64,000 bases of DNA from NCBI RefSeq assembly GCF_014640075.1, contig NZ_BMGG01000010.1, forward strand, positions 124,001 to 188,000, in the 5' to 3' direction. This stretch comes from Chelatococcus reniformis (lineage in GTDB: Bacteria > Pseudomonadota > Alphaproteobacteria > Rhizobiales > Beijerinckiaceae). Shown here piece after piece: positions 1 through 64,000 of the stretch. The notes beneath the pieces are model-generated. The model saw only the letters and a list, made by a program, of their open reading frames with translations, did no database searches and had not been told where the DNA came from. Both the position numbers and the translations under genes were made by a program. Within the stretch, counting starts at the first letter, position 1; each line of letters begins with the position of its first letter.

Positions 1-386
1 TCTCGCCAGCAGTCCTTGCCTCCTGCTCGGTTGCGACAACCGGCCCGCTCCGCCCGGGAACTCTCACGCTGGCGCACCAAAGCTGATACTGGAACCCGCC
101 CTCAACCCGAAGGACAAGCGATACAGGGGAGCGGGACAATTTCCTTGCCATGACCATACGCTCATGTGGGGGCGCCGACCAACGAATGTAACCAGGCGCG
201 TTGCGGCGGCTGGCGGCTCGAGCGACGCTGTTTGGAATGCATGGTTCCGCTTCCCCAAAAGGGAACGAACTGTCCGGCTCCGCCTTGGCGCTGATGGGCA
301 CCGTACGCCGGTTCGGGCGGAAACTTCCGGGTGATGGACGATCGGGCGGAGTGCGCGTCTGTCAGCGTGAGCCGCTCCGATCGCGT
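1..386. other. Left edge, no supported gene
   Basis: I see no convincing gene here. Open frames crossing this stretch read as Arg/Pro/Gly-rich strings typical of antisense or out-of-frame reading in high-GC DNA, and no family motif or ribosome binding site stands out. It lies downstream of the minus-strand ATPase gene and may hold that gene's 3' region or the edge of an unseen neighbour. Confidence 0.5.
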
Positions 387-1916
387 TCACTCCGCCGCTT
401 GGCCGGGCATGCTCATCCCCGCCGGCGCGTTCGGGTCGCCAGGCTCGGTTTCCCAGGCCAGGCCCGGAATGGCCACGATGCGCCGGCCGCGACCGTCCTG
501 ACGGCAGACGATCACCTGACGTTCCTCCATGTAGGCGAGCAGGCGCCGCGCCCGGCCCGGCGAGCGGCTGCCGTAGGAGCGGGCGACGTCGGCGTCGGAC
601 GGGCAGAGGCGGCGGTCGAAGGCGGCCCGCGCCAGGGACAGGAACACGCCCTGCATGTCCTCCGGCAGGGCGCCCGCCATCGTCAGCACCTCGGCCCAGG
701 GAGAATCCTCCGCTTCCGCCTCGGCGAGGTCGATGCCCGCATGGGCCACCGCCAGCCGACGCCGGAAGGACGGGAGGCTGAGGGGCTCGCCCCCGACCCG
801 GCGGATCCGGCAGCGCACCAGGAAGTCCTGGTACAGCACCGCGATGGTACGAAAGCCGGCGTCGCTCTCGCTCAGGATCTCGCGCAGCGCCGCGTCGATG
901 GCCGCCTGACGCTGCTCGGGCGAGAGGCTGGGCAGCGGCTCGGCGGCGGGCGGCAGCGCCGGCGGCACGCTGCGCGCGAGTTGGGTCAGCACGTCGGCGG
1001 TGGATGTCACCGCCGGGGCCCGGCGCGGCGCCGGCGGCCGCGCCTCGTCGGCTCCTGGGGTGAAGATCAGATCGCGCGTCTCCTCGGCGGCGGCCGGCTG
1101 CGGTAGTGGCATCAGCCTGGGGCTGGTGGAGCGTGGCGCCGTCTCGACCGGGCCGATGCGCACCGGCAGCGGGCGGCGGGCCAAGGCCGGCCCGAGGGCG
1201 ACGAAGTGGCCGCTCTCCAGATCTCGGAACATCTCGGCCTGGCGCCGCTCCATGCCCAGGAGGTCGGCGGCCCGGGCCATGTCGATGTCGAGGAAGGTGC
1301 GGCCCATGAGGAAGTTGGACGCTTCCGCCGCCACGTTCTTGGCGAGCTTGGCCAGGCGCTGGGTGGCGATGACCCCGGCGAGGCCACGCTTGCGGCCACG
1401 ACACATGAGATTGGTCATGGCGCCGAGCGACACCTTGCGGGCTTCGTCCGACACCTCGCCCGCGGCGGCAGGGGCGAACAGCTGCGCCTCGTCCACCACC
1501 ACCAGGAGCGGGTACCAGATGTCCCGGTCGGCATCGAACAGCCCGCCGAGGAAGGCGGCGGCGGCGCGCATCTGCTGCTCGCTGTCGAGCCCCTCCAGGT
1601 TGAGCACCACCGACACCCGGTGCTGGCGCACCCGCGCCGCCACGCGCTGGAGATCCGCTTCGCCTCGCTGGGCGTCCACCACCACGTGGCCGTAGCGGTC
1701 CGCCAGCGTGACGAAATCGCCCTCCGGGTCGATGATCGCCTGCTGCACCCAGGGCGCGCTCTGTTCGAGCAGGCGGCGCAGCAGGTGCGACTTGCCCGAG
1801 CCCGAGTTGCCCTGCACCAGCAGGCGGGTGGCCAGCAGTTCCTCGAGGTCCAGCGCGGCCGTGTCCCCGCCCGCGCGCGTGCCGAGGTCGATGGACACCT
1901 TGGCGGGCGGCGTCAT
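387..1916 (-). CDS. HerA-like P-loop ATPase (DUF87-type)
   Basis: The 509-residue protein reads as an ATP-binding protein of the HerA/FtsK-related, DUF87-like group. The Walker A motif GNSGSGKS is at residues 36-43 and the Walker B segment VVVDEAQ at about 139-145, followed by a CRGRKRGLAGVIATQR stretch that resembles the sensor/arginine region of HerA-type helicases. A Pro/Ala-rich linker begins near residue 270, and the last third (about 340-500) looks like a separate, partly helical domain that I do not recognise. Family members are hexameric DNA-pumping ATPases, sometimes paired with NurA nuclease or defence proteins, but no such partner is visible here, so the role is open. The ATG at 1916 fits the start of the conserved core. 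Confidence 0.75.
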   Translation of the reverse strand: MTPPAKVSIDLGTRAGGDTAALDLEELLATRLLVQGNSGSGKSHLLRRLLEQSAPWVQQAIIDPEGDFVTLADRYGHVVVDAQRGEADLQRVAARVRQHRVSVVLNLEGLDSEQQMRAAAAFLGGLFDADRDIWYPLLVVVDEAQLFAPAAAGEVSDEARKVSLGAMTNLMCRGRKRGLAGVIATQRLAKLAKNVAAEASNFLMGRTFLDIDMARAADLLGMERRQAEMFRDLESGHFVALGPALARRPLPVRIGPVETAPRSTSPRLMPLPQPAAAEETRDLIFTPGADEARPPAPRRAPAVTSTADVLTQLARSVPPALPPAAEPLPSLSPEQRQAAIDAALREILSESDAGFRTIAVLYQDFLVRCRIRRVGGEPLSLPSFRRRLAVAHAGIDLAEAEAEDSPWAEVLTMAGALPEDMQGVFLSLARAAFDRRLCPSDADVARSYGSRSPGRARRLLAYMEERQVIVCRQDGRGRRIVAIPGLAWETEPGDPNAPAGMSMPGQAAE

Positions 1917-2129
1917 CGTGTCGCCGACTCTGCGGTGCGGGGGGCAAACATCATGGGCGGACTCATATCGATTCGCGCCGCACGTTCAACCGCGGGGAAA
2001 CGGGCAGCCCGTGAAGCCCGGCGCAACGGCCCCTCCGGCTCTCTTGCGCACTGCGACAGGCGGCACCATATCGCAAGCATCAGCAGCGCAGCTCAAGCCG
2101 GCCTGAAGGACTTACGTCGAAAGGCGTAG

Positions 2130-2252
2130 TGTTTATTGTTTGTATGCGCTGCATCGCGGAATTAACTATAAGTCTCCCGTTGGCTTCCAGCCATTACGGC
2201 CAACGGGAAGCTTGGGCCGGCGCAACCTGATGGATGCGTCGGCCCTTTTCTT
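2130..2252 (+). ncRNA. Candidate small RNA or attenuated leader
   Basis: An AT-rich promoter-like stretch with TATAAG at 2167-2172 is followed by a perfect 9-bp hairpin (CCCGTTGGC 2176-2184 with GCCAACGGG 2199-2207) and then a strong terminator (2214-2252). The next gene begins 157 bp further on, with its own GGAGG site, so the unit could be a free-standing RNA of about 75 nt or a leader that terminates transcription before the DJ-1 gene. No known RNA family was recognised, the 5' end is a guess, and a clear -35 element at normal spacing was not found. Confidence 0.35.
2214..2252 (+). terminator. Rho-independent terminator
   Basis: GGGCCGGCGCA (2214-2224) pairs with TGCGTCGGCCC (2235-2245), an 11-bp stem with one G-U pair and a 10-nt loop, followed directly by TTTTCTT. 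The polarity fits plus-strand transcription, and there is no plus-strand protein gene just upstream. Confidence 0.75.
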
Positions 2253-2408
2253 CGCCGACCCTGTTCCGCCCCGCGCACAGAGGCGCGGCCGATGCTGACG
2301 GGGCGGACGTGCCGCCCGGCCCTGCAACGGCAGTTTGGCAGAAAGGACACGTCATATGGCGCTTGCGCCATGGACGACGCTGGTATCCTCCGCCGCAATG
2401 GAGGCCAC

Positions 2409-3578
2409 ATGCGCAAGCGCACCATCCTTCTCGCCATTGGCGCCGCCCTCGCGCTCCCGCTGATCGCGGCGCCGTTCGTGCTCGCGCCTCGGCCGGCGTC
2501 GACGCCGCTTCCGCCTGCCGCTGCCGTCGGTTCCGCCGAGCAGGCCCGGACCATCGCGGCGATGCGACCGCCCAAACGGGCGCGGCCGGTGATCGCCATC
2601 GCCACCTTCAACGCCGCCACCGAGGTGTCCGACCTTCTCTCCGCCTATGGCGTGTTGCGCCGGGCCGACGTCGCCGACGTGACCGTAGTGGCGGAGCGGG
2701 CCGCGCCGGTGCAGCTCTATCCGAGCCTCAGCATCGAGCCGGAGGCGACGATGAGCGATTTCGATGCGCGCCATCCCGAGGGGGCGGACTATGTCGTCGT
2801 GCCGGCGATGGAGCCGGTCGACCCGTTCGTTGCCGGCTGGATCGCGGCGCAACATCGCAAGGGGGCCAAAATCGTCGGGATCTGCAATGGGGCGAGGACG
2901 CTCGCCGCCGCGGGGTTGCTCGACGGCCGTCGCGCTACGGCGCACTGGAATGCCATTCCCGAGCTCAGGCAGCAGCATCCGACCATGCAGTGGGTGCGGG
3001 ACCGGCGCTACGTCAGCGACAACGGAATTACCACCTCGACCGGCATCTCCGCCAGCGTGCCGGTGATGCTGGCGCTGGTGGAGGCGATCGGCGGCCGGCC
3101 GGTGGCCGAGCGGGTGGCGGGCGATCTCGGCGTCACTGACTGGGATGCGCGTCATCGATCGGCCGCGTTCGAGCTCACTGGCGAGCACCAGAAGACCTTC
3201 GTGCGCAACACCCTGACGTTTTGGCGCCGGGAGACCGTGGGCATCCCTCTCCATGCCGGTGTGGACGAAGTCGCCCTCGGCTTCATGGTCGACGCTTACG
3301 CCCGCACGGCAATGGCGACGGTCGTCACGGTCGGCGGCGAGGGCGCTGCGGTGCGCAGCCGCCACGGCCTGATGATCCGCCCGGACCGCGCGAGTGACGC
3401 CTCTGCGGCGGATCACATGCTTCCCGCGCCATCGGCCGAGTCTCCGGCACAGACGATCGCGCGGGAGCTGCCGCGCATCGCCGCCCGCTACGACGGGTCC
3501 ACGGCGGCGATCGTGGCGCTGGTGATGGAGTACCCTTGGCCGGGCGCGGACGTCGCGGCGGGCGCGCCGGGCGGCTGA
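2409..3578 (+). CDS. Membrane-anchored DJ-1/PfpI family protein
   Basis: A 389-residue protein with a hydrophobic N-terminal anchor or signal (residues about 5-26), an Ala/Pro linker, and a DJ-1/PfpI glutamine-amidotransferase-like domain from about residue 60. The nucleophile elbow is GICNGA with Cys159. Regulators of the GlxA/FtrA group carry this domain plus an AraC DNA-binding domain, but here no HTH is evident and the N terminus is a membrane segment, so a periplasmic or membrane-bound enzyme or sensor is more likely. The C-terminal 200 residues may hold a second, degenerate DJ-1-like half (a VDEVALGFMVDAY stretch near 280). The start was set at the ATG 2409, preceded by GGAGG at 2400-2404. 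The frame is open further upstream, but that part does not look like coding sequence. Confidence 0.7.
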   Translation: MRKRTILLAIGAALALPLIAAPFVLAPRPASTPLPPAAAVGSAEQARTIAAMRPPKRARPVIAIATFNAATEVSDLLSAYGVLRRADVADVTVVAERAAPVQLYPSLSIEPEATMSDFDARHPEGADYVVVPAMEPVDPFVAGWIAAQHRKGAKIVGICNGARTLAAAGLLDGRRATAHWNAIPELRQQHPTMQWVRDRRYVSDNGITTSTGISASVPVMLALVEAIGGRPVAERVAGDLGVTDWDARHRSAAFELTGEHQKTFVRNTLTFWRRETVGIPLHAGVDEVALGFMVDAYARTAMATVVTVGGEGAAVRSRHGLMIRPDRASDASAADHMLPAPSAESPAQTIARELPRIAARYDGSTAAIVALVMEYPWPGADVAAGAPGG

Positions 3579-3651
3579 TGGAGCCGCGATCGGAGGGGCT
3601 CCCGGGCGAGGCGATTGCCGCGTCATCCGCGTGTGTCGTCTGTCTCACATT

Positions 3652-3677
3652 GGAACCAATCGGCCAGCTCGGATCTT
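3652..3677 (+). promoter_or_regulatory. Possible EcfG-type general stress promoter
   Basis: GGAAC at 3652-3656 followed after 17 nt by TCTT (3674-3677) resembles the alphaproteobacterial EcfG promoter pattern GGAAC-N16/17-CGTT, with a poor -10 match. The downstream gene is a CsbD protein, a family commonly placed in the general stress response, which makes the site plausible. Confidence 0.3.
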
Positions 3678-3711
3678 TCCAATTCATGATCGTATCCAAG
3701 AGGAGGATGGA

Positions 3712-3915
3712 TTGGATTGGAACCGCGTCGAAGGTAATTGGAAGCAGTTCAAGGGGAATGTGAAGGAGCAGTGGGGCAAGCTGACCGACGATGACCTCGA
3801 CGTCATTGCCGGAAAGCGTGACCAGCTCGAAGGAAAGATCCAGGAACGCTATGGCGTTGCCAAGGACAAGGCCAAGGAGGACGTCGACAGCTGGTATTCC
3901 CGGCAGCGGCTCTGA
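3712..3915 (+). CDS. CsbD family stress protein
   Basis: A 67-residue, charged, helical protein matching the CsbD family over its full length: the W-N-x-V-E-G-N-W-K-x-x-K-G start, the K-L-T-D-D-D-L block and the conserved D-Q-L-E-G-K-I-Q-E-R-Y-G block are all present. These proteins accumulate under osmotic, oxidative or general stress; their biochemical role is unknown. The start was placed at TTG 3712, five bases after AGGAGG (3701-3706). The ATG at 3707 is in another frame, apparently because a GATTG unit is duplicated (GATTGGATTGG), so the usual M-D-W start is shifted. Translation from further upstream would add a tail that no family member has. Confidence 0.85.
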   Translation: MDWNRVEGNWKQFKGNVKEQWGKLTDDDLDVIAGKRDQLEGKIQERYGVAKDKAKEDVDSWYSRQRL

Positions 3916-4101
3916 GCGCGGATTCCCGCTCTCGAAGGCTTGCGTCCTTGATGCCTGGGGGGCGCGGCGCCCGCTCCCTCCGGGCCAGCCGGCCCCGCCG
4001 GCACATTCCCGCCATACGGCTGCAGCTCGCGCCGGCGTCCTCTGGGCGCCGGCCGCGTTCGTGTCCTGCCAGCTGATCGGGCAATGCTTCGCCCGTCTCC
4101 G

Positions 4102-5229
4102 CTAAGGCGTGGTGGTGTAGCGCCCCTCGATGGGCCAGCGCTGCAGCGGGACGTCCGGGTGCCACACGCGGTAGGCGTCGTGCAGGTTGACCGTCGGGTC
4201 GCAGTGGCTGGCCGACAGCAGCAGCCGCGTGCCGATCGGGAGCTGGGCGGCGCCGGCCGGCAAGTCGAGGATGCCGTGCTCGTCGCCGCCGAAGCGGAAG
4301 CGAGCGCCATCGGCGCCGAGGATGACGTGCGGCGGCGGGCCGTTGGTGGCGATCGCCTTGGTGCCGGCGTCGATGGTGACCTGGCCGGGCCGGCTGGCCG
4401 AGACCACGGTGGCGAGCACGTAGAGGGCGACGCCGAAGGCGGCGTCCTCACCGTCGCCGCGCCGCACGCGGTCGTAGTCGGCGTCCATCAGCGCATAGGA
4501 CCCGGTTTGCAGCTCCGTGTAGGGGCCGTCGCGATCGAAGGCGAAGGCGCCGGTGCCGCTGCCCGAGATCAGCGGCACGGCCAGGCCCTCCGTCTCGATC
4601 GCCTCCACCGCTCGCGCCAGCACTTCCGACGACTGTCCGGCCGCCGCCCGGCGCTCGTCCGGATCGACGATGTGCTGGACATGGCCGGCATAGCCCTGCA
4701 CGCCGGCGAAGCGAAAACGGCCGTCGGCGGCGATCAGTCCGGCAAGCTCGGCCCCGGCTCCGGCGTTGGCGACGCCCGTGCGCCGCTGCCCGACGTCCAC
4801 GTCGACCAGCATGGAGACGGGCGGATCGGACGGGCGCGAGGCCCGATGCAGCAGCTCGACCTGGGCGGGATGATCGACGACGGCCAGCATCGGCGCCCTC
4901 TGATTGAGATCGAGCAGACGCCGCGCCGTCGCCAAGCTACCGAAGGGCGCCGTCAGCAGCAGGCCGTGGATGCCGCGCGCGGCGAGCGCCTCGGCCTCGC
5001 CGATGGTCGCGCAGGCGATGCCGACGGCGCCCGCGTCGAGCTGGCGCCGGGCGATATCGGGCGATTTGTGGGTTTTGGCGTGGGGCCGCAGCGCCACGCC
5101 GGCGTCCATTGCCGCGGCGGCCATGCGGGCGAGGTTGGCGTCCAGTACAGGAAGGTCGATCACCAGTGCGGGCGTCGCGATCTCAGCGAAAGCGGCGAGG
5201 CCGGGGGCGATGCGGGTGGCTTGCGTCAT
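4102..5229 (-). CDS. D-threonine aldolase / D-serine dehydratase-like PLP enzyme
   Basis: A 375-residue fold-type III PLP enzyme with an alanine-racemase-like N-terminal barrel and the C-terminal metal-binding domain of the DSD1/DTA family. The PLP lysine is K52 in RPHAKTHKS. The C-terminal SHCDPTVNLHD places His342 and Asp344 in an H-x-D arrangement. As I recall, metal-dependent D-threonine aldolases use His/Asp and D-serine dehydratases use His/Cys, so an aldolase on a D-3-hydroxy-amino acid is favoured. The gene is last in the five-gene minus-strand operon and its start overlaps the upstream hydroxylase stop (ATGA, 5226-5229), so it is translationally coupled and probably acts in the same pathway. 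Confidence 0.8.
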   Translation of the reverse strand: MTQATRIAPGLAAFAEIATPALVIDLPVLDANLARMAAAAMDAGVALRPHAKTHKSPDIARRQLDAGAVGIACATIGEAEALAARGIHGLLLTAPFGSLATARRLLDLNQRAPMLAVVDHPAQVELLHRASRPSDPPVSMLVDVDVGQRRTGVANAGAGAELAGLIAADGRFRFAGVQGYAGHVQHIVDPDERRAAAGQSSEVLARAVEAIETEGLAVPLISGSGTGAFAFDRDGPYTELQTGSYALMDADYDRVRRGDGEDAAFGVALYVLATVVSASRPGQVTIDAGTKAIATNGPPPHVILGADGARFRFGGDEHGILDLPAGAAQLPIGTRLLLSASHCDPTVNLHDAYRVWHPDVPLQRWPIEGRYTTTP

Positions 5230-7556
5230 GGCGGGGCGACCAGTCGGTGTGTGGCGAGGCGGCAGGCGGTATAGACGCGCTCGGGCCGCAGCGGCAGCGT
5301 GTAGAGCGGCGCCTCGTGGCCGGTAGCGCCCGGCGCGATGGCATGGGCGAGCGCGTTGGCAATGACGGCAGCGGTGGGAATCAGTCCGCCCTCGCCGATG
5401 CCGCGCACGCCGAGCGGGTTGGTGCCCGGGCGGGTCTCCACGTGGCCGAGACGGACGCGCGGCAGATCAGGCGCCGTGGCGACCAGGTAGTCGGCCATGG
5501 TCGAGGTGACCAATTGACCCTCGTCGCTGTAGATCAGTTCGGAATACAGCGCGCCGCCGATGCCGTCGATGACGCCGCCGATGATCTGCCCTTCCACGAT
5601 CATGGCATTGAGCGCCCGGCCGGCATCATGGGAGACGAAATAGTCGAGCACGCGAAAAAAGCCGGTCCGCGGGTCCAGGCGGACCCTGGCCACATGTACG
5701 GCTCCGCCGAAGGTGAGCGGCTGGTCGCTGCCGTAGACGTACTGAGCTTCGAGCGCCGGCTCCCCGGCAAAGTGCGAGCCGCCAGGGCTCACCGCCCGAG
5801 CGATGGCGGCGATGTCGAGATCGGTGTCGCCGCCGGCGGCGCGTACGATGCGCCCATGGGCGATCGTCAGGGCGTCGGCCGGAGCCTGCAGCATATCGGC
5901 GGCAACGGCCAGGATCTTCTCCCGCAGCCGCTCGGCCGCGCCGAGCACGGCGTTGGCGCCGAAGATAGCGCCGCGGCTGGCGAAGGCACCGCGGCCGAAG
6001 GGCACCAGCTGGGTGTCGCCCATGCGCACGTCGACGCGCTCGAAGTCGACGCCGAGCGTCTCCGCCGCCACCTGGGCATAGGTCGTATGCTGCCCCTGGC
6101 CCTGGGTGCTCATGCCGGAGGTGACCGTGACGTTGCCCAGCGCATCGGCGCGAATGACCGCCGTCTCGAAATTGACGAAGCCCGAGCCCTCGATGCAGGC
6201 CGCCAACCCCCACGCGGTGCGGCATCCGTCGGCCTCGGTGACGACGTCTCGGCTGTAGCCGCTGTCGGCGAGCGCCTGGTCGAGGAGGGCGGGGAAGTCG
6301 CCGCTCTCGAAACGTAGGGGGATGCCGGCGAGGCTGCGTTCCAGCTCGTGCGGCAGGTCGGCCGGGCGGATGAGGTTGCGGCGCCTGAGCTCGACCGGCG
6401 TGAGGCCGGCCCGCTTGGCCAGCAGGTCCATCAGGCACTCGATGGGAAATGCCGCCTCCGGCGCGCCCGCGCCCCGGTAGGTGGCGATCGGCGTCTTGTT
6501 AGTGCCGATGCAGCTGACGTCGACGCGGAAGTTGGGGATGCGGTAAGCGTTGGCGATGAAGCCGGCGGCCACCTCCGCGGTCATGATGCCGCTGGTGAAG
6601 ACGTAGCCGCCCATGTCCAGGCGCAACTGCGCCTTGAGCGCGAGCAGCGCGCCGCCTTCGTCGCACCCGAGTTCGATGTCCACGTCGATGGCGCGGGAAT
6701 GGGTGGTCGCCTGCAGGTTCTCGAAGCGGTCCTCGATCCATTTGACCGGCCGGCGCAGGCGCCGGCTGGCGTGGCTGACGACGAGTTCCTCCACATAGGT
6801 GCGCGACTTGGCGCCGAAGCCGCCGCCCACGTCCTCGCAGACGACGCGGACCTGATACTCTGGGAGGTCGAGGATGGAGGAGAGGTTCTGACGCACGTTG
6901 TAGTGTGCCTGCGTCGACATCCACACCGTGAGCGCCTGGCGCGCCTCGTCGTAGTCGGCGACGATGCCGCGCGTCTCCAGCGGCAACGGCGCCTGCCGGA
7001 CGAAGCTGAAGGTTTCGCGCACGCGATGGGCGGCGCCGCGCAGGGCCGCATCGGCATTGCCCGTTGCCTGCTGGAAGTGAGCGCCGACGTTGCCGAGCCA
7101 GTCGGGATGCAGGCGCGGCGCGTCCGGCCGGACGGCATCGGCCACCGTGGCGATCACCGGCAGCTCGCGATAGGCGACCTCGACGAGCGCCGCCAGGTCT
7201 TCGGCGCGGTAGCGGTCGTCGGCCACCACGAAGGCGATCGGCTCGCCGACGAAGCGGACGCGGTCCGTGGCCAGGAAGCGGGGCAGGCCGCCGCGGATGG
7301 CCGCGTGCCAGTAGCGCGTCACCCAGGGGCGATCGTTGAACGGCAGGTCCGCGGCGGTGAGCACCAGCAGCGCGCCGGCGGCGAGCGCGGCGCTCGCGTC
7401 GACCGAGACGATCTCGGCGTGGGCGCGCGAGCTGCGGACGAAGGCGCCCTCCACCATGCGGTCGAGATGCACGTCGTCGACGAAGCGTCCGGCGCCACGC
7501 AGCAGCCGGGCGTCCTCCTTGCGGCGGGGGGCGGATTGGGCGGCGGTTCGGCTCAT
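5226..7556 (-). CDS. Molybdenum hydroxylase large (molybdopterin-binding) subunit
   Basis: A 776-residue subunit of the xanthine oxidase/aldehyde oxidase family, which binds molybdopterin cytosine dinucleotide and inserts oxygen from water into an activated C-H bond. Family features are the N-terminal R-x-E-D-x-x-L-L-x-G-x-G-x-F-V-D-D block, GGGFGAKS, the TYRGAGAPEA loop and the C-terminal GIGEGG carrying the catalytic Glu. Form I CO dehydrogenases have a Cys-containing AYXCSFR loop here, which is absent, so this is not a CO dehydrogenase; aromatic heterocycles or aldehydes are likelier substrates. I used the ATG at 7556, which overlaps the FAD subunit stop and gives the usual subunit length; an in-frame upstream extension lies over that gene and is not real. 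Confidence 0.9.
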   Translation of the reverse strand: MSRTAAQSAPRRKEDARLLRGAGRFVDDVHLDRMVEGAFVRSSRAHAEIVSVDASAALAAGALLVLTAADLPFNDRPWVTRYWHAAIRGGLPRFLATDRVRFVGEPIAFVVADDRYRAEDLAALVEVAYRELPVIATVADAVRPDAPRLHPDWLGNVGAHFQQATGNADAALRGAAHRVRETFSFVRQAPLPLETRGIVADYDEARQALTVWMSTQAHYNVRQNLSSILDLPEYQVRVVCEDVGGGFGAKSRTYVEELVVSHASRRLRRPVKWIEDRFENLQATTHSRAIDVDIELGCDEGGALLALKAQLRLDMGGYVFTSGIMTAEVAAGFIANAYRIPNFRVDVSCIGTNKTPIATYRGAGAPEAAFPIECLMDLLAKRAGLTPVELRRRNLIRPADLPHELERSLAGIPLRFESGDFPALLDQALADSGYSRDVVTEADGCRTAWGLAACIEGSGFVNFETAVIRADALGNVTVTSGMSTQGQGQHTTYAQVAAETLGVDFERVDVRMGDTQLVPFGRGAFASRGAIFGANAVLGAAERLREKILAVAADMLQAPADALTIAHGRIVRAAGGDTDLDIAAIARAVSPGGSHFAGEPALEAQYVYGSDQPLTFGGAVHVARVRLDPRTGFFRVLDYFVSHDAGRALNAMIVEGQIIGGVIDGIGGALYSELIYSDEGQLVTSTMADYLVATAPDLPRVRLGHVETRPGTNPLGVRGIGEGGLIPTAAVIANALAHAIAPGATGHEAPLYTLPLRPERVYTACRLATHRLVAPP

Positions 7557-8395
7557 GGCGGCAGCACCTCGGCCAGGCAGTCGTTCAGCAGCACGCGGGC
7601 CAGCTGAAGCCGGTAGTCGGGGCCGATGACCCCGTCCTCGAGCGGTTCCGTCTGCGCCAGCTCCTCGTCGATCAGGCGGACGACGGCAGCCTGCTCGAAC
7701 GGCCGGCCGGCCAGCTCCCGGCTCAGGTGCGCACACACGCGGGGCGTCGCTTCCAGGCCGCCGACCGCGATCGTCAGGCCCTCGGGCGACCATTCGGCGG
7801 CGACCGCGGCGATGGCGAAGTCGCCGTGGCGGCGCGCCAGCTCCCGGAAGGCGCAGCGCGCCCCGGGGCGGCTTGCCGGAAACGTGATCTCGGTCAGTAT
7901 CTCGTCGGCAGCGCGCACCGTCTCCATGGCATGCAGGAAGAAGGCACGGGCCGGAACGGTGCGGGTGCCCGCGCTGCTGAGCAGGGTGAGAACGGCGTCG
8001 GCGGCCACGGCGACGAGGGCGAGCTCGGCCGCCGGATCGGCGTGGCACAGGCTGCCGCCGATGGTGCCGCGGCTGCGCGTCTGCGGATGGCCGATGTGGG
8101 GCAGGGCGAGCGCCAGCAGCGGCAGCGCTTCGCCCACCGCCGGGGTTCGCATGAGCGCCGCCTGCCGGGCCATGGCGCCGATGCGCAGGCGGCCGTCATC
8201 GCGCCGCACGTCGGCCAGCCCGGCGATGCCGTTGATGTCGATCACCGTGTCGGGGGCGGCCAGCCGCAGGTTGAGCATGGGCATCAGGCTCTGGCCGCCG
8301 GCCAGCAGCACGGCACCGTCGCCCTGCGCCAGCAGGCCTGCCGCCTCCGCGACGGTGCCGGGCCTGGCATAGGCGAAGCTGGGCGGCTTCATCGG
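7553..8395 (-). CDS. Molybdenum hydroxylase FAD-binding (medium) subunit
   Basis: A 280-residue CoxM-like subunit that carries FAD and passes electrons from the iron-sulfur subunit to the final acceptor. The N-terminal GGQSLMPMLNLRLA and the later TRSRGTIGGSLCHADPAAEL segments match the two FAD-pyrophosphate binding stretches of the family (usually written GGQSLLPLM and TIGGSLAHADPA). The start overlaps the iron-sulfur subunit by 7 bp and the stop overlaps the large subunit by 4 bp, so the three subunits are coupled in the order small-medium-large. Confidence 0.9.
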   Translation of the reverse strand, partial: PMKPPSFAYARPGTVAEAAGLLAQGDGAVLLAGGQSLMPMLNLRLAAPDTVIDINGIAGLADVRRDDGRLRIGAMARQAALMRTPAVGEALPLLALALPHIGHPQTRSRGTIGGSLCHADPAAELALVAVAADAVLTLLSSAGTRTVPARAFFLHAMETVRAADEILTEITFPASRPGARCAFRELARRHGDFAIAAVAAEWSPEGLTIAVGGLEATPRVCAHLSRELAGRPFEQAAVVRLIDEELAQTEPLEDGVIGPDYRLQLARVLLNDCLAEVLPP

Positions 8396-8844
8396 GCTTG
8401 CGCCAGGACGGCGTCGACGATGTGCTGGTAGCCGGTGCAGCGGCAGACGTGACCGCCCAGCACGTGGCGCACGCCGTCCTCGTCGCCGGGCAACTGCCCG
8501 GACCGCGCGAGCGCCTCCAGCGTCATCAGGATCCCGGGTGTGCAGAAGCCGCATTGCAGGCCGTGATGGGCATGCAGCGACGCCTGCATCGGCGACAGCT
8601 CGCCGCCAGCGGCCAGGGACTCGGCCGTCTCGATGCGGCAGCCGTCGGCCTGCACCGCGAGCATCAGGCAGGAGCGAACCGGCTCGTCATCGACGATGAC
8701 GGTACAGGCCCCGCAAACTCCGATCTCGCAGCCGACGTGCGTGGCGGTGAGCCGGAGCTGGTGGCGCAGGAAGTCGACCAGCAGCAGGCGCGGCTCGGCC
8801 GTCGCCTCGATCCGAAGGCCGTTCACGGTGCAGGTAAGCTTCAT
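8389..8844 (-). CDS. Molybdenum hydroxylase 2Fe-2S (small) subunit
   Basis: A 151-residue CoxS-like subunit with two 2Fe-2S clusters. The plant-ferredoxin-type cluster ligands are Cys39, Cys44, Cys47 and Cys59, and the second, helical-domain cluster ligands are Cys98, Cys101, Cys134 and Cys136 (CGFC and CRC). It transfers electrons from the molybdenum site to FAD. The ATG at 8844 gives the standard length. It lies 29 bp downstream of the amidase stop, in the same transcription unit. Confidence 0.92.
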   Translation of the reverse strand: MKLTCTVNGLRIEATAEPRLLLVDFLRHQLRLTATHVGCEIGVCGACTVIVDDEPVRSCLMLAVQADGCRIETAESLAAGGELSPMQASLHAHHGLQCGFCTPGILMTLEALARSGQLPGDEDGVRHVLGGHVCRCTGYQHIVDAVLAQAR

Positions 8845-8873
8845 GGGCTGTGCTCCGATCACTGGCCGCTTCG

Positions 8874-10253
8874 TCAGGCCCGCCGTTGCGCGCCGGGGGC
8901 CCACAGGGTCTCGTCGGCGCATACCGCGTCGGCCCAGGCCGGCAGATAGCGCGACGACGCCGTGCCGGCACCGGCGCTGAGCAGACGCTCCAACGCGTCC
9001 GCGACCGCAAGCAAGCGCGGTTCGGCGTAGCGTTCGGCCACCACCTGCAGGCCGATCGGCATGCCGGTGGCGCCGGTCGCCGCCGGCAGCGTCAGGCACG
9101 GCACGTGCAGCACCGTCCACGGGATATTCTGGGACGGATCGCCGGTGTGGCTCATGTCCGGCGCTTCCGTCGCCGCCGCCGCGCAAAGCAGGGCGTCGTA
9201 GCCCGCTGCCGCGCGCTGAAAGGCCATGCGAGCCTCCTCGGCGCGCCCCAGGGCATCGCGATGGTCGGCGGCAGTCCACCGTCCGGCCCGCTCGATGCCG
9301 GCGGCCATCGACGGCGCCAGGCGGTCGCGGGCAGCGATATACTCGGGCATCAGGCCGCGGCGCATCTCGAAATCATGGATCGTGCGGCCGATCTCGACAA
9401 GGTCGGCGAAAGCCGGCCCGAGGTCCACGTCGTCGATCGCCAGGCCCGCGGCGCGCAGCCGGCCGACGCTGGCCTCGATCGCGGCGCGGGCATCCGGCGC
9501 CACCTCGCTCCACCAGGCGCCGCGGCAGAAGCCCAGCCGCAGCCCGCGCCTGTCCGCGGTCTCGGGGCCGGGCTCGTCCACCAGGGCCTCGTAGAGCAGC
9601 CGCACGTCCGCGACGCTGCGCGCGAACAGGCCGATGCTGTCCAGCGATTCCGCCAGCGGCTTCAGGCCGGCGCGGCTGAGGCGCGCGTAGGTCGGCTTGA
9701 AGCCGACCACGCCGCAATAGGAGGCCGGGCGAACGACCGAACCCAGGGTCTGGGTGCCGATTGCCAAGGGCACCAGGCCCGCCGCGACCGCCGCCGCCGA
9801 GCCGGCCGAGGAGCCGCCGGGCGAGCGCGCCGAATCAAGCGGGTTGCGCGTGCGCGCCGGCGGCCACGCGGCGAATTCGGTGGTCGCCGTCTTGCCAGCC
9901 ACGATGGCGCCACGCTGCCTGAGCGCGGTGACGATCGCCGCATCCATCACCGGGCGATGGCCGGCATAGGCCTTCGAGCCAAAGCTCGTCGGCATGGCGG
10001 ACGTCTCGAAGATGTCCTTCACGGCAACGGGAAGGCCGGCAAGCGAGCGGCGCACCGGCCCGGCCGATGGGGCCGGCGCCGCGTCGGCGACGAGCGCGTC
10101 CTCGCCGACGTAAACGAAGGCTTCCAGGTCGGCGGCGGCGCGGATGCGCGCCAGGGTCCAGCGGACGAGGCGCTCCGCCTCGATCGCGCCGGCGGCGACC
10201 GCATCTCTGATCTCGGACAGCGGGGTTTTGGCAAAGGGCTGCATGCGGCTCAC
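8874..10253 (-). CDS. Amidase (amidase-signature family), operon leader
   Basis: A 459-residue amidase-signature hydrolase that cleaves a carboxamide to the acid and ammonia or an amine. The Ser-cisSer-Lys triad is complete: Lys79 (PVAVKD), cis-Ser148 (GGSSAGS) and nucleophile Ser172 (TLGSVVRPAS). The GTG at 10253 is given as start; an in-frame ATG at 10244 is equally possible. It heads the operon that continues into the molybdenum hydroxylase and the PLP enzyme. A CTGAAAGTTCAG element at 10291-10302, a near copy of the regional operator, lies about 40 bp upstream. GatA itself is unlikely because no gatB or gatC accompanies it. Confidence 0.88.
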   Translation of the reverse strand: MSRMQPFAKTPLSEIRDAVAAGAIEAERLVRWTLARIRAAADLEAFVYVGEDALVADAAPAPSAGPVRRSLAGLPVAVKDIFETSAMPTSFGSKAYAGHRPVMDAAIVTALRQRGAIVAGKTATTEFAAWPPARTRNPLDSARSPGGSSAGSAAAVAAGLVPLAIGTQTLGSVVRPASYCGVVGFKPTYARLSRAGLKPLAESLDSIGLFARSVADVRLLYEALVDEPGPETADRRGLRLGFCRGAWWSEVAPDARAAIEASVGRLRAAGLAIDDVDLGPAFADLVEIGRTIHDFEMRRGLMPEYIAARDRLAPSMAAGIERAGRWTAADHRDALGRAEEARMAFQRAAAGYDALLCAAAATEAPDMSHTGDPSQNIPWTVLHVPCLTLPAATGATGMPIGLQVVAERYAEPRLLAVADALERLLSAGAGTASSRYLPAWADAVCADETLWAPGAQRRA

Positions 10254-10290
10254 GCTTCAATGGCGTAACCATAGGAGACCGAGAAAGAAA

Positions 10291-10302
10291 CTGAAAGTTC
10301 AG
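10291..10302. promoter_or_regulatory. Variant GntR operator candidate
   Basis: CTGAAAGTTCAG differs from CTGAAATGTCAG at two central positions and keeps the CTGA...TCAG dyad. It is placed to control the amidase-hydroxylase operon. It lacks the TTGAC partner seen at four other sites, so it is the weakest member. Confidence 0.35.
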
Positions 10303-10372
10303 AATTCGCGCTAGGTGCTCGCTCTTTGCGCCCGCCTGATGAGAGAAGCGGCAGGGAGGCTCTCAATTGGCC

Positions 10373-10417
10373 TTGACCGCCAATGCCTTCGCCCACATCG
10401 TAGATACTGAAATGTCA
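10373..10417 (+). promoter_or_regulatory. TTGAC plus CTGAAATGTCA element before tctC
   Basis: TTGACC at 10373-10378 is followed, 29 nt after TTGAC, by CTGAAATGTCA at 10407-10417. TTGACC is a good -35 hexamer and the second motif would then lie around the transcription start. The start codon of tctC is 83 bp downstream. The same arrangement recurs before three other genes. Confidence 0.6.
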
Positions 10418-10499
10418 ATTCAAGCAAAAGCTCCAGGGGGCAACCGGGGCGCGTGATGCGCGCGGCGGCCCGACTGACGAGCGCCAAGAGGGGATCGGC

Positions 10500-11474
10500 A
10501 TGAAGCGAAGGACCATCTTAGCCGCGCTTGCAGGGGCGATGGCGGTAACCCTCGGGCTGGCGACGGAGCCCGCGGCACAGGCCGCGGGGACGTTTCCCGA
10601 CAAGCCGATCACCTTCGTGGTGCCGTTTGCGCCCGGCGGCATCAGCGACGTCATGGCGCGCGCCATCAGTGCGGCCATGGCGCCGGAGCTCGGCCAGCCG
10701 GTCGTCGTGCTGAACAAGCCGAGCCCGGGCATGGTGCTGGGTCTCAGCGAGATCGCCAACGCCAAGCCCGACGGCTACACCATCGGCATCTGGGCCAACT
10801 CGGCCTACACCTTCCCCATCGGCATGAAGACGACGGTACCCTACGACGGCATCGACGGCTTCACCTTCCTTCGCTCCTACAGCGAATTCGTGCTGGGCGT
10901 CGTCGTCCGCGCCGACGCGCCGTGGAAGACCTTCCAGGAGCTGGTCGAGGAGGGCAAGAAGAGCCCGGGCAAGCTCAAGTTCGGCTCGGTGGGCATCAAC
11001 TCCATCCAGCACCTGATCATGGAACAGGTGATGAAGGACACCGGTGCGAAGTTCGTCCACGTGCCGCAGGCCGGAACCGCCGCAGGCATCGCCAACGTGC
11101 TCGGTGGCCACCTCGACTTCCTGTCCGACGCCTCGTCGTGGGCGCCCAACGTGCGCCAGGGCCAGTTGCGCCTGCTCGCCTATACCGGTGACCAGCGCTC
11201 GAAGTTCTTCCCGGACGCGCCGACCTACAAGGAGCTCGGTTTCGACGTCGTGCGCAGCCGCGGCGCCATCGTCGCACCGGCCCGCTTGCCCGAGCCGATC
11301 CGCGCCAAGCTCGAGGCCGCCATCGACAAGGCGCTGAAGGACCCCAAAGTGGTGGAGGCCTTCGCCGGTATCGCCACCGAGATCGGCAGCATGCCGGGCG
11401 AGGAGATGCGCACATTTTCCATCGCCGACCGAAAGCAGTGGGAAGCCATGCTGGGCGCCGCGCCGAAGAACTAA
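10500..11474 (+). CDS. tctC: Tripartite tricarboxylate transporter substrate-binding protein
   Basis: A 324-residue periplasmic binding protein of the Bug/TctC family with an N-terminal signal peptide (residues 1 to about 27, cut after an A-Q-A-A-G-like end). It has the family's F-P-x-K-P-I-T-x-V-V-P-F-A-P-G-G start, Y-T-I-G-x-W and G-V-N-S-I-Q-like segments and the C-terminal A-P-x-x-x-P half. It captures a carboxylate-type solute for the TctAB permease. The permease genes are 2.9 kb away on the same strand, beyond the second amidase and an LLM gene, an unusual split for a system normally encoded as one operon; the shared upstream motif suggests common control. A palindromic repeat pair follows the stop codon. 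Confidence 0.9.
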   Translation: MKRRTILAALAGAMAVTLGLATEPAAQAAGTFPDKPITFVVPFAPGGISDVMARAISAAMAPELGQPVVVLNKPSPGMVLGLSEIANAKPDGYTIGIWANSAYTFPIGMKTTVPYDGIDGFTFLRSYSEFVLGVVVRADAPWKTFQELVEEGKKSPGKLKFGSVGINSIQHLIMEQVMKDTGAKFVHVPQAGTAAGIANVLGGHLDFLSDASSWAPNVRQGQLRLLAYTGDQRSKFFPDAPTYKELGFDVVRSRGAIVAPARLPEPIRAKLEAAIDKALKDPKVVEAFAGIATEIGSMPGEEMRTFSIADRKQWEAMLGAAPKN

Positions 11475-11489
11475 CGGCGAGCATCTCGA

Positions 11490-11584
11490 CGTCATAGCCG
11501 GGCTTGGCCCGGCTATTCATCTCCAAGCCAGGTAGCGGGCAGATTCTTCAGGTGAGAATAGCCGGGTCAAGCCCGGCTACGACG
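11490..11584. repeat. Palindromic repeat pair A
   Basis: Two opposite-facing copies of a palindromic unit, 11490-11520 and 11556-11584. Each is itself a hairpin: AGCCGGGC-TTG-GCCCGGCT (11496-11514) and AGCCGGGT-CAA-GCCCGGCT (11560-11578). It sits between the convergent tctC and amidase genes, is related to pairs B and C, and could act as a REP/BIME-like 3'-end stabiliser or terminator. Confidence 0.75.
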
Positions 11585-11612
11585 GCAAGGGCAGACCGGC
11601 CAGGTCTGCCGC

Positions 11613-13022
11613 CTAAACCCCCGCTTCGTGCCACATCGGCCAGGGGCGCAGGCGCTCGAAGGCAGCGGCGGCGGCGAGCACCCGGGCGTCGCCGCACCTC
11701 GGGCCGACGATCTGCAAGCCGACCGGCAGGCCGGCCCGGGTGCGGCCGGCCGGCACCGAGATCGCCGGCTGGCCGGTAAGGTTGAAGGGCCGCAGATAGG
11801 GCGACCAGGCCGATGGCGGCACAGCGCGGCCGCCGATCGTCGCCGGGGCGAGCGTGCCCACGGGGAAGGGCGGCGCCGCCGTCGTCGGTGTGACCAGCAG
11901 GTCGAACGCCTCGAAGAGCCCCAGGGGGTGGGCGCACCAGCGGTTCCGCTCCAGATAGGCGTCGTAGAAGGCGTTGGGCGGCAGCGCCGCGGCGTGATCG
12001 AGGATGGCGAGGATGCCGTCCTCGATGTCGTCGCGGCGGTCGAGGTGATCCCCGAGGCGCCAGGCAAAGCCGACCGCCGACAGGGTGTTGGCGAAGGCGG
12101 CCGGATCCGGCCAGTCGAGGTCGCGCTCGACGATGGTCCAGCCGAGCTCGGCCAGCGCCGTGGCCGCCTCCCGGCACAGCGCCTCGATCTCCGGATCGAC
12201 CGCTTCGACGAAGCCGAGCTGGGTCGTGAACAGCACCTTGAGGCCGCAGGGCGTCGACTGCGTCGCCGCGACGAAGTCGTCCGCGCCGCGCGGCAGCGAA
12301 TGGGGGTCGGCCGGATGCGGGCCGGCAGCTGCCTCGAGCACGAGGGCCACATCGGCCACGGTGCGGCCGATGGGGCCGTAGTGCTGCATCAGCCAATGGG
12401 GATGTGCCGGCACGTCCGCCAGGCGCCCGTGGGACGGCTTGAAGCCGACCGTGCCTGTAAATGCGGCGGGCGTGCGCAGCGAGCCGCCACCGTCGGTGCC
12501 GATGTTGACCGGCGCCAGGGCTGCGGCGGCGCTGACCGCCGCGCCGCCGCTGGAGCCCCCGGCGGTCACGGTGCGATCGTGGGGATTGGGGGTCGGCCCG
12601 AAGAGCTTGTTATCGGTCGAGCCGGTCCAGCCGAATGCCGGTGTGTTGGTCTTGCCCACGACGATGCCTCCCGTCCGCCGGACGGCGGCGACGACGCCGG
12701 CATCGGCCTGCGGCACGTGGTCAGCGAAGAGCGGCGAGCCGGAGGTCGAGCGCAGGCCGGCGGTCATGATGTTGTCCTTCACGGACACGGGAAGGCCGGC
12801 CAGCAACGGCGGCTCGTCCGCCCCCATGAACGCGTCTTCGGCGCGCCGCGCCTCGGCCCGCGCACGCTCCGGGTCGACCAGGACGAAGGCGTTGAGCCCC
12901 GGGTTCAGCCGTTCGATGCGGGCGAGGTAGCCGTCCATGACCTCCACCGGCGAGAGCTGCCGCTGCCGATAGAGGCGGACCAGATCGCTCGTGGTCAGCA
13001 GCTGCAGGTCCGGTTCGTGCAT
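11613..13022 (-). CDS. Amidase (amidase-signature family)
   Basis: A 469-residue amidase with the full triad Lys82 (PVSVKDN), cis-Ser157 (TAGGSSGGA) and Ser181 (DGGGSLRTPAA). It is a second, clearly different amidase in the region and most resembles the broad amidase/aryl- or acyl-amidase group rather than GatA. The ATG at 13022 with GGGG nine bases upstream is preferred over an in-frame TTG at 13034. The intergenic element at 13043-13112 lies between it and the divergent LLM gene, so both may answer to the same regulator. Confidence 0.88.
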   Translation of the reverse strand: MHEPDLQLLTTSDLVRLYRQRQLSPVEVMDGYLARIERLNPGLNAFVLVDPERARAEARRAEDAFMGADEPPLLAGLPVSVKDNIMTAGLRSTSGSPLFADHVPQADAGVVAAVRRTGGIVVGKTNTPAFGWTGSTDNKLFGPTPNPHDRTVTAGGSSGGAAVSAAAALAPVNIGTDGGGSLRTPAAFTGTVGFKPSHGRLADVPAHPHWLMQHYGPIGRTVADVALVLEAAAGPHPADPHSLPRGADDFVAATQSTPCGLKVLFTTQLGFVEAVDPEIEALCREAATALAELGWTIVERDLDWPDPAAFANTLSAVGFAWRLGDHLDRRDDIEDGILAILDHAAALPPNAFYDAYLERNRWCAHPLGLFEAFDLLVTPTTAAPPFPVGTLAPATIGGRAVPPSAWSPYLRPFNLTGQPAISVPAGRTRAGLPVGLQIVGPRCGDARVLAAAAAFERLRPWPMWHEAGV

Positions 13023-13042
13023 CGCATGCCCCAATTTTCACC

Positions 13043-13112
13043 TTGACCGTTATGCATGCACCGCCCAGACTTTCAACTGAAATGTCAGATACTCAAATTC
13101 TGATATTGTCAG
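13043..13112 (+). promoter_or_regulatory. TTGAC plus CTGAAATGTCAG element, divergent region
   Basis: TTGACC at 13043-13048 precedes CTGAAATGTCAG at 13077-13088 by 29 nt, exactly as in front of tctC. A second imperfect dyad, CTGATATTGTCAG, follows at 13100-13112, so this site may bind two dimers. It lies between the minus-strand amidase and the plus-strand LLM oxidoreductase. Confidence 0.6.
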
Positions 13113-13182
13113 TCGCAAGGCGCGTTCGCCCATGGCGGGGCCCGGGCCTCGCGTATCGATAGCTGAGCGCAGGAGGCGTCCG

Positions 13183-14205
13183 GTGCAGAGACGGTTCGGC
13201 ATGCGTCTGGATGGTTGGATGACGCCGCAGGTCTGCGTCGACCTGGCCATCACCGCTGAAAAATGCGGCTTCGATTCGATCTGGTATGCCGAGAACCCCT
13301 TCGGCCGCGGCGTGCTGCCCGCCGTCGCCGCCTGCGGCCTGGCGACGAGCCGCATCGACCTGGGCATCGGCGTGTTCAATCCGTTCAACCGTCACCCGTC
13401 GCTGATCGCCATGGAAATGGGCGCGCTGGACGAACTGCTCGGCGGACGGGCCAACCTGGGGCTGGGCTCGGGCGTCGCGCAAATCCTGGCGCATGCGCAC
13501 CTGGGCTCCGACAAGCCGATCGCCGCCATGCGCGATACCATCAACATCGTGCGCGGCCTGATGAAGGGAGACGCGGTCACCTACGCGGGCAAGGTGTTCT
13601 CCGCCACGGACCTGCGGCTCGAATTCGCCGTTCCCCGCCCGGACTATCCGATCTTCATGGCGGCCATGGGCGAGCAGGCGATCCGCCTCACCGGCGAACT
13701 CGCCGACGGGCTGATGATCTCCAACCTCTGCACCCCGGGCTTCACCACCCGGGCCATCGAGCTGATGCAGGCAGGCATCGCCAAGCGCACGCTCACAACC
13801 CCCGTGACCGTCGTGCAGTACGCGCCCTGTGTGGCGCGGCCCGATCGCGCCGAAGCGCGCATCTTCGCCAAGGACATCGTCGGCAAAATGATCGCGCGCA
13901 GCTTCGGCCTCGAAGGCACGCCCCAGCTCAGGGGTTGGCACATGATCGGCAGCGGCGTCGCCGAAGAGGAGTTCGACGAGATCGCCGCGCGGCTCGATGG
14001 CGGCGCACCCGGACATACGGTGGTCAGCGACCGCATCCTCGATCTCTATGCGGTCGCCGGCAACGCCGACGATTGTCTGGCCGCCTACGAGCGCTACCTG
14101 GCCGCGGGGGTCAGCGAGATGGTGGTCACCTTCCGCGGCCCCGAGCCCAAGACCGAGATGGCCTATCTGGCCGATGCTCTGCGCGGCGGCGGGCTGACCC
14201 GCTGA
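13183..14205 (+). CDS. LLM-class flavin or F420-dependent oxidoreductase
   Basis: A 340-residue luciferase-like TIM-barrel protein. The N-terminal A-E-K-C-G-F-D-S-I-W-Y-A-E strand, the L-G-I-G-V-F-N-P-F-N-R-H-P region and the G-R-x-N-L-G-L-G-S-G motif are typical of the mer/LLM superfamily, whose members use F420 or FMN to reduce or oxygenate small molecules. The complete F420 synthesis set in the window makes F420 use plausible, but the sequence alone does not decide it. The GTG at 13183, six bases after AGGAGG (13171-13176), is preferred to an upstream ATG at 13132 that would add an Arg-rich tail. Its neighbours are the amidase and TctAB. Confidence 0.82.
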   Translation: MQRRFGMRLDGWMTPQVCVDLAITAEKCGFDSIWYAENPFGRGVLPAVAACGLATSRIDLGIGVFNPFNRHPSLIAMEMGALDELLGGRANLGLGSGVAQILAHAHLGSDKPIAAMRDTINIVRGLMKGDAVTYAGKVFSATDLRLEFAVPRPDYPIFMAAMGEQAIRLTGELADGLMISNLCTPGFTTRAIELMQAGIAKRTLTTPVTVVQYAPCVARPDRAEARIFAKDIVGKMIARSFGLEGTPQLRGWHMIGSGVAEEEFDEIAARLDGGAPGHTVVSDRILDLYAVAGNADDCLAAYERYLAAGVSEMVVTFRGPEPKTEMAYLADALRGGGLTR

Positions 14206-14338
14206 TGCCCGGCATCCAATTTGCAAAGCCAGGATGCGTGCGAGCCGGCGGGAGGTGACTCTGCGATTTCCGCTCGTCGAGCCGCAGCCAGACCCGAGGC
14301 GGGGCCCGTAGCGGCTGGCCGAAATGCTGGAGAGGCCC

Positions 14339-14779
14339 ATGCGATTGTCCGCCTTTGCCCTTCCCGCCAAGCTGACCGGTCTCGGCCTGCTGCTGATCGT
14401 CCTCGGCTTCGGCATCGGCGCGCTGCGCCTCAGCATCTGGCAGTTCGGCATGCCGGGGCCGGGCCTGACGCCGCTGCTGGTGTCGATCGCGCTTTTGCCG
14501 ATCGCGGCGGTGCTGGTGCTGGAGCCGCTGCGGCCGGAAGAGCGCGAGCCGCTGCAAGGCGCACCCCTGCTGACCGGCCTCGCCTTCCTCGCCTACGTCG
14601 CCCTGGTCGAATACGCGGGCTTCGCGCTGCCGACCTTTGCCTTCATCCTCCTGTGGGCGCGGCTGCTCTACGCGCGGTCCTGGGCCGTGTCGCTGGCCAC
14701 GGCCCTCCTGATGCCCCTGGCGCTCTACGTGCTGTTCATGCTCGGGCTGGGCATTCCGCTTCCGCTGTGGCCGCGTTGA
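14339..14779 (+). CDS. tctB: Tripartite tricarboxylate transporter small membrane subunit
   Basis: A 146-residue protein with four hydrophobic helices and the low sequence conservation usual for TctB, ending one base before the start of tctA. The ATG at 14339 is preceded by GGAG (14329-14332); an in-frame ATG at 14324 is an alternative. It forms the inner-membrane permease with TctA and receives solute from TctC. Confidence 0.85.
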   Translation: MRLSAFALPAKLTGLGLLLIVLGFGIGALRLSIWQFGMPGPGLTPLLVSIALLPIAAVLVLEPLRPEEREPLQGAPLLTGLAFLAYVALVEYAGFALPTFAFILLWARLLYARSWAVSLATALLMPLALYVLFMLGLGIPLPLWPR

Positions 14780-14780
14780 C

Positions 14781-16298
14781 ATGACCGACACCCTCCACAA
14801 CCTGCTCTACGGCTTCTCGGTGGCGCTCACGCCGGGCAACCTTCTCTATGCCCTGGTGGGCTCGCTGCTCGGCACGCTTGTGGGGGTGCTGCCCGGGCTC
14901 GGGCCGGTGACCACCGTGGCGGTGCTGCTGCCCTTGACCTACGGCGTCGGCTCGCCGGTCAGCTCGATCATCATGCTGAGCGCCATTCTCTACGGCGCCA
15001 TGTACGGCGGCTCGACCACCGCGATCCTGCTGCGCGTGCCCGGCGAGGCCGCCTCGGTCATCACCGTCATCGACGGCTACGAGATGGCCAAGCAGGGGCG
15101 GGCAGGGCCGGCGCTGACAGTGGCGGCGGTCGGCTCCTGGGTCGCCGGCACCTTCTCGGTGGTGGCCCTCACGGTGATCGGCCCCGTGCTCGCCAACTGG
15201 GCTCTCAGCTTCGGTGCTCCGGAATACTTCTCGCTCGCGGTCGTCGGGCTGCTGCTCGCCGGGACGATGACCGGCGGCCGGCCGATTCGCGGCGTGGCGG
15301 TCACGCTCGCCGGCCTGATCTTCGGGCTCGTCGGGCTCGATCCGATGTCCGGCCAGAGCCGCTTTACCTTGGGCGAGATCAAGCTGCTCGACGGCATCGA
15401 CATCATCCCGGTGCTGATGGGCCTCTACGGCATCGGGGAAATTCTCTACAACCTCGAACGGCGCAAGGATCAGGACTTCAAGATCGCCAAGATCGGCAAG
15501 CTGATGCCGAGCCGGAAGGAATGGCGTGAATCGTCAGGCGCCATCGGCCGCGGCAGCGTCATCGGCTTCTTCGTCGGGCTGTTGCCGGGGGGCGGCGCGC
15601 TGCTCGCCGCGCTGCTCAGCTACATGGCGGAGCGCAAGCTGTCGAAGCACCCGGAAGAGTTCGGCAAGGGCGCCATCGCCGGTGTCGCCGGCCCGGAAGC
15701 GTCCAATAACTCCGCCGTCACCGCCGGCTTCGTGCCGCTGCTCACCCTGGGTATCCCGAGCAACATCGTCGCCGCCATCCTGCTCGCCGCGCTGATGATG
15801 CAGAACGTGCAGCCGGGGCCGCTGATGCTCAAGGAGCACCCGGACATGTTCTGGGGCGTCATCGCCTCCATGTATATCGGCAATGTCATGCTGCTGCTGC
15901 TCAACCTGCCCCTGGTGGGGCTATGGGTGAAGCTGCTGCGAGTGCCGTTCTGGCTGCTCGGTTGCGCCGTCATCGCCATTTCGATGATCGGCGCCTACAG
16001 CCTCAGCAACGACTTCTTCAACGTCTACGTCCTCGCCATCTCGGGCATCGTCGGCTACGTCGTGCGCAAGGCCGACTTCGACATGGGCCCCTTCGTCATG
16101 GCCTTCATCCTGGCCAAGCTCGTGGACAATTCGCTCGGCCAGAGCCTGCTCATGGGCAACGGCAGCCCGATGATCTTCCTGACGCGGCCGATCTCGGCCT
16201 GCCTGCTGATCCTCGGCGCGATCTACCTCGTGGCGACGATCGTCATCGCCCTGCGCGTCCCCAAGCCGCCCGTTCTCGCCGACCTCCCGGCAGAATGA
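14781..16298 (+). CDS. tctA: Tripartite tricarboxylate transporter large permease
   Basis: A 505-residue membrane protein of the TctA family, the ion-coupled permease. Typical segments are the early G-x-L-x-G-x-L-P-G-L-G-P sequence (about residues 37-45), the Y-G-G-S-T-T-A-I-L-L-R-V-P-G-E stretch (about 75-90) and the conserved G-V-A-G-P-E-A-S-N-N-S within the second repeat (about 298-308), with roughly ten to twelve hydrophobic helices. Stop and start with tctB are one base apart. The substrate would be a carboxylate, perhaps the acid product or parent compound of the amidases nearby. Confidence 0.95.
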   Translation: MTDTLHNLLYGFSVALTPGNLLYALVGSLLGTLVGVLPGLGPVTTVAVLLPLTYGVGSPVSSIIMLSAILYGAMYGGSTTAILLRVPGEAASVITVIDGYEMAKQGRAGPALTVAAVGSWVAGTFSVVALTVIGPVLANWALSFGAPEYFSLAVVGLLLAGTMTGGRPIRGVAVTLAGLIFGLVGLDPMSGQSRFTLGEIKLLDGIDIIPVLMGLYGIGEILYNLERRKDQDFKIAKIGKLMPSRKEWRESSGAIGRGSVIGFFVGLLPGGGALLAALLSYMAERKLSKHPEEFGKGAIAGVAGPEASNNSAVTAGFVPLLTLGIPSNIVAAILLAALMMQNVQPGPLMLKEHPDMFWGVIASMYIGNVMLLLLNLPLVGLWVKLLRVPFWLLGCAVIAISMIGAYSLSNDFFNVYVLAISGIVGYVVRKADFDMGPFVMAFILAKLVDNSLGQSLLMGNGSPMIFLTRPISACLLILGAIYLVATIVIALRVPKPPVLADLPAE

Positions 16299-16362
16299 GG
16301 GGCCTCTTCGCCTACGTGCTTGGTTTGGCTCGTCGTTCGCGTCAGGGTTGTTAAGTCATGGC

Positions 16363-16406
16363 TTGACAAGGCAGGGGGACTCCCCAAGAACGGAACTGAA
16401 ATGTCT
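16363..16406 (+). promoter_or_regulatory. Promoter -35 and operator before the GntR gene
   Basis: A consensus TTGACA at 16363-16368 is followed, 28 nt after TTGAC, by CTGAAATGTCT at 16396-16406. The -10 position (about 16386-16391, AAGAAC) is weak. The operator-like motif in front of the regulator's own gene suggests autoregulation. Confidence 0.6.
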
Positions 16407-16535
16407 CGATCTGCATGGACACGGTTTCGGGCCTCGGGCTCCGTCCGGCGAGGCGGATCGGGACATGGGCAAAGGGTCGGACCGGGCGGCGCCGCGGACG
16501 CGGCTATGCCGCTCCGGCGACCGATGGGGTGACGC

Positions 16536-17417
16536 GTGGCACAGGCTGACAAGCGGGGAAGCGGGTCCCTTCGGCAGAACGCCTACGAAACCATTCTGCA
16601 GGCCATCATCTTCGGTGATCTGGCGCCGGGCTCCAGCATCGACGACAAGCAGGTGGCGGACGATTTCGGCCTCGGGCTTGCCGTGGTGCGGGATGCTCTG
16701 ATGCGCCTGGCGCTGGAAAACATGGTCGAGCGCCATGCCCGCATCGGCACGCGCGTGCCGGACCTCGGCCTGCGCGAGGTGCAGGAGGTGTTCGAGGCCC
16801 GCGTCATCCTCGAGGGCGCGTGCGCCGCGCTGGCGGCCGAGCGGGCCTCGGCGGTCGAGGTCGAAGCGCTACGGGCATCGTTCGCCGGCTACGAGGAGGT
16901 GATCGAGCGCCGCGAGTTCCGCCGCCTGGTGGCGATGGACCAGGCCTTCCACCGCACCCTGGCGGACGCCTGCCACAACGGCCACATGGGCCGCAGCCTG
17001 GTGCTGCTGCACAACAACGCCTCGCGCTTCTGGTACTTCGGCCTGCTGCGGCTCGATGCGGTGACCTTGCGCGCCGACATCAAGGCGCATCTGGTCGTGG
17101 CGGATGCCATCGCCGCTCACGACGCGGTGGCGGCCGAGCAGGCCATGCGCGGCGTCCTCGGCCACTTCCCGGCCGACATGCGCAACTTCCTGATCGCGCC
17201 GCCGATCTTCGACCGGCTGACGGCGACGCGCGAGGCGCCGGCAGAACCCAAGGCCAGGCCGGCTGCCGAGAAGCCGCCAGCCGAGTCGCCGGTCACCGCC
17301 AAGGGGCCGGCCCGCAGCCGCAAAGCGGCGGCGAAGGGGCCGGCGAGCACCAGCCAGACGGGGGTGGAGAAGCCCGCTCCGGCGGGAAAGGCCAGACGAA
17401 AGCCGGCTCGGGCTTAG
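16536..17417 (+). CDS. GntR family transcriptional regulator, FCD domain
   Basis: A 293-residue regulator of the FadR/FCD subgroup. The winged helix-turn-helix spans about residues 12-75 (A-Y-E-T-I-L-Q-A-I then V-A-D-D-F-G-L, R-D-A-L-M-R-L), and the all-helical FCD ligand domain about 80-225 with the metal-type D-x-x-F-H pattern (DQAFH). After residue 235 comes an Ala/Pro/Lys/Arg-rich tail of about 55 residues, not usual in this family, reminiscent of histone-like tails in some high-GC bacteria. The GTG at 16536 follows GATGGGG. It is the only regulator between 4 and 23 kb and the likely owner of the CTGAAATGTC motif found beside its gene and four others. Confidence 0.88.
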   Translation: MAQADKRGSGSLRQNAYETILQAIIFGDLAPGSSIDDKQVADDFGLGLAVVRDALMRLALENMVERHARIGTRVPDLGLREVQEVFEARVILEGACAALAAERASAVEVEALRASFAGYEEVIERREFRRLVAMDQAFHRTLADACHNGHMGRSLVLLHNNASRFWYFGLLRLDAVTLRADIKAHLVVADAIAAHDAVAAEQAMRGVLGHFPADMRNFLIAPPIFDRLTATREAPAEPKARPAAEKPPAESPVTAKGPARSRKAAAKGPASTSQTGVEKPAPAGKARRKPARA

Positions 17418-17481
17418 CGCCGGCTCGCCGGGTCCGGCCCGGGCCCGACGCGTCGGGCGGACGCGCTTTCCTCCGACTTCG

Positions 17482-18639
17482 TCATGACCGGGCGTGATCC
17501 GGCCGTTCATCCACCCGGTCGAACTGTCCCGCCGTCACCAGCCCACGGCAGCGGAAGCGGTGGCCGCCGCGGAGCACCTCGGAGCGGGCGTCGTGGTAGG
17601 CGAAGTCTCCCTCGTCGATGGAGAGCAGGGTGGCTTCGCCGACCGATCCGGGCTTGAGCGAGCCGAGGTCGGGGCGGCGAAGGGCCACGGCGGGAGCCGT
17701 GGTGACCATGCGGACGATGTCGGGCAGGCCGAGGCCGAGGCAATAGAACTTCGACAGGGTCGTCATCAGGTCGAACACCGGCCCGTCGACGTTGAGCGCA
17801 TGCACGTCGCTGGAGATGATGTCCGGCAGGAAGCCCTTCTCGATCATCGCCCGGGCGACACGGAAGCCGAACGAGAAGCCGCCGTGGCCGATGTCGAACA
17901 GCACGCCGCGCTCACGCGCCAGCAGCACCTCCTCGAAGATGTCGCCGTCGCGGCGCACCGGGGCGTTCGGGAACGGCTTGAAGCAGTGGGTGAGGATGTC
18001 GCCCGGGCGCAGGCGCGCGAAGACCTCCCGCCGCGACGGCGGCGGATCGTCGAGATGGGTCATCACCGGCAGGCCGGTCTCCTCCGCCGCCTCCACCGCA
18101 AGGTCGAGCGGCGCTGCGCCGCTGTCACCTCCGGCGATCTTGCCGACGCGGACCTTGATGCCGACGACGAGGTCCCTGTTCTCGTCGATCACGCGCACGC
18201 ATTCGCGCGGGTCGAGCAGTCGCATGTCGCCGCACTCCCCCACCATCACAGCCTTGCTGTAGGCGAAGATGCCCGGGTACGAGATGTTGATGAAGGGCAG
18301 GATGCGCACCGGCGAGGGCTCGATGACGAAATGCCGGAAGCCCAGGAAGTTGCCCGGACCCGCGGTGCCGGCATCGACCATCGTGGTGACGCCACTGAGC
18401 GGCGCCATGCGGCGCGCATCGAGGCTCATCGCGCTCGCGCCCCAGTACACATGGCAGTGCATGTCGATCATCCCGGGGGTCACGATCAGCCCGGCGGCAT
18501 CGACGGTCCGCCGCGCCTCCTCCGCCAGATGTGGCGCGACGGCGGCGACCTTGCCGTCGCGGAAGCCGACGTCCAGCGTGCCGTCGAGCCCCTGGCCCGG
18601 ATCGATGACGCGGCCTCCGCGCAGGATCAGGTCTAGCAT
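17482..18639 (-). CDS. Amidohydrolase/deacetylase family metallohydrolase
   Basis: A 385-residue metal-dependent hydrolase of the amidohydrolase superfamily, close to the dihydroorotase-like 'amidohydrolase/deacetylase' group. Ligands seen are HCH in PGMIDMHCHVYWG, a Lys in VVGIKVRVG, His in THLDD and THCF, and the Asp of IISSDVHA. Such enzymes hydrolyse cyclic amides, N-acyl groups or carbamoyl derivatives. The ATG at 18639, with GAGAAAGG just upstream, is preferred; the frame continues upstream but this part overlaps the regulatory region and is not family-like. It is divergent from the NTF2-fgd-cofD genes and shares their operator region. Confidence 0.82.
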   Translation of the reverse strand: MLDLILRGGRVIDPGQGLDGTLDVGFRDGKVAAVAPHLAEEARRTVDAAGLIVTPGMIDMHCHVYWGASAMSLDARRMAPLSGVTTMVDAGTAGPGNFLGFRHFVIEPSPVRILPFINISYPGIFAYSKAVMVGECGDMRLLDPRECVRVIDENRDLVVGIKVRVGKIAGGDSGAAPLDLAVEAAEETGLPVMTHLDDPPPSRREVFARLRPGDILTHCFKPFPNAPVRRDGDIFEEVLLARERGVLFDIGHGGFSFGFRVARAMIEKGFLPDIISSDVHALNVDGPVFDLMTTLSKFYCLGLGLPDIVRMVTTAPAVALRRPDLGSLKPGSVGEATLLSIDEGDFAYHDARSEVLRGGHRFRCRGLVTAGQFDRVDERPDHARS

Positions 18640-18753
18640 CGCGCCTTTCTCTCTCCGTGTCGATTGGACGGGATCACGTCTGCCGATGGCCGCGTGTAGC
18701 CCGAGACCGGCACAATAGCGGCAGCAGGGCTGCGGTCCAGCTGCGGGATCGAT

Positions 18754-18764
18754 CTGAAATGTCA
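18754..18764. promoter_or_regulatory. GntR operator candidate before the amidohydrolase
   Basis: CTGAAATGTCA at 18754-18764, 115 bp upstream of the minus-strand amidohydrolase start. Unlike the other copies it has no TTGAC at the fixed distance on the plus strand. Confidence 0.5.
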
Positions 18765-18842
18765 TTTTGGGAGACTTGGTAAGTTGTTGGGCATGCGCCT
18801 GGATTTCGAGCTGATCGGGTCGCGTGAGCCGGCGCCGCGCGC

Positions 18843-18888
18843 TTGACTCGCCAGCCATCCAGCCTCGATACTAAGACTGAAATGTCAG
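18843..18888 (+). promoter_or_regulatory. TTGAC plus CTGAAATGTCAG element before the NTF2-fgd-cofD genes
   Basis: TTGACT at 18843-18848 is followed, 29 nt after TTGAC, by CTGAAATGTCAG at 18877-18888, and the conservation with the 13077 site continues for a few bases (GATA). The next start codon is 131 bp downstream. Confidence 0.6.
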
Positions 18889-19019
18889 ATATCAAGTTAA
18901 GAACTCGAATCTGATCGAGGCCAGGAAGGGCAGGCACTGGCCGCCGCTGCACGCGGGAGCCGGTCCGACGCGACATTTGCAGAGGCAGCGCCTGGCTGCC
19001 GCAACCATTTGGGGGTTCC

Positions 19020-19487
19020 ATGCCGGACATACATTGGGTGGGTGGATCGGACGAGGATCGGGAGGCCGTCGCCGCACAGCACGAGGCCTATCTCGTCGCC
19101 AATTCGAAGTTCGACTGGGATCATCTCATGTCGGTCTACAGCGAGTCGTCGTGGGCGACCTATTTCAATTTGAACGGACATACCTACGACGGGCGTGATC
19201 ACTGGATCAAATTGTGGAAGTACTACATTACCCAGCAGGAGACTGGCTACTGGCGTCCGTTCGACATGAAGGGGGTGATCTCCGGCGACCTCGCAACCGT
19301 CTGGTGTCACCGCAACACCCAGTCGACATGGTTCGGTGGCGACGACCCGATGTCGCCGCGCCGGGAAGGGAAGCCTTTCATCTCGCGCTCGACCATGATC
19401 TTCTGCCGCCAGGACGGCGATTGGCGCTGCGTTCACGTCCATTTCTCCGAAAGCCGCAGCGAGGAGCCGCGCCCGGGCGGCATCTGA
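19020..19487 (+). CDS. NTF2-like (SnoaL-type) protein
   Basis: A 155-residue protein with the cone-like NTF2 fold pattern: an N-terminal helix pair (E-A-V-A-A-Q-H-E-A-Y-L-V-A-N-S), a Y-x-G-R-x-x-W-I-K-L-W segment and C-terminal strands ending in W-R-C-V-H-V-H-F-S. Family members are small isomerases, hydratases, dehydratases or ring-hydroxylase beta subunits; the aromatic and histidine-rich interior suggests catalysis on a small organic molecule. It is separated by 20 bp from the F420-dependent dehydrogenase homologue and is probably co-transcribed with it and cofD. Confidence 0.7.
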   Translation: MPDIHWVGGSDEDREAVAAQHEAYLVANSKFDWDHLMSVYSESSWATYFNLNGHTYDGRDHWIKLWKYYITQQETGYWRPFDMKGVISGDLATVWCHRNTQSTWFGGDDPMSPRREGKPFISRSTMIFCRQDGDWRCVHVHFSESRSEEPRPGGI

Positions 19488-19507
19488 AGCCATAGGGAGC
19501 GTTCGCG

Positions 19508-20512
19508 GTGATGAGGATCGGATACAAAGCGTCGGCGGAGCAGTTCGGCCCGCGGGATCTCCTGCGGTTCGCCGTCCTGGCCGAGGAGAAGGGATTCGAT
19601 TCGGTCTTCGTCAGCGATCACTTCCAGCCGTGGCGCCACACCGGCGGCCATGCGCCGTTCTCGTTCGCCTGGCTCGGCGCCGTCGGCGCGGCGACCTCGC
19701 GCATCGTCATGGGAACGAGCGTCACGACGCCGACCTTCCGCCACCATCCCTCGACGGTCGCCCAATGCTTCGCCACTCTGGGCGACATGTTTCCCGACCG
19801 GGTCGTGCTCGGCATCGGCACCGGCGAATCGCTCAACGAGGTGCCGCCGACCGGCATGGAATGGCCCGAGCCCAAGGAGCGCCTGGCGCGCCTGCGCGAG
19901 GCGGTGGCCCTCATCCGCCGGCTGTGGAGCGAGGAGCGGGTCAGCTTCGAGGGCCAGTATTACAAGACCGAGAACGCCACGATCTACGACCGGCCGGCGC
20001 ACATGGTGCCGATCTTCATCGCCGGCGCCGGGCCGTTGATCGCCAAGTTCGCCGGTCGGGCCGCGGACGGCTTCATCTGCACCAGCGGCAAGGCGACCGA
20101 GCTCTACCGCGACACCCTGCTGCCCAACGTCGCCGTCGGCCTCGAGGCGGCGGGGCGGCCGAGCGATGCGATCGAGCGCATGATCGAGATGAAGGTCTCC
20201 TTCGACATCGACCTGGCGCGGGCGCGCGAGGATACCCGCTTCTGGGGGGCGCTGGCGCTCTCGCCGGAGGAGAAGATGTCGGTGGAGGATCCGGTGGAGA
20301 TGGAGCGCCTCGCCGATGCGCTGCCGCTCGAGCGGGTCACCAGCCGCTGGATCGTCTCCGCCGATGCGGACGAGGTCGTCGAGGCCGTGCGCCCCTATGT
20401 CGAGCTCGGCTTCCGCCACCTGGTGTTCCACGCGCCCGGCTTCGATCAGCCCCGCTTTATCGAATCGTTCGCCGACGCGGTGGTGCCCAAGCTGCGCCGT
20501 GCCTTCGGCTGA
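19508..20512 (+). CDS. fgd: F420-dependent glucose-6-phosphate dehydrogenase homologue
   Basis: A 334-residue LLM-family protein very close to mycobacterial Fgd1, which oxidises glucose 6-phosphate and reduces F420. Aligned from memory with M. tuberculosis Fgd1, the catalytic His40, Trp44 and Glu109 correspond to His38, Trp42 and Glu107, and the phosphate ligands Lys198, Lys259 and Arg283 to Lys195, Lys256 and Arg280, all conserved. The Y-K-A-S-A-E-Q-F start and S-D-H-F-Q-P-W-R-H block are nearly identical. GTG 19508 or ATG 19511 are both possible starts after AGGGAG. The stop is 7 bp from cofD, tying cofactor synthesis to cofactor reduction. A related sugar-phosphate or alcohol dehydrogenase remains possible. 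Confidence 0.8.
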   Translation: MMRIGYKASAEQFGPRDLLRFAVLAEEKGFDSVFVSDHFQPWRHTGGHAPFSFAWLGAVGAATSRIVMGTSVTTPTFRHHPSTVAQCFATLGDMFPDRVVLGIGTGESLNEVPPTGMEWPEPKERLARLREAVALIRRLWSEERVSFEGQYYKTENATIYDRPAHMVPIFIAGAGPLIAKFAGRAADGFICTSGKATELYRDTLLPNVAVGLEAAGRPSDAIERMIEMKVSFDIDLARAREDTRFWGALALSPEEKMSVEDPVEMERLADALPLERVTSRWIVSADADEVVEAVRPYVELGFRHLVFHAPGFDQPRFIESFADAVVPKLRRAFG

Positions 20513-20519
20513 ACGGACC

Positions 20520-21488
<969 letters not shown>

Positions 21489-21605
21489 GCCTGCGGCGGT
21501 CCCGCCTGCCGACATCGATCTCCGGTGCTCACAGATTAAGCGCCGGGGCGCGCAGAATAAACGAACGCCAATCAGGATGTTTTGTGTTCGTCCGCGTAAT
21601 GACTC

Positions 21606-21619
21606 GGCTCAATCCTTGC
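21606..21619 (+). promoter_or_regulatory. Possible sigma-54 promoter
   Basis: CGGCTCAATCCTTGCA keeps the GG-N10-GC spacing of sigma-54 promoters (GG 21606-21607, GC 21618-21619), with three mismatches to TGGCACG-N4-TTGCA. It is about 115 bp upstream of the NtaA-type monooxygenase gene. Confidence 0.3.
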
Positions 21620-21732
21620 ATGAACTGGCAATAGGCCGGGAGCCGTAGTCGACGTCGCGTGCTCTCTTGCGCGGCGCCTTCGTCGCATGCCGGCGTCGTT
21701 TGGTGTCCTCACGCACGAAGGGGTGGGCGTCG

Positions 21733-23067
21733 ATGAAGCGGAAGATGCATCTCGGCTTCGATCTGTCCTGGACGCACCTGGAGGGGCGCTGGCGCCTGCC
21801 CGGCTCATGGAGCGGCGTCACCTTTCCCGACGTGCGGCTCTACGAGGAGATCGCGCTGCTGGCGGAGCGCGGGCTGATCGATTTCATCTTCTTCGGCGAC
21901 GGCACCGGCATCCCCAGCACGTGGCAGGGCTCGCCCGATGCGGCGGTCAAATGGGGCATCGGCTGGCCGCGGCAGGACATGAGCCCCTACATTGCGCTGA
22001 TGTCGCGGCTGACGCGGCACGTGGGTTTCGGGCTCACTTATTCGTCCACCTTCATGCACCCGTTCTACGTGGCGCGCTTGCTCAACTCGTTGGACCACGT
22101 CACCGGCGGCCGCATGGCCTTCAACGTCATCACCTCGACGCGGCGGGCGGACGCCGCTAATTACGGCTTCGACGAGCTCATGGATCATGACTTGCGCTAC
22201 GAGCGCATGGAGGAGTTCATCGCCGTCTGCAAGGCGCTGTGGGACAGCGTCGCGCCCGATGCGTTCGTCTGGGACCGCGAGACCGGCATCGTCGCAGATA
22301 CCGCCAAGGTTCGCCCGATCGACCACGTCGGCCGCTTCTTCAAGGTGAAGGGCCCGCTCGCGTCGGTGCCGTCGCCACAGGGGCGGCCGGTGCTGATCCA
22401 GGCCGGCGCCTCGCCGCGGGGCATCAGGGCCTCGGCGCAGATCGCCGATCACGTCTTCGCCATGAGCCCGGGGCTGGAGCGCCAGACGCGGCACCGGGCT
22501 GTGCTGGATCAGGCGCTGGCCGACCAGGGCCGCAACCCACAGGGCGTCGGCATCCTGTGGGACGTGGTTCTCATCGTGGCCGAGACCGAGGCGGAGGCGA
22601 AGCGGCGCCGCGAGCAGCTGCTGACTGTCGTGCCGCCCGAGGCCGTCGGCGCCTTTCTCTCCCACCAGATCGGCTACGACCTGTCCAAGCTGCCGGCCCA
22701 GTTCACCATCCTGGGGATCAACGAGGAAATCACCGCCGGCCAGGCGTCGCCAGTCGCTTTCCTCAACATGACGCGCCACCTGGATCCGCAGGCGACGATG
22801 TCGCGCGAGGAGTTCTACGATGTCCTGCTACGGCGTACGGCGTCCTACGAGGAGACGCTGGCCGGATCGCCGGCCCAGATCGCCGACTACCTGGAAGAGG
22901 TGTTCGAGGCGACGGGCGAGCGCGGGGGCTTCATGATCGCCCACCCGCCGGTGACGCCGCGCGATCTCGCCAGCGTCGTCGACTATCTGGTGCCGGAGCT
23001 GCAGCGGCGCGGCCGTTTCCGGACCGCCTACGGAAGCCGGCTGCTCAAGGACAATCTGGCAGATTGA
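21733..23067 (+). CDS. NtaA/SnaA/DszA family FMN-dependent monooxygenase
   Basis: A 444-residue member of the LLM branch that includes nitrilotriacetate/EDTA monooxygenase (NtaA), DszA and SnaA, larger than the F420-type members. The N-terminal D-L-S-W-T-H-L-E-G-x-W-R, F-F-G-D-G-T-G, the L-L-N-S-L-D-H-V-T-G-G-R-x-x-F-N-V-I-T-S block and the Q-A-G-A-S-P-R-G stretch are characteristic. These enzymes use reduced FMN from a separate reductase and oxygen to cleave C-N or C-S bonds; no flavin reductase gene is adjacent. The ATG at 21733 gives the family-type start. It is probably transcribed on its own, given 244 bp to cofD and a possible sigma-54 site. Confidence 0.85.
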   Translation: MKRKMHLGFDLSWTHLEGRWRLPGSWSGVTFPDVRLYEEIALLAERGLIDFIFFGDGTGIPSTWQGSPDAAVKWGIGWPRQDMSPYIALMSRLTRHVGFGLTYSSTFMHPFYVARLLNSLDHVTGGRMAFNVITSTRRADAANYGFDELMDHDLRYERMEEFIAVCKALWDSVAPDAFVWDRETGIVADTAKVRPIDHVGRFFKVKGPLASVPSPQGRPVLIQAGASPRGIRASAQIADHVFAMSPGLERQTRHRAVLDQALADQGRNPQGVGILWDVVLIVAETEAEAKRRREQLLTVVPPEAVGAFLSHQIGYDLSKLPAQFTILGINEEITAGQASPVAFLNMTRHLDPQATMSREEFYDVLLRRTASYEETLAGSPAQIADYLEEVFEATGERGGFMIAHPPVTPRDLASVVDYLVPELQRRGRFRTAYGSRLLKDNLAD

Positions 23068-23129
23068 GGAGGCTGGCCGAGAAGGTGTCGACAAAAAGAA
23101 CTTCTTCGCGAAGAAAACGCTGAATTCGC

Positions 23130-23280
23130 ACCTCGAGGTTTTCATATTTTAAATTCAATTTTACACAAAATCTATATATAAATTTTGCGATTTTCTTCGA
23201 AAATTGGCTATGTTGGTGATTTTAAACTTATTTGATTTGGGTCAATAGATATTGACATCAGATGTGTGAATAGTAGCCTC
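23130..23280 (+). promoter_or_regulatory. AT-rich promoter island with FNR/FixK box
   Basis: About 150 bp of strongly AT-rich DNA in otherwise GC-rich surroundings, upstream of the universal stress protein gene. TTGATTTGGGTCAA at 23232-23245 fits TTGA-N6-TCAA, the FNR/FixK box. It is centred about 42 bp upstream of a plausible start near 23280, with a fair -10 AATAGT at 23269-23274, the class II activator geometry. Overlapping it, GTCAATA-GA-TATTGAC (23241-23256) is a perfect 7-2-7 inverted repeat. Confidence 0.5.
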
Positions 23281-23347
23281 CCGTCCTGGGCGACCGTTGA
23301 TTGTCGCGCGGGCGCGCATCGCGTAGAGCGGCTCGGGAGGCGAACGT

Positions 23348-24229
23348 ATGACGGCATCAGGCGCATCTCTGCCACGGCATATTTTGCTGGCGACCGACCT
23401 GAGCGCGCGCTGCGACCGCGCTCAGGATCGAGCGCTCGAACTTGCCAGGGAATGGCAGGCGAAGCTCACCATGGCTCATGTCCTGGATGTGCCGAGCCTG
23501 CCGGACGACGAGGAGGTAAAGCCCGATGCCGGCGACGCCAGGGGGCGGGCATTGGGCCTGATGCACCGAGAGCTCAAGGACATCGGGGATGTGTCCTGGG
23601 AGGTTGAGGTTCGCGAGGGCCGACCGTCGGACGTTGTTCTCGACGTCGCCCGAGAGAAGGGCTGTGACCTGATCGTCACCGGCATCGCCGGCCGCGACAC
23701 GCTCGGGCGGTTCCTGCTCGGCAGCACGAGCCTTGACGTGGTCCAGCATGCCGAGGCGCCCGTGCTGGTGGTCAAGTCGCGATGTCATGCGCCCTATCGA
23801 GGCGCCGTCGTGGCCAGCGATCTGTCGCCGGCTTCCGGCAGTGCCTTGGAGGAGGCGACCCGGCTGTTTCGGCCCTCGCAGCTCACCCTGTTCCATGCGT
23901 TCGACATGCCGTATCGCGCCTTCGCCGAGGAGCGGCGTGACTACGAGGATGCCTCGGGGCGGATGGCCCTCGACGAGATGAGGAGCTTTCTGACAAGCCG
24001 CCTCGGGCCGGCCGGCGGCGAGGTAGGCGTCCATGTCGCCTATGGCGATCCGGCGACGCTCCTGGCCGAGTACGCCGCAAAGTTGGATATCGACCTCGTC
24101 GTCGGCGGGACAAACGGACGGACGGGTATTCTGGGCGTGCTCCTGGGGAGCGTCGCTGCGGCGATTCTCGACGAGGTACCCTGCGACGTGCTGATCGTGC
24201 CGAGCAAAGGCGCACGGCAAGCGGCGTAG
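23348..24229 (+). CDS. Tandem universal stress protein (UspA)
   Basis: A 293-residue protein of two Usp domains, about 9-140 and 145-290. Each begins with an I-L-L-A-T-D-L-S or A-V-V-A-S-D-L-S strand and has a C-terminal nucleotide-binding stretch, first G-I-A-G-R-D-T-L-G-x-x-x-L-G-S-T and then G-T-N-G-R-T-G-I-L-G-V-L-L-G-S, the ATP-binding pattern of the UspA subgroup. Tandem Usp proteins are common in oxygen-limitation regulons. The ATG at 23348 follows GGGAGG. It is 21 bp upstream of the P-type ATPase gene and likely co-transcribed with it under the FNR/FixK-like site. Confidence 0.9.
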   Translation: MTASGASLPRHILLATDLSARCDRAQDRALELAREWQAKLTMAHVLDVPSLPDDEEVKPDAGDARGRALGLMHRELKDIGDVSWEVEVREGRPSDVVLDVAREKGCDLIVTGIAGRDTLGRFLLGSTSLDVVQHAEAPVLVVKSRCHAPYRGAVVASDLSPASGSALEEATRLFRPSQLTLFHAFDMPYRAFAEERRDYEDASGRMALDEMRSFLTSRLGPAGGEVGVHVAYGDPATLLAEYAAKLDIDLVVGGTNGRTGILGVLLGSVAAAILDEVPCDVLIVPSKGARQAA

Positions 24230-24250
24230 CGATCCGACAACGGCGGGGCC

Positions 24251-27004
24251 GTGACAGGGGGGATGATGGCGACGACGATCGACGCTGAGGTCGCCGACGA
24301 TGCGGCCTGCGCCCCTCGCCCATGGCATGCCCAAGCGCCGGCGGAAGTCTGCGCCGCGCTCGAGACCGGCATCGACGGGCTCGATCGCGCCGAGGCGCGG
24401 CGCCGTCTGCACGTGTGGGGTGCCAATCAGTTGCCGGCGGCGGCCCGCATCCACCCGCTGGCGCGCTTTCTCGCCCAGTTCAACAACGCGCTGATCTACT
24501 TTCTGCTTGCCGCCGCGGCGGCAGCCGCAGTCCTGGGGCATCTCGTCGACGGCGTCGTCATCGTGATCGTCGTGCTGATCAACGCGATCGTCGGCTTCAT
24601 CCAGGAGGGCAAGGCCGAGCAAGCCCTGGATTCGATCCGCGACATGATCGCGCCGCATGCTGTCGTCGTGCGCGACGGCGAGCGCCACATCATCGACGCG
24701 CGCGAGATCGTTCCTGGCGACGTCGTCGCCGTCGAGGCCGGCGACAAGGTGCCGGCCGACATCCGGTTGCTGCGGGCCCGCGGCCTGAGCGCGGACGAGG
24801 CGGTTCTCACCGGCGAGTCGGTTCCGGCGGACAAGCGCGAGGACGCGGTCGCAGAGAAGGCGCCGCTCGGCGACCGCTTCTCCATGCTCCATTCGGGGAC
24901 GCTCGTGACCACGGGGCAAGGCTTCGGCATCGCCGTGGCGACGGGTGCCCGGACCGAGATCGGCAGGATCTCGAGCCTCATCGGCAACGTCCAGACGCTC
25001 GTCACGCCTCTGCTGGCGCAGATCAACGACTTCGGCCGGCGCTTCACCTGGTACGTGAGTGGCGCAGCCGTGGCGCTGCTCGTCTTCGCCATGCTCTTCA
25101 GGGGCTACGGCTGGGTCGACGCCCTGATGGTGGTGGTGGCGCTCTCCGTGGGCGTGGTGCCCGAGGGGCTGCCTGCCGTCATCACCATCACGCTGGCGAT
25201 CGGCGTGCGGCGGATGGCGGCTCGCAATGCCGTCGTGCGCCGCCTGCCGGCCGTCGAGACGCTCGGCGCAACGTCGGTGATCTGCTCGGACAAGACCGGC
25301 ACGCTGACCAAGAACGAGATGACCGCGTGCCGGGTGATCACCGCGCGAAGCGTCTCGATGATATCCGGTTCCGGCTATGCGCCGGAGGGCGCCGCGACGG
25401 CGCCCGGCGGCGCTGCTGCGCCCCCTGACGACGTCCGCGATCAACTCGTTCGCGCCGCTCTCCTGTGCAACGATGCCCGCCTCGTCGAGCGCGACGGCCG
25501 CTGGTCGGTGCTCGGCGATCCGATGGAAGGCGCATTGGTGGCGCTCGCCGCGAAGGCCGGGCTGCATCCCGAGGCCGAGCGCGAGACTTGGCCGCGCATT
25601 GACGAGCTCCCGTTCGATGCACAGCATCGTTTCATGGCGACCCTGCACGACGATCCGCGCGGGGGCCGCAGGATCTTTGTGAAGGGCGCCCCGGAGCGCG
25701 TGCTGGCGATGTGCGCGGAGCAGGCGGAGGCGGGCGCGACGGGCCCCGTCGATCCCGCGTCCTGGCAGCGGTGCATCGATCTTGCGGCCGCCGAAGGCGA
25801 GCGCGTGCTGGGCTTCGCGGTCAAGGTGGTCGGCGCCGAGACGGAGCGGCTCACCTTCGAGACGACGGAGACCGGGCTAACCTTTCTCGGCATCGTGGGC
25901 TTCATCGATCCGCCGCGCGAGGAGGCGATCGCCGCCGTGGCGCAATGCCGGGCCGCTGGCATCGCGGTCAAGATGATCACCGGCGACCATGCCGGCACCG
26001 CCGTCGCCATCGCCCGTCAGCTGGCCATCGCAGACGCGCCCAAGGCGATGCAGGGCGCCGAGCTGGACGCGGTCGGTGACGACGACTTGCAGCGGGTGGT
26101 GGACGGCGTGAGCGTCTTCTCGCGCACCACCCCCGAGCACAAGCTCAGGATCGTGCGGGCCCTGCAGGCGAACGGCCACATCGTCGCGATGACCGGCGAC
26201 GGGGTCAACGACGCTCCCGCGCTCAAGCAGGCCGATGTCGGCATTGCCATGGGGCGCAAGGGCACCGAGGCCGCCAAGGAAGCGGCGCAGATGGTGCTGC
26301 TCGACGACAACTTCGCATCCATCGTCGCTGCGGTGCACGAGGGGCGGACCGTCTACGATAACATCCGCAAGGTCATCGGCTGGACCCTGCCCACCAACGG
26401 CGGCGAAGCGCTCTGCATCGTTGTGGCGATCATTCTTGGGCTCGCGCTGCCGATGACGCCCGTCCAGATCCTCTGGATCAATATGATCCTGACGGTCACG
26501 TTGGGGCTGGTGCTCGCCTTCGAGCCGGCCGAGCCCAACGTCATGGGCCGGCCACCGCGCAAGCGCCGTGCCCCGATCCTGTCACGGCTCTTGGTCTGGA
26601 GGATCGTGCTCGTCTCGGTCCTCTTCATGCTCGGTGTCTTCGGCATCTTCCACTATGCCCTGGCCACGGGCCAAAGCGAGGCGACGGCGCGAACCATGGT
26701 CGTCAACACCCTCGTGGTGATGGAGACCTTTTATCTCTTCAACATCCGCTATCTGCACATGACCTCGTTCAGCCTCGTCGGAGCCATGGGGACGCCGGCC
26801 GTACTGGGGGCGGTCGCTGCCGTGATCGTTGCGCAGCTCGCCTTCACCTATGCGCCCTTCATGCACGGCATGTTCGGCAGCGCGCCCGTCGCCTTCGCGG
26901 ATGGGCTGCTGATCGTCGCGATCGGCTTCCTCACCATGGTCGTGCTCGAGCTGGAAAAGATCATCATGCGGCGCATGGCGCCCGCGACGGCGGCGGCGGC
27001 CTGA
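24251..27004 (+). CDS. P-type cation-transporting ATPase (P2-type)
   Basis: A 917-residue P-type ATPase with the N-terminal cation-ATPase domain, TGES actuator loop, phosphorylation motif DKTGTLTKNE with Asp347, hinge TGDGVNDAPALK and about ten membrane helices. The M4 sequence V-V-P-E-G-L-P-A-V-I-T-I is that of the P2 Ca2+ or Na+/K+ type pumps, so export of Ca2+ or another hard cation is likelier than heavy metal. The GTG at 24251 is given; ATGs at 24263 and 24266 right after a GGGGGG run are alternatives. Pairing with a universal stress protein is common in proteobacterial anaerobic or stress loci. Confidence 0.92.
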   Translation: MTGGMMATTIDAEVADDAACAPRPWHAQAPAEVCAALETGIDGLDRAEARRRLHVWGANQLPAAARIHPLARFLAQFNNALIYFLLAAAAAAAVLGHLVDGVVIVIVVLINAIVGFIQEGKAEQALDSIRDMIAPHAVVVRDGERHIIDAREIVPGDVVAVEAGDKVPADIRLLRARGLSADEAVLTGESVPADKREDAVAEKAPLGDRFSMLHSGTLVTTGQGFGIAVATGARTEIGRISSLIGNVQTLVTPLLAQINDFGRRFTWYVSGAAVALLVFAMLFRGYGWVDALMVVVALSVGVVPEGLPAVITITLAIGVRRMAARNAVVRRLPAVETLGATSVICSDKTGTLTKNEMTACRVITARSVSMISGSGYAPEGAATAPGGAAAPPDDVRDQLVRAALLCNDARLVERDGRWSVLGDPMEGALVALAAKAGLHPEAERETWPRIDELPFDAQHRFMATLHDDPRGGRRIFVKGAPERVLAMCAEQAEAGATGPVDPASWQRCIDLAAAEGERVLGFAVKVVGAETERLTFETTETGLTFLGIVGFIDPPREEAIAAVAQCRAAGIAVKMITGDHAGTAVAIARQLAIADAPKAMQGAELDAVGDDDLQRVVDGVSVFSRTTPEHKLRIVRALQANGHIVAMTGDGVNDAPALKQADVGIAMGRKGTEAAKEAAQMVLLDDNFASIVAAVHEGRTVYDNIRKVIGWTLPTNGGEALCIVVAIILGLALPMTPVQILWINMILTVTLGLVLAFEPAEPNVMGRPPRKRRAPILSRLLVWRIVLVSVLFMLGVFGIFHYALATGQSEATARTMVVNTLVVMETFYLFNIRYLHMTSFSLVGAMGTPAVLGAVAAVIVAQLAFTYAPFMHGMFGSAPVAFADGLLIVAIGFLTMVVLELEKIIMRRMAPATAAAA

Positions 27005-27034
27005 GCGGGCGGCCGAACGTCTCGGCGCCCGCTC
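27003..27034. terminator. Hairpin between convergent ATPase and cofE genes
   Basis: GAGCGGGCG (27003-27011) pairs perfectly with CGCCCGCTC (27026-27034), with further inner pairing. There is no T-tract, but it fills the 37-bp convergent gap and could stop transcription from both sides, perhaps with Rho. Confidence 0.4.
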
Positions 27035-27041
27035 CATCGGC

Positions 27042-27845
27042 TCAGGTGAACAGGTCTTCGGCGAGCGGCCGCACCAGGTCCGCGGCGGTCCCACGGGCGG
27101 CGGCCGCGACAGGCAGGCCGCGCACAATGACCAGCGGCAGGCCCTCCGCCGCCTGCCCCATGACGAGGGAGGCCGCGGCGGCGATCTCGTCTCCGGTGCC
27201 GACGACCGTCGAGACCAGGGTCTGGCCGAACAGATCGGGCCGTCCGCGCAGGTCGGCCACGGTGGTGAGGCCGGCCGCGCCGATGCAGGCGCCGCAGGTG
27301 CCCAGGCGCCAGGCGCGGCCGAGGCTGTCGATGATCACCACCGCGACGTCGGCGCCCGTGGCCACGGCAAGGTCGTGGCGCAGCGCCGCGGCGCTGGCGT
27401 CGGGATCACGTGGCAGCAGCAGCACCCGGTCGCCGCCGGCCGAGCCGGGGATGTTGGAATGGTCGATGCCGGCATTGGCGAGAACGAGGCCGAGCCGGTG
27501 ACGGACGATGATCACCCCCGGCCGGCAGCGTACGACGGCGGTCGATTCGGCCAGGATGATCTCGACGAGCCGTGGGTCCTTGCCGCAGACCCCGGCGAGG
27601 TCGCGTGCCTGTGCCGACGGCTCGACCGACGCGAGCTCGACATAGCGGTTCTCAGCTTTGGAGACGATCTTCTGGGCCAGCACGACGACGTCGCCGTCGC
27701 GCAGAGCCAGCTTGTCCGCCGCCAAGGTCGCCAGGATCAGAGGTGCGATCGGCTGGCCCGCCTCCACGAGCGGAAAGCCCGTTGGGGCGAGCAACTCCAT
27801 TCGCACGCCTGTGCGGCGTTCGGACGGAAGCTGGCTGTCACGCAT
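27042..27845 (-). CDS. cofE: F420-0:gamma-glutamyl ligase CofE
   Basis: A 267-residue CofE-family ligase that adds gamma-linked glutamates to F420-0 using GTP. The family blocks are present: D-V-V-V-L-A-Q-K-I-V-S-K-A-E, the nucleotide/metal region with N-A-G-I-D-x-S-N, and D-S-x-G-R-A-W-R-x-G-T. The protein is the single-domain (archaeal-type) form and lacks the nitroreductase-like domain fused in actinobacterial FbiB. The ATG at 27845, with GGAG nine bases upstream, overlaps the livF stop by 8 bp, so the gene is coupled to the ABC transporter operon; an internal ATG at 27800 is the other candidate start. Confidence 0.93.
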   Translation of the reverse strand: MRDSQLPSERRTGVRMELLAPTGFPLVEAGQPIAPLILATLAADKLALRDGDVVVLAQKIVSKAENRYVELASVEPSAQARDLAGVCGKDPRLVEIILAESTAVVRCRPGVIIVRHRLGLVLANAGIDHSNIPGSAGGDRVLLLPRDPDASAAALRHDLAVATGADVAVVIIDSLGRAWRLGTCGACIGAAGLTTVADLRGRPDLFGQTLVSTVVGTGDEIAAAASLVMGQAAEGLPLVIVRGLPVAAAARGTAADLVRPLAEDLFT

Positions 27846-28548
27846 CAACATGAACTCCGAGATAAGCTTGGCGAACGCGATCATCGCATATCAGCGACCT
27901 TCCGCTGCCTTCCAGCGTGATCCGCCCGGTCTCCAATACGTATCCACGGTCTGCGATGGCAAGTGCCGCCTGGACGTTCTGCTCAACGACCAGCACTGTC
28001 ACCCCCTGGCTTCTGATGTCGGCGATGATGGCGAAGATCTGATCGATCAGCAGGGGGGCCAGCCCCATCGACGGCTCGTCCAGAAGCAGCAAGCGTGGCC
28101 GCGCCATCAGCGCTCGCCCGATCGCCAACATCTGCTGCTGCCCACCCGACAGTGTGCCGGCGGCGCGATGGCGGAAGTCGGCCAGCATGGGAAAGGTCAC
28201 GAAGATGCGTGCGAGATCATCGGCGATGGCGCGTCCGCGCGTCCAGGCGCCGACCAGCAGGTTCTCTTCCACGCTGAGCGGGCCGAAGACCTGGCGGCCC
28301 TCCGGAACCTGAACGAGCCCCAGCCGGACGCGGCGGTGTGCCGCGATCCGCTGGATCTCCCGGCCGTCGAACCGGACCCTACCCGCGACGATCGGCTGGA
28401 CGCCGGACAGCGCCTTGAGCAGGGTCGTCTTCCCCGCCCCATTGGAGCCGACCAGCGCGATGATCTCGCCCGCGGCGACATGCAGCGTCACATCGTGCAG
28501 CGCTTCGATGCGCCCGTAGCGGCTGCTCAGGTGCTCAACCGTGAGCAC
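27838..28548 (-). CDS. livF: ABC transporter ATPase LivF type
   Basis: A 236-residue ATPase of the branched-chain amino acid/HAAT family with Walker A GSNGAGKTT, signature LSGGQQQ, Walker B LLLLDEPS and an R-Q-V-F-G-P-L-S-V-E-E-N-L Q-loop region. GTG 28548, preceded by GGGGGAG, gives the usual LivF length; the longer frame adds an Arg-rich tail. It is the penultimate gene of the unit SBP-livH-livM-livG-livF-cofE. Confidence 0.9.
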   Translation of the reverse strand: MLTVEHLSSRYGRIEALHDVTLHVAAGEIIALVGSNGAGKTTLLKALSGVQPIVAGRVRFDGREIQRIAAHRRVRLGLVQVPEGRQVFGPLSVEENLLVGAWTRGRAIADDLARIFVTFPMLADFRHRAAGTLSGGQQQMLAIGRALMARPRLLLLDEPSMGLAPLLIDQIFAIIADIRSQGVTVLVVEQNVQAALAIADRGYVLETGRITLEGSGRSLICDDRVRQAYLGVHVDA

Positions 28549-29323
28549 GCGACGTCTCCCCCGGCTTCGCCGTCCCAAGGTAAGCTTCGATCACGGCCGG
28601 GTTGTTACGGATCTCGCTCGGCGTTCCTTCGGCCAGCGTCATGCCGCGGTTGAGCACGTGGATGCGGTCGGCGAGCGTCATCACGAAACCCATGTCGTGC
28701 TCGACAAGCATGACGGTCATGCCCGAGCCCGCGATCTTGCGGATCACGTGGGCGATCTCAGCCGTCTCCACCGCATTGCAGCCGGCAACCGGCTCATCGA
28801 GCATGATCACCGAAGGGCGAGTCGCCAGCGCCCGGGCGATCTCGAGGCGCTTCAGCACCCCGTAGGGCAACTCGCCCGCTGGCTGATCGCCCAGCCCCGA
28901 CAGACCGACGAGGTCGAGAAGCTCCTCAGCGAGCTTGCGGCTCTCGGCGTTCTGCCGATGCACCATGGGCAGGCCCAGGAAATCGAGCAGCGGGTTGCGC
29001 CGCTCGTGCAGGTGACGGCCCACCATGACGTTTTCGGCGGCGCTCATGCGAAAGAAGATCTGCAAATTCTGAAAGGTGCGGGTGAGACCTTTGCGCGCCA
29101 ATTCGTGAGGAAGCGCGCCGGTGATGGTCTTGCCGTTGAAGCGGATGCGACCGTCCGTGCAGGCGTAGACCCCGCTGACGACATTGAACAGTGTGGTCTT
29201 ACCGGCCCCGTTCGGCCCAATGAGGGCGAAGATCTCGCCGGGGGGAACGTCGAAGCTGACGTCCGACAGGGCGACCAGGCCGCCGAAGCGGATGCTGACA
29301 TGCTCGACTGAAATCGCGCTCAC
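28535..29323 (-). CDS. livG: ABC transporter ATPase LivG type
   Basis: A 262-residue ATPase with Walker A GPNGAGKTT, LivG-specific L-T-R-T-F-Q-N-L-Q-I-F and a C-terminal A-E-G-T-P-x-E-I-R-N-N-P-x-V-I-x-A-Y-L-G segment. The usual ABC signature L-S-G-G is replaced by P-A-G-E-L-P-Y-G, and the D-loop A-G-C-N shows the family variant. GTG 29323 overlaps the livM stop by 4 bp. The longer upstream frame lies antisense to nothing useful and overlaps livM. Confidence 0.9.
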   Translation of the reverse strand: MSAISVEHVSIRFGGLVALSDVSFDVPPGEIFALIGPNGAGKTTLFNVVSGVYACTDGRIRFNGKTITGALPHELARKGLTRTFQNLQIFFRMSAAENVMVGRHLHERRNPLLDFLGLPMVHRQNAESRKLAEELLDLVGLSGLGDQPAGELPYGVLKRLEIARALATRPSVIMLDEPVAGCNAVETAEIAHVIRKIAGSGMTVMLVEHDMGFVMTLADRIHVLNRGMTLAEGTPSEIRNNPAVIEAYLGTAKPGETSRAHG

Positions 29324-30264
29324 GCCGCTCCCCGCAGCAGCCAGGATTGCAGGCTCGGAATGACGCCCCGGCGCAGCGCGATCATCAGCACCATCAGGAT
29401 GGCCCCGAGGATGGCATGCTCGAACTCGTGAAATGAGGTGAGCGCCTGCGGCAGCACCACCAGCACCGCCGCACCTAGCACGCTGCCCAGGATCGAGCCG
29501 AGGCCGCCCAGCACGGCCATGGCGACGAACTCGATCGATCGCAGGATGCCGCCCGTGACCGGTGTCACGTGGCCGTCGAACAACGCAAGAAAGGCGCCAG
29601 CGGTTGCGGCGTAGATGGCCGAAATGACGAACACGAGCAGTTTGTAGCGCGCGACGTCGATGCCGAGTACGCCGGCGGCGACCTCGCTGTCGTGTATGGC
29701 ACGCAACGCCCGGCCCGTCGGGCTGGACAGCAGGTTCGCGGCGCCCAGCATGGCCACGATCAGCGTGATGCCGGCCACCCAGTACCAGTTGGCGACGCCG
29801 CTGACACGCCAGCTGCCGATCCACAGGCGAGCCACCTGCATGCCGTCAGGGCCGCCGGTCCAGGCGATTTCGTTGGTGATGACGATCGAGACGATGACGC
29901 CCAGTCCAAGCGTTGCGACGGCAAGGTGGTAGCCCTTGAAGCGCAGGATCGGCTTGCCGACGCCATAGGCGACGACGCCGGTCAGGACGATGCCGGCCAG
30001 CATCGATGCGAGGGTGGGCAGGCCCAGGTGAGCCGGACCGATGGCGGACGCATAGGCCCCCATGGCGAAGAAGGCCGCGTGACCGAGACTGATCTGGCCG
30101 GCATAGCCCATCAGCAGATTGAGCCCGACGACAACGAGCGCGTTGATGAAAACCAGCGTCGCCAGGCGCAAGTAGAAGGGGGATGGCACCAGCAGAGGCA
30201 CCATGACCACCACCACCGCAAGGGCGAATGCTGGCGCATACGGATTGGCGAGGATCCGGCGCAT
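29320..30264 (-). CDS. livM: ABC transporter permease LivM type
   Basis: A 314-residue inner-membrane permease of the LivM family with eight or more hydrophobic helices and the G-Y-A-G-Q-I-S-L-G-H-A-A-F signature (about residues 53-65). The cytoplasmic coupling loop contains R-A-L-x-A-I-x-D-S-E-x-A-A. It partners the LivH protein encoded 3 bp upstream. Confidence 0.92.
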   Translation of the reverse strand: MRRILANPYAPAFALAVVVVMVPLLVPSPFYLRLATLVFINALVVVGLNLLMGYAGQISLGHAAFFAMGAYASAIGPAHLGLPTLASMLAGIVLTGVVAYGVGKPILRFKGYHLAVATLGLGVIVSIVITNEIAWTGGPDGMQVARLWIGSWRVSGVANWYWVAGITLIVAMLGAANLLSSPTGRALRAIHDSEVAAGVLGIDVARYKLLVFVISAIYAATAGAFLALFDGHVTPVTGGILRSIEFVAMAVLGGLGSILGSVLGAAVLVVLPQALTSFHEFEHAILGAILMVLMIALRRGVIPSLQSWLLRGAA

Positions 30265-30267
30265 GGG

Positions 30268-31140
30268 TCAGACCCGCTCGACGGCCCGGCCGCCAAGGAT
30301 CCCCTGGGGCCGCAGGAATAGAACACCGAGGAGCACGACGAAGGCGAAGACATCCTTGTACTGCGAGGAGATGTAGCCAGCGCCAACGGCCTCCAGCAAT
30401 CCGATCATCAGCCCGCCGAGAACTGGACCGGCCGGGTGGGTGAGGCCGCCGAGCACGGCTGCGGCGAAGCCTTTGACCGCCAGCAGCGTCCCCACGTCGA
30501 AGCTGGTGAGCGTGATCGGCGTGATGAGGATGCCGCCGAGCGCTCCGATCAGCGCCGATATGGCAAAGGTGAGGCCCACGATGACCCGTGGGTTGATGCC
30601 GGCAAGCTGCGCCGCGAGCCGGTTGGCGGCGGTCGCGCGGATGCCGCGACCCAGCTTGGTCATGCGCAGGAACAGCCAAAGGGTCAGGACGATCGCGACG
30701 CTGCCGGCCATCACGACGAGGCCCTGTGTCTGTACCGAGGCGCCGCCGAGGTCGAGCGTCGGCGTTGCGAGCAGCGGTGGCAGGGTGTGGAATTCCTTTC
30801 CCATGCCGACCGAGGCGAGCCCGCGGATGAAGATCGAGGCGCCTATGGTGATGATGATGACGACGATGGGGCTTGCATCGCGCGCCGGCGCTACGGCGAG
30901 CCCGTAGAGCAGGATGCCGGTCACGACCGTCGCGACGATGGCAAGCGATGCGGCGGGCAGAGGAGCCAGCCCCGCTGCTACCGCCGTCGCCGAGATCATG
31001 CCGCCCAGCATGACGAACTCGCCCTGGGCGAAGTTGACGACCTCGGAGGAGCTGTAGACCAACGTGAAACCGATGGCGACGAGCGCATATATGGCGCCGA
31101 CGGTCAGGCCGGAGAAGAGGATCTGCAGGGCCGTGGCCAT
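30268..31140 (-). CDS. livH: ABC transporter permease LivH type
   Basis: A 290-residue LivH-family permease with the N-terminal G-L-T-V-G-A-I-Y-A-L-V-A-I-G-F-T segment, N-F-A-Q-G-E-F-V-M-L-G and the R-A-T-A-A-N coupling region. It lies 10 bp downstream of the binding-protein gene and forms the channel with LivM. Confidence 0.92.
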   Translation of the reverse strand: MATALQILFSGLTVGAIYALVAIGFTLVYSSSEVVNFAQGEFVMLGGMISATAVAAGLAPLPAASLAIVATVVTGILLYGLAVAPARDASPIVVIIITIGASIFIRGLASVGMGKEFHTLPPLLATPTLDLGGASVQTQGLVVMAGSVAIVLTLWLFLRMTKLGRGIRATAANRLAAQLAGINPRVIVGLTFAISALIGALGGILITPITLTSFDVGTLLAVKGFAAAVLGGLTHPAGPVLGGLMIGLLEAVGAGYISSQYKDVFAFVVLLGVLFLRPQGILGGRAVERV

Positions 31141-31150
31141 GGTCGGATGA

Positions 31151-32290
31151 TCAGTCCACCACTGCCCACTTGCCGCGTTTGACCTCGAGCATGCGGAAGG
31201 CGGAGAGATCGATGCCCAGATGATCGGTGGGCGACATGGTGATGATGCCGACGGTGGCCACGTAGCCCTTGGTCTTCTCCAACTGATCGCGCACCTTGGC
31301 CGGATCGGCGCTGCCGGCCCGCTTCATGGCGTCGACGAGCAGTAGGAGGCCGTCGTGGGCATAGCCCCCGAAGGTGCCCACAGGCTTGCCGGTCGCCTTT
31401 TCGATCACCGCCGTATAGTCGAGCAGGACCTTCTTCTGCGGATCGCTGTCCGGCAGTTGCTCGGCGACCAGGAGCGATGGTCCGGGTAGTCGCACCCCCT
31501 CCGCCGCCGGCCCGGCGAGCTCCAGGTAGCCCTGTGTCGCGGCGCCGTGGCTCTGGTATAGCGGCATGCCCAGGTTGATCTGGGCAGCGTTCCGGGTGAC
31601 GATCGCCGGCCCCTGGCCGATGTCTGCGTTGATGACCGCCTTGAGGCCAGGCAGCGCCTTGATGCGGGTGAGTTGGGCCGTCATGTCGCTGTCACGCGGC
31701 CCGTAGCTCTCCTCGGCGAGAATCTTGATGCCGTACTGGCCGGCCACTGACCTGCATTGCGTCACCATCGACTTGGCGTAGCCGCCCTGTCCGGCGATGA
31801 AGGCGGCATTGGTGAGGCCGCGCTGCTTGAGATCGGTAAAGATCTTGGCGCAGGCCATGCGGTCCGTGTGGGGTGGCTTGAACACCCATTTGCGGACCGG
31901 ATCGATGATGTCGACGCCGCCCGACAACGATACGAAGGGGATGCCTGCTTCCTCGAACACGGGGATCATCGCCAGGGAGTTGCCGGTGCCGGTGCCGCCG
32001 ACAACGGCGACGACCTGATCCTGCTCGACGAGACGCGTGGCGAACGTGCGCGAGTTGCTGGCGTCGCTCCCGTCGTCGTAGATGATCAGACGGATCTTCT
32101 CGCCGTTCACGCCGCCCGCATCGTTGATGCGCTTTGCATAGACCTCGAGTGTCTGCTTTTCGGGCTCGCCCAGGAACGAGGCCGGTCCGGTCGTCGACAG
32201 GACGCTGCCGATGAGGATCTCGCTCCGCGCCGCAGTCGCGAGCCCGGGAGCCATGAGGACAGCGCACACCAATGCCCGGATCGGCTTCAT
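31151..32290 (-). CDS. ABC transporter substrate-binding protein (LivK/HAAT type)
   Basis: A 379-residue periplasmic binding protein with an N-terminal signal peptide (residues 1 to about 23) and the family's I-L-I-G-S-V-L-S-x-T-G-P-A-S-F-L-G, G-G-V-N-G-x-K-I-R-L and V-V-G-G-T-G-T-G-x-S segments. GGGAGGAACG precedes the ATG at 32290. It heads the minus-strand transporter operon that ends in cofE. Given the PaaK-like CoA ligase across the divergent promoter, an aromatic or other carboxylate is a reasonable ligand, but this is inference. Confidence 0.88.
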   Translation of the reverse strand: MKPIRALVCAVLMAPGLATAARSEILIGSVLSTTGPASFLGEPEKQTLEVYAKRINDAGGVNGEKIRLIIYDDGSDASNSRTFATRLVEQDQVVAVVGGTGTGNSLAMIPVFEEAGIPFVSLSGGVDIIDPVRKWVFKPPHTDRMACAKIFTDLKQRGLTNAAFIAGQGGYAKSMVTQCRSVAGQYGIKILAEESYGPRDSDMTAQLTRIKALPGLKAVINADIGQGPAIVTRNAAQINLGMPLYQSHGAATQGYLELAGPAAEGVRLPGPSLLVAEQLPDSDPQKKVLLDYTAVIEKATGKPVGTFGGYAHDGLLLLVDAMKRAGSADPAKVRDQLEKTKGYVATVGIITMSPTDHLGIDLSAFRMLEVKRGKWAVVD

Positions 32291-32647
32291 CGTTCCTCCC
32301 TGTCGTTCTTGCGCACCGCGTTATGACGGCGAACTGCCGATGCCGGCTGTGGGCGGACGCCTGAAGAGCGAAGCTCGGCTCAGGCCGCCTGCCACCCATG
32401 AGGATGCGCAGTGGAGACCGTTTGGGGAGGACCAAAACTCTCCATGAAAGGGACGGTTTCAATCACGTCGGGCGCTTGCCCCGTGACAAACTTTACGCCC
32501 AGCCAAGCGCGCGATAGGCTGAAACTGACAGCGAGGGTCATGCGATAGCTTGCGGCCGCAAGGAGCACGGCATGTGGGCGCAAGCTTGGAGCGCTGAATG
32601 GCTGATGAATAAAGCTCGGCGTGCCGGAGCAACAGTAGGATGAGCCG
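32291..32647. promoter_or_regulatory. Divergent control region, SBP and AraC genes
   Basis: 357 bp between the divergent binding-protein and AraC genes, with no ORF. It contains an inverted repeat TTTGG-N6-CCAAA (32421-32436) and CTGAAACTGACAG at 32519-32531, a loose dyad. Either might bind the AraC protein, but neither recurs enough for me to be sure. Confidence 0.35.
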
Positions 32648-33670
32648 GTGCCGACATCCTGCTCCCACTATTTCGGCGAAACCATCCGCGGCGCGCAACG
32701 CGTCGGTATCGACGGGGAACTGCTCCTCGCCAACGTCGGGCTGACACGCGAACAGGTGTTCGATCCGCAGTGGCGCGGGAATGTGGAGCTGCTGGCCCGT
32801 CTTGTCCAACTGGTCTGGTTCGCGACCAAGGACGAGTTCATGGGACTCGTCGGCCGGCCCGCCAAGCTCGGCACGTTCGCCATGATGGCGCATTGCATCA
32901 TCGCCGAGCCGTCGCTCGATGCCGCGATCAGAAAAGGCGTCCTCTTCTACGACCTGTTCACAGACGATCTGAAGATGAGCCTTGATGTCAAGGGCGATAC
33001 TGCAATTTTTACCGTCAAATTCGAGCATCCAGAGCTCGATCCCGAACACTACTTTCTCGAATTCTGGCTGATGATCTGGTACCGCATGATCAGCTGGATG
33101 GGTGGGGGACTGCCGCCCCTGTTGCGTGCCACCTTCGCCTATCCGCGGCCGGGCAAGTACGTAGAGGAGCTGAAGCACGTCTTCCGTTGTGGCTATCTCT
33201 TCGATGCGCCGACCACATCGCTCTGGTTCGACGCGCGCTTTCTGCGGCAGCCGGTGGTGCGCAGCCGCGATGAGCTGAAGCGCTTTCTCTCCGTCGCACC
33301 GCTCGGCTTCATGATGATGCCGGAGGACGAGGCGAGCCTGTCGCGCAGGGTTCGCAGCATGTTGCTGGCCGGTGGCACCCTGCCGCTCAACTTTCCGACC
33401 TTCGAAGAGGTGGCTACAGCGATGCGGACCAACGAGCAGACGCTGCGGCGGCGGCTGAAGCAGGAGCTGACTTCGTACAGAACCATCAAGGAGTATATCC
33501 GGCGCGACCTCGCTATCCAGAAGCTGATGGAGAGCCGGCTGCCAGTGCAGGAGATCGCTTATCTGCTCGGTTACTCGGAGCCTCGCGCCTTCACGCGCGC
33601 CTTCCAGCAATGGACCGGTTCCAGCCCGATCCGGTACCGCACGCGCCTGCACCAGCAGTTTCGACCCTGA
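32648..33670 (+). CDS. AraC family regulator (OruR/arabinose-binding-like N domain)
   Basis: A 340-residue AraC/XylS regulator. The N-terminal 220 residues match the family's 'AraC-type arabinose-binding' domain, with the conserved F-x-R-x-x-L-x-Y-x-L-x-x-D-x-x-x-x-L pattern (here Y-D-L-F-T-D-D), and the C-terminal double HTH includes Q-T-L-R-R-R-L-K-Q-E-L and the second helix I-A-Y-L-L-G-Y-S-E-P-R-A-F-T-R-A-F. GTG 32648 is preceded by AGGATG. It is divergent from the transporter operon and upstream of the CoA ligase, so it probably controls both in response to the imported compound. Confidence 0.85.
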   Translation: MPTSCSHYFGETIRGAQRVGIDGELLLANVGLTREQVFDPQWRGNVELLARLVQLVWFATKDEFMGLVGRPAKLGTFAMMAHCIIAEPSLDAAIRKGVLFYDLFTDDLKMSLDVKGDTAIFTVKFEHPELDPEHYFLEFWLMIWYRMISWMGGGLPPLLRATFAYPRPGKYVEELKHVFRCGYLFDAPTTSLWFDARFLRQPVVRSRDELKRFLSVAPLGFMMMPEDEASLSRRVRSMLLAGGTLPLNFPTFEEVATAMRTNEQTLRRRLKQELTSYRTIKEYIRRDLAIQKLMESRLPVQEIAYLLGYSEPRAFTRAFQQWTGSSPIRYRTRLHQQFRP

Positions 33671-33820
33671 GCCATGCGTCACGCCGCCGCGAGGCTCGCC
33701 TTGACCGGTCAGGTGAGCTCGCGCGTCAGTTTTCGTCCTGTCCGGCCCGTGCCGGCGGCCCATAGAATCACGGCCAAAGATCCCGGACCGACGACGAACG
33801 GTGCGGGCCGGGAGGATATA

Positions 33821-35131
33821 GTGCAGCAAGCCAGCGGATTGCTCCGGAGCGCAGGGTTCGAGCCGATCGAAACCGCGAGCATCGACGAACTGCGCGCTCT
33901 TCAGTGGACGCGGTTGAAGCGGGCGTTGCGCTATGCCTACGACCATATGCAGGTTTACCGGGCGAAGTGTGACGCGATCGGTGTCCATCCCGACGATCTC
34001 AAGCAGTTTGCCGACCTCGCCCGTTTTCCCTTCACCACCAAGCAGGACTTTCGCGAGAACTATCCGTTCGGCATGTTCGCGGTGCCCGTGGACAAGCTGG
34101 CGCGGATCCATGCCTCGAGCGGCACGACAGGCAAGCCCGTCGTCGTCGGCTATACCCAAAAGGACCTGGAGCTGTGGGCCAACCTCGTGGCCCGCACCAT
34201 CTATGCGGCGGGCGGCCGGCCGGGGGACAAGGTGCACGTTGCCTATAATTATGGGCTGTTCACGGGCGGCATCGGCTCGCACTACGGTGCCGAGCGACTC
34301 GGCTGCACGGTGATTCCAATGTCAGGCGGCCAGACGGAGCGGCAGGTCCAGCTGATCTGCGATTTCGACCCGGACCTGATCATGGTGACGCCGTCGTATC
34401 TCATCAACATCGCCGATGAGATGGAGCGGCAGAGTATCGATGCGTCCAAGCTTGCTCTGCGCGCCGCGGTGGTCGGCGCCGAGCCCTGGACCGAGGCGAT
34501 GCGCGCCGAGATCAACCGCCGTCTCCACATGCGCGCCCGCGACACCTACGGCCTGTCGGAGGTGATCGGACCGGGTGTGGCGCAGGAGTGCGCCGAGACG
34601 GAGGACGGCCCGACGCTCTGGGAGGACCACTTCTATCCCGAGGTGATCGATCCCGAGACCGGGAAGGTGCTGCCCGACGGCGAAGCCGGCGAACTGGTTC
34701 TCACCTGCCTCACCAAGGAGGCGCTGCCGGTCATGCGCTACCGCACCCGGGATCTCACGCGCCTGCTGCCCGGTACGGCCCGGACCATGCGGCGTCTGGA
34801 GCGGGTGACAGGGCGGTCGGACGACATGCTGATCATCCGTGGCGTCAACATGTTTCCGTCGCAGGTCGAGGAACAGGTGCTCGGAATCGCCGCGCTCGCG
34901 CCCAATTACCTCATCGAGGTGCGGCGCGAGGGTGCCATGGACGCGCTCAGCGTCCACGTCGAATTGCGCGAAGCCGCTGCGGCGGATCCGGTCGCGGTGG
35001 TGCAGGAGCTCCGGCACAAGATCAAGACCTTTGTCGGCGTGTCCGCCGACATCGTGATCGCGCCGCCGGGCTCGCTGGCCCGCTCCCAGGGCAAAGCGGT
35101 GCGTGTGATCGATCGCCGCCGCGCCTCGTGA
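33821..35131 (+). CDS. paaK: Phenylacetate-CoA ligase family protein
   Basis: A 436-residue adenylate-forming enzyme of the PaaK family that activates an aromatic acid to its CoA thioester using ATP. Key motifs are S-S-G-T-T-G-K-P (ATP loop), D-T-Y-G-L-S-E, the R-T-R-D hinge and the C-terminal S-Q-G-K-A-V-R-V. The length is that of PaaK. GTG 33821, five bases after GGAGG (33811-33815), is the start; the upstream in-frame ATG would add 49 unlike residues. Substrate may be phenylacetate, benzoate-like or a heterocyclic acid. Only 32 bp separate it from the next LLM gene. Confidence 0.85.
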   Translation: MQQASGLLRSAGFEPIETASIDELRALQWTRLKRALRYAYDHMQVYRAKCDAIGVHPDDLKQFADLARFPFTTKQDFRENYPFGMFAVPVDKLARIHASSGTTGKPVVVGYTQKDLELWANLVARTIYAAGGRPGDKVHVAYNYGLFTGGIGSHYGAERLGCTVIPMSGGQTERQVQLICDFDPDLIMVTPSYLINIADEMERQSIDASKLALRAAVVGAEPWTEAMRAEINRRLHMRARDTYGLSEVIGPGVAQECAETEDGPTLWEDHFYPEVIDPETGKVLPDGEAGELVLTCLTKEALPVMRYRTRDLTRLLPGTARTMRRLERVTGRSDDMLIIRGVNMFPSQVEEQVLGIAALAPNYLIEVRREGAMDALSVHVELREAAAADPVAVVQELRHKIKTFVGVSADIVIAPPGSLARSQGKAVRVIDRRRAS

Positions 35132-35163
35132 TTTATCGTGCATCGCCCGAGAGGAGACGATCG

Positions 35164-36282
35164 TTGCGCCTTGAAACCCTGCTTCCGCTCGGCAAAGTCG
35201 ATCCGGGTCTGCGGACGCCCGAAACTCCGCTCGACATTTCGTCCGTCGCCGCCAGCGCGCGGCTGCTCGAGGAGATCGGCTACGACGGTTTGGTCGTCGA
35301 GGAGACCAAGGACGACCCCTTCATCATCATGGCCTTGGCCGCGCAGGCCACCACGCGTCTGAAGCTCGGGACGGCCGTCGCCATAGCCTTTCCGCGTAGC
35401 CCGACCGTCACCGCCATGAGCGCGTGGACGTTGCAGAAGCTGTCCAGGGGGCGGTTCACGCTCGGCCTCGGCCCGCAGGTGAAGGGCCATATCGAGCGGC
35501 GCTTCGGCCTCAAATGGTCACCCGCTGGCCCCTGGATGCGTGAATACGTCGGCGCGCTCAGGGCGGTGTGGGAATGCTGGCAGAACGGCACGCCACTCGA
35601 CGTTAGAGGGGAGCACTACAATCTCAGCCTGATGGTGCCGCTGTTCAACGCCGGCCCTATCGAGCATCCCGATATTCCGATCCACCTGGCGGCCGTCAAC
35701 ACGGTCATGTGCAAGGTCGCCGGCGAGGTGGCCGACGGCGTCCGGCCGCACCCGGTCTGTACGCCGTCTTATATCGAAAAGGTGATGCTTCCGGCGGTGC
35801 GGGCGGGCGCGGACAAGGCCGGTCGGGGCCTCGATGACTTCAAAGTCTGCATGAAGCCGCTCGTCGCGTCGGCTCGCACCCGGGAAGAGCTTGCGCCAAA
35901 GATCCGCGACGCACGGGCGCGCATCGCCTTCTACGCCTCGACGCCGGCCTATGCCGCCGCTTTCGAGCACGTCGGTCTCGGCGGTCTCGCCGAGACGGCA
36001 AAGGTGTTCTCAAAGGAGCAGCGCTGGGAAGAACTCCCCAAGCTCATCACCGACGAAACGCTCGACATGTTCGCCGTCATCGGCACCTACGATACCGTGG
36101 GCAAGCAGTTGGCCGAGCGCTTCGGCAAGCTTGTCACCAATGTCGAATTCTCGATCGCCGTTCAGACCGAACAGGACCGCGAGACGCTCGCGTCGATCGC
36201 CCGCGACATCCAGTGCGACGAACGGCTCGATGCGCGGCCCGCGATTCTGGGGCAGGCCGCCCCGGCCTTCAATCGGCGGTGA
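35164..36282 (+). CDS. LLM-class oxidoreductase, probably F420-dependent
   Basis: A 372-residue luciferase-like protein: N-terminal strand E-E-I-G-Y-D-G-L-V-V-E-E, K-L-G-T-A-V-A-I-A-F-P-R-S-P-T-V-T-A, and L-S-x-G-R-F-T-L-G-L-G-P-Q-V-K-G-H-I-E-R-R-F, the usual mer-family blocks. The W-S-x-P-x-x-x-M-R-E-Y segment resembles members annotated as F420-dependent in mycobacteria. TTG 35164 follows AGGAG (35152-35156) at 7 nt; the longer frame upstream lies in paaK. It is in one unit with paaK, and cofC-fbiC follow after a 471-bp gap, so it may reduce the CoA ester or free acid made or imported here. Confidence 0.8.
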   Translation: MRLETLLPLGKVDPGLRTPETPLDISSVAASARLLEEIGYDGLVVEETKDDPFIIMALAAQATTRLKLGTAVAIAFPRSPTVTAMSAWTLQKLSRGRFTLGLGPQVKGHIERRFGLKWSPAGPWMREYVGALRAVWECWQNGTPLDVRGEHYNLSLMVPLFNAGPIEHPDIPIHLAAVNTVMCKVAGEVADGVRPHPVCTPSYIEKVMLPAVRAGADKAGRGLDDFKVCMKPLVASARTREELAPKIRDARARIAFYASTPAYAAAFEHVGLGGLAETAKVFSKEQRWEELPKLITDETLDMFAVIGTYDTVGKQLAERFGKLVTNVEFSIAVQTEQDRETLASIARDIQCDERLDARPAILGQAAPAFNRR

Positions 36283-36753
36283 ACGAGGTCATCGGACTGG
36301 GCAGATGCTCTCCAAATTGTGGAAGCTGGCGGGCCTCTCCAGCGGTTGACGAGTCCACCTGACGGCCAAGCGCTTCATCGCCGGCTGAAACTGGGAAACT
36401 AGCTTTCGTGCTCTTGCAAGCCTATGAATCGAGCCTCGTTTTGGAGACCGCTTGGCAGCGCATGGTTGCCATCCGCGGCATGGGAATTGCCTAGCCCCTG
36501 CGCTAAAGTTGGCGGCCCAGCGGGGGGCTCGCATTGACGGTTCGGGCCATGGTCGGCGATGGTGATCGAGAGGTATTGGCGTTGCAGAATGTCTCGGCCG
36601 AACAGCTGGGCTCGTTCGAACCGCTCGCCGCGCGATGAGCTGGTGAGCGGCAAGGAAGGAAAGGCACGCCGGGTGGTGCTCGCGTTCAACGGAACGCTGA
36701 CGCGCGGACGCACGGTCCGCATCTCCATCGTCGACCGCGACGGGTAGAGCCGC
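36283..36753 (+). other. Gap before cofC with possible broken small gene
   Basis: No intact gene is supported. Two adjoining frames look mildly coding: a TTG-started frame from 36534 ending at TGA in GCGCGATGA, and, shifted, a frame ending V-R-I-S-I-V-D-R-D-G just before cofC. Joined by a single frameshift near 36635 they would make a roughly 70-residue peptide directly upstream of cofC. I do not recognise it and the frameshift is only a guess. Confidence 0.25.
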
Positions 36754-37395
36754 ATGTGGGCCATCGTTCCGATCAAGCGATTTGCCGAAGCCAAGCAACG
36801 CCTGGCGCCGCTGCTCTCGCCGGCGCAGCGCGCGGGGCTGGCGCGGCATATGGCGGAGGGCGTCCTCACGGAGCTCGGGCGCCTGCACTGGCTCGATGGC
36901 GTGCTGGTTGTGTCCGCGGAAGCTGGCCTGTCGAATCTCGTGCGGAGGCTCTGCTTCGAGCCTTTCGACGACGCCGGCGCCGGGCTCAACGCGGCACTCG
37001 ATGCGGCCGGGGCCCGGCTCGCCGGTCGAGGCATCGACGAGACGGTGATCGTCCATGCGGATCTGCCGCTGTTCCATGCGGGTGCGCTCGAGCATGCCGC
37101 CGCTTTGCACCGGCGCGGGGGCGCGCGGCGCATGACCATCGTCACCGACTTGCGCGGCGGCGGCACCAACGTGCGCTTCTGCCGCCCGGCCGCCGCCGTG
37201 TCCGCCCACTATGGCGAGGGCAGCGCGGCGCGGCATCGGGCGGCGGCGCAGGCGGCGGGTCTCGCGGTCGAGACCGTCACGCTGCGCGAACTCTCATTCG
37301 ACTGCGATACGCCCGACGATCTTCGCATGGCCTACGGCAACCGTCTTCCCGGCAGCGCAGCGTTCGGCGCCCATCGCGCCCCGTCGGCCGCCTGA
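36754..37395 (+). CDS. cofC: CofC/FbiD guanylyltransferase for F420 synthesis
   Basis: A 213-residue nucleotidyltransferase of the CofC family that makes the GDP-activated C3 acid consumed by CofD. The N-terminal W-A-I-V-P-I-K-R-F-A-E-A-K-Q-R-L (residues 2-17), H-A-D-L-P-L (about 100-105) and T-D-x-x-G-G-G-T-N motifs are conserved, and F-D-C-D-T-P-D-D-L near the end is the usual metal region. Family members use 2-phospho-L-lactate, phosphoenolpyruvate or 3-phosphoglycerate; I cannot tell which from the sequence by eye. It lies 10 bp upstream of fbiC in one transcription unit. Confidence 0.92.
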   Translation: MWAIVPIKRFAEAKQRLAPLLSPAQRAGLARHMAEGVLTELGRLHWLDGVLVVSAEAGLSNLVRRLCFEPFDDAGAGLNAALDAAGARLAGRGIDETVIVHADLPLFHAGALEHAAALHRRGGARRMTIVTDLRGGGTNVRFCRPAAAVSAHYGEGSAARHRAAAQAAGLAVETVTLRELSFDCDTPDDLRMAYGNRLPGSAAFGAHRAPSAA

Positions 37396-37405
37396 GGTGT
37401 CCAGC

Positions 37406-39850
37406 ATGGAGCCGAACGTGACATTGCGATCCCAGGCTCCTGCAAGCGCGCACGCGGCCCGATCCGCCGAGGCGGTCCCGGCCGATCTGGCACGGCCCAC
37501 TGCCGCCCTTTCGGCCGAGGCGCGGGCCATCCGTGATCGCGCCTTCGCCAACCGGATCACCTATTCGCGCAAAGTCTTCCTGCCGCTGACGCAGCTTTGC
37601 CGCGATGTTTGCCATTACTGCACCTTCGCCAAGGCGCCGCGGCACCTGAAGGCGCCGTATATGGGTTTCGACGAGGTGCTCGCCGTCGCCCGCGCCGGCC
37701 AGGCGGCCGGCTGCGACGAGGCGCTGTTCACCCTGGGGGAGCGACCCGAGGCGCGCTACAGCGCGGCCGCGGACTGGCTGGGGGAGCACGGCTTTGCCTC
37801 GACCATCGCCTATGTGGCCGCGGCGGCCCGTGCCGTGCGGGACGAGACCGGGCTCCTGCCGCACATCAACGCAGGCACCCTGAGCGACACCGAGATCGAG
37901 ATGCTGCGGCCGGTGTCGGCGTCCATGGGCCTGATGCTGGAGAGCGGCGCCGAACGCCTGATGCAGCCGGGCATGCCGCACCACGGCTCGCCTGACAAGG
38001 CGCCTCAGGCGCGCCTGGCCACCCTGCGCCGGCTCGGCGAGCATGGGGTCCCGACCACGACCGGCATTCTCATCGGCATCGGCGAGACCGAAGCGGAGCG
38101 CCTGGAGTCGCTTGCCGCGCTGCACGACATCCATGGGCGCTACGGGCACATCCAGGAGATCATCGTCCAGAATTTTCGCGCCAAGCCGGGCACGCGCATG
38201 CACGGGCACGCGGAGCCGACGCTGGACGACCTCGTGCGCACCGTGGCGCAGGCTCGGCTGCTGTTCGGCGGCGAGGTGAGCATCCAGGTGCCGCCCAACC
38301 TCAACCCGAATGGCATCGAAGCCATCGTCGATGCCGGCATCGACGATTGGGGCGGCATCTCCCCGGTGACCATGGATTTCGTCAATCCGGAGGCGCCCTG
38401 GCCGCACGTGGACGAACTGGCCGGGCAAATGGCGGCGAAGGGCAAGGCGCTGGTCCAGCGCCTCACCATCTATCCCGCCTACGCCCGCGAGCCGGCGCGC
38501 TGGCTCGACCCGGCGATGGCCCCCGCGGTGCTCCGGCGCAGCGACGCCGCCGATCTCGCCCGCGGCTGCGCCTGGAGGGCCGGCGGGACGGCGCCGCCCG
38601 CGCCTGCCATCATTGACGAGATCGTGCGCGGCGGCAGGTCCGCCGTTTCGCCGGAGGTGGCCCGATCCATCGATCTTGCCGCGACCGGCAAGCCGCTCGC
38701 GGTCGACGCCATCGAGCGGCTGTTCCAGGCGCGCGGCGCCGATCTCGCCTTCGTCTGCCAGGCAGCCGACGCCCTGCGCCGGGAGGCGGTGGGCGGTGTG
38801 GTGAGCTATGTCGTCACGCGCAACATCAACTACACCAACGTCTGCACCTACGGCTGCCGCTTCTGCGCCTTCTCCAAGGGCAAGACCCACGAGGACCTGC
38901 GCGGCACGCCCTACACCGTGAGCCTGGCCGAGGTCGGCCGCCGCACCGCCGAGGCCTGGGAGCGGGGTGCCACGGAGGTCTGCATGCAGGGCGGCATCCA
39001 CCCGGACTATACCGGCGATACCTACCTTGCGGTGTGCCGCGCCGCCAAGGCGGCAAGCCCGCCCATGCACGTGCATGCCTTCTCGCCGCTCGAGGTGACG
39101 CAGGGCGCCCGCACCCTCGGGCTGCCGCTGGAGACCTTCCTGAGCCGACTGAAGGCCGAAGGGCTCGGCACGCTGCCCGGCACCGCCGCCGAGATCCTCG
39201 ACGACGAGGTGCGGCAGGTGCTGTGCCCGGACAAGCTCACCACGGCCGAATGGCTGGCGGCCATCGAGGCGGCGCACCGGGTCGGCCTGAAGACCACGGC
39301 GACGATCATGTACGGCCACGTGGATCGGCCGGTGCATTGGGCCCGCCATCTGACCCGCATCCGCGCCCTGCAGGACCGCACCGGCGGTTTCACGGAGTTC
39401 GTGCCGCTGCCGTTCGTCGCCGCCGAGTCGCCGCTGTACCTCAAGGGCCACGCTCGCCCGGGGCCGACCTTCCGCGAGGCGGTGCTGATGCATGCCGTGG
39501 CGCGAATCGCCTTCCACGGTGCTATTCCGAACATCCAGGCGTCGTGGGTGAAACTCGGGCCCGTGGGCGTCCAAGTCTGCCTCGGAGCCGGCGTCAACGA
39601 CCTCGGCGGCACGTTGATGAACGAGTCGATCACGCGCGCCGCCGGCGCCCAGCACGGCCAGGAGGCGCCGCCGGAGACCCTCGAGGCGTGGATCCGGGCG
39701 GCCGGCCGCACGCCGCGCCAGCGCACGACGCTCTACGAGTCCGCGCCGCCTGAGCGGCAGGCGCGCGCCCGGGGCGCTGCGCCGTTGGCGCCGCTGGTCA
39801 ACGAGGCCTTCGTGCGGCCAAGGCGGTCAACCGTCGGCGGGCGACAGTAG
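37406..39850 (+). CDS. fbiC: FO synthase FbiC (fused CofG-CofH)
   Basis: An 814-residue fusion of two radical-SAM enzymes that make the deazaflavin chromophore FO from tyrosine and 5-amino-6-ribitylamino-uracil. The CofG half (about 40-400) has the cluster Cys65, Cys69, Cys72 (C-R-D-V-C-H-Y-C), and the CofH half (about 450-790) Cys480, Cys484, Cys487 (C-T-Y-G-C-R-F-C). The ATG at 37406 is used; a longer frame extends back into cofC. The fused form is the one known from actinobacteria and some proteobacteria, whereas archaea have separate cofG and cofH. The 3' end overlaps the convergent oxidoreductase by 24 bp. Confidence 0.96.
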   Translation: MEPNVTLRSQAPASAHAARSAEAVPADLARPTAALSAEARAIRDRAFANRITYSRKVFLPLTQLCRDVCHYCTFAKAPRHLKAPYMGFDEVLAVARAGQAAGCDEALFTLGERPEARYSAAADWLGEHGFASTIAYVAAAARAVRDETGLLPHINAGTLSDTEIEMLRPVSASMGLMLESGAERLMQPGMPHHGSPDKAPQARLATLRRLGEHGVPTTTGILIGIGETEAERLESLAALHDIHGRYGHIQEIIVQNFRAKPGTRMHGHAEPTLDDLVRTVAQARLLFGGEVSIQVPPNLNPNGIEAIVDAGIDDWGGISPVTMDFVNPEAPWPHVDELAGQMAAKGKALVQRLTIYPAYAREPARWLDPAMAPAVLRRSDAADLARGCAWRAGGTAPPAPAIIDEIVRGGRSAVSPEVARSIDLAATGKPLAVDAIERLFQARGADLAFVCQAADALRREAVGGVVSYVVTRNINYTNVCTYGCRFCAFSKGKTHEDLRGTPYTVSLAEVGRRTAEAWERGATEVCMQGGIHPDYTGDTYLAVCRAAKAASPPMHVHAFSPLEVTQGARTLGLPLETFLSRLKAEGLGTLPGTAAEILDDEVRQVLCPDKLTTAEWLAAIEAAHRVGLKTTATIMYGHVDRPVHWARHLTRIRALQDRTGGFTEFVPLPFVAAESPLYLKGHARPGPTFREAVLMHAVARIAFHGAIPNIQASWVKLGPVGVQVCLGAGVNDLGGTLMNESITRAAGAQHGQEAPPETLEAWIRAAGRTPRQRTTLYESAPPERQARARGAAPLAPLVNEAFVRPRRSTVGGRQ

Positions 39851-40855
39851 GGCCGGCGAGCCGGGCATGGTGACCACGACCTTGCCAAGCGCGCTGCGGT
39901 CGCGCAGGCGGGCGATGGCCTCGCCGCCACGGGCGAGGGGGTAACGCGCGGTGATGGCGGGGGCGATGCGCCCGCTCTCGTAGAGGCGGAAGAGCTCGCG
40001 CTGGTTTGCCTCGTTGCCGGCGGCATGGGCCGTGGCGAAGGTGCGCCAGTTCACGCCCAGGATGTCGCAGGATTTCAGGAGCGGCAGGTTCAGAGGGACG
40101 GCCGGAATGCCGGCGGTGAAGCCCAGCACGAGATAACGGCCGCCTTCGGCGATGGCACGCAGCGCGGGCTCCGCGACAGGGCCGCCCACGGGGTCGACGA
40201 TGATGTCGGCCCCAGCCGCGCCGACGGCGCCCTTGAGGGAGCGGGCGAAGGCGCGCCCCTCCTCGATGCCTGCCTGCTCAGGATAAACGAGGCCGTCGTC
40301 CGCCCCCTGCTCGCGCGCGAAGGCGAGCTTGTCGAGCGATGATGCGGCGGCGACCACCCGGGCGCCGAGCGCCTTGGCGATCTGGACGGCCGCGATGCCG
40401 ACGCCGCCCGCCGCTCCCAGGACCAGCACTGTCTCACCCGCCACCAGGCGCCCCCGCGTGACGAGCGCGAAATAGGCGGTGGCGTAGGTGAACAGGAACA
40501 CCGCTGCCTGATCGAGCGGCATCGCCGCCGGGATGCGCGTGCAGCGGCCGGCGTCGAGCACGATCTTTTCGGCCATGCCGCCCCAGCCGGTGCGGCCGAT
40601 GACGCGATCGCCCGGCGTGAAGCCCTCGACGTTCGGGCCGACGGCCGCGACCACGCCGGCGACCTCGGCGCCGGGCGCGAACGGCCGCGACGGCCTGGCC
40701 TGGTAGAGATCCTGGATCAGCAGCAGGTCCGGGAAGTTTACGCCGCAAGCGGCGACCTCGATCAGCACCTCGCCCGGTCCGGGCGCCGGATCGGGCATCT
40801 CCTCGAGCGTCAGGGTCTCGGGACCGCCGACGGCGCGGCTCAACAGAACTTGCAT
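39827..40855 (-). CDS. NADPH:quinone oxidoreductase-like (zinc-independent MDR family)
   Basis: A 342-residue medium-chain dehydrogenase/reductase of the quinone oxidoreductase group: N-terminal G-E-V-L-I-E-V-A-A-C-G-V-N-F-P-D, G-x-E-x-A-G-V-V, the nucleotide loop L-V-L-G-A-A-G-G-V-G-I-A-A-V-Q-I-A-K, and D-P-V-G-G. The structural-zinc cysteines of alcohol dehydrogenases are absent. Family members reduce quinones or alpha,beta-unsaturated carbonyl or enoyl-CoA substrates. It is transcribed towards fbiC, and its start region is shared with the divergent AraC gene. Confidence 0.85.
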   Translation of the reverse strand: MQVLLSRAVGGPETLTLEEMPDPAPGPGEVLIEVAACGVNFPDLLLIQDLYQARPSRPFAPGAEVAGVVAAVGPNVEGFTPGDRVIGRTGWGGMAEKIVLDAGRCTRIPAAMPLDQAAVFLFTYATAYFALVTRGRLVAGETVLVLGAAGGVGIAAVQIAKALGARVVAAASSLDKLAFAREQGADDGLVYPEQAGIEEGRAFARSLKGAVGAAGADIIVDPVGGPVAEPALRAIAEGGRYLVLGFTAGIPAVPLNLPLLKSCDILGVNWRTFATAHAAGNEANQRELFRLYESGRIAPAITARYPLARGGEAIARLRDRSALGKVVVTMPGSPALLSPADG

Positions 40856-40936
40856 GGGCGAGGCTCCCGCTCCACAAACGGCGCAACGGACGTTTCAACT
40901 CGTCGCAGGACATGGAACGAGCCGCTGCGGATCGAA

Positions 40937-42031
40937 ATGGCAGGAACGCTCAAAACCATTGACCCGCGCCGCACGACCGGCGCCGGTGCGGCCGCGCCGC
41001 CACGGGCGCCGCGTGCCGGCGATCGGCGCGAGATCGATGCGGGCTATGCCGACCTGGTGATGAGCGGCGTGCGCCAGGCGGGCTACGACGGTGATGCCAT
41101 TCTCCGCCGTGCCGGCATCGATCCGGCGATCCTCGCCGCCCCCCACGGCCGGCTGTCGCAACGGCAGTTCGCCGCGCTGATCTCGCTGCTGACGCGGCTG
41201 ACGCGGGACGAGATCTGGCTGCTGTGCAGCCGCCCGATCAAGCCGGGCACCTTCCGCCTGATGTGCCGCCTGCTCGTGCGCTGCGCCAACCTGCGCGAGG
41301 CGATCCGCGCCGGCTGCCAATTCTACCACCTGCTGATCGACGACTTCACGGTGCGCTTTCAGGCCGACACCGGCGAAGGGCGCATCTGGCTCGTCGACAG
41401 CATCGGCGATGCCGAGCGGCGGCGGATGCTCAACGGCGCCGTGCTGTTCTTCGTTTATGGCCTGATGTGCTGGCTGGTGGGGCGCAAGCTGCCGTTGACC
41501 AGCGTCCACTACGTCTTCTCGGCGCGGCCGCACAGTGCCGAGCTCGAGCCGGTCTACGAGGCGCCGATCCTGTTCGACCAGCCCAGGACCGAGTTGCGCT
41601 TCGAGGCCGAGCTGTTGGATTTGCCGATCCTGCCCGACGAGGAGCGGCTGCGGCGCTTCCTGGCCGTGGTGCCGGCGACGCTCCTGGTGCGCTACCGCGA
41701 CGACACCGGCATCCCGGAGCGGGCCCGCGCCATCCTGCGCCGCAACCTGGGCCGCAACCTGACGCTGGAGGACGTCGCGGCCCGGCTCCATGTCTCGCCG
41801 CAGACCCTGCGCCGCCGGTTGCAGGAGGACCAGCAGGGGTTCCAGGACCTCAAGGACAGGGTGCGCCGCGACGTCGCCGTGCACCTCCTGCGCAAGTCCC
41901 GGCTGTCGCTCGACGACGTCGCGGCGGCGCTCGGCTTTTCGGAGGTGAGCACCTTCCACCGGGCGTTCCGGCGCTGGACCGGGCAGACGCCGGGCGAATG
42001 CCGGCACGGCGGCCAAGGGGAGATCGGTTGA
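40937..42031 (+). CDS. AraC family regulator, second paralogue
   Basis: A 364-residue AraC/XylS regulator with the same two-domain layout as the one at 32.6 kb: an N-terminal ligand domain (about 30-230; F-Y-H-L-L-I-D-D corresponds to F-Y-D-L-F-T-D-D there) and C-terminal HTH helices Q-T-L-R-R-R-L-Q-E-D and V-A-A-A-L-G-F-S-E-V-S-T-F-H-R-A-F. The ATG at 40937 is preferred; the frame extends back across the divergent quinone oxidoreductase start. It may control that gene or the downstream amide-sensing region. Confidence 0.8.
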   Translation: MAGTLKTIDPRRTTGAGAAAPPRAPRAGDRREIDAGYADLVMSGVRQAGYDGDAILRRAGIDPAILAAPHGRLSQRQFAALISLLTRLTRDEIWLLCSRPIKPGTFRLMCRLLVRCANLREAIRAGCQFYHLLIDDFTVRFQADTGEGRIWLVDSIGDAERRRMLNGAVLFFVYGLMCWLVGRKLPLTSVHYVFSARPHSAELEPVYEAPILFDQPRTELRFEAELLDLPILPDEERLRRFLAVVPATLLVRYRDDTGIPERARAILRRNLGRNLTLEDVAARLHVSPQTLRRRLQEDQQGFQDLKDRVRRDVAVHLLRKSRLSLDDVAAALGFSEVSTFHRAFRRWTGQTPGECRHGGQGEIG

Positions 42032-42170
42032 CGCAATGCTTTGAGCCAAGTCGAGCGCGGCCGTGGCGCAAGATCAGGGCGTTGCGCCCAAGAATGAGGC
42101 GCCTTCGCCTGAAGATTGGTCATGATGCGCCTTGACGGCCGGGCGGCCTCTTCATAGCATTTTCCACGAA

Positions 42171-42185
42171 GAGCCAAGGGGGCTC
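42171..42185 (+). promoter_or_regulatory. Candidate antiterminator hairpin, leader 1
   Basis: GAGCC-AAGGG-GGCTC forms a 5-bp stem with loop AAGGG. Its 3' arm is part of the 5' arm of the following terminator, so the two structures exclude each other. The same loop occurs in leader 2 at 44242-44254. Confidence 0.45.
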
Positions 42186-42217
42186 TCGCCTTTCAACGGG
42201 CGAGAGCTCCCTTTTTT
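42176..42217 (+). terminator. Intrinsic terminator upstream of amiC
   Basis: A 15-bp stem (42176-42190 with 42199-42213, core GCTCTCGCC/GGCGAGAGC, one G-U pair) with loop TTTCAACG, followed by a run of T to 42217. It ends 19 bp before amiC, so it either terminates the AraC transcript or attenuates amiCR. Confidence 0.85.
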
Positions 42218-42235
42218 GTTGGGGAGCTGGCGTCG

Positions 42236-43399
42236 GTGTCAGATTCGAAAGAGCCACTGCGCATCGGCGCGCTGTATTCCCAGACCGGCCGGACAGCTTT
42301 CGTGGAGCGGACGCAGCTTAATGCAACCCTGCTCGCCATCGAGGAAATCAACGCGGCCGGCGGGATCTGCGGCCGCGAGGTCGTCCCCGTCACCGTCGAC
42401 GCGCAATCCGATCCGCAGCGCTTCAGCCGCATCGCCGAGCATCTGCTCGACGAGGCTGGCGTCGCCATGCTGATCGGCTGCTACATGACCAACACGCGCC
42501 AGGCGGTCGTGCCCGTCGTCGAGCGCCGCGGGGCCGCCCTTGCCTATGCGGCCTGCTATGAGGGCTTCGAGTATTCGCCCAACGTGGTCTACGGCGGCGC
42601 CGTGCCCAACCAGCACATCCTGATGCTGGCGCGCCACCTCATGGCCAACGTGGGCAAGCGCTTCTACCTGGTGGGCACACGCTATACGTTCCCGATCGAA
42701 TCCAATCGCGTGATGATGACCCTGGTCGCCGAGCAGGACGGGCAAACCGTCGCCGAACGCTACGTCAAGCTGGACGCCGAGCGCAGCGAGCTGGCGGCGA
42801 TCGTCGGCGACATCAAGGCGAAGCGGCCGGACGTCGTCTTCTGCACGGTGGTGGGGGAGGCGGCCAGCCTGTTCTACCAGCTCTGCCGGGACGCCGGGGT
42901 CATGTCCGACACCGCCATCGCCAGCCTGACCATCACCGAGGCGGAGATCGCGCTCATGCCGGCCGGTCTGGCCGAGGGCCATTTGACCGCCGCGACCTAC
43001 TTCCAGACCATCGGGACAGCCGCGAACCGTCAGTTCGTCCGGAACTACAAGGCCAAATTCGGAGCGCACGAGCCACTGAATGCGATGGCGGAGACGGCCT
43101 ATGGCCTCACCCACATGGTGCTGGCCGCCGGCGCCCGAGCGGGATCCTTCGCTCCGGCGGCGCTGCGGGCCGCCCTTGGCGACCAGCCCTTCGAGGCGCC
43201 GCAGGGCACCGTGCGGCTCGATGCCGACAACAGCCACTTCTACCTTTGGCCGCGCATCGGGCGGGTGGAGGCCGACGGCCAGTTCGCCATCATCGAGGAG
43301 AGCCCGGTCGCGGTGAAGCCCGACCCCTACCTGATCAACCACACGCTCGCCGACTGCGAGCCGACGATCGCGTTCAACCTGCGGACGGCGCGGAGGTAG
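42236..43399 (+). CDS. amiC: AmiC-like amide-binding regulator
   Basis: A 387-residue protein of the periplasmic-binding fold without a signal peptide, matching AmiC/NegC/UrtA-like sensors: R-I-G-A-L-Y-S-Q-T-G at the start, E-E-I-N-A-A-G-G-I-C-G-R-E-V, and the A-E-x-A-Y-G-x-x-x-M-x-x-A-A segment near 290. In Pseudomonas, AmiC holds AmiR silent until it binds a short amide. The GTG at 42236 follows GGGGAG and the terminator. The amiR gene begins 6 bp after its stop, an arrangement typical of the AmiC-AmiR pair. Confidence 0.85.
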   Translation: MSDSKEPLRIGALYSQTGRTAFVERTQLNATLLAIEEINAAGGICGREVVPVTVDAQSDPQRFSRIAEHLLDEAGVAMLIGCYMTNTRQAVVPVVERRGAALAYAACYEGFEYSPNVVYGGAVPNQHILMLARHLMANVGKRFYLVGTRYTFPIESNRVMMTLVAEQDGQTVAERYVKLDAERSELAAIVGDIKAKRPDVVFCTVVGEAASLFYQLCRDAGVMSDTAIASLTITEAEIALMPAGLAEGHLTAATYFQTIGTAANRQFVRNYKAKFGAHEPLNAMAETAYGLTHMVLAAGARAGSFAPAALRAALGDQPFEAPQGTVRLDADNSHFYLWPRIGRVEADGQFAIIEESPVAVKPDPYLINHTLADCEPTIAFNLRTARR

Positions 43400-43404
43400 G
43401 CCCC

Positions 43405-43995
43405 GTGCTCAAAGCCCTTCGCGATATCCGCAGCCTTCGAGTCCACATCCTGCACCCCAAGGACCGGGAGTGCGACGAGCTTGTCGCCCAGGTGCGCCGC
43501 ATCGGCTGCCGCGTGGAGGCGGTGTGGCCGCCGCAGGACGACATCCCGCCGGAGACCAACATCGCCTTCTTGCTCTTCCGGCAGGATATACTGACCGATT
43601 CCCTATTGAAGGCACTCGCCGACCGGCTGCCGGAGCTGACGCTGATCGGCATCGTCGAGTTCGAGAGCCCGGCGGTGATCGAGGCGGTGGTCCGCGCCGG
43701 CGCCAAGGCGGTCATTACCAAGCCGATCCGGCCATTTGGGCTGTTGACAAGTATGATAATCGCCAATACTCTATCTGAAAGGATTAAATCATCATCAGAT
43801 AGATTAGCTAAGCTGCAAGCCAGGATAAATGGCTTGAAGCGAATCGAGCAGGCCAAGTCGATTCTGATGTCCAGAAAGGGCCTGTCCGAGCAGGATGCCT
43901 ACGACACGCTAAGGGAGCGTGCGATGGCGAAGCGGACGACGATGGAGTCGATCTCGTCCGCCATTATCGAAGCGAACGAGTTCTTCGGTACGTAA
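43405..43995 (+). CDS. amiR: AmiR-like ANTAR transcription antiterminator
   Basis: A 196-residue protein with an N-terminal pseudo-receiver domain (about 10-120), a coiled-coil linker (about 125-150) and a C-terminal ANTAR domain with the pattern A-K-S-I-L-M-x-x-x-G-L-S-E-Q-D-A-Y-x-x-L-R-x-x-A-M. Such proteins bind paired small hairpins in nascent leader RNA and prevent termination. GTG 43405 is eight bases after GGAGG. Bases 43740-43810, encoding the coiled coil, are markedly AT-rich with ATA, TTA, TCA and AGT codons rare elsewhere in the window. The likely targets are the terminators at 42176 and 44251. Confidence 0.88.
   Translation: MLKALRDIRSLRVHILHPKDRECDELVAQVRRIGCRVEAVWPPQDDIPPETNIAFLLFRQDILTDSLLKALADRLPELTLIGIVEFESPAVIEAVVRAGAKAVITKPIRPFGLLTSMIIANTLSERIKSSSDRLAKLQARINGLKRIEQAKSILMSRKGLSEQDAYDTLRERAMAKRTTMESISSAIIEANEFFGT
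43771..43802 (+). repeat. Inverted repeat within amiR
   Basis: CTATCTGA (43771-43778) and TCAGATAG (43795-43802) form a perfect 8-bp inverted repeat with a 16-nt spacer inside the AT-rich, coiled-coil-coding part of amiR. It could be an RNA hairpin or a binding site, or a by-product of the unusual base use. Confidence 0.4.
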
Positions 43996-44241
43996 GCTAG
44001 GTAGCGGCGGCGGTGGCCGGGACGAGCCTGCCATCCATCCATCCGTGCGGGACGGATCATTCGGTCTGACCCGTCGGGAACGCTTCCGATCTGACGCGGC
44101 GATGAAGTTGAGAATGCCATCACCGCAAATAGTAATCCGCCGTATCGTGTTGTCATGCGCGTTGATGTGATCTGAATACGGCTATTCCAAGTTGTACATT
44201 CGACGCGGGCGCGCCAAAGCTGCCGCCACCCGTGTCCCGGA

Positions 44242-44254
44242 GGCTAAGGGAGCC
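44242..44254 (+). promoter_or_regulatory. Candidate antiterminator hairpin, leader 2
   Basis: GGCT-AAGGG-AGCC, a 4-bp stem with the same AAGGG loop as at 42171-42185. The AGCC arm belongs to the 5' arm of the downstream terminator, so the structures are mutually exclusive. ANTAR targets are described as two small hairpins with A1 and G4 in the loop; only one hairpin per leader was found, and its loop is five rather than six bases. Confidence 0.45.
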
Positions 44255-44286
44255 ACCACCAGCTTGATCGCTGGCGGTGGCTTTTT
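44251..44286 (+). terminator. Intrinsic terminator upstream of hyuA
   Basis: GCCACCACCAGC (44252-44263) pairs with GCTGGCGGTGGC (44270-44281) with one mismatch and a 6-nt loop, followed by TTTTT (44282-44286). It is 79 bp upstream of hyuA and would block the operon unless read through. Confidence 0.8.
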
Positions 44287-44365
44287 CGTTTTCGCGACGC
44301 CGTGACCTCAAGGCTCGGCGCAACGGCAGCGGCGCGACCAAAACGCGCCCAAGGAGCAAGTCATC

Positions 44366-46420
44366 ATGTCGACAACCGAAGTATCCAAGGACGCGGTGAG
44401 GGTCGCCTGCGACGTGGGCGGCACGTTCACGGACATCTGCGTGCTCAACGAGCTGACGGGCCGCATGCATGTCGCCAAGGTGCCGACGACGCCCGATCCG
44501 ATCGAGGGCGTGCTCGCCGGCATCGACGCCGGCGGCGTTGCGCTCAAGGACATCGTGCTGTTCTCGCACGGCACGACGCTCGCCACCAACGCGCTCATCA
44601 CCCGCCGCTTCCCGCCGGCGGTGATGATCACCACCAAGGGGTTTCGCGACACCATCGAGATCCGGCGCGGCAATCGCGACGACCTGTGGGACACCTACAA
44701 GGAGATGGCGAAGCCCTACATCCGCCGGCGTGACCGGCTCGTCGTCAGCGAGCGCATCGACTATTCCGGCCGCATGGTGACGCCGCTCGACGAGGCCGAG
44801 GCGGCCGATCTGGCGCGCATCGTCAAGAAGCGCGGCGTCAAGACCGTGGCGATCTGTTTCGCCAACGCCTTCATCAACCCGGAGAACGAGCGGCGGATGC
44901 GGGACATCCTGGCGCGCGAGATCCCCGACGCCACCATTTCGCTGTCCAGCGACATCATGCCGGAGATCTTCGAGCACGAACGCTTCTCCACCACCGTGGC
45001 CAACGCGGTGCTGGCGCCCGTCGTCGGTTCCTACGCGCGCCGGCTGGAAGGGCGCATGAAGGAAGGCGGCTACCACGAAGACGTGCTGCTGCTGCATTCC
45101 GGCGGCGGCGTGATGACGGCCAAGACGGCCGAGCAGTTCGCCGCGCGCCTGTCGGCCTCCGGCATCGCCGCGGGCGCCATCGCCAGCCGCTTCGTGGCCG
45201 AACATGCCGGCTTCAAGAACTCCATCGGCCTCGACATGGGCGGCACGTCCACAGACGTGTCGCTGTGTGACAACGGCAATCTGCGCGTCACCAAGGAATG
45301 GTACGTCGAATACGGCTATCCGATCTGCTTCCCCTCCATCGAGGTGCTCACCATCGGCGCTGGCGGCGGCTCGCTCGCCTGGATCGATGCGGCCAAATCG
45401 CTGCGCAACGGCCCGCAGTCCGCCGGCTCGACTCCCGGTCCCGCCTGCTACGGCCGCGGCGGCAGCAACCCGACCAACTGCGACGCCAACGTTGTGCTTG
45501 GCCGGCTAAGCGACAATCTGGCCGGCGGCAAGGTCTTGCTCGACAAGGCGCTGGCAACCGCGGCGATCACCGGCGGTGTCGCCGACCCGCTCGGCATGTC
45601 GGTCGAGGAGGCGGCGCTGGCGGTGCTCAAGGTGGCCAACGCCAACATGGCTGACGCCGTGCGGCTGCTGTCGATCCGCCGCGGCTACGATCCGCGCGAC
45701 TTCGCGCTCGTGGCCTTCGGGGGCGCCGGGCCGCTGCACGGGGCGGCGCTCGCCAAGGATCTGTCGATCCCGGTGGTGCTGGTGCCGCCCAATCCGGGGG
45801 TGACCTCGGCGCTCGGTTGCCTCTTGGTCGATATCCAGCATGACGTCACGCAGATGTACCTGTCCAAGGTCGAGGACGTCGCCATCGACGACCTCGAGAC
45901 GACGTTCCGGGCCCTGGAGATCGAGGGGCGCGAACGCCTCAAGAACGAGGGCGTCGGCGACGACCGCATGGTGTTCCAGCGCAAGATCGACATGCGCTAC
46001 CTCGGCCAGTGGCGGGCGCTGTCGATCCCGCTTTCGGCGCCGATCACCTCGCTGGACGAGGCTATCGCCAGCTTCCACCACGAGCACGGCCGCGAGCACA
46101 ATTATTCGCGCCCCGGCGCGCCAGTGGAGATCTATCGCGTCAGCGTCATCGCAACCGGCCTCACGCCACAGGCCAGCTTCGCCGAGTTCGATCTCACGGA
46201 CGCCCCGGCCGTCGCTGTGGGCAGCCGTTCCGTCCGTTTCGACGAATTGCCCGAGGCGGTCGAGACGCCGGTCTACGACCGAGGGGCCCTGCAAGCCGGC
46301 ATGAAGGTTGCCGGCCCCGCCGTTATCGACCAGCTCGACTCCACCATCCTGGTGCCGCCGGGCGTCACCGCCGAAGTCGACCGCTCCCTCACTATCGTGA
46401 TGCGCATTCCGCTCGCCTGA
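44366..46420 (+). CDS. hyuA: Hydantoinase/oxoprolinase subunit A (ATP-dependent)
   Basis: A 684-residue HyuA-type subunit. The N-terminal ASKHA ATP-binding elements V-G-G-T-F-T-D-I (about 16-24), H-G-T-T-L-A-T-N-A-L-I-T-R-R and the phosphate-2 D-M-G-G-T-S-T-D-V-S-L are complete. With HyuB it cleaves a cyclic or stabilised amide using ATP, as in N-methylhydantoinase and 5-oxoprolinase, or carboxylates a ketone as in acetone or acetophenone carboxylases. The ATG at 44366 follows AAGGAG. The attenuator-like leader upstream and the amide sensor pair favour the amidohydrolase role. Confidence 0.92.
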   Translation: MSTTEVSKDAVRVACDVGGTFTDICVLNELTGRMHVAKVPTTPDPIEGVLAGIDAGGVALKDIVLFSHGTTLATNALITRRFPPAVMITTKGFRDTIEIRRGNRDDLWDTYKEMAKPYIRRRDRLVVSERIDYSGRMVTPLDEAEAADLARIVKKRGVKTVAICFANAFINPENERRMRDILAREIPDATISLSSDIMPEIFEHERFSTTVANAVLAPVVGSYARRLEGRMKEGGYHEDVLLLHSGGGVMTAKTAEQFAARLSASGIAAGAIASRFVAEHAGFKNSIGLDMGGTSTDVSLCDNGNLRVTKEWYVEYGYPICFPSIEVLTIGAGGGSLAWIDAAKSLRNGPQSAGSTPGPACYGRGGSNPTNCDANVVLGRLSDNLAGGKVLLDKALATAAITGGVADPLGMSVEEAALAVLKVANANMADAVRLLSIRRGYDPRDFALVAFGGAGPLHGAALAKDLSIPVVLVPPNPGVTSALGCLLVDIQHDVTQMYLSKVEDVAIDDLETTFRALEIEGRERLKNEGVGDDRMVFQRKIDMRYLGQWRALSIPLSAPITSLDEAIASFHHEHGREHNYSRPGAPVEIYRVSVIATGLTPQASFAEFDLTDAPAVAVGSRSVRFDELPEAVETPVYDRGALQAGMKVAGPAVIDQLDSTILVPPGVTAEVDRSLTIVMRIPLA

Positions 46421-46451
46421 GATGCTGCTGCACCTGAAGAAAGATCTTGCC

Positions 46452-48464
46452 ATGAGCACGAACGACAAGGGATTGGATCCCGTCACCTTCGAAGTTCTCA
46501 AGAACGCTTACGTCAATATCGTCGACCAGATGGCGGAGCAGATCTTCCGTACCTGCTATTCTTTCGTCATCTATTCCCGCGATTTCTCGTCGGCGCTGTG
46601 CGACGTCAACGGCGACACCATCATGCAGGGCAGCGGCGATATCGCCGCGCATGTCGGGACGTTGCACTACACGGCCAAAGCGGTGATCAACAACTTCAAG
46701 GATGACATCCATCCCGGTGACGTCTTCGTCGTCAACGACGTCTACCAGGGCGGCACTCACTTCAACGATACACGCATCGTGCGCCCGATGTTCTACAAGG
46801 GCGAACTGCTCGGCTTCTCCCAAGCCAACGGCCACTGGGCCGACGTGGGCGGCGCCGTGCCAGGCTCCTTCAACGTCAATGCCATCGACCATATGGCGGA
46901 GGGCCTGCGCATCACGCCGACGCGGGTGTGGAGCAAAGGCCGGTGCCTCGACGACGTCTGCCGGCTGATCGCCTCCAACACGCGGGCACCGGCCGACATC
47001 ATCGGCGACATGCAGGCCCAGGCTGAGGCCACCAGGGTGGCGGAGCAGGAGATCTGCCGCCTGGTCGAGAAGTACGGGCTCGACGTCATCAAGCGCTCCT
47101 TTGGCGCCGTGCAGGACTATGTCGAGGTGCTCACGCGCCAGCGGGTCTCCGAACTGCCCGACGGCGTGTGGCAGACCGAGGACTACATCGACGTCGATCC
47201 GGGTCTCGGCGAGGGCCTGATCCCGATCCGCATCACCATGACCATCAAGGGCGACAGGGTGCATTACGACCTGTCGAAGTCCCATCCCAAGTCGATCTCG
47301 AGCTTCCTCAACGCCTGCTTCGGCGGCGCCTTCGCCGCCATCGTCGCCGGCACCAAGATGCAGTTCCCCGAGATCCCGTTGAACTCGGGCTTCTACCGGG
47401 TCGTCACCGTCGATCTTGGTCCAGAGGGATCGGTGGTCAATGCCGCCTGGCCGACGCCGGTGGCCGGTTTCTGCTCGGGGCCGTTCGAGAAGATCATGAA
47501 CTCGATCTTCGAACTGTGGGCGGAGATCCTGCCGGAGCGGGCGATGGCCTGCACCTTCAACCTGGATTACCTGCTGATCGGTGGACGCGATGGGCGCCAG
47601 CCGGGCCACCAATACTTCATGTGGTACGACTGGATGGTCGGCGGCTGGGGCGCCCGCAACGGCCGCGACGGCTGGGCGGCCACCGGCCCGGTGTTCGGCG
47701 TCCAGCTCGGTACCCAGCCGTTCGAGGGCCAGGAGCGGCTGGCACCGGTGCTGACCACCTGTCACGAGCTGCAGGTCGATTCCGGCGGCCCGGGCGAGTT
47801 CCGCGGCGGCATGGGGGTCGAGAAGGGCGTCATCCTCACCAAGGTGGACCGCACCGTGGTCTCCTACTGCTGCGACCGCGAGCGCTCGATCACCTGGGGG
47901 CTGTGGGGCGGCCTGCCGTCCATTCCGCACGGCGTCTGGGTCAACCGGGACACCCAGGGCGAGCGCTACCTCGGCTCCCTCTTTTCCAACGTGCCGCTCG
48001 AGGCGGGCGACATGGTCTCGCGACCATCCGCCGGCGGCGGCGGCCTCGGTGATCCGCTGGAGCGGGACGAGGAGCTCGTCTGCGAGGACGTGGCCGACGG
48101 CTACGTCTCGATCGAGCGGGCGGCCAAGGACTACGGCGTCGTGGTCAAGGAGATCGATGCGGATCTGGCCGAATACGAGGTCGATCACGAGGCGACGCTC
48201 GCCCGCCGCGCCTACATCCGCAGCAACCGCGCGAAGTGGCTGCAGGAGGATGCGGAAACCGTAGCCGCGCGCTACCGCGCCGGCGAACTCACCATGCACG
48301 ACCTCATCCGCGCCCATGGCGTCATCGTCAACTGGGGCTCGGGCGAACTGCTGCCCAAGACCACCGAACAGTTCCGCGCCATGCTGATGCGCCGCACCGC
48401 GCCCTACTGGGGCAAGAGCGTCGCCAGCGGCAAGGACGCATCCGTCACACTCAAGGTCGCCTGA
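46452..48464 (+). CDS. hyuB: Hydantoinase/oxoprolinase subunit B
   Basis: A 670-residue HyuB-family subunit: the D-P-V-T-F-E-V-L-K-N start, Y-S-R-D-F-S-S-A-L-C-D, H-P-G-D-V-F-V-V-N-D-x-Y-x-G-G-T-H, H-W-A-D-V-G-G-x-x-P-G-S and a C-terminal G-G-G-G-x-G-D-P block. It works with HyuA on the substrate hydrolysis half-reaction. The ATG at 46452, after GAAGAAAG, is the family-type start; an ATG at 46422, 1 bp after the hyuA stop, is an alternative in-frame start. No extra gamma subunit follows, unlike acetone carboxylase. Confidence 0.92.
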   Translation: MSTNDKGLDPVTFEVLKNAYVNIVDQMAEQIFRTCYSFVIYSRDFSSALCDVNGDTIMQGSGDIAAHVGTLHYTAKAVINNFKDDIHPGDVFVVNDVYQGGTHFNDTRIVRPMFYKGELLGFSQANGHWADVGGAVPGSFNVNAIDHMAEGLRITPTRVWSKGRCLDDVCRLIASNTRAPADIIGDMQAQAEATRVAEQEICRLVEKYGLDVIKRSFGAVQDYVEVLTRQRVSELPDGVWQTEDYIDVDPGLGEGLIPIRITMTIKGDRVHYDLSKSHPKSISSFLNACFGGAFAAIVAGTKMQFPEIPLNSGFYRVVTVDLGPEGSVVNAAWPTPVAGFCSGPFEKIMNSIFELWAEILPERAMACTFNLDYLLIGGRDGRQPGHQYFMWYDWMVGGWGARNGRDGWAATGPVFGVQLGTQPFEGQERLAPVLTTCHELQVDSGGPGEFRGGMGVEKGVILTKVDRTVVSYCCDRERSITWGLWGGLPSIPHGVWVNRDTQGERYLGSLFSNVPLEAGDMVSRPSAGGGGLGDPLERDEELVCEDVADGYVSIERAAKDYGVVVKEIDADLAEYEVDHEATLARRAYIRSNRAKWLQEDAETVAARYRAGELTMHDLIRAHGVIVNWGSGELLPKTTEQFRAMLMRRTAPYWGKSVASGKDASVTLKVA

Positions 48465-48575
48465 GACCATGGTCGGCCCGCACCGCGGGCCGTCCGCCAT
48501 CGCGCAGATCCGGCCGCACCGGGCGCCGGAGCGTCATCGCCCGTGCATCAACACAACTGGAAGGTGGACACGATC

Positions 48576-49820
48576 ATGGTCGACATCACCCGTAGGACGC
48601 TCCTCACCCTCGCCGCAGGGGGCGCCGCCGCCAGCGTCGGCCCCTTCTATCTCAGGCGGGCGCAGGCCGCCGACGCCATTCCCATCGCCGGCATCCACGA
48701 TGCCTCGGGCGGCATCGACATCTATGGCCGGCCGATGATCAACTGCCTGCAACTGGCCGTGGAGGAGCTCAATGCGGCCGGCGGCGTGCTCGGCAAGCCA
48801 TTGAACCTGGTCAACTACGACCCCCAGTCGAACATGCAGCTCTACACCCAGTACGCCACCGAGGCGGCGACGAAGCAGAAGGCCGCGGTGGTGTTCGGCG
48901 GTATCCTGTCGGCGTCGCGCGAGGCCATGCGGCCGACGCTGCGGCGCTTCAAGACGCCCTATTTCTACAGCCTGCTGTACGAGGGCGGCGTCTGCGATCG
49001 CAACATCTTCTGCATGGGCTCGACGCCGGCGCAGACCTTGCAGAAGTTCACGCCCTTCGTGATGAAGCGTTTCAACGGCAAGAAGATCTACACCTTGGCC
49101 GCCGACTACAACTACGGCCAGATCACCGCCAAGTGGATCAAGAAGTTCGCCACCGAGAGCGGCGGCGACGTCGTCGCCACCGACTTCTTCCCCCTCGACG
49201 TCAATGATTTTGGGCCGACGATCCGCAAGATCCAGGCGGCGCAGCCCGACATCATCATGTCGGTGCTGGTCGGCGCCAACCACAATGCGTTCTATCGGCA
49301 ATGGGTGGCCGCCGGCATGAAGAACAAGATCCCGATGGCCTCGACGACGTTCGGCATCGGCAACGAGCAGCTCACCACCTCCCCCGAGGAGCAGAACGGC
49401 ATCATCGTCTCCTACGCCTACCTCGACGGCATCCAGACGCCTGAGAACAAGGCGTTTCTGGCGAAATACACCAAGCGCTTCGATGACAAGGCGGACCCCG
49501 TCACCGAGGGCGCGGCGATGACCTATCACGCCGTCAACCTGTGGGCGAAGGCGGCCGAGCTGGCCGGCAGCGTCGACCGCGATAAGGTGATCGAGGCGCT
49601 GGAGACCGGCCTGAGCTTCATCGGCCCGGCGGGCAAGACCACCATCGATCCCGCCACCCACCACGACACGCTCGACGTCTACATCGCCGAAGTGCGGGAC
49701 CGCAAGTTCAACGTGCTCGAGAGCTACTTGCAGCAGCCTCCGGCCGACACTGCCGCGGTCTGCAACCTCAGGGCCCATCCCAACGAGAACAAGCAATTTG
49801 TCATCGACGTGAAGGTGTGA
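48576..49820 (+). CDS. ABC transporter substrate-binding protein, Tat-type signal
   Basis: A 414-residue HAAT-family binding protein. The N terminus T-R-R-T-L-L-T-L-A-A-G-G-A-A-A has a twin-arginine pattern, so export in folded form is likely. The mature part resembles AmiC/UrtA-like amide and urea binders: D-A-S-G-G-I-D-I-Y-G, E-E-L-N-A-A-G-G-V-L-G, Y-F-Y-S-L-L-Y-E-G-G. ATG 48576 is preferred over an ATG at 48543. The permease genes follow after a palindromic repeat pair, which may allow more binding protein than permease to be made. Confidence 0.88.
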   Translation: MVDITRRTLLTLAAGGAAASVGPFYLRRAQAADAIPIAGIHDASGGIDIYGRPMINCLQLAVEELNAAGGVLGKPLNLVNYDPQSNMQLYTQYATEAATKQKAAVVFGGILSASREAMRPTLRRFKTPYFYSLLYEGGVCDRNIFCMGSTPAQTLQKFTPFVMKRFNGKKIYTLAADYNYGQITAKWIKKFATESGGDVVATDFFPLDVNDFGPTIRKIQAAQPDIIMSVLVGANHNAFYRQWVAAGMKNKIPMASTTFGIGNEQLTTSPEEQNGIIVSYAYLDGIQTPENKAFLAKYTKRFDDKADPVTEGAAMTYHAVNLWAKAAELAGSVDRDKVIEALETGLSFIGPAGKTTIDPATHHDTLDVYIAEVRDRKFNVLESYLQQPPADTAAVCNLRAHPNENKQFVIDVKV

Positions 49821-49844
49821 TGAGCGCCAGACAACACTGCGATG

Positions 49845-49960
49845 CCGTCATGGCCGGGCTTGACCCGGCCATCCATCGAAAAGTAACGGCGTCGTCGTCG
49901 GCCAGACGATCTGAGTTCTTGAGTGGATGGATGGCCGGGTCAAGCCCGGCCATGACGCGG
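49845..49960. repeat. Palindromic repeat pair B
   Basis: Two facing units, 49845-49878 and 49924-49960, each with an ATGGCCGGG...CCCGGCCAT palindrome, separated by about 45 bp. It lies inside the transporter operon between the binding-protein gene and livH, the same position as the REP sequence between malE and malF in E. coli. Confidence 0.85.
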
Positions 49961-49984
49961 CGACTACCGTTGAGAGCCCTATAG

Positions 49985-50851
49985 ATGGATTACATCGTCA
50001 TCATCGTTTTGCAGCTCGCGGTGACTGTCGCCAACCTGGCCCTGATCGCGGCTGGTCTGGCGATTGTCTTCGGCATGATGAGGGTCATCAACTTCGCCCA
50101 TGGCGAGTTCTTGATGCTGGGCGGCTATGCCGCCATCGTCTCGCACCGGGCCGGAGTCAACCTCTGGATCGCCATGTTCGTCGTCGCGCCCCTCGTCGTC
50201 GGCGCCGTCGGAGCCGTTCTGGAGCGGCTGGTGATCCGCCGGCTCTATGGGCGCATGATCGACACCATGCTGGCGACGTGGGGCATCAGCCTGGCGCTGA
50301 TCGGCCTCGTCACCGTGGTCTTCGGCAACACGGTATCGGGCATCTCGCCGCCGCTCGGCAGCCTGGAGGTCGGCCGCTATGCCATCGGCCGCTACGAGCT
50401 GCTGCTGGCGGTCGTCTGCGCAGCTCTCTACGGGGGTGGCTGGTTGCTGTTGCGGCGCACCTCCTTTGGGCTGATCGCCCGCGGCACCATGCAGAACCGC
50501 ACCATGGCTGCGGCTCTCGGAGTCGATCCCGGCCGCGTCTACGCCGTCACCTTCGCCGCCGGCGCCGCCGTCACTGGTCTTGCCGGCGCTTTGATCGCGC
50601 CCATCGCCGGGGTCGTGCCGACGATCGGCGCGGCCTACATCGCCAAGGCCTTCATCACCGTTATCTCCGGCGGCGCCGCCATCATCGCGGGTACGCTGAG
50701 CTCGGCCACCCTGCTCGGCTCGATCAACACCGCCTTCGCCTTCGCCTTCAGCCCGGTGTTGGGCGAGGTCGCCCTGCTGGCCGCGGCCGTCATCCTGCTG
50801 CGGCTGCTGCCGCAGGGAATCACCGGCCGCTTCTTCAGAAAGTCGCTGTGA
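49985..50851 (+). CDS. livH: ABC transporter permease LivH/UrtB type
   Basis: A 288-residue inner-membrane permease with the N-F-A-H-G-E-F-L-M-L-G-G-Y motif (about 36-48), G-T-M-Q-N-R-T-M-A-A-A-L-G-V-D coupling loop and about eight hydrophobic helices. It is closer in style to the UrtB/amide branch than the LivH at 30.3 kb. Its stop codon shares one base with the livM start. Confidence 0.9.
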   Translation: MDYIVIIVLQLAVTVANLALIAAGLAIVFGMMRVINFAHGEFLMLGGYAAIVSHRAGVNLWIAMFVVAPLVVGAVGAVLERLVIRRLYGRMIDTMLATWGISLALIGLVTVVFGNTVSGISPPLGSLEVGRYAIGRYELLLAVVCAALYGGGWLLLRRTSFGLIARGTMQNRTMAAALGVDPGRVYAVTFAAGAAVTGLAGALIAPIAGVVPTIGAAYIAKAFITVISGGAAIIAGTLSSATLLGSINTAFAFAFSPVLGEVALLAAAVILLRLLPQGITGRFFRKSL

Positions 50852-51912
50852 TGCTGAAGTCCTCCCTCGGCGCCGCCGCCGTCGCACTCGCCGCCGTCTA
50901 CGCCCTCGTCGTCGTGCCCGCCGAGGGCCAGATGACCACGATGATCAACGGCTCGGTCTATGCGAGCTACGGCATCCTGGCGCTGTCGCTAGCCTTGATC
51001 TGGGGCTACGGCGGCATCCTCAGCTTCGGCCAGGCCGCTTTCTTCGGCCTCGGCGGCTACGCCTATGCGATCGCCGCCCTCAACCTGGGCAATACCTGGG
51101 CGGCGCTCGTTATCGCCGTAGCGCTGGCCGGCGCCAGCGCCGCGGTGCTCGGCTATTTCATGTTCTGGGGCCGTATCAGCGACGTCTATCTCGGCGTCAT
51201 CACACTCACCGTGTCGCTGATCCTCTACCGCTTCCTCAACCAGACCGCGGGCGATGAGTGGACCATCGGCTCGGCGCCGCTCGGCGGCTTCAACGGCATC
51301 CCGTCGACGCCGATCCTGACGCTGCCCGGCCTGCCCGACGAGCCGCTCTCGCCGGAGCAAATCTACGTGCTGGCCATGGGCGCGCTGTTCGTCGGCTACC
51401 TCGCCTGCAAGCTGCTCGTCGCCACCCATTTCGGCCGGGTCGTCGTGTCGATCCGGGAGAACGAGATGCGCGCCGAGCTGCTGGGCTACGACGCGCGGCT
51501 CTACAAGCTCGGGCTGTTCACCTTCGCCGGAGCGCTGGCCGGCATCGGCGGCGTGCTGTTCGCCAACTGCGTCTTCGTCAGCCCCAACATGTTCAATTTG
51601 CAGACGAACGGCCAGCTGATCATCTGGGTGATCGTCGGCGGCCTCGGCACGCTGGCCGGCCCGGTCATCGGTTGCTTCCTGCTGCTGATGCTGGCGACCT
51701 TCCTCGGCACCGTTCACCAAGGCGGCGGCACCAACTGGTTCGACCCCAACCTGGTGCTCGGCGTGCTGCTGACGCTGGTGGTGGTGGCGCTGCGCAAGGG
51801 TCTGCTGCCGCTCGCCATCGCGGGCTTTGACGCCATCGCGGCGCGCCGTGGCCAACGCGGCCGCCTGGCCCGAGCCGCCGACCCCCTGGTCTGCGAGCCG
51901 CAGGCGGAGTGA
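50851..51912 (+). CDS. livM: ABC transporter permease LivM/UrtC type
   Basis: A 353-residue LivM-family permease: G-Y-G-G-I-L-S-F-G-Q-A-A-F-F-G-L-G-G-Y-A-Y signature (about residues 51-70), I-R-E-N-E-M-R-A-E-L-L-G-Y coupling loop. ATG 50851 is given by the TGATG junction with livH; the longer in-frame reading overlaps livH and is not real. Confidence 0.9.
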   Translation: MLKSSLGAAAVALAAVYALVVVPAEGQMTTMINGSVYASYGILALSLALIWGYGGILSFGQAAFFGLGGYAYAIAALNLGNTWAALVIAVALAGASAAVLGYFMFWGRISDVYLGVITLTVSLILYRFLNQTAGDEWTIGSAPLGGFNGIPSTPILTLPGLPDEPLSPEQIYVLAMGALFVGYLACKLLVATHFGRVVVSIRENEMRAELLGYDARLYKLGLFTFAGALAGIGGVLFANCVFVSPNMFNLQTNGQLIIWVIVGGLGTLAGPVIGCFLLLMLATFLGTVHQGGGTNWFDPNLVLGVLLTLVVVALRKGLLPLAIAGFDAIAARRGQRGRLARAADPLVCEPQAE

Positions 51913-51915
51913 GCC

Positions 51916-52638
51916 ATGACCGAGGCCCTCATCCTCGAAGCCCGCGGACTGACCATGCGCTTTGGCGGGGTCACCGCCGTCGATGGCGTCGATCTCAAGG
52001 TCCGGCCCGGCGAGTTGCGCTGCCTCATCGGCCCCAACGGCGCCGGCAAGAGCACGTTCTTCAAGATGCTCTCCGGCCAGTTGCGGCCGAGCGCCGGCGA
52101 CGTCGTGTTCAAGGGGATCAGCCTCGTCGGCCTGCCCGCCTCGCGCATCGCCCGCCTCGGCATCGGCATCAAGACGCAGGTGCCCAGCGTGTTCAACGGC
52201 CTCACCGTGGCGGCGGGCGTGACGCTCGCCGCGCGTCGGTCGCTGCCGCCGATGCTGGCTCGCGCACGCACCGACGAGACCTTGGCGCGGATCGGCATCG
52301 GGCGGCTGCGCGACCGGCTGGTGGGCGAGCTGGCCCACGGTCAGCGCCAGCTCGTGGAGCTCGCCATGGTGCTGGCGCCGCAGCCCGACCTCGTCCTGCT
52401 CGACGAGCCGGCGGCCGGCATGACCGCCGACGAGGTGAGCCGGCTCGCCGATCTCGTCGTCGAGCTGACGCGGTCGAGCGCCGTCATCATCGTCGAGCAC
52501 GACATGCAGTTCATCCGCCGTATCGCCCGCGACGTCACCGTCTTCAATTGCGGCCGCGTGCTGGCCGAGGGGCCGGCCGGCCAGGTGCTGGCGGACCAAC
52601 GGGTCAAGGACGTCTATCTCGGAAAGGAAGCGGCATGA
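51916..52638 (+). CDS. livG: ABC transporter ATPase LivG/UrtD type
   Basis: A 240-residue ATPase with Walker A GPNGAGKST, L-A-H-G-Q-R-Q as the signature (UrtD-like rather than LSGGQ), Walker B L-V-L-L-D-E-P-A-A-G-M and I-K-T-Q-V-P-S-V-F-N in place of the LivG R-T-F-Q-N. This last feature is typical of the urea/amide transporter branch. Start 3 bp after livM; stop overlaps livF (ATGA). Confidence 0.9.
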   Translation: MTEALILEARGLTMRFGGVTAVDGVDLKVRPGELRCLIGPNGAGKSTFFKMLSGQLRPSAGDVVFKGISLVGLPASRIARLGIGIKTQVPSVFNGLTVAAGVTLAARRSLPPMLARARTDETLARIGIGRLRDRLVGELAHGQRQLVELAMVLAPQPDLVLLDEPAAGMTADEVSRLADLVVELTRSSAVIIVEHDMQFIRRIARDVTVFNCGRVLAEGPAGQVLADQRVKDVYLGKEAA

Positions 52639-53312
52639 GCCTTCTCGCCGCCAGCGGCATCGAAGCGGGCTACGGGCAGATGCGCGTTTTGACCGACGTG
52701 CGCTTCGAGGTGGAGGAGGGCGAGTTCCTCGGCATCCTCGGTCACAACGGCATGGGCAAGAGCACCTTGCTCAAGGCGCTGTGCGGCGAGATCCCACTGA
52801 CCCGGGGCGCCATCGCCTTCGCCGACCGGGATGTCGGCAAGCTGGCCGTGCATGCGCGCGCGCGGGCCGGGATCGGCTATGTGCCCCAAGGCCGGCAGAT
52901 CTTCCCGGCCCTGACCGTGCGCGAGAACATGCTGATGGCGGCGCTCGGCTCAGGTCGACCGGCCACTGTGGCCGATCGCGTCCTCGCCAAGTTCCCGCGG
53001 CTGCAGCCGATCGTCGACCGGGCCGGCGGCGTCCTCTCGGGCGGCGAGCAGCAGATCCTGGCGCTGGCGCGCTGCCTGTGCGGCGAGCCCAAGCTGCTGC
53101 TGCTCGACGAGCCGACCGAGGGCGTGCAGCCGTCTATCCGCGACGAGATCAGCGACACCCTGCTCAGGCTGCGCCGTGACTTCGGCCTGACGCTGCTGCT
53201 CGTCGAGCAGAACATCCAATTCATGCAGAGCCTGGCCGACCGCGTGCTGCACATGGAGAAGGGCCGCGTCTCGGCCGGGCACGACGAGGCGGCCGGGGCC
53301 CTGGCCTTCTAA
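52635..53312 (+). CDS. livF: ABC transporter ATPase LivF/UrtE type
   Basis: A 225-residue ATPase with G-H-N-G-M-G-K-S-T (the Asn-Gly-Met-Gly variant of Walker A common in UrtE), V-P-Q-G-R-Q-I-F-P-A-L-T-V-R-E-N, L-S-G-G-E-Q-Q and L-L-L-D-E-P-T-E-G-V-Q-P-S-I, the latter typical of UrtE. The urt-like character of both ATPases supports urea- or amide-like solutes. dmmD follows after 35 bp. Confidence 0.9.
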   Translation: MSLLAASGIEAGYGQMRVLTDVRFEVEEGEFLGILGHNGMGKSTLLKALCGEIPLTRGAIAFADRDVGKLAVHARARAGIGYVPQGRQIFPALTVRENMLMAALGSGRPATVADRVLAKFPRLQPIVDRAGGVLSGGEQQILALARCLCGEPKLLLLDEPTEGVQPSIRDEISDTLLRLRRDFGLTLLLVEQNIQFMQSLADRVLHMEKGRVSAGHDEAAGALAF

Positions 53313-53347
53313 GGCATCCGCCGATTACCGCAAACCGAGGAGGAAGC

Positions 53348-54490
53348 ATGTCGATGGGCGTGATGTCGTGGCGGCGGTCGCCCCTGGCCGAGAGGCACCG
53401 GGCACTGGGGTCCAATCTGGAGGATTGGAACGGCATGGAGACGGCCTGGACCTACGCGGGCCGCAGCGTCGCCGACGAGCATGAGGCGATCCGCACCAAG
53501 GCGGCGGTGATGGACGTCTCGGGGCTGCGCAAGGTCCACCTGGTCGGGCCCCATTCGCACCACATCCTGCAGCGGGCGACGACCCGGGACGTGCGCAAGG
53601 TCTATCCGGGCAAGTCGGTCTATGCCTCGATGCTGAATGAAGCGGGCAAGTTCATCGACGACTGCATCATCTATCGCACCGGCCCCAACACCTGGATGGT
53701 GGTGGTCGGCTCCGGCACCGGCTACGAGGCGCTGACCTGCGATCTTGCCGGCAAGAACGCGGCGCTCCTGTTCGACGACGACCTCCAGGACCTGTCGCTG
53801 CAGGGGCCGCTCGCGGTGGACTACCTGGCCCGCCATGTGCCGGGCATCCGCGAGCTCAAATACTTCCATCACATGCAGACTACCCTGTTCGGCAAGCATG
53901 TGATGATCTCGCGCACCGGCTACACCGGCGAACGGGGTTACGAGATCTTCTGCCGAGCCGAGGATGCGACCGAGATCTGGGACCAGATTGTCGCCGAGGG
54001 CGAGGGCATGGGCATCATTCCGGCCTCGTTCACGGCGCTCGACTGGGTCCGCGTGGAAAGCTATCTGCTATTCTTCCCCTACGACAATTCGCAGATGTAT
54101 CCCTTCGCGGACGAGCCGCCGGGCGACACCCTGTGGGAGCTCGGCCTCGACTTCACCGTCTCGCCCGGCAAGACCGGTTTTCGCGGCGCCGAGGAGCACT
54201 ATCGGCTGAAGGGCCGCGAGCGCTTCAAGATCTTCGGCGTGCTCGCCGATACGGACGCAGTTCTGACGGCGGGCGACGCGCTGTTCCAGGGCGACAAGCG
54301 GGTCGGCGTGGTTACTTGCGGCATGTATTCTCGGCTGACCCGGCGCTCGATGGCCATCGCCCGCATGGATGTGGCGGTGGCCCGCGAGGGGGTGGCGTTC
54401 GAGGTGCGCGGCGCGGAGGTCGCCTGCCGCGCTATCGCCCATCCCATCACCTTCGACGATCCCAAGAAGACCAAGCGTACGGCCGCTTGA
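53348..54490 (+). CDS. dmmD: GcvT-like aminomethyltransferase, DmmD-like
   Basis: A 380-residue folate-binding protein of the GcvT family (compare DmdA, LigM, sarcosine oxidase alpha C-terminal part). It has the G-x-V-x-x-x-H-x-G-R-x-x-x-D start region W-T-Y-A-G-R-S-V-A-D-E-H-E-A-I-R-T, the folate pocket Y-T-G-E-R-G-Y-E-I-F and the C-terminal barrel. In the dimethylamine monooxygenase loci of marine and methylotrophic bacteria, as I recall, dmmD is a GcvT-like gene in the order dmmDABC, exactly the order here. It probably passes the methyl-derived one-carbon unit to tetrahydrofolate. Start preceded by GAGGAGGAAG. Confidence 0.8.
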   Translation: MSMGVMSWRRSPLAERHRALGSNLEDWNGMETAWTYAGRSVADEHEAIRTKAAVMDVSGLRKVHLVGPHSHHILQRATTRDVRKVYPGKSVYASMLNEAGKFIDDCIIYRTGPNTWMVVVGSGTGYEALTCDLAGKNAALLFDDDLQDLSLQGPLAVDYLARHVPGIRELKYFHHMQTTLFGKHVMISRTGYTGERGYEIFCRAEDATEIWDQIVAEGEGMGIIPASFTALDWVRVESYLLFFPYDNSQMYPFADEPPGDTLWELGLDFTVSPGKTGFRGAEEHYRLKGRERFKIFGVLADTDAVLTAGDALFQGDKRVGVVTCGMYSRLTRRSMAIARMDVAVAREGVAFEVRGAEVACRAIAHPITFDDPKKTKRTAA

Positions 54491-54503
54491 GACGGATCCC
54501 GCC

Positions 54504-55103
54504 ATGCCTGAAACGAGCATCAAAAGCCGGCCCGTGTACGGCACGCTGGCGCCGCAGCCGGGTACCCGGCATATCCTCCTGGCCGATGGCGACGGGGCCG
54601 CGGCGATCGTCGACTTGGCCCGGGCGGCGCCGCCGGAGTTTTTCGAGCGTGCTCACATCATCACTGCGCCGGCAGCCGGCGCAATGGCGGTGCGAGCGCC
54701 ATTGCGCGCCCTCGCACCGGCCGTCCTCGACGAAACGGACCGACTGGCTGCTGCCCTGTCGCGTCTGGCCGAGGTGCTTGCTGGTGCGGGCATGGGCACA
54801 CGCCTCTATGTAGCCGGGACAGAGGGAACGATCGGCCAGGCCATGCAGGTCGCCCTGGACGCGGGCGTCGAGCTCGGCGCCATCGCCACCGAGCACCGCG
54901 GCTCCAGGGCGCGGCGGGTGCAGTGCGCGCACTGCAAGACCTTCATCGATGAGGTGACCACGCAGCCGGTGGCCTGTTCCGGCTGCGGCCTGATGCTCTT
55001 CGTGCGCGACCACTATTCGCGTCGCCTGGCGGCGTTTCAGGGCGTCTGCGTCGACGCGGAGGAGCCGGGCAGCGCCCCTACCCCCGAGGAGGTGTTCACG
55101 TGA
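54504..55103 (+). CDS. dmmA: Dimethylamine monooxygenase subunit DmmA-like
   Basis: A 199-residue protein with no strong catalytic motif in its N-terminal 120 residues and a C-terminal zinc-ribbon-like element, C-A-H-C near 146-149 and C-S-G-C about 20 residues later, followed by Y-S-R-R-L-A-A-F-Q-G, as in DmmA-family proteins. It is thought to help assemble or modulate the monooxygenase. Overlap GTGA (55100-55103) with dmmB shows coupling. The long in-frame extension into dmmD is not used. Confidence 0.72.
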   Translation: MPETSIKSRPVYGTLAPQPGTRHILLADGDGAAAIVDLARAAPPEFFERAHIITAPAAGAMAVRAPLRALAPAVLDETDRLAAALSRLAEVLAGAGMGTRLYVAGTEGTIGQAMQVALDAGVELGAIATEHRGSRARRVQCAHCKTFIDEVTTQPVACSGCGLMLFVRDHYSRRLAAFQGVCVDAEEPGSAPTPEEVFT

Positions 55104-56059
55104 GCGCCCCGTCGATCGCCGTGCGGGTGAGCGAGGTCGCCGCGGTGACCCCCCTGGTCAAGCGCTTTCGCCTGGAGCCGGAGAGCGGGGGCCGGTTGCC
55201 GGCTTTCTCCGGCGGCGCCCACATCGCCGTCGAGATGCAGGACGGCGCGCACCGTCGACGCAACGCCTTTTCGCTGATGGGGTCGCCGTCCGACACCACG
55301 GGCTACGTCATCGGCGTGCGGCGCCATGACAACGGTCGCGGCGGCTCGCGCTACATGCACGAGCGCGTGACGCCGGGGACGATGCTTCGCATCGCCCATC
55401 CGGCCAATCTGTTCCCCATCGACGGGCGCGCCCGCAAGCACCTGCTGCTGGCCGGCGGCATCGGCATCACGCCGCTGGTGGCCATGGCGGAGCAGTTCGC
55501 CCGGGACGGGCAGCCGTTTGAGCTGCACTACGCCGCGAGATCGCCGGAGCATGCCGCCTTCGCCGACGAACTCCTGGAGCGCTTCGGCCCCGCCGTGCAC
55601 ACCCACTTCTCGGCGCAGGGGCGTCGGCTCGCCTGCGCCTCGCTCCTGGCCGAGCAGCCGCTCGGCACGCACCTCTACGTATGCGGGCCCGAGACGTTGA
55701 TGGACGAGGCCTTCGCGTCGGCCCGGGCACTCGGCTGGCCCGAGCAGAGCCTGCACCGCGAGCGCTTCGCCGCGCCGGCGCGCGGGCTGCCCTTCGCGGT
55801 CCGGCTCGCGCGCTCGGGCCGGCGCGTCGACGTCGGCGCGGATCAGTCGATGCTGGAAGCCCTGGAGGCCGCCGGCGCGCCAGTGGCCTCGCTGTGTCGC
55901 GGCGGCGCCTGCGGCCAATGCGAGACGCGGGTGCTCGCATGCGACGGCACGCTGCTGCACGCCGATCACTACCTCAGCGCGGCCGAGCGGGGGGCAGGCG
56001 GCAAGGTCATGCCGTGCGTCTCACGCTTCGCCGGCCGCTCTCTCACCCTCGACCTCTAG
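55100..56059 (+). CDS. dmmB: PDR/VanB-type reductase, DmmB-like
   Basis: A 319-residue phthalate-dioxygenase-reductase-type flavoprotein: FMN domain with R-R-N-A-F-S-L-M-G (RxYS-like), NAD domain with L-L-A-G-G-I-G-I-T-P-L (about 115-126), and C-terminal plant-type 2Fe-2S cluster with C-R-G-G-A-C-G-Q-C and a fourth Cys about 30 residues on. It delivers electrons from NAD(P)H to the oxygenase component. The order FMN-NAD-2Fe2S is that of VanB. Confidence 0.88.
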   Translation: MSAPSIAVRVSEVAAVTPLVKRFRLEPESGGRLPAFSGGAHIAVEMQDGAHRRRNAFSLMGSPSDTTGYVIGVRRHDNGRGGSRYMHERVTPGTMLRIAHPANLFPIDGRARKHLLLAGGIGITPLVAMAEQFARDGQPFELHYAARSPEHAAFADELLERFGPAVHTHFSAQGRRLACASLLAEQPLGTHLYVCGPETLMDEAFASARALGWPEQSLHRERFAAPARGLPFAVRLARSGRRVDVGADQSMLEALEAAGAPVASLCRGGACGQCETRVLACDGTLLHADHYLSAAERGAGGKVMPCVSRFAGRSLTLDL

Positions 56060-56075
56060 CTCCATGAACCCAGAC

Positions 56076-56117
56076 CGCTTCTTCTGCGATTGGGTGGATC
56101 CACCCAATCGCGAAGCG
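56076..56117 (+). repeat. Long palindrome between dmmB and dmmC
   Basis: A perfect 26-bp palindrome (56086-56111, half-site GCGATTGGGTGGA centred on GGATCC) is extended by CGCTTC (56076-56081) and GAAGCG (56112-56117), leaving a 4-nt TTCT bulge on one side. The sequence starts 17 bp after the dmmB stop and ends 20 bp before dmmC. No T-tract follows, so it is unlikely to be a simple terminator. Confidence 0.85.
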
Positions 56118-56137
56118 CTCTAAGCCCGAGAGCCGCG

Positions 56138-57178
56138 ATGACCATCACGTTCCGCCGGGAGACGTTCCGCGACGACTACAACTTTAGCAACAGTGCGGTG
56201 GGCATCCGCCGTTTTCCCTTCCCGTTCGATCGCGACCACTACATGTACGCGGTCAACATCGAGCCGCATGTGAAGGGGCACCCCGGCACCATCTACGAGA
56301 GCCTCATCGACGTCGACGAACACTATGTGGCGGAGATGCAGGACCGGGCGCTGGTCCTCGCCGAGGATCCACTGCGCTCGCAGTCCCTGCCGCATATGGA
56401 GCTGGCCGGCTGGGACCTGCTGGAGCTGCTGATGGAGCAGCTGGCGGCCGGCTATCCCGCGCATTTCGAGCTGCGCCGCAGCGGCAAGCGCTGGCGCTGG
56501 GTCAATCGGCCGCTCGGCATCGACGACACCTTCGTTTTCGGCGCGGCGTCGACGCTGCCGTATGGCCCGATGGAATACATCACGCGCCAGGCGCAGGGGG
56601 ATTTCTGCATCCTCGACCAGCGCGACGGCAATCTGTGGATGGACGCGGGCATGGTGACCACGCAGGCCGACTGGTCGCTCGATTTCGACCTCGGCATGAA
56701 CTTCATGGAGTGGCATGCGCCGGTGCCGCGGGCCCACGAGATGGGCGTGTTCGACCGAGCGCTGAAGTTCATGCTGAACCTGGGGCAAGGCCAGCCCATG
56801 CGCCGCTTCAACTGGACCATGACGGTCAACCCGCGGCTCGACACCAGCCCCGAGACCTACCCCAAATGGGGGCCCGACCGCCGCTCGGTCACGGCCGACA
56901 ACGTCGGCGACAAGGTGCACCTGCGCGTCGAGCTTCAGAGCTTCTGGCGGCTGCCGCGCTCCAACGCCATCGTCTTTCCGATCCGCTGCTACCTGATCAA
57001 GCTCGAGGAACTCGTCACCGTGCCCAAATGGGCGCGCCGCATGCATCGGGTGCTGCGCGACCTGCCGCCGGACCTGGTGGACTACAAAGGCCTGACCCGC
57101 TGGCGGCCGATTGCCGTCGACTACCTCGCTGCCTTCGACGACGGGGCCGCGACCTCGCCCGGCATCTGGCCGGATTGA
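56138..57178 (+). CDS. dmmC: Heme-dependent oxidative N-demethylase subunit (DUF3445), DmmC-like
   Basis: A 346-residue protein of the DUF3445/heme-dependent oxidative N-demethylase family, whose members bind a heme and split N-methyl groups from secondary amines with O2 and NAD(P)H. Conserved segments here are the N-terminal F-P-F-x-F-D (residues 25-30), H-P-E-x-like A-D-D region replaced by D-E-H-Y-V-A-E, E-Y-I-T-R-Q-A-Q-G-D-F and W-S-L-D-F-D-L-G-M-x-F-x-x-W-H-A-P-V-P, and the C-terminal R-L-P-R-S-x-A-I-V-F-P-I-R-C-Y. It completes dmmDABC. Start ATG 56138; a longer frame from 56090 overlaps the palindrome. Confidence 0.82.
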   Translation: MTITFRRETFRDDYNFSNSAVGIRRFPFPFDRDHYMYAVNIEPHVKGHPGTIYESLIDVDEHYVAEMQDRALVLAEDPLRSQSLPHMELAGWDLLELLMEQLAAGYPAHFELRRSGKRWRWVNRPLGIDDTFVFGAASTLPYGPMEYITRQAQGDFCILDQRDGNLWMDAGMVTTQADWSLDFDLGMNFMEWHAPVPRAHEMGVFDRALKFMLNLGQGQPMRRFNWTMTVNPRLDTSPETYPKWGPDRRSVTADNVGDKVHLRVELQSFWRLPRSNAIVFPIRCYLIKLEELVTVPKWARRMHRVLRDLPPDLVDYKGLTRWRPIAVDYLAAFDDGAATSPGIWPD

Positions 57179-57322
57179 CGCTCTTTGTGTTCTGCGGCTC
57201 CCGGCCGGCGCAGAAATCGCCAACGAATTTGTCAGTCGAGGTCATTCGGCCCCTGCCGGCGGCTCGTTATGGAGATGGCATGAGCGCGGCCACCCGCGTC
57301 GCCGCCTGCCGCCGAGACCGCC

Positions 57323-58849
57323 ATGCCGACCTTGCACTCATGGGCCCGCCAGGCCCCGGACAAGCCTGCCTGCATTCTGGCCGATACGGGCGAGTTGCTG
57401 ACCTATGGCGTGCTGGACCGGCGCGCCAATGCCGTCGCGCAGCTGCTGCTTGAGGTTGGGCTCGCGCCCGGCGACGGCGTCGCCATTCTGCTCGACAATG
57501 ACCTCGCCTATTTCGAGCTGGTCTGGGGCGCCCGGCGCTGCGGGCTCTACTACACGCCGATCAGCACGCACCTGAAAGCCGAAGAGGCCGCCTTCATCGT
57601 GCGCGACAGCGGCGCGCGCGCGCTGTTTGCCAGCGAGCGCTACGCCGACGCCGTGGCGGCGCTGCTCGCGGACAACCCGGCGGGCTGCACCGTCTATGCC
57701 GTCCGCGGCGAGATGCCCGGTGCCCGTGACTATGCGGCGGCTCTGGAGCACTTCGACCGCTATGCCGAGTTGCCGGCGGGACCCGTCGGCAAGGATTTTT
57801 TCTATTCCTCCGGCACGACGGGGCAGCCGAAGGGCATCAGGCAGCCGCTCTTTACCAATAATCGGCAGGCACAGGCGTCCGGTGACTGGGTTCGCGACAG
57901 CTTCGACTTCGTGCAGGACATGGCTTATCTGTCGACGGCGCCGCTCTACCACGGGGCGCCGCTCCGCTTCACCATGCGGACGCTGGAATCGGGCGGCTCC
58001 GTGGTGGTGATGCGCAAGTTCGACGCGCCGGCCGCCCTGGCTGCCGTCGAGCGCTATCGGATCACCCACAGCCAGTGGGTGCCGACCATGTTCTTCCGGC
58101 TGCTGGCACTGCCGCCCGAGGTGCGCAGCCGCTACGACCTCGCCTCCCACCGCTGCGCCATCCACGCCGCGGCCCCGTGCCCGCCCGAGATCAAGGAGCA
58201 GATGATCGCCTGGTGGGGACCGATCGTCTGGGAATATTACGCAGGTTCCGAGCGCAACGGCGTCACCTGCATCTCGACGGCGGACTGGCTCACGCATCGG
58301 GGCTCGGTCGGCCGCGCCGTGGTCGGCCGGCTGCATATTCTCGATGAGGACCAGCGGGAGCTCGCGCCGAACCAGGTCGGCGACGTCTACTTCGACGGCC
58401 CGGAGTTCGTCTATCACAACGATCCGGAGAAGACCGCGCGGTCTCGCAACGCCGCGGGCTGGAGCACCATCGGCGACGTCGGCTACCTCGACGGAGAGGG
58501 GTTTCTCTACCTCACCGACCGTCGCTCGCACATGATCATCTCCGGTGGCGTCAATATCTACCCGGCGGAGATCGAGAACCGTCTGGCGCTGCACGAGGAC
58601 GTCGCGGACGTGGCCGTCTTCGGTGTGCCGAACCGCGAGTTCGGCGAGGAGGTCAAGGCGGTCGTCGCGCTCAAGGATCCGTCACGGGCATCGCCCGAGC
58701 TGGCCTCCGCTCTGAGTGCCTTCTGCCGGGAGACGCTGTCGCACGTGAAGTGCCCGCGCAGCATCGACTTCGAGCCCGAGTTGCCGCGGCACGAGAACGG
58801 CAAGCTGTTCAAGCACGTCCTGAAGCAGCGGTACTTGGACCGCGCGTGA
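57323..58849 (+). CDS. Acyl-CoA synthetase (AMP-binding, class I)
   Basis: A 508-residue adenylate-forming enzyme: Y-S-S-G-T-T-G-Q-P-K-G-I (P-loop, about residues 155-166), Y-Y-A-G-S-E-R (A5, where most acyl-CoA ligases have Y-G-x-T-E), G-D-V-G-Y-L-D, D-R-R-S-H-M-I-I-S-G-G-V-N-I-Y-P-A-E-I-E and a C-terminal H-E-N-G-K-L-F-K with the catalytic Lys. It activates a carboxylic acid to its CoA ester. The substrate is unknown; being between dmmC and a binding-protein gene suggests the acid product of HyuAB or of an imported amide. Confidence 0.88.
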   Translation: MPTLHSWARQAPDKPACILADTGELLTYGVLDRRANAVAQLLLEVGLAPGDGVAILLDNDLAYFELVWGARRCGLYYTPISTHLKAEEAAFIVRDSGARALFASERYADAVAALLADNPAGCTVYAVRGEMPGARDYAAALEHFDRYAELPAGPVGKDFFYSSGTTGQPKGIRQPLFTNNRQAQASGDWVRDSFDFVQDMAYLSTAPLYHGAPLRFTMRTLESGGSVVVMRKFDAPAALAAVERYRITHSQWVPTMFFRLLALPPEVRSRYDLASHRCAIHAAAPCPPEIKEQMIAWWGPIVWEYYAGSERNGVTCISTADWLTHRGSVGRAVVGRLHILDEDQRELAPNQVGDVYFDGPEFVYHNDPEKTARSRNAAGWSTIGDVGYLDGEGFLYLTDRRSHMIISGGVNIYPAEIENRLALHEDVADVAVFGVPNREFGEEVKAVVALKDPSRASPELASALSAFCRETLSHVKCPRSIDFEPELPRHENGKLFKHVLKQRYLDRA

Positions 58850-58925
58850 GCGGCGCCCGGGGCCACGGTGGCATTCGTCGCGCGGTGCTGCGGCCGCGCG
58901 GCTTACCGCACGAGGGGAGGAAGAG

Positions 58926-60134
58926 ATGAAGACGTTCGGCAGGGCCGGATGGGCGCTTGCGCTCGTGCTGGCGACGGCCACCCAGGCCCAGGCGCAGAAG
59001 GCCTACGGGCCCGGCGTGACGGACAGCGAGGTCAAGATCGGGCAGACCATGCCCTATAGCGGCCCGGCCTCGAGCTTTTCCGCGATCGGCAAGGCGATGA
59101 GCGCCTACTTCGCCAAGATCAACGCCGAAGGGGGCGTCAATGGTCGCAAGATCAACCTGATCTCGCTGGATGACGGCTACAGCCCGCCGCGGGCGGTGGA
59201 GCAGACGCGGCGGCTGGTCGAGAGCGACGAGGTCTTCGCCATCGTCGGCACCTTCGGCACGCCGACTAACTTCGCCATCCAGAAGTACCTGAACGCCAAG
59301 AAGGTGCCGTCCCTGTTCCTCGGTACCGGCGCGGACCGGATCTCGGAGCCGCAGACCTATCCGTGGTCCATGGGTTGGCAGCCCAACAACCACGCCAAGG
59401 GCGTCATCTATGCCAAGTATATCCTGAAGGAGCGGCCCCAGGCCCGGATCGCGGTTCTCTACCAGAACGACGACTTCGGCCGCGACTATGCCAAGGGCTT
59501 CCGCGACGGCCTTGGCGACAAGGCGTCGATGATCGTCAAGGAGCTGAGTTACGAGCTGACCGAGCCCACGGTCGATTCCCAGCTCCAGATCCTGCGCGCC
59601 ACCGGCGCCGACGTGTTCCTGGACCTGTCGACCCCGAAATTCTCGGCTCAGGCGATCCGGCGCGTCGCCGAGACGAAGTGGACGGCCCTGCACCTGCTGA
59701 GCGACGCCTCGGGATCGATCGCCAGCGTGCTCGAGCCCGCGGGCCTCGACAATTCCAAGGGCGTGATCTCGGTCGCTTTCCGCAAGGATCCCAACGACCC
59801 GGCTTGGGAGAATGATGCGGGCATGAAGGAGTACCTGGCATTCATGAGGACATACATGCCGGATGCCAATGTCCACGAAAGCTACAACGTATTCGGCTAC
59901 GCGACGGCGCAGACCTTCGTGCACGTGCTCGAGCAGTGCGGCGACAACCTGACCCGCGAGAACCTCATGGCGCAGGCGCGCAGCATCCGGGGGCTGGCGC
60001 TGCCGATGCTGCTGCCCGGCATCGTCATCCACACCAGCGCCACCCAGCCGACGCCGATCAACCAGGAGCAGATCGTGCAGTTCGACGGCAAGCGCTGGGT
60101 GCCGGTCGGCGAGGTGATCAGCGCCGACAAGTAG
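58926..60134 (+). CDS. ABC transporter substrate-binding protein (HAAT type)
   Basis: A 402-residue periplasmic protein with a signal peptide (cut after A-Q-A-Q), I-G-Q-T-M-P-Y-S-G-P-A-S, G-G-V-N-G-R-K-I-N-L-I-S-L-D-D-G-Y, and F-G-T-P-T-N-F-A-I-x-x-Y-L-N. This binder class is seen with aromatic acids and other solutes. It has no permease genes of its own here and may feed the upstream Liv/Urt-like permease with a second ligand, or another system outside the window. GGGGAGGAAG precedes the ATG. Confidence 0.88.
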   Translation: MKTFGRAGWALALVLATATQAQAQKAYGPGVTDSEVKIGQTMPYSGPASSFSAIGKAMSAYFAKINAEGGVNGRKINLISLDDGYSPPRAVEQTRRLVESDEVFAIVGTFGTPTNFAIQKYLNAKKVPSLFLGTGADRISEPQTYPWSMGWQPNNHAKGVIYAKYILKERPQARIAVLYQNDDFGRDYAKGFRDGLGDKASMIVKELSYELTEPTVDSQLQILRATGADVFLDLSTPKFSAQAIRRVAETKWTALHLLSDASGSIASVLEPAGLDNSKGVISVAFRKDPNDPAWENDAGMKEYLAFMRTYMPDANVHESYNVFGYATAQTFVHVLEQCGDNLTRENLMAQARSIRGLALPMLLPGIVIHTSATQPTPINQEQIVQFDGKRWVPVGEVISADK

Positions 60135-60206
60135 AGCTGCCCGCGAAGCTGCTTCGACTGTCGCGCTTGGCGGTCGACGACGATGGAATACAAGTCGTCT
60201 TAGTTA

Positions 60207-60350
60207 GATGGATGGCCGGGTCAAGCCCGGCCATGACGATGTGCAGGCGCAAAGCAGTATTCTCGACGGCATGGCCGACCATGTCGTGGAAAGTGATGGC
60301 TTGTCCGTCCCCGCCGCGTCATGGCCGGGTTTGACCCGGCCATCCATCCA
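60207..60350. repeat. Palindromic repeat pair C
   Basis: Two facing copies, 60207-60240 and 60317-60350, each with the ATGGCCGGG...CCCGGCCAT core and flanking GATGG or CCATC. It follows the binding-protein gene and belongs to the same family as pairs A and B. Confidence 0.85.
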
Positions 60351-60398
60351 CTTAGGGACACGACGCGTTGCGATGAGCCATCGTCAAACAAAGACCGG

Positions 60399-60435
60399 GA
60401 GCCAGATGAGGTTTCAAGGAACTCTCATCTGGCTC
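60399..60435 (-). terminator. Hairpin downstream of the acyl-CoA dehydrogenase gene
   Basis: GAGCCAGATGAG (60399-60410) and CTCATCTGGCTC (60424-60435) form a perfect 12-bp stem. Read on the minus strand it is followed by a T-rich segment (TCTTTGTTTG), fitting a terminator for the acyl-CoA dehydrogenase gene 41 bp away. It may also stop transcription from the other side. Confidence 0.6.
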
Positions 60436-60476
60436 TCATACTGCAAACCTAAAATTTGGCGCCCTTCGGCGCGATC

Positions 60477-61658
60477 CTACCGATACGCCTTCAGGACTTC
60501 GCGCGCGACCGTGAGCTTCATCATCTCGGTCGTGCCCTCGGCCACCTGCGCGATGCGGCTCTGGAAGTAGAGCTGGCCGAAGCGGCTGTCGCGGAGGACG
60601 CCCAGGCCGCCGTGCACCTGGATCGCCCGGTCGATGACCCGGCAGGCCGCCAGCGGGGCGAAGCACTTGACCATCGCCGCCTCCTTGCGGGCATCGAGCC
60701 CCTGGTCCAGCATCCAGGCGGTCTTGTAGACCATGAGGTGGGCCTGCTCGAGGTCCATCTCCGATTCCGCCAGCATCCACTGGATCGCCTGCCGGTCGGC
60801 GAGCGGCGCGCCGAAGGTCTCGCGCTCGCGCGCCCGCGCCACGGCCTGGGCCTGGGCCCACCGGGCCGTGCCGGTCAGCCGGGCGCCGATCACGGTGCGA
60901 TTACGGTTGAGCTGGTCCATCATGTAGCGAAAGCCCATGCCCTCCTCGCCGAGGAGGTTGCGGGCCGGCACCACACAATTCTTGTATTCATAGTCGCAAC
61001 TGCGGCCGAGATAGGTGCCTGGCGCCATCGTCTCGTATTCGCGGATCACCGAGACGCCTGGATTGGGATAGTCCACCAGAAACAGGCTGATGCCCTCGTA
61101 GCCCTTGCCCGGATCGGTCACGGCGTAGCAGAGCAGATACTTGGGCGTGATGCCGGGGTGGTTCGGCGGCGGCGCCCAGCGCTTGATGCCGTTAATGACG
61201 TAGGTGTCGCCGTCGCGCACCGCCGTCGTGCGGATGCCGGCCGCATCCGAGCCGGCGCCGGGCTCGGAGATGTTGATGTGGTAGAACTTGTCCTCCTTGA
61301 GGATGGGATAGAGATAGGCCTCGCGCTGCCACTCCGGGGCGGTGTGCAGGGCCGGGTGGGGGTCGAGGAAGCCCGACCACGTGGCGAGCAGCCCGTGCAT
61401 CACCGGCGACTTCACGATCTCCTCGTAGACCAGGCATTTGGCGATGGTGCCGAGCCCCTGGCCGCCGGCCTCCTTCGGCACCGCGAGACCGCGGAAGCCG
61501 TATTCGCGGAACTTGGCGACGACGCCCATGAAGACGTCGGTCGGCACCTGGTAGTCGTCGACGCCCCAGCTGTCCTCCAGCGGCCGGCAGACCTCGTCGA
61601 CGAAGAGGGCGGCGCGGTCCTTGATCTCCTGCTGCGCGCGCGACAATGCGAAGTCCAT
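60477..61658 (-). CDS. Acyl-CoA dehydrogenase
   Basis: A 393-residue flavoenzyme: I-N-I-S-E-P-G-A-G-S-D-A (FAD contact, about residues 130-141), W-x-x-x-G-x-x-x-x-x-x-L-Y-F-like pattern replaced by the local I-K-R-W, R-E-R-E-T-F-G-A-P-L, and the C-terminal Q-V-A-E-G-T-T-E-M. In short-chain acyl-CoA dehydrogenases the catalytic Glu is at Y-E-G-T-N, here A-E-G-T-T-E, so the family base is kept. It probably oxidises the CoA ester made by the acyl-CoA synthetase or PaaK-like enzyme. Confidence 0.9.
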   Translation of the reverse strand: MDFALSRAQQEIKDRAALFVDEVCRPLEDSWGVDDYQVPTDVFMGVVAKFREYGFRGLAVPKEAGGQGLGTIAKCLVYEEIVKSPVMHGLLATWSGFLDPHPALHTAPEWQREAYLYPILKEDKFYHINISEPGAGSDAAGIRTTAVRDGDTYVINGIKRWAPPPNHPGITPKYLLCYAVTDPGKGYEGISLFLVDYPNPGVSVIREYETMAPGTYLGRSCDYEYKNCVVPARNLLGEEGMGFRYMMDQLNRNRTVIGARLTGTARWAQAQAVARARERETFGAPLADRQAIQWMLAESEMDLEQAHLMVYKTAWMLDQGLDARKEAAMVKCFAPLAACRVIDRAIQVHGGLGVLRDSRFGQLYFQSRIAQVAEGTTEMMKLTVAREVLKAYR

Positions 61659-61932
61659 GCGTAGGGTCTCCCAATCTGATCAAATGATCCCTACGGCGTA
61701 CGCCCGGCCGCATACGGCCGTTATGGCCGGGACGCCCAATGTGGTTGACCGTTCCGGCGGGGCGGCGCGTCCGTGGCCGCAGGTCGTGCGGGTTCGATCG
61801 CCGCGCGAGACGGGTGCAGGGGGCGGTTTTGAGATACAGTTGGGGGGACGCGAGCCCTTTCGGGATCGGCGTCACCGCGAGGGTGTCGGGATCGCGGCAG
61901 AGCGCGCACATCGCGCGTGTGAGGACGGCGGC

Positions 61933-63279
61933 ATGTCGACGACTCCAACGGTGTGGCGCAGTCACTCGGGCGCGGCGGCGGGCCGCGTGCCGCTGCCGGC
62001 AGCCACCGGCCTGCACCGGGTCGTCATTGTCGGCGGCGGCTTCGGCGGCCTGGAGGCGGCTCGCGGCCTTTCCGGCGCACCCGTCTCCATCTGCCTCGTC
62101 GATCAGCGCAACCACCACATCTTCCAGCCGCTGCTCTACCAGGTGGCGACCGCGTCGCTGGCCACCTCGGAGATCGCCTGGCCGATCCGGGCCATCCTGC
62201 GCAACCGCCCGGAGATCACCACCCTGCTGGCGACCGTCGTCGGCATCGACGCCGAGGCCCACGAGGTGAAGCTCGACGGCGGCCAGACGGTGCCCTACGA
62301 CACCCTGGTCCTGGCCACCGGCGCCCGCCATGCCTATTTCGGCCACGACGACTGGGAGCCAGTGGCCCCCGGCCTCAAGACCATCGAGGACGCCACGACC
62401 GTCCGGCGGCGCATCCTCCTCGCCTTCGAGCGCGCCGAGCGCGAGGCCGATCCCGCGCGGCGGAGGGCGCTCCTGACCTTCGTCGTGGTCGGCGCCGGCC
62501 CGACGGGAGTGGAGCTGGCCGGCACGATCGCCGAGCTGGCGAGGGACACGCTGCCGCGGGACTTCCGCAACATCGACACCCAGGAGGCGCGCGTCCTCCT
62601 CATCGAGGCGGGCCCGCGCGTCCTTGCCGGCTACCCGGACGACCTTTCCGACTACGCCCGGCGCTCGCTCGAGGCGCTGGGCGTCGAGGTTGAGCTCGGG
62701 CGGGCCGTGTCGGCCTGCTCGGACGAAGGGGTCGTTTACGGCGAGCGGACGCTGCCGGCCAAGACCATCATCTGGGCCGCCGGCGTGATGGCCTCGCCCG
62801 CCGCCGAGTGGCTTGGGGCGCCGGCGGATCGCGCCGGCCGGCTGCTGGTCGAGCCGGACCTGACGGTGCCGGGCCATCCCGACATCTTCGCCGTCGGCGA
62901 CACCGCCATGGTCGCCGGTCCGGACGGCAAGCCCGTGCCTGGCATCGCGCCGGCCGCCAAGCAGGGTGGCCGCTATGTCGCCGCCGTGATCAAGGCGCGG
63001 CTCGGCGGCGCGAAGGCGCCGCCGCCGTTTCGCTACAGGCACCAGGGCAGCCTGGCGCAGATCGGCAAGCACCGCGCCGTCATCGACTTCGGTTGGATCA
63101 AGCTGCGCGGCGCCCTCGCCTGGTGGATCTGGGGCATCGCCCACATCTATTTCCTGATCAGTGTGCGCACGCGCCTTGCGGTGGCCATCAGCTGGCTATG
63201 GATCCACGCGCGCAACCAGCGCGCCGCCCGCCTCATCACTCAGGGTGGCGACGAGGATCGCGACCAGGCGCGCCGCTAA
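61933..63279 (+). CDS. ndh: Type II NADH dehydrogenase-like FAD oxidoreductase
   Basis: A 448-residue NDH-2-type protein: first dinucleotide fold V-V-I-V-G-G-G-F-G-G-L-E-A-A (about 29-42), second fold V-V-V-G-A-G-P-T-G-V-E-L-A-G, and A-V-G-D-T-A-M-V near 325. The quinone-site region A-x-P-A-A-K-Q-G-G-R-Y-V-A (about 345) and a C-terminal amphipathic/hydrophobic end (W-W-I-W-G-I-A-H-I-Y-F-L-I) anchor it to the membrane. It would pass electrons from NADH to quinone without pumping protons. The ATG at 61933 is preferred; the frame extends back over the divergent dehydrogenase promoter. Its end overlaps the next gene by 44 bp. Confidence 0.9.
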   Translation: MSTTPTVWRSHSGAAAGRVPLPAATGLHRVVIVGGGFGGLEAARGLSGAPVSICLVDQRNHHIFQPLLYQVATASLATSEIAWPIRAILRNRPEITTLLATVVGIDAEAHEVKLDGGQTVPYDTLVLATGARHAYFGHDDWEPVAPGLKTIEDATTVRRRILLAFERAEREADPARRRALLTFVVVGAGPTGVELAGTIAELARDTLPRDFRNIDTQEARVLLIEAGPRVLAGYPDDLSDYARRSLEALGVEVELGRAVSACSDEGVVYGERTLPAKTIIWAAGVMASPAAEWLGAPADRAGRLLVEPDLTVPGHPDIFAVGDTAMVAGPDGKPVPGIAPAAKQGGRYVAAVIKARLGGAKAPPPFRYRHQGSLAQIGKHRAVIDFGWIKLRGALAWWIWGIAHIYFLISVRTRLAVAISWLWIHARNQRAARLITQGGDEDRDQARR

Positions 63280-63613
63280 GCGCCTTGAGGCGGCGCGCAT
63301 CGAGCAGCATCGTCTCCAGGAACAGCGGGTCGTCATGCGGCACGAAGCGATCGAGGGCCTCGATGGTGGTCGTCTCGAACAGGCCGGCGCGCGCATAGGG
63401 CTCGGCGGCGAGGAACGCCTCGGCGTCGACGTGATCGCAGCCCTTCAACGTCACGAACATGCCGATTACCGTGGCCCCGTCGCGCGCCAGGAGCGCGCCG
63501 CCCTGCTCCAGCCGGTCGCGCTGCCCGATCATGTACTCCAGGTGGACGTCGCGGATGGCGAGCCGCGCCTCGGCGCCTCCGGGACGGTAAAGGCAGCGGA
63601 TGATCAGCGACAT
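63236..63613 (-). CDS. YciI family protein
   Basis: A 125-residue protein resembling the YciI/dimeric alpha-beta barrel family: R-x-x-x-x-x-x-H-L-E-Y-M, then G-G-A-L-L-A-R-D-G-A-T-V-I-G, and E-A-F-L-A-A-E-P-Y-A-R-A-G-L-F. The ATG at 63613 removes an unlikely 16-residue leader. It lies 10 bp downstream of the stop of the hydroxy-acid oxidase gene and is probably co-transcribed. Function unknown; some members are muconolactone-isomerase-like. Confidence 0.75.
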   Translation of the reverse strand: MSLIIRCLYRPGGAEARLAIRDVHLEYMIGQRDRLEQGGALLARDGATVIGMFVTLKGCDHVDAEAFLAAEPYARAGLFETTTIEALDRFVPHDDPLFLETMLLDARRLKALSGAPGRDPRRHPE

Positions 63614-63623
63614 GCCACATCCC

Positions 63624-64000
63624 TCATGGCGCGCGGCGCACACGGTCGCGGCCGATGGCATAGGGCTGCGCCGCCCCGAGCAGCGCCATCGCGGTATCGA
63701 GCTCGGCGCGCAGGATTGCTAGCGCCTGTGCGACGCCGGCCTCGCCGCCGGCCGCCGCCGCATAGAGCGTGCTGCGGCCGAGCTGGACGGCCTGGGCGCC
63801 CAGCGCCATTGCCTTGGCCACGTCGGTGCCGCTGCGGAAGCCACTGTCGACGAGCACCGTCAGATTGCCGCCGACGGCATCCGATATCTCCGGCAGCAGG
63901 TCGATGGCGGCCGCGGCGCCGTCGAGCTGCCGGCCACCGTGGTTGGAGACGACGATGCCGTCGAAGCCACGCCGCGCCGCTTCGCGCGCATCGGCCGGAT
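63624..64000 (-). CDS. FMN-dependent alpha-hydroxy-acid oxidase, C-terminal part
   Basis: The window cuts the gene, leaving about 125 C-terminal residues. Reading in from the edge gives I-V-V-S-N-H-G-G-R-Q-L-D-G, the active-site segment with the catalytic His and substrate-binding Arg, followed by V-D-S-G-F-R-S-G-T-D-V and A-x-G-A-x-x-V-x-L-G-R, the FMN phosphate loop. It belongs to the glycolate oxidase/lactate dehydrogenase (LldD) family. The N terminus is outside the window. Confidence 0.92.
   Translation of the reverse strand, partial: PADAREAARRGFDGIVVSNHGGRQLDGAAAAIDLLPEISDAVGGNLTVLVDSGFRSGTDVAKAMALGAQAVQLGRSTLYAAAAGGEAGVAQALAILRAELDTAMALLGAAQPYAIGRDRVRRAP

Follow-up and report, generated by a model that had tools for sequence, protein, structure and literature searches.

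Which compound would a bacterium sense as an amide, open at the expense of ATP, and then demethylate? The question is raised by 13 plus-strand genes at positions 42,236–57,178 of the 64,000-nucleotide stretch of Chelatococcus reniformis DNA analyzed here (the window), which encode AmiC, AmiR, HyuA, HyuB, an amide/urea-type ABC transporter, and DmmDABC. A preliminary description had placed these genes on one strand with short gaps, and the set is confirmed to be present as named and co-oriented. Gaps are short throughout, with two exceptions: the 370-bp gap between amiR and hyuA holds a regulatory leader, and a dispersed palindromic repeat lies in the gap of approximately 165 bp between the binding protein gene and urtB. 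A terminator scan found no plus-strand terminators in the intergenic gaps between hyuA and dmmC (all four of its matches in this region are intra-coding), but this is weak evidence because the same scan also overlooked the leader's own terminator. On balance, we think it probable that the operon serves the catabolism of a small methylated amide under AmiC/AmiR control, most likely of one that releases dimethylamine for oxidation by DmmABC. The parts of the operon are each known; their wiring may be new. As the preliminary description had supposed, no account of the AmiC/AmiR-HyuAB-dmm combination was found in the literature searched, for which broad queries gave best matches only; the nmp pathway, in the available portions of its source papers, is a related idea.

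A predicted antitermination system precedes hyuA

The amiC gene (42,236–43,399, plus strand) encodes a ligand sensor, presumably the negative regulator of AmiR (PF13433, 401 bits). Its nearest PDB match is AmiC (PDB: 1pea, 286 bits), and alignment to that structure places Ala instead of Thr at position 106. It is followed by amiR (43,402–43,995, plus strand), an ANTAR antiterminator with both the AmiR_N (PF21332) and ANTAR (PF03861) domains. Between amiR and hyuA lies an AmiR-type leader RNA (44,194–44,294, plus strand) with hairpins P1 and P2, then an intrinsic terminator that overlaps P2, so that terminator and hairpin compete. The same leader is present in six related loci (L020, L022–L025, and L039, the last with two copies). 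Covariation exceeded that of shuffled alignments in P1 and the terminator and is confined to them because P2 itself is invariant; two of the five shuffle measures did not strongly support the structures (further pair types: 30/500 for P1/P2 and 500/500 for the terminator). The leader is the top match in its own genome, with 150 of 8,821 candidates scored, and an Rfam search gave no match at the gathering threshold. Weaker matches to the leader model occur 5' of hyuA in five Aminobacter loci, but reverse strands of the training leaders reach 28 bits, equal to these matches, which therefore represent little beyond a terminator at the expected place. Together, the AmiC-type sensor, the two AmiR domains, and a leader with a competing terminator before the controlled gene predict an antitermination system, and the AmiC/AmiR sensing proposed in the preliminary description is supported.

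HyuAB resembles ATP-dependent hydrolases, and the ABC transporter is probably not a true urea transporter

HyuA (44,366–46,420, plus strand; PF05378, PF01968, and PF19278) is the ATP-binding subunit of an ATP-dependent amide/lactam hydrolase, with the ATP motifs CDVGGTFTD, DMGGTSTD, and GSTPGP visible. HyuB (46,452–48,464, plus strand; PF02538, 486 bits) is the metal-site subunit; its open reading frame opens at 46,422, and the start codon is at either 46,422 or 46,452. HyuA and HyuB scored 513 and 343 bits against CapA and CapB, respectively, each below the NCBIfam equivalog cut-off of 1000. The CapB metal ligands D41, H99, D102, and H124 align with HyuB D44, H103, D106, and H128, all intact. 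With these domains, ATP motifs, and Asp-His-Asp-His metal site, HyuAB is predicted to be an ATP-dependent hydrolase of the hydantoinase/lactamase type. Candidate substrates are an N,N-dimethyl amide or urea, or an N-methyl lactam or hydantoin; N-methylation of the substrate is putative. The genome also holds HyuAB paralogs (62% and 57% identical) on contig C1, with no dmm genes beside them in the 60 kb inspected.

Downstream of hyuB, the ABC substrate-binding protein (48,543–49,820, plus strand; alternative start 48,576) is of the UrtA/amide type (PF13458/PF13433), with PDB chains 8tg1 and 7s6e as its nearest matches. The palindromic repeat that follows (49,847–49,956, no strand assigned) has a pattern matched seven times in the window at up to three mismatches versus 0 expected. 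Then come, all on the plus strand, the urtB-like (49,985–50,851; TIGR03622, 253 bits, cut-off 374) and urtC-like (50,899–51,912; TIGR03727, 249 bits, cut-off 576) permease genes and the urtD-like (51,916–52,638; TIGR03411, 246 bits, cut-off 304) and urtE-like (52,620–53,312; TIGR03410, 250 bits, cut-off 286) ATPase genes. A true urea transporter, UrtABCDE, was rejected because all five parts fall under the NCBIfam urea equivalog cut-offs. At the columns aligned with AmiC positions 83 and 106, the Trp and Ile of UrtA chain 7s6e are replaced by Ile and Leu in the binding protein (columns read by eye), a difference that favors a less polar ligand without proving it.

The dmm genes resemble those for dimethylamine

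The operon ends with dmmD (53,348–54,490), dmmA (54,504–55,103), dmmB (55,100–56,059), and dmmC (56,090–57,178), all on the plus strand. DmmD is GcvT-like (PF01571, GCV_T; PF08669, GCV_T_C) and presumably transfers one-carbon units to folate. DmmA (PF22290 and PF22289) scored 114 bits against the NCBIfam DmmA model NF041259, above the cut-off of 60, and DmmB is a ferredoxin-type reductase (PF00175 and PF00111). DmmC, the alpha subunit of a heme-dependent oxidative N-demethylase (PF11927, 242 bits), matches the structure of such an enzyme (PDB: 5lte) at 476 bits; its start is at 56,090 or, as in 5lte, at 56,138, the likely one. It is the sole PF11927 match in the genome. The gene order is that of Ruegeria pomeroyi in the available part of the source (PMC5520151), and dmm mutants of Paracoccus aminophilus are described, in a source likewise available in part, as unable to grow on dimethylamine (PMC4543880). 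Domains, families, and the 5lte match thus bear out the identities first given to DmmABC and DmmD.

Window DmmC is 64%–76% identical to 22 of the 23 tree copies that are not hyuAB linked (the other, L175, is 50% identical), and many copies in the tree adjoin gmaS/mgs genes; the tree is unrooted and the window branch weakly supported (48). At 76% identity stands DmmC of R. etli p42e, whose dmmDABC genes neighbor sarcosine-oxidase-type, glutamate-synthase-type, glnT, purU, and folD genes. The window's Dmm system appears most like the canonical dimethylamine monooxygenase and is predicted to convert dimethylamine to methylamine. An N-methylglutamate pathway is encoded on the same contig, approximately 115–125 kb from the operon: gmaS (673 bits), adjoining mgsABC, and a soxA-like gene whose 868.5 bits fall under the soxA cut-off of 1164, as expected for a relative, and from which we infer mgd. 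Searches of the genome gave no trimethylamine N-oxide demethylase match over the cut-off, no close trimethylamine dehydrogenase, and no dmm-type APC permease, the last in a search without a positive control. Canonical-like Dmm and a methylamine pathway on the same contig make dimethylamine the most likely amine to be released. The preliminary description had DmmABC demethylate the released amine: a secondary amine fits, but an N-methylamino acid is less likely than dimethylamine.

hyuAB and dmm are linked beyond chance

Could the substrates of HyuAB and Dmm be unrelated, with the genes brought together in a nitrogen-scavenging island or under a shared regulator? Among 80 loci selected by HyuB similarity alone, dmm adjoins hyuAB in six (L020, L025, L026, L027, L039, and L043), lying upstream, downstream, or divergent. 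In the 22 genomes with both genes, six have them within 15 kb versus 0.13 expected (P ~6e-9, or 3e-7 with the near-identical L026 and L027 counted once), with the near-locus list and the 15-kb limit set by hand after the loci were inspected. DmmC proteins from the hyuAB-linked loci are not a single clade in the unrooted tree. Methylobacterium sp. R2-1, a culturable relative, has hyuAB and dmm together and carries a second dmm copy as well. In L049, a relative of trimethylamine dehydrogenase (PDB: 1djn, 1111 bits) lies approximately 6 kb away, and it, a GcvT protein, and an APC permease are 3–8 kb from hyuB; a 67% relative of this dehydrogenase lies approximately 11.7 kb upstream of hyuA in L144. 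The hyuAB-dmm link is not chance, and treating the genes as one functional set, as first proposed, is supported by its recurrence in other genomes.

The association is also far from universal. Adjacent dmmABC was not seen in 74 of the 80 loci, many of which end at contig ends. Among 31 genomes whose HyuB is at 67% identity or more, 22 have a PF11927 match of at least 214 bits, versus 0 of 16 at 65% or less, a comparison confounded by kinship that left out L021, L051, L053, L054, L064, and 28 further loci. Of those 22 genomes, 20 have dmmA/dmmB-type neighbors (the remaining two were left out of this look). The nine close-HyuB genomes without a match include all six tested of an uncultured alphaproteobacterial sister group (L028–L033), assemblies whose completeness is not established. 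In the wider class, none of nine dmm loci from 385 genomes has HyuA or HyuB within stretches of up to 10 kb each side, some of them short contigs, so dmm genes are not generally accompanied by hyuAB. These nine loci were drawn from 40 of 54 PF11927 matches; the rest comprise the match in the window itself and others that score below 137 bits. We placed weight on the adjacency test and not on a Fisher comparison (22/31 versus 9/385) because kinship confounds the latter and its background contains the genome from which the window comes. In a plasmid collection, HyuB matches were found in 36 records and DmmC matches in 148.

The 74 loci and nine genomes count against an amide-to-dimethylamine route and for unrelated substrates; the latter are also favored by the finding that dmm elsewhere is accompanied by its own permease and N-methylglutamate genes. 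The Methylopila loci L022–L024 carry AmiCR-HyuAB and a transporter without dmm within 10 kb; the genomes of L022 and L023 have dmm at another site, adjoining the APC permease. Against unrelated substrates, the adjacency recurs with varying gene order, the DmmC proteins involved come from separate parts of the tree, and one locus has another type of methylamine oxidase; we regard this explanation as unlikely.

The HyuAB substrate

A second possibility, which we also judge improbable, is that the ring opened by HyuAB is an N-methylated lactam or hydantoin, such as N-methylpyrrolidone or N-methylhydantoin, and that DmmABC demethylates the resulting N-methylamino acid; it corresponds to the cyclic case of the preliminary description. 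Known substrates of the family are cyclic in the available caprolactamase literature, and the matching PDB chain 7hk5 is named N-methylhydantoinase. Outgroup HyuAB proteins (62%) lie near gabT and an aldehyde dehydrogenase gene in Rhodococcus and near succinate-semialdehyde dehydrogenase and aminotransferase genes in Halomonas. A transporter resembling NCS1/cytosine permeases adjoins some related hyuAB genes and hints at a substrate that is compact and perhaps cyclic, and an amidohydrolase or amidase lies beside hyuAB in L029 (isochorismatase type) and L026/L027, as expected for a ureide-like product; both observations were counted against an amide-to-dimethylamine route. Sister-group neighbors (Aminobacter, uncultured alphaproteobacterial, Paracoccus, Methylobacterium, Aureimonas, and Sulfitobacter loci) point to no single pathway, being a mixture of NCS1 permease, DRL/SAF oxidoreductase, diiron monooxygenase, LuxR regulator, 5-oxoprolinase parts, and other ABC transporters. 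L145 is a possible N-methylpyrrolidone cluster.

Several features oppose the reading with an N-methylated lactam or hydantoin. Dmm is close to dimethylamine-type enzymes, and the 20 proteins scanned at 34.6–61.7 kb include no amino-acid oxidase, GABA transaminase, semialdehyde dehydrogenase, or N-carbamoyl hydrolase; nor is there an amidohydrolase among them, on which ground a creatinine or N-methylhydantoin route was rejected. At three pocket columns, HyuB departs from the outgroup to which the GABA-linked loci belong, in a comparison that counted L064 in both groups (the single outgroup exceptions, 1/48, are probably L064). That HyuAB is instead a carboxylase like acetone or acetophenone carboxylase is very improbable and was rejected, since despite homology to both, HyuA matches acetone carboxylase beta and acetophenone carboxylase gamma at 216 and 315 bits versus 466 bits for N-methylhydantoinase, and the operon genes include no further carboxylase subunit; the ATP-dependent hydrolase type of the preliminary description is supported.

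We favor a route from amide to dimethylamine to methylamine. AmiC would sense the amide and free AmiR, which would act on the leader before hyuA and prevent termination, so that hyuAB, the transporter, and dmmDABC are switched on together, as the leader and gene order suggest. The amide would be imported by the ABC transporter, and HyuAB, judging from its family and residues, would activate the amide oxygen with ATP and hydrolyze the bond. DmmABC would oxidize the released methylated secondary amine, most likely dimethylamine, to methylamine and formaldehyde; DmmD would pass the formaldehyde to folate, and methylamine would enter the N-methylglutamate pathway. A more specific form of this proposal is tentative: that HyuAB releases dimethylamine by hydrolyzing an N,N-dimethyl amide or urea that is acyclic and unactivated, with dmm induced by the amide through AmiC/AmiR and not by dimethylamine, which would be an undescribed, amide-induced entry into dimethylamine methylotrophy. 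Aminobacter MD1, which may or may not carry the cluster, did not grow on dimethylurea as a carbon source according to the available part of the source (PMC9699525), which was counted against the route. The preliminary interpretation was largely right, and dimethylamine as the released amine is a refinement of it.

Dimethylamine and simple methylated amides are common as solvents, drugs, pesticides, and marine nitrogen. To our knowledge, few enzymes turn stable tertiary amides into usable amines. If the favored route is true, then this recurring operon is a new entry point to methylotrophy that combines an amide sensor, an ATP-spending hydrolase, and dimethylamine oxidation; it would give a function to a HyuAB subfamily so far without one and extend AmiR-type antitermination to methylotrophic genes.

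Comparison with known systems

The window's dmmDABC genes belong to the same four families as those of Ruegeria pomeroyi, Paracoccus aminophilus, and Methylocella silvestris and keep the R. pomeroyi order, but the genes ahead of them encode a sensor and an importer, both of the amide type, together with HyuAB, in place of the APC permease and gmaS/mgs genes of the known systems. A HyuAB-type step on an N-methyl lactam, then amine oxidation, is known for N-methylpyrrolidone from the available portions of reports on nmpABCDEF in Alicycliphilus BQ1 and Paracoccus (PMC6987047; PMC12866759); there, the product amine falls to the amino-acid oxidase NmpC and the succinate-semialdehyde dehydrogenase NmpF is present, with no Dmm, whereas neither type of enzyme occurs among the 20 proteins scanned at 34.6–61.7 kb. 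CapAB of Pseudomonas jessenii and related ATP-dependent lactamases share the two-subunit ATP/metal architecture and conserved metal ligands, but the window HyuAB pocket has bulkier aromatic residues at several positions and is without the vicinal disulfide. In P. aeruginosa, the AmiC/AmiR operon controls the amidase AmiE. The window pair has the same sensor, ANTAR antiterminator, and terminator-bearing leader, but its AmiC has Ala and not Thr at position 106, and it precedes HyuAB, a transporter, and dmm.

The hyuAB–dmm operon

Thirteen genes, all on the + strand, occupy positions 42236–57178 of the window. Profile searches named them AmiC, AmiR, HyuA, HyuB, an ABC substrate-binding protein, UrtB-, UrtC-, UrtD- and UrtE-like transporter parts, and dmmD, dmmA, dmmB and dmmC (dmm naming after Lidbury et al., 2017; PMC5520151), which agrees with the preliminary description of AmiC/AmiR, HyuA/HyuB, ABC transporter and dmm genes on one strand. 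The locus as described is real, it recurs elsewhere in parts, and the operon is probably one pathway. DmmC aligns over almost its full length with the solved haem-dependent oxidative N-demethylase 5lte (476 bits), and dmmC is the single match to the DmmC family PF11927 in its own genome (39 contigs, 6.8 Mb). No + strand intergenic terminator was found from hyuA to dmmC in a scan that also overlooked the leader terminator.

A dispersed palindromic repeat (units of ~93–124 bp, with the same 22-base arm in opposite orientations at both ends) has window copies at 11491–11583, 60216–60339 and, within the operon in the gap from the binding protein gene to urtB, 49847–49956. On the 5′ side of the operon lie a CofGH fusion (F420 precursor synthase, over the equivalog cut-off; 37211–39850) and an F420-dependent LLM-class oxidoreductase family protein (34588–36282). 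Directly 3′, 57323–60134 and 60477–61658 (−) encode a FadD4-like acyl-CoA ligase, an acyl-CoA dehydrogenase and a second branched-chain-type binding protein; these genes past the operon end (57323–61658) are probably a separate unit.

Association of dmm genes with hyuAB in other genomes

A HyuB scan of the genome collection gave 222 relatives, and among the best 80 of these dmm genes adjoin hyuAB in six: Acidisphaera (L020), Methylobacterium R2-1 (L025), L039, two Burkholderiales/Betaproteobacteria assemblies with dmm upstream of hyuAB (L026 and L027), and Paracoccus versutus, where dmm is divergent from hyuAB (L043). PF11927 was searched in 47 of the HyuB-bearing genomes. With a score of at least 214 bits it matched in 22 of the 31 whose HyuB reaches 67% and in none of the 16 whose HyuB is no higher than 65%, a contrast confounded by kinship because the 16 are mainly actinobacteria and firmicutes. 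The nine close-HyuB genomes with no match were those of L028–L033, L037, L040 and L048, among them all six tested genomes of the uncultured alphaproteobacterial group. dmmA/dmmB-type neighbours were observed in 20 of the 22 positive genomes. These 22 hold six hyuAB–dmm pairs within 15 kb, a limit chosen after the loci were inspected, against 0.13 expected at random placement. Nine dmm loci came from a sample of 385 genomes of the class; the stretches fetched around them contained neither HyuA nor HyuB.

In an unrooted DmmC tree the hyuAB-linked copies are scattered over several places. The P. versutus copy (L178) is nested among copies with no hyuAB link (support 97 and 95); L177 is sister to the second, unlinked copy of the same Methylobacterium genome (support 99); L020 falls outside this pair plus L110 (support 100); L026, L027 and L039 are placed elsewhere; and the window copy is weakly placed (48). 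A more distant dmmABC (DmmC 50%) on L175, an 8,967-base contig from the genome of L050 (assembly named Patulibacter), adjoins UrtB/UrtD/UrtE-like and AmiC/SBP-like genes, with no hyuAB on that contig.

HyuAB subfamily and its predicted substrate

Acetone/acetophenone carboxylase was rejected, its matches being weaker than those to the caprolactamase CapAB and to 7hk5, a chain named N-methylhydantoinase. In a tree of 95 HyuB sequences, the window protein groups with L020, L022–L027 and L039, followed by sequences from Aminobacter and from uncultured alphaproteobacteria (among them one titled MarineAlpha10) and, further out, a group holding Paracoccus and Labrys. Ala66, Phe345 and Gln418 are common to the 35 sequences of these groups; in 48 outgroup sequences the same columns hold Val (47/48), Tyr or His (47/48) and Gly (47/48), and L064, entered in both sets, is probably the one exception. 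Outgroup hyuAB loci lie near gabT and an aldehyde dehydrogenase gene (L143, Rhodococcus) or near succinate-semialdehyde dehydrogenase and aminotransferase genes (L146, Halomonas), as would be expected for 2-pyrrolidone-like lactams. Because the pocket residues differ and the outgroup sits near GABA-type genes, the window subfamily probably acts on a substrate other than the outgroup's, common to the 35. Four more HyuA-type genes occur within ~45 kb of contig C1 in the window's own genome (C1:8685–52790), and the HyuB proteins of two of these sets are 57% and 62% identical to the window copy.

Relatives of the hyuAB loci use NCS1-type permeases, and an isochorismatase-type hydrolase (L029) or an amidase (L026/L027) stands beside hyuAB, hinting that the substrate may be cyclic or resemble a ureide. 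Aminobacter MD1 is described as failing to grow when dimethylurea was the carbon source, and as losing growth on metformin when a hydantoinase gene carried an insertion, although the authors think it improbable that this gene encodes a metformin hydrolase (PMC9699525). Phenol_Hydrox-type (diiron) monooxygenase subunits are encoded near hyuAB in three uncultured alphaproteobacterial assemblies (L031 by Pfam; L032 and L064 by the same clusters). One oxidoreductase cluster also recurs near hyuAB in unrelated genomes (L029, 5628–7004; L034, 13472–14974, with DRL/SAF domains by Pfam; L040, 6522–7865).

Near hyuAB in Rhodobacteraceae QY30 (L049), 14735–20286, on the strand opposite to AmiCR–HyuAB–NCS1, encodes a 740-residue trimethylamine dehydrogenase relative (1djn, 1111 bits), a GcvT protein that matches window DmmD at 38%, and an APC permease of the kind accompanying dmm elsewhere. 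A similar dehydrogenase gene, cut by the stretch edge, lies 11.7 kb upstream of hyuA in Paracoccus aminovorans (L144). Since unrelated methylated-amine enzymes adjoin the same HyuAB, its product is suggested to be a methylated amine.

Dimethylamine as the likely source

Other dmm copies, in HyuB-bearing genomes and R. etli, often occur with genes for an APC permease, gmaS, mgs, a sarcosine-oxidase-like protein or folD. In P. aminophilus a mutant of any dmm gene fails on dimethylamine (PMC4543880). Within C10:38001–58000, the contig that carries the operon (C10:166236–181178) also encodes purU, mgsABC, soxB/soxA-like genes and gmaS, the last scoring 673 bits and exceeding its cut-off. Searches of this genome gave no TMAO demethylase match over cut-off and no close trimethylamine dehydrogenase (trimethylamine monooxygenase lay outside the search); an APC permease was not detected in a search run without a positive control. 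On this basis the source is likely to be dimethylamine, either released by HyuAB or taken up in some other way.

A leader RNA and the AmiC/AmiR regulators

The 370 bp separating amiR from hyuA contain a leader (44194–44294) with, in order, a hairpin (P1), a second, short one (P2, GGCU...AGCC) and a terminator, and the 3′ arm of P2 doubles as the terminator 5′ arm. The same leader is present in L020 and L022–L025, with two copies in L039. In an alignment of eight sequences, changes on both sides affect nine cells in P1 plus P2 (3.0 in shuffles) and seven in the terminator (1.9 in shuffles), neither value being reached in any of 500 shuffles. The altered cells fall in P1 and in the terminator; of the four P2 pairs three are invariant, and the further-pair-type count was unremarkable against shuffles. 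The covariation is supportive and carries no probability, the sequences being related.

A covariance model built from the leaders matched 5′ of hyuA in five Aminobacter loci outside training (L034, L035, L036, L038 and L044; E 0.0002 to 0.007) and, weakly, directly 5′ of amiC in L022 and L024. Matches outside training score about as high as the training leaders do on their reverse strand, and indicate a terminator where expected and little beyond. In its own genome the leader was far ahead at 77.8 bits, followed by its own reverse strand (28.1 bits) and the next match (22.7 bits), with 150 of 8,821 candidates scored. P2 and the terminator are mutually exclusive; given the known AmiR family, the arrangement would fit ANTAR antitermination by AmiR.

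The closest chain to AmiC is AmiC 1pea (286 bits). Residue 106, which we take to line the amide pocket, is Thr in 1pea, Asn in 1qnl and Ala in 22 of the 23 HyuAB-linked AmiC proteins compared (Thr in L052). A strong hairpin that resembles a terminator and carries a T run (42176–42213) immediately precedes amiC; together with the L022 and L024 matches there, it could reflect AmiR autoregulation.

Comparison with known systems

HyuA retains the ATP motifs listed for CapAB (PMC8453981), and HyuB keeps all four metal ligands. Unlike CapB, the window HyuB has aromatic residues at several pocket positions and no vicinal disulfide. Among open-licence papers, a dimethylamine monooxygenase or trimethylamine dehydrogenase paired with a hydantoinase was not found, nor, as far as dimethylacetamide-centred and broader topics were examined, was the HyuAB–dmm combination; the earlier statement that no described pathway has this combination therefore holds within the literature searched. 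N-methylpyrrolidone catabolism has a HyuAB-type first step, as in the window (PMC6987047, PMC12866759). The parts of the operon are already known, and their wiring is new relative to the literature searched.
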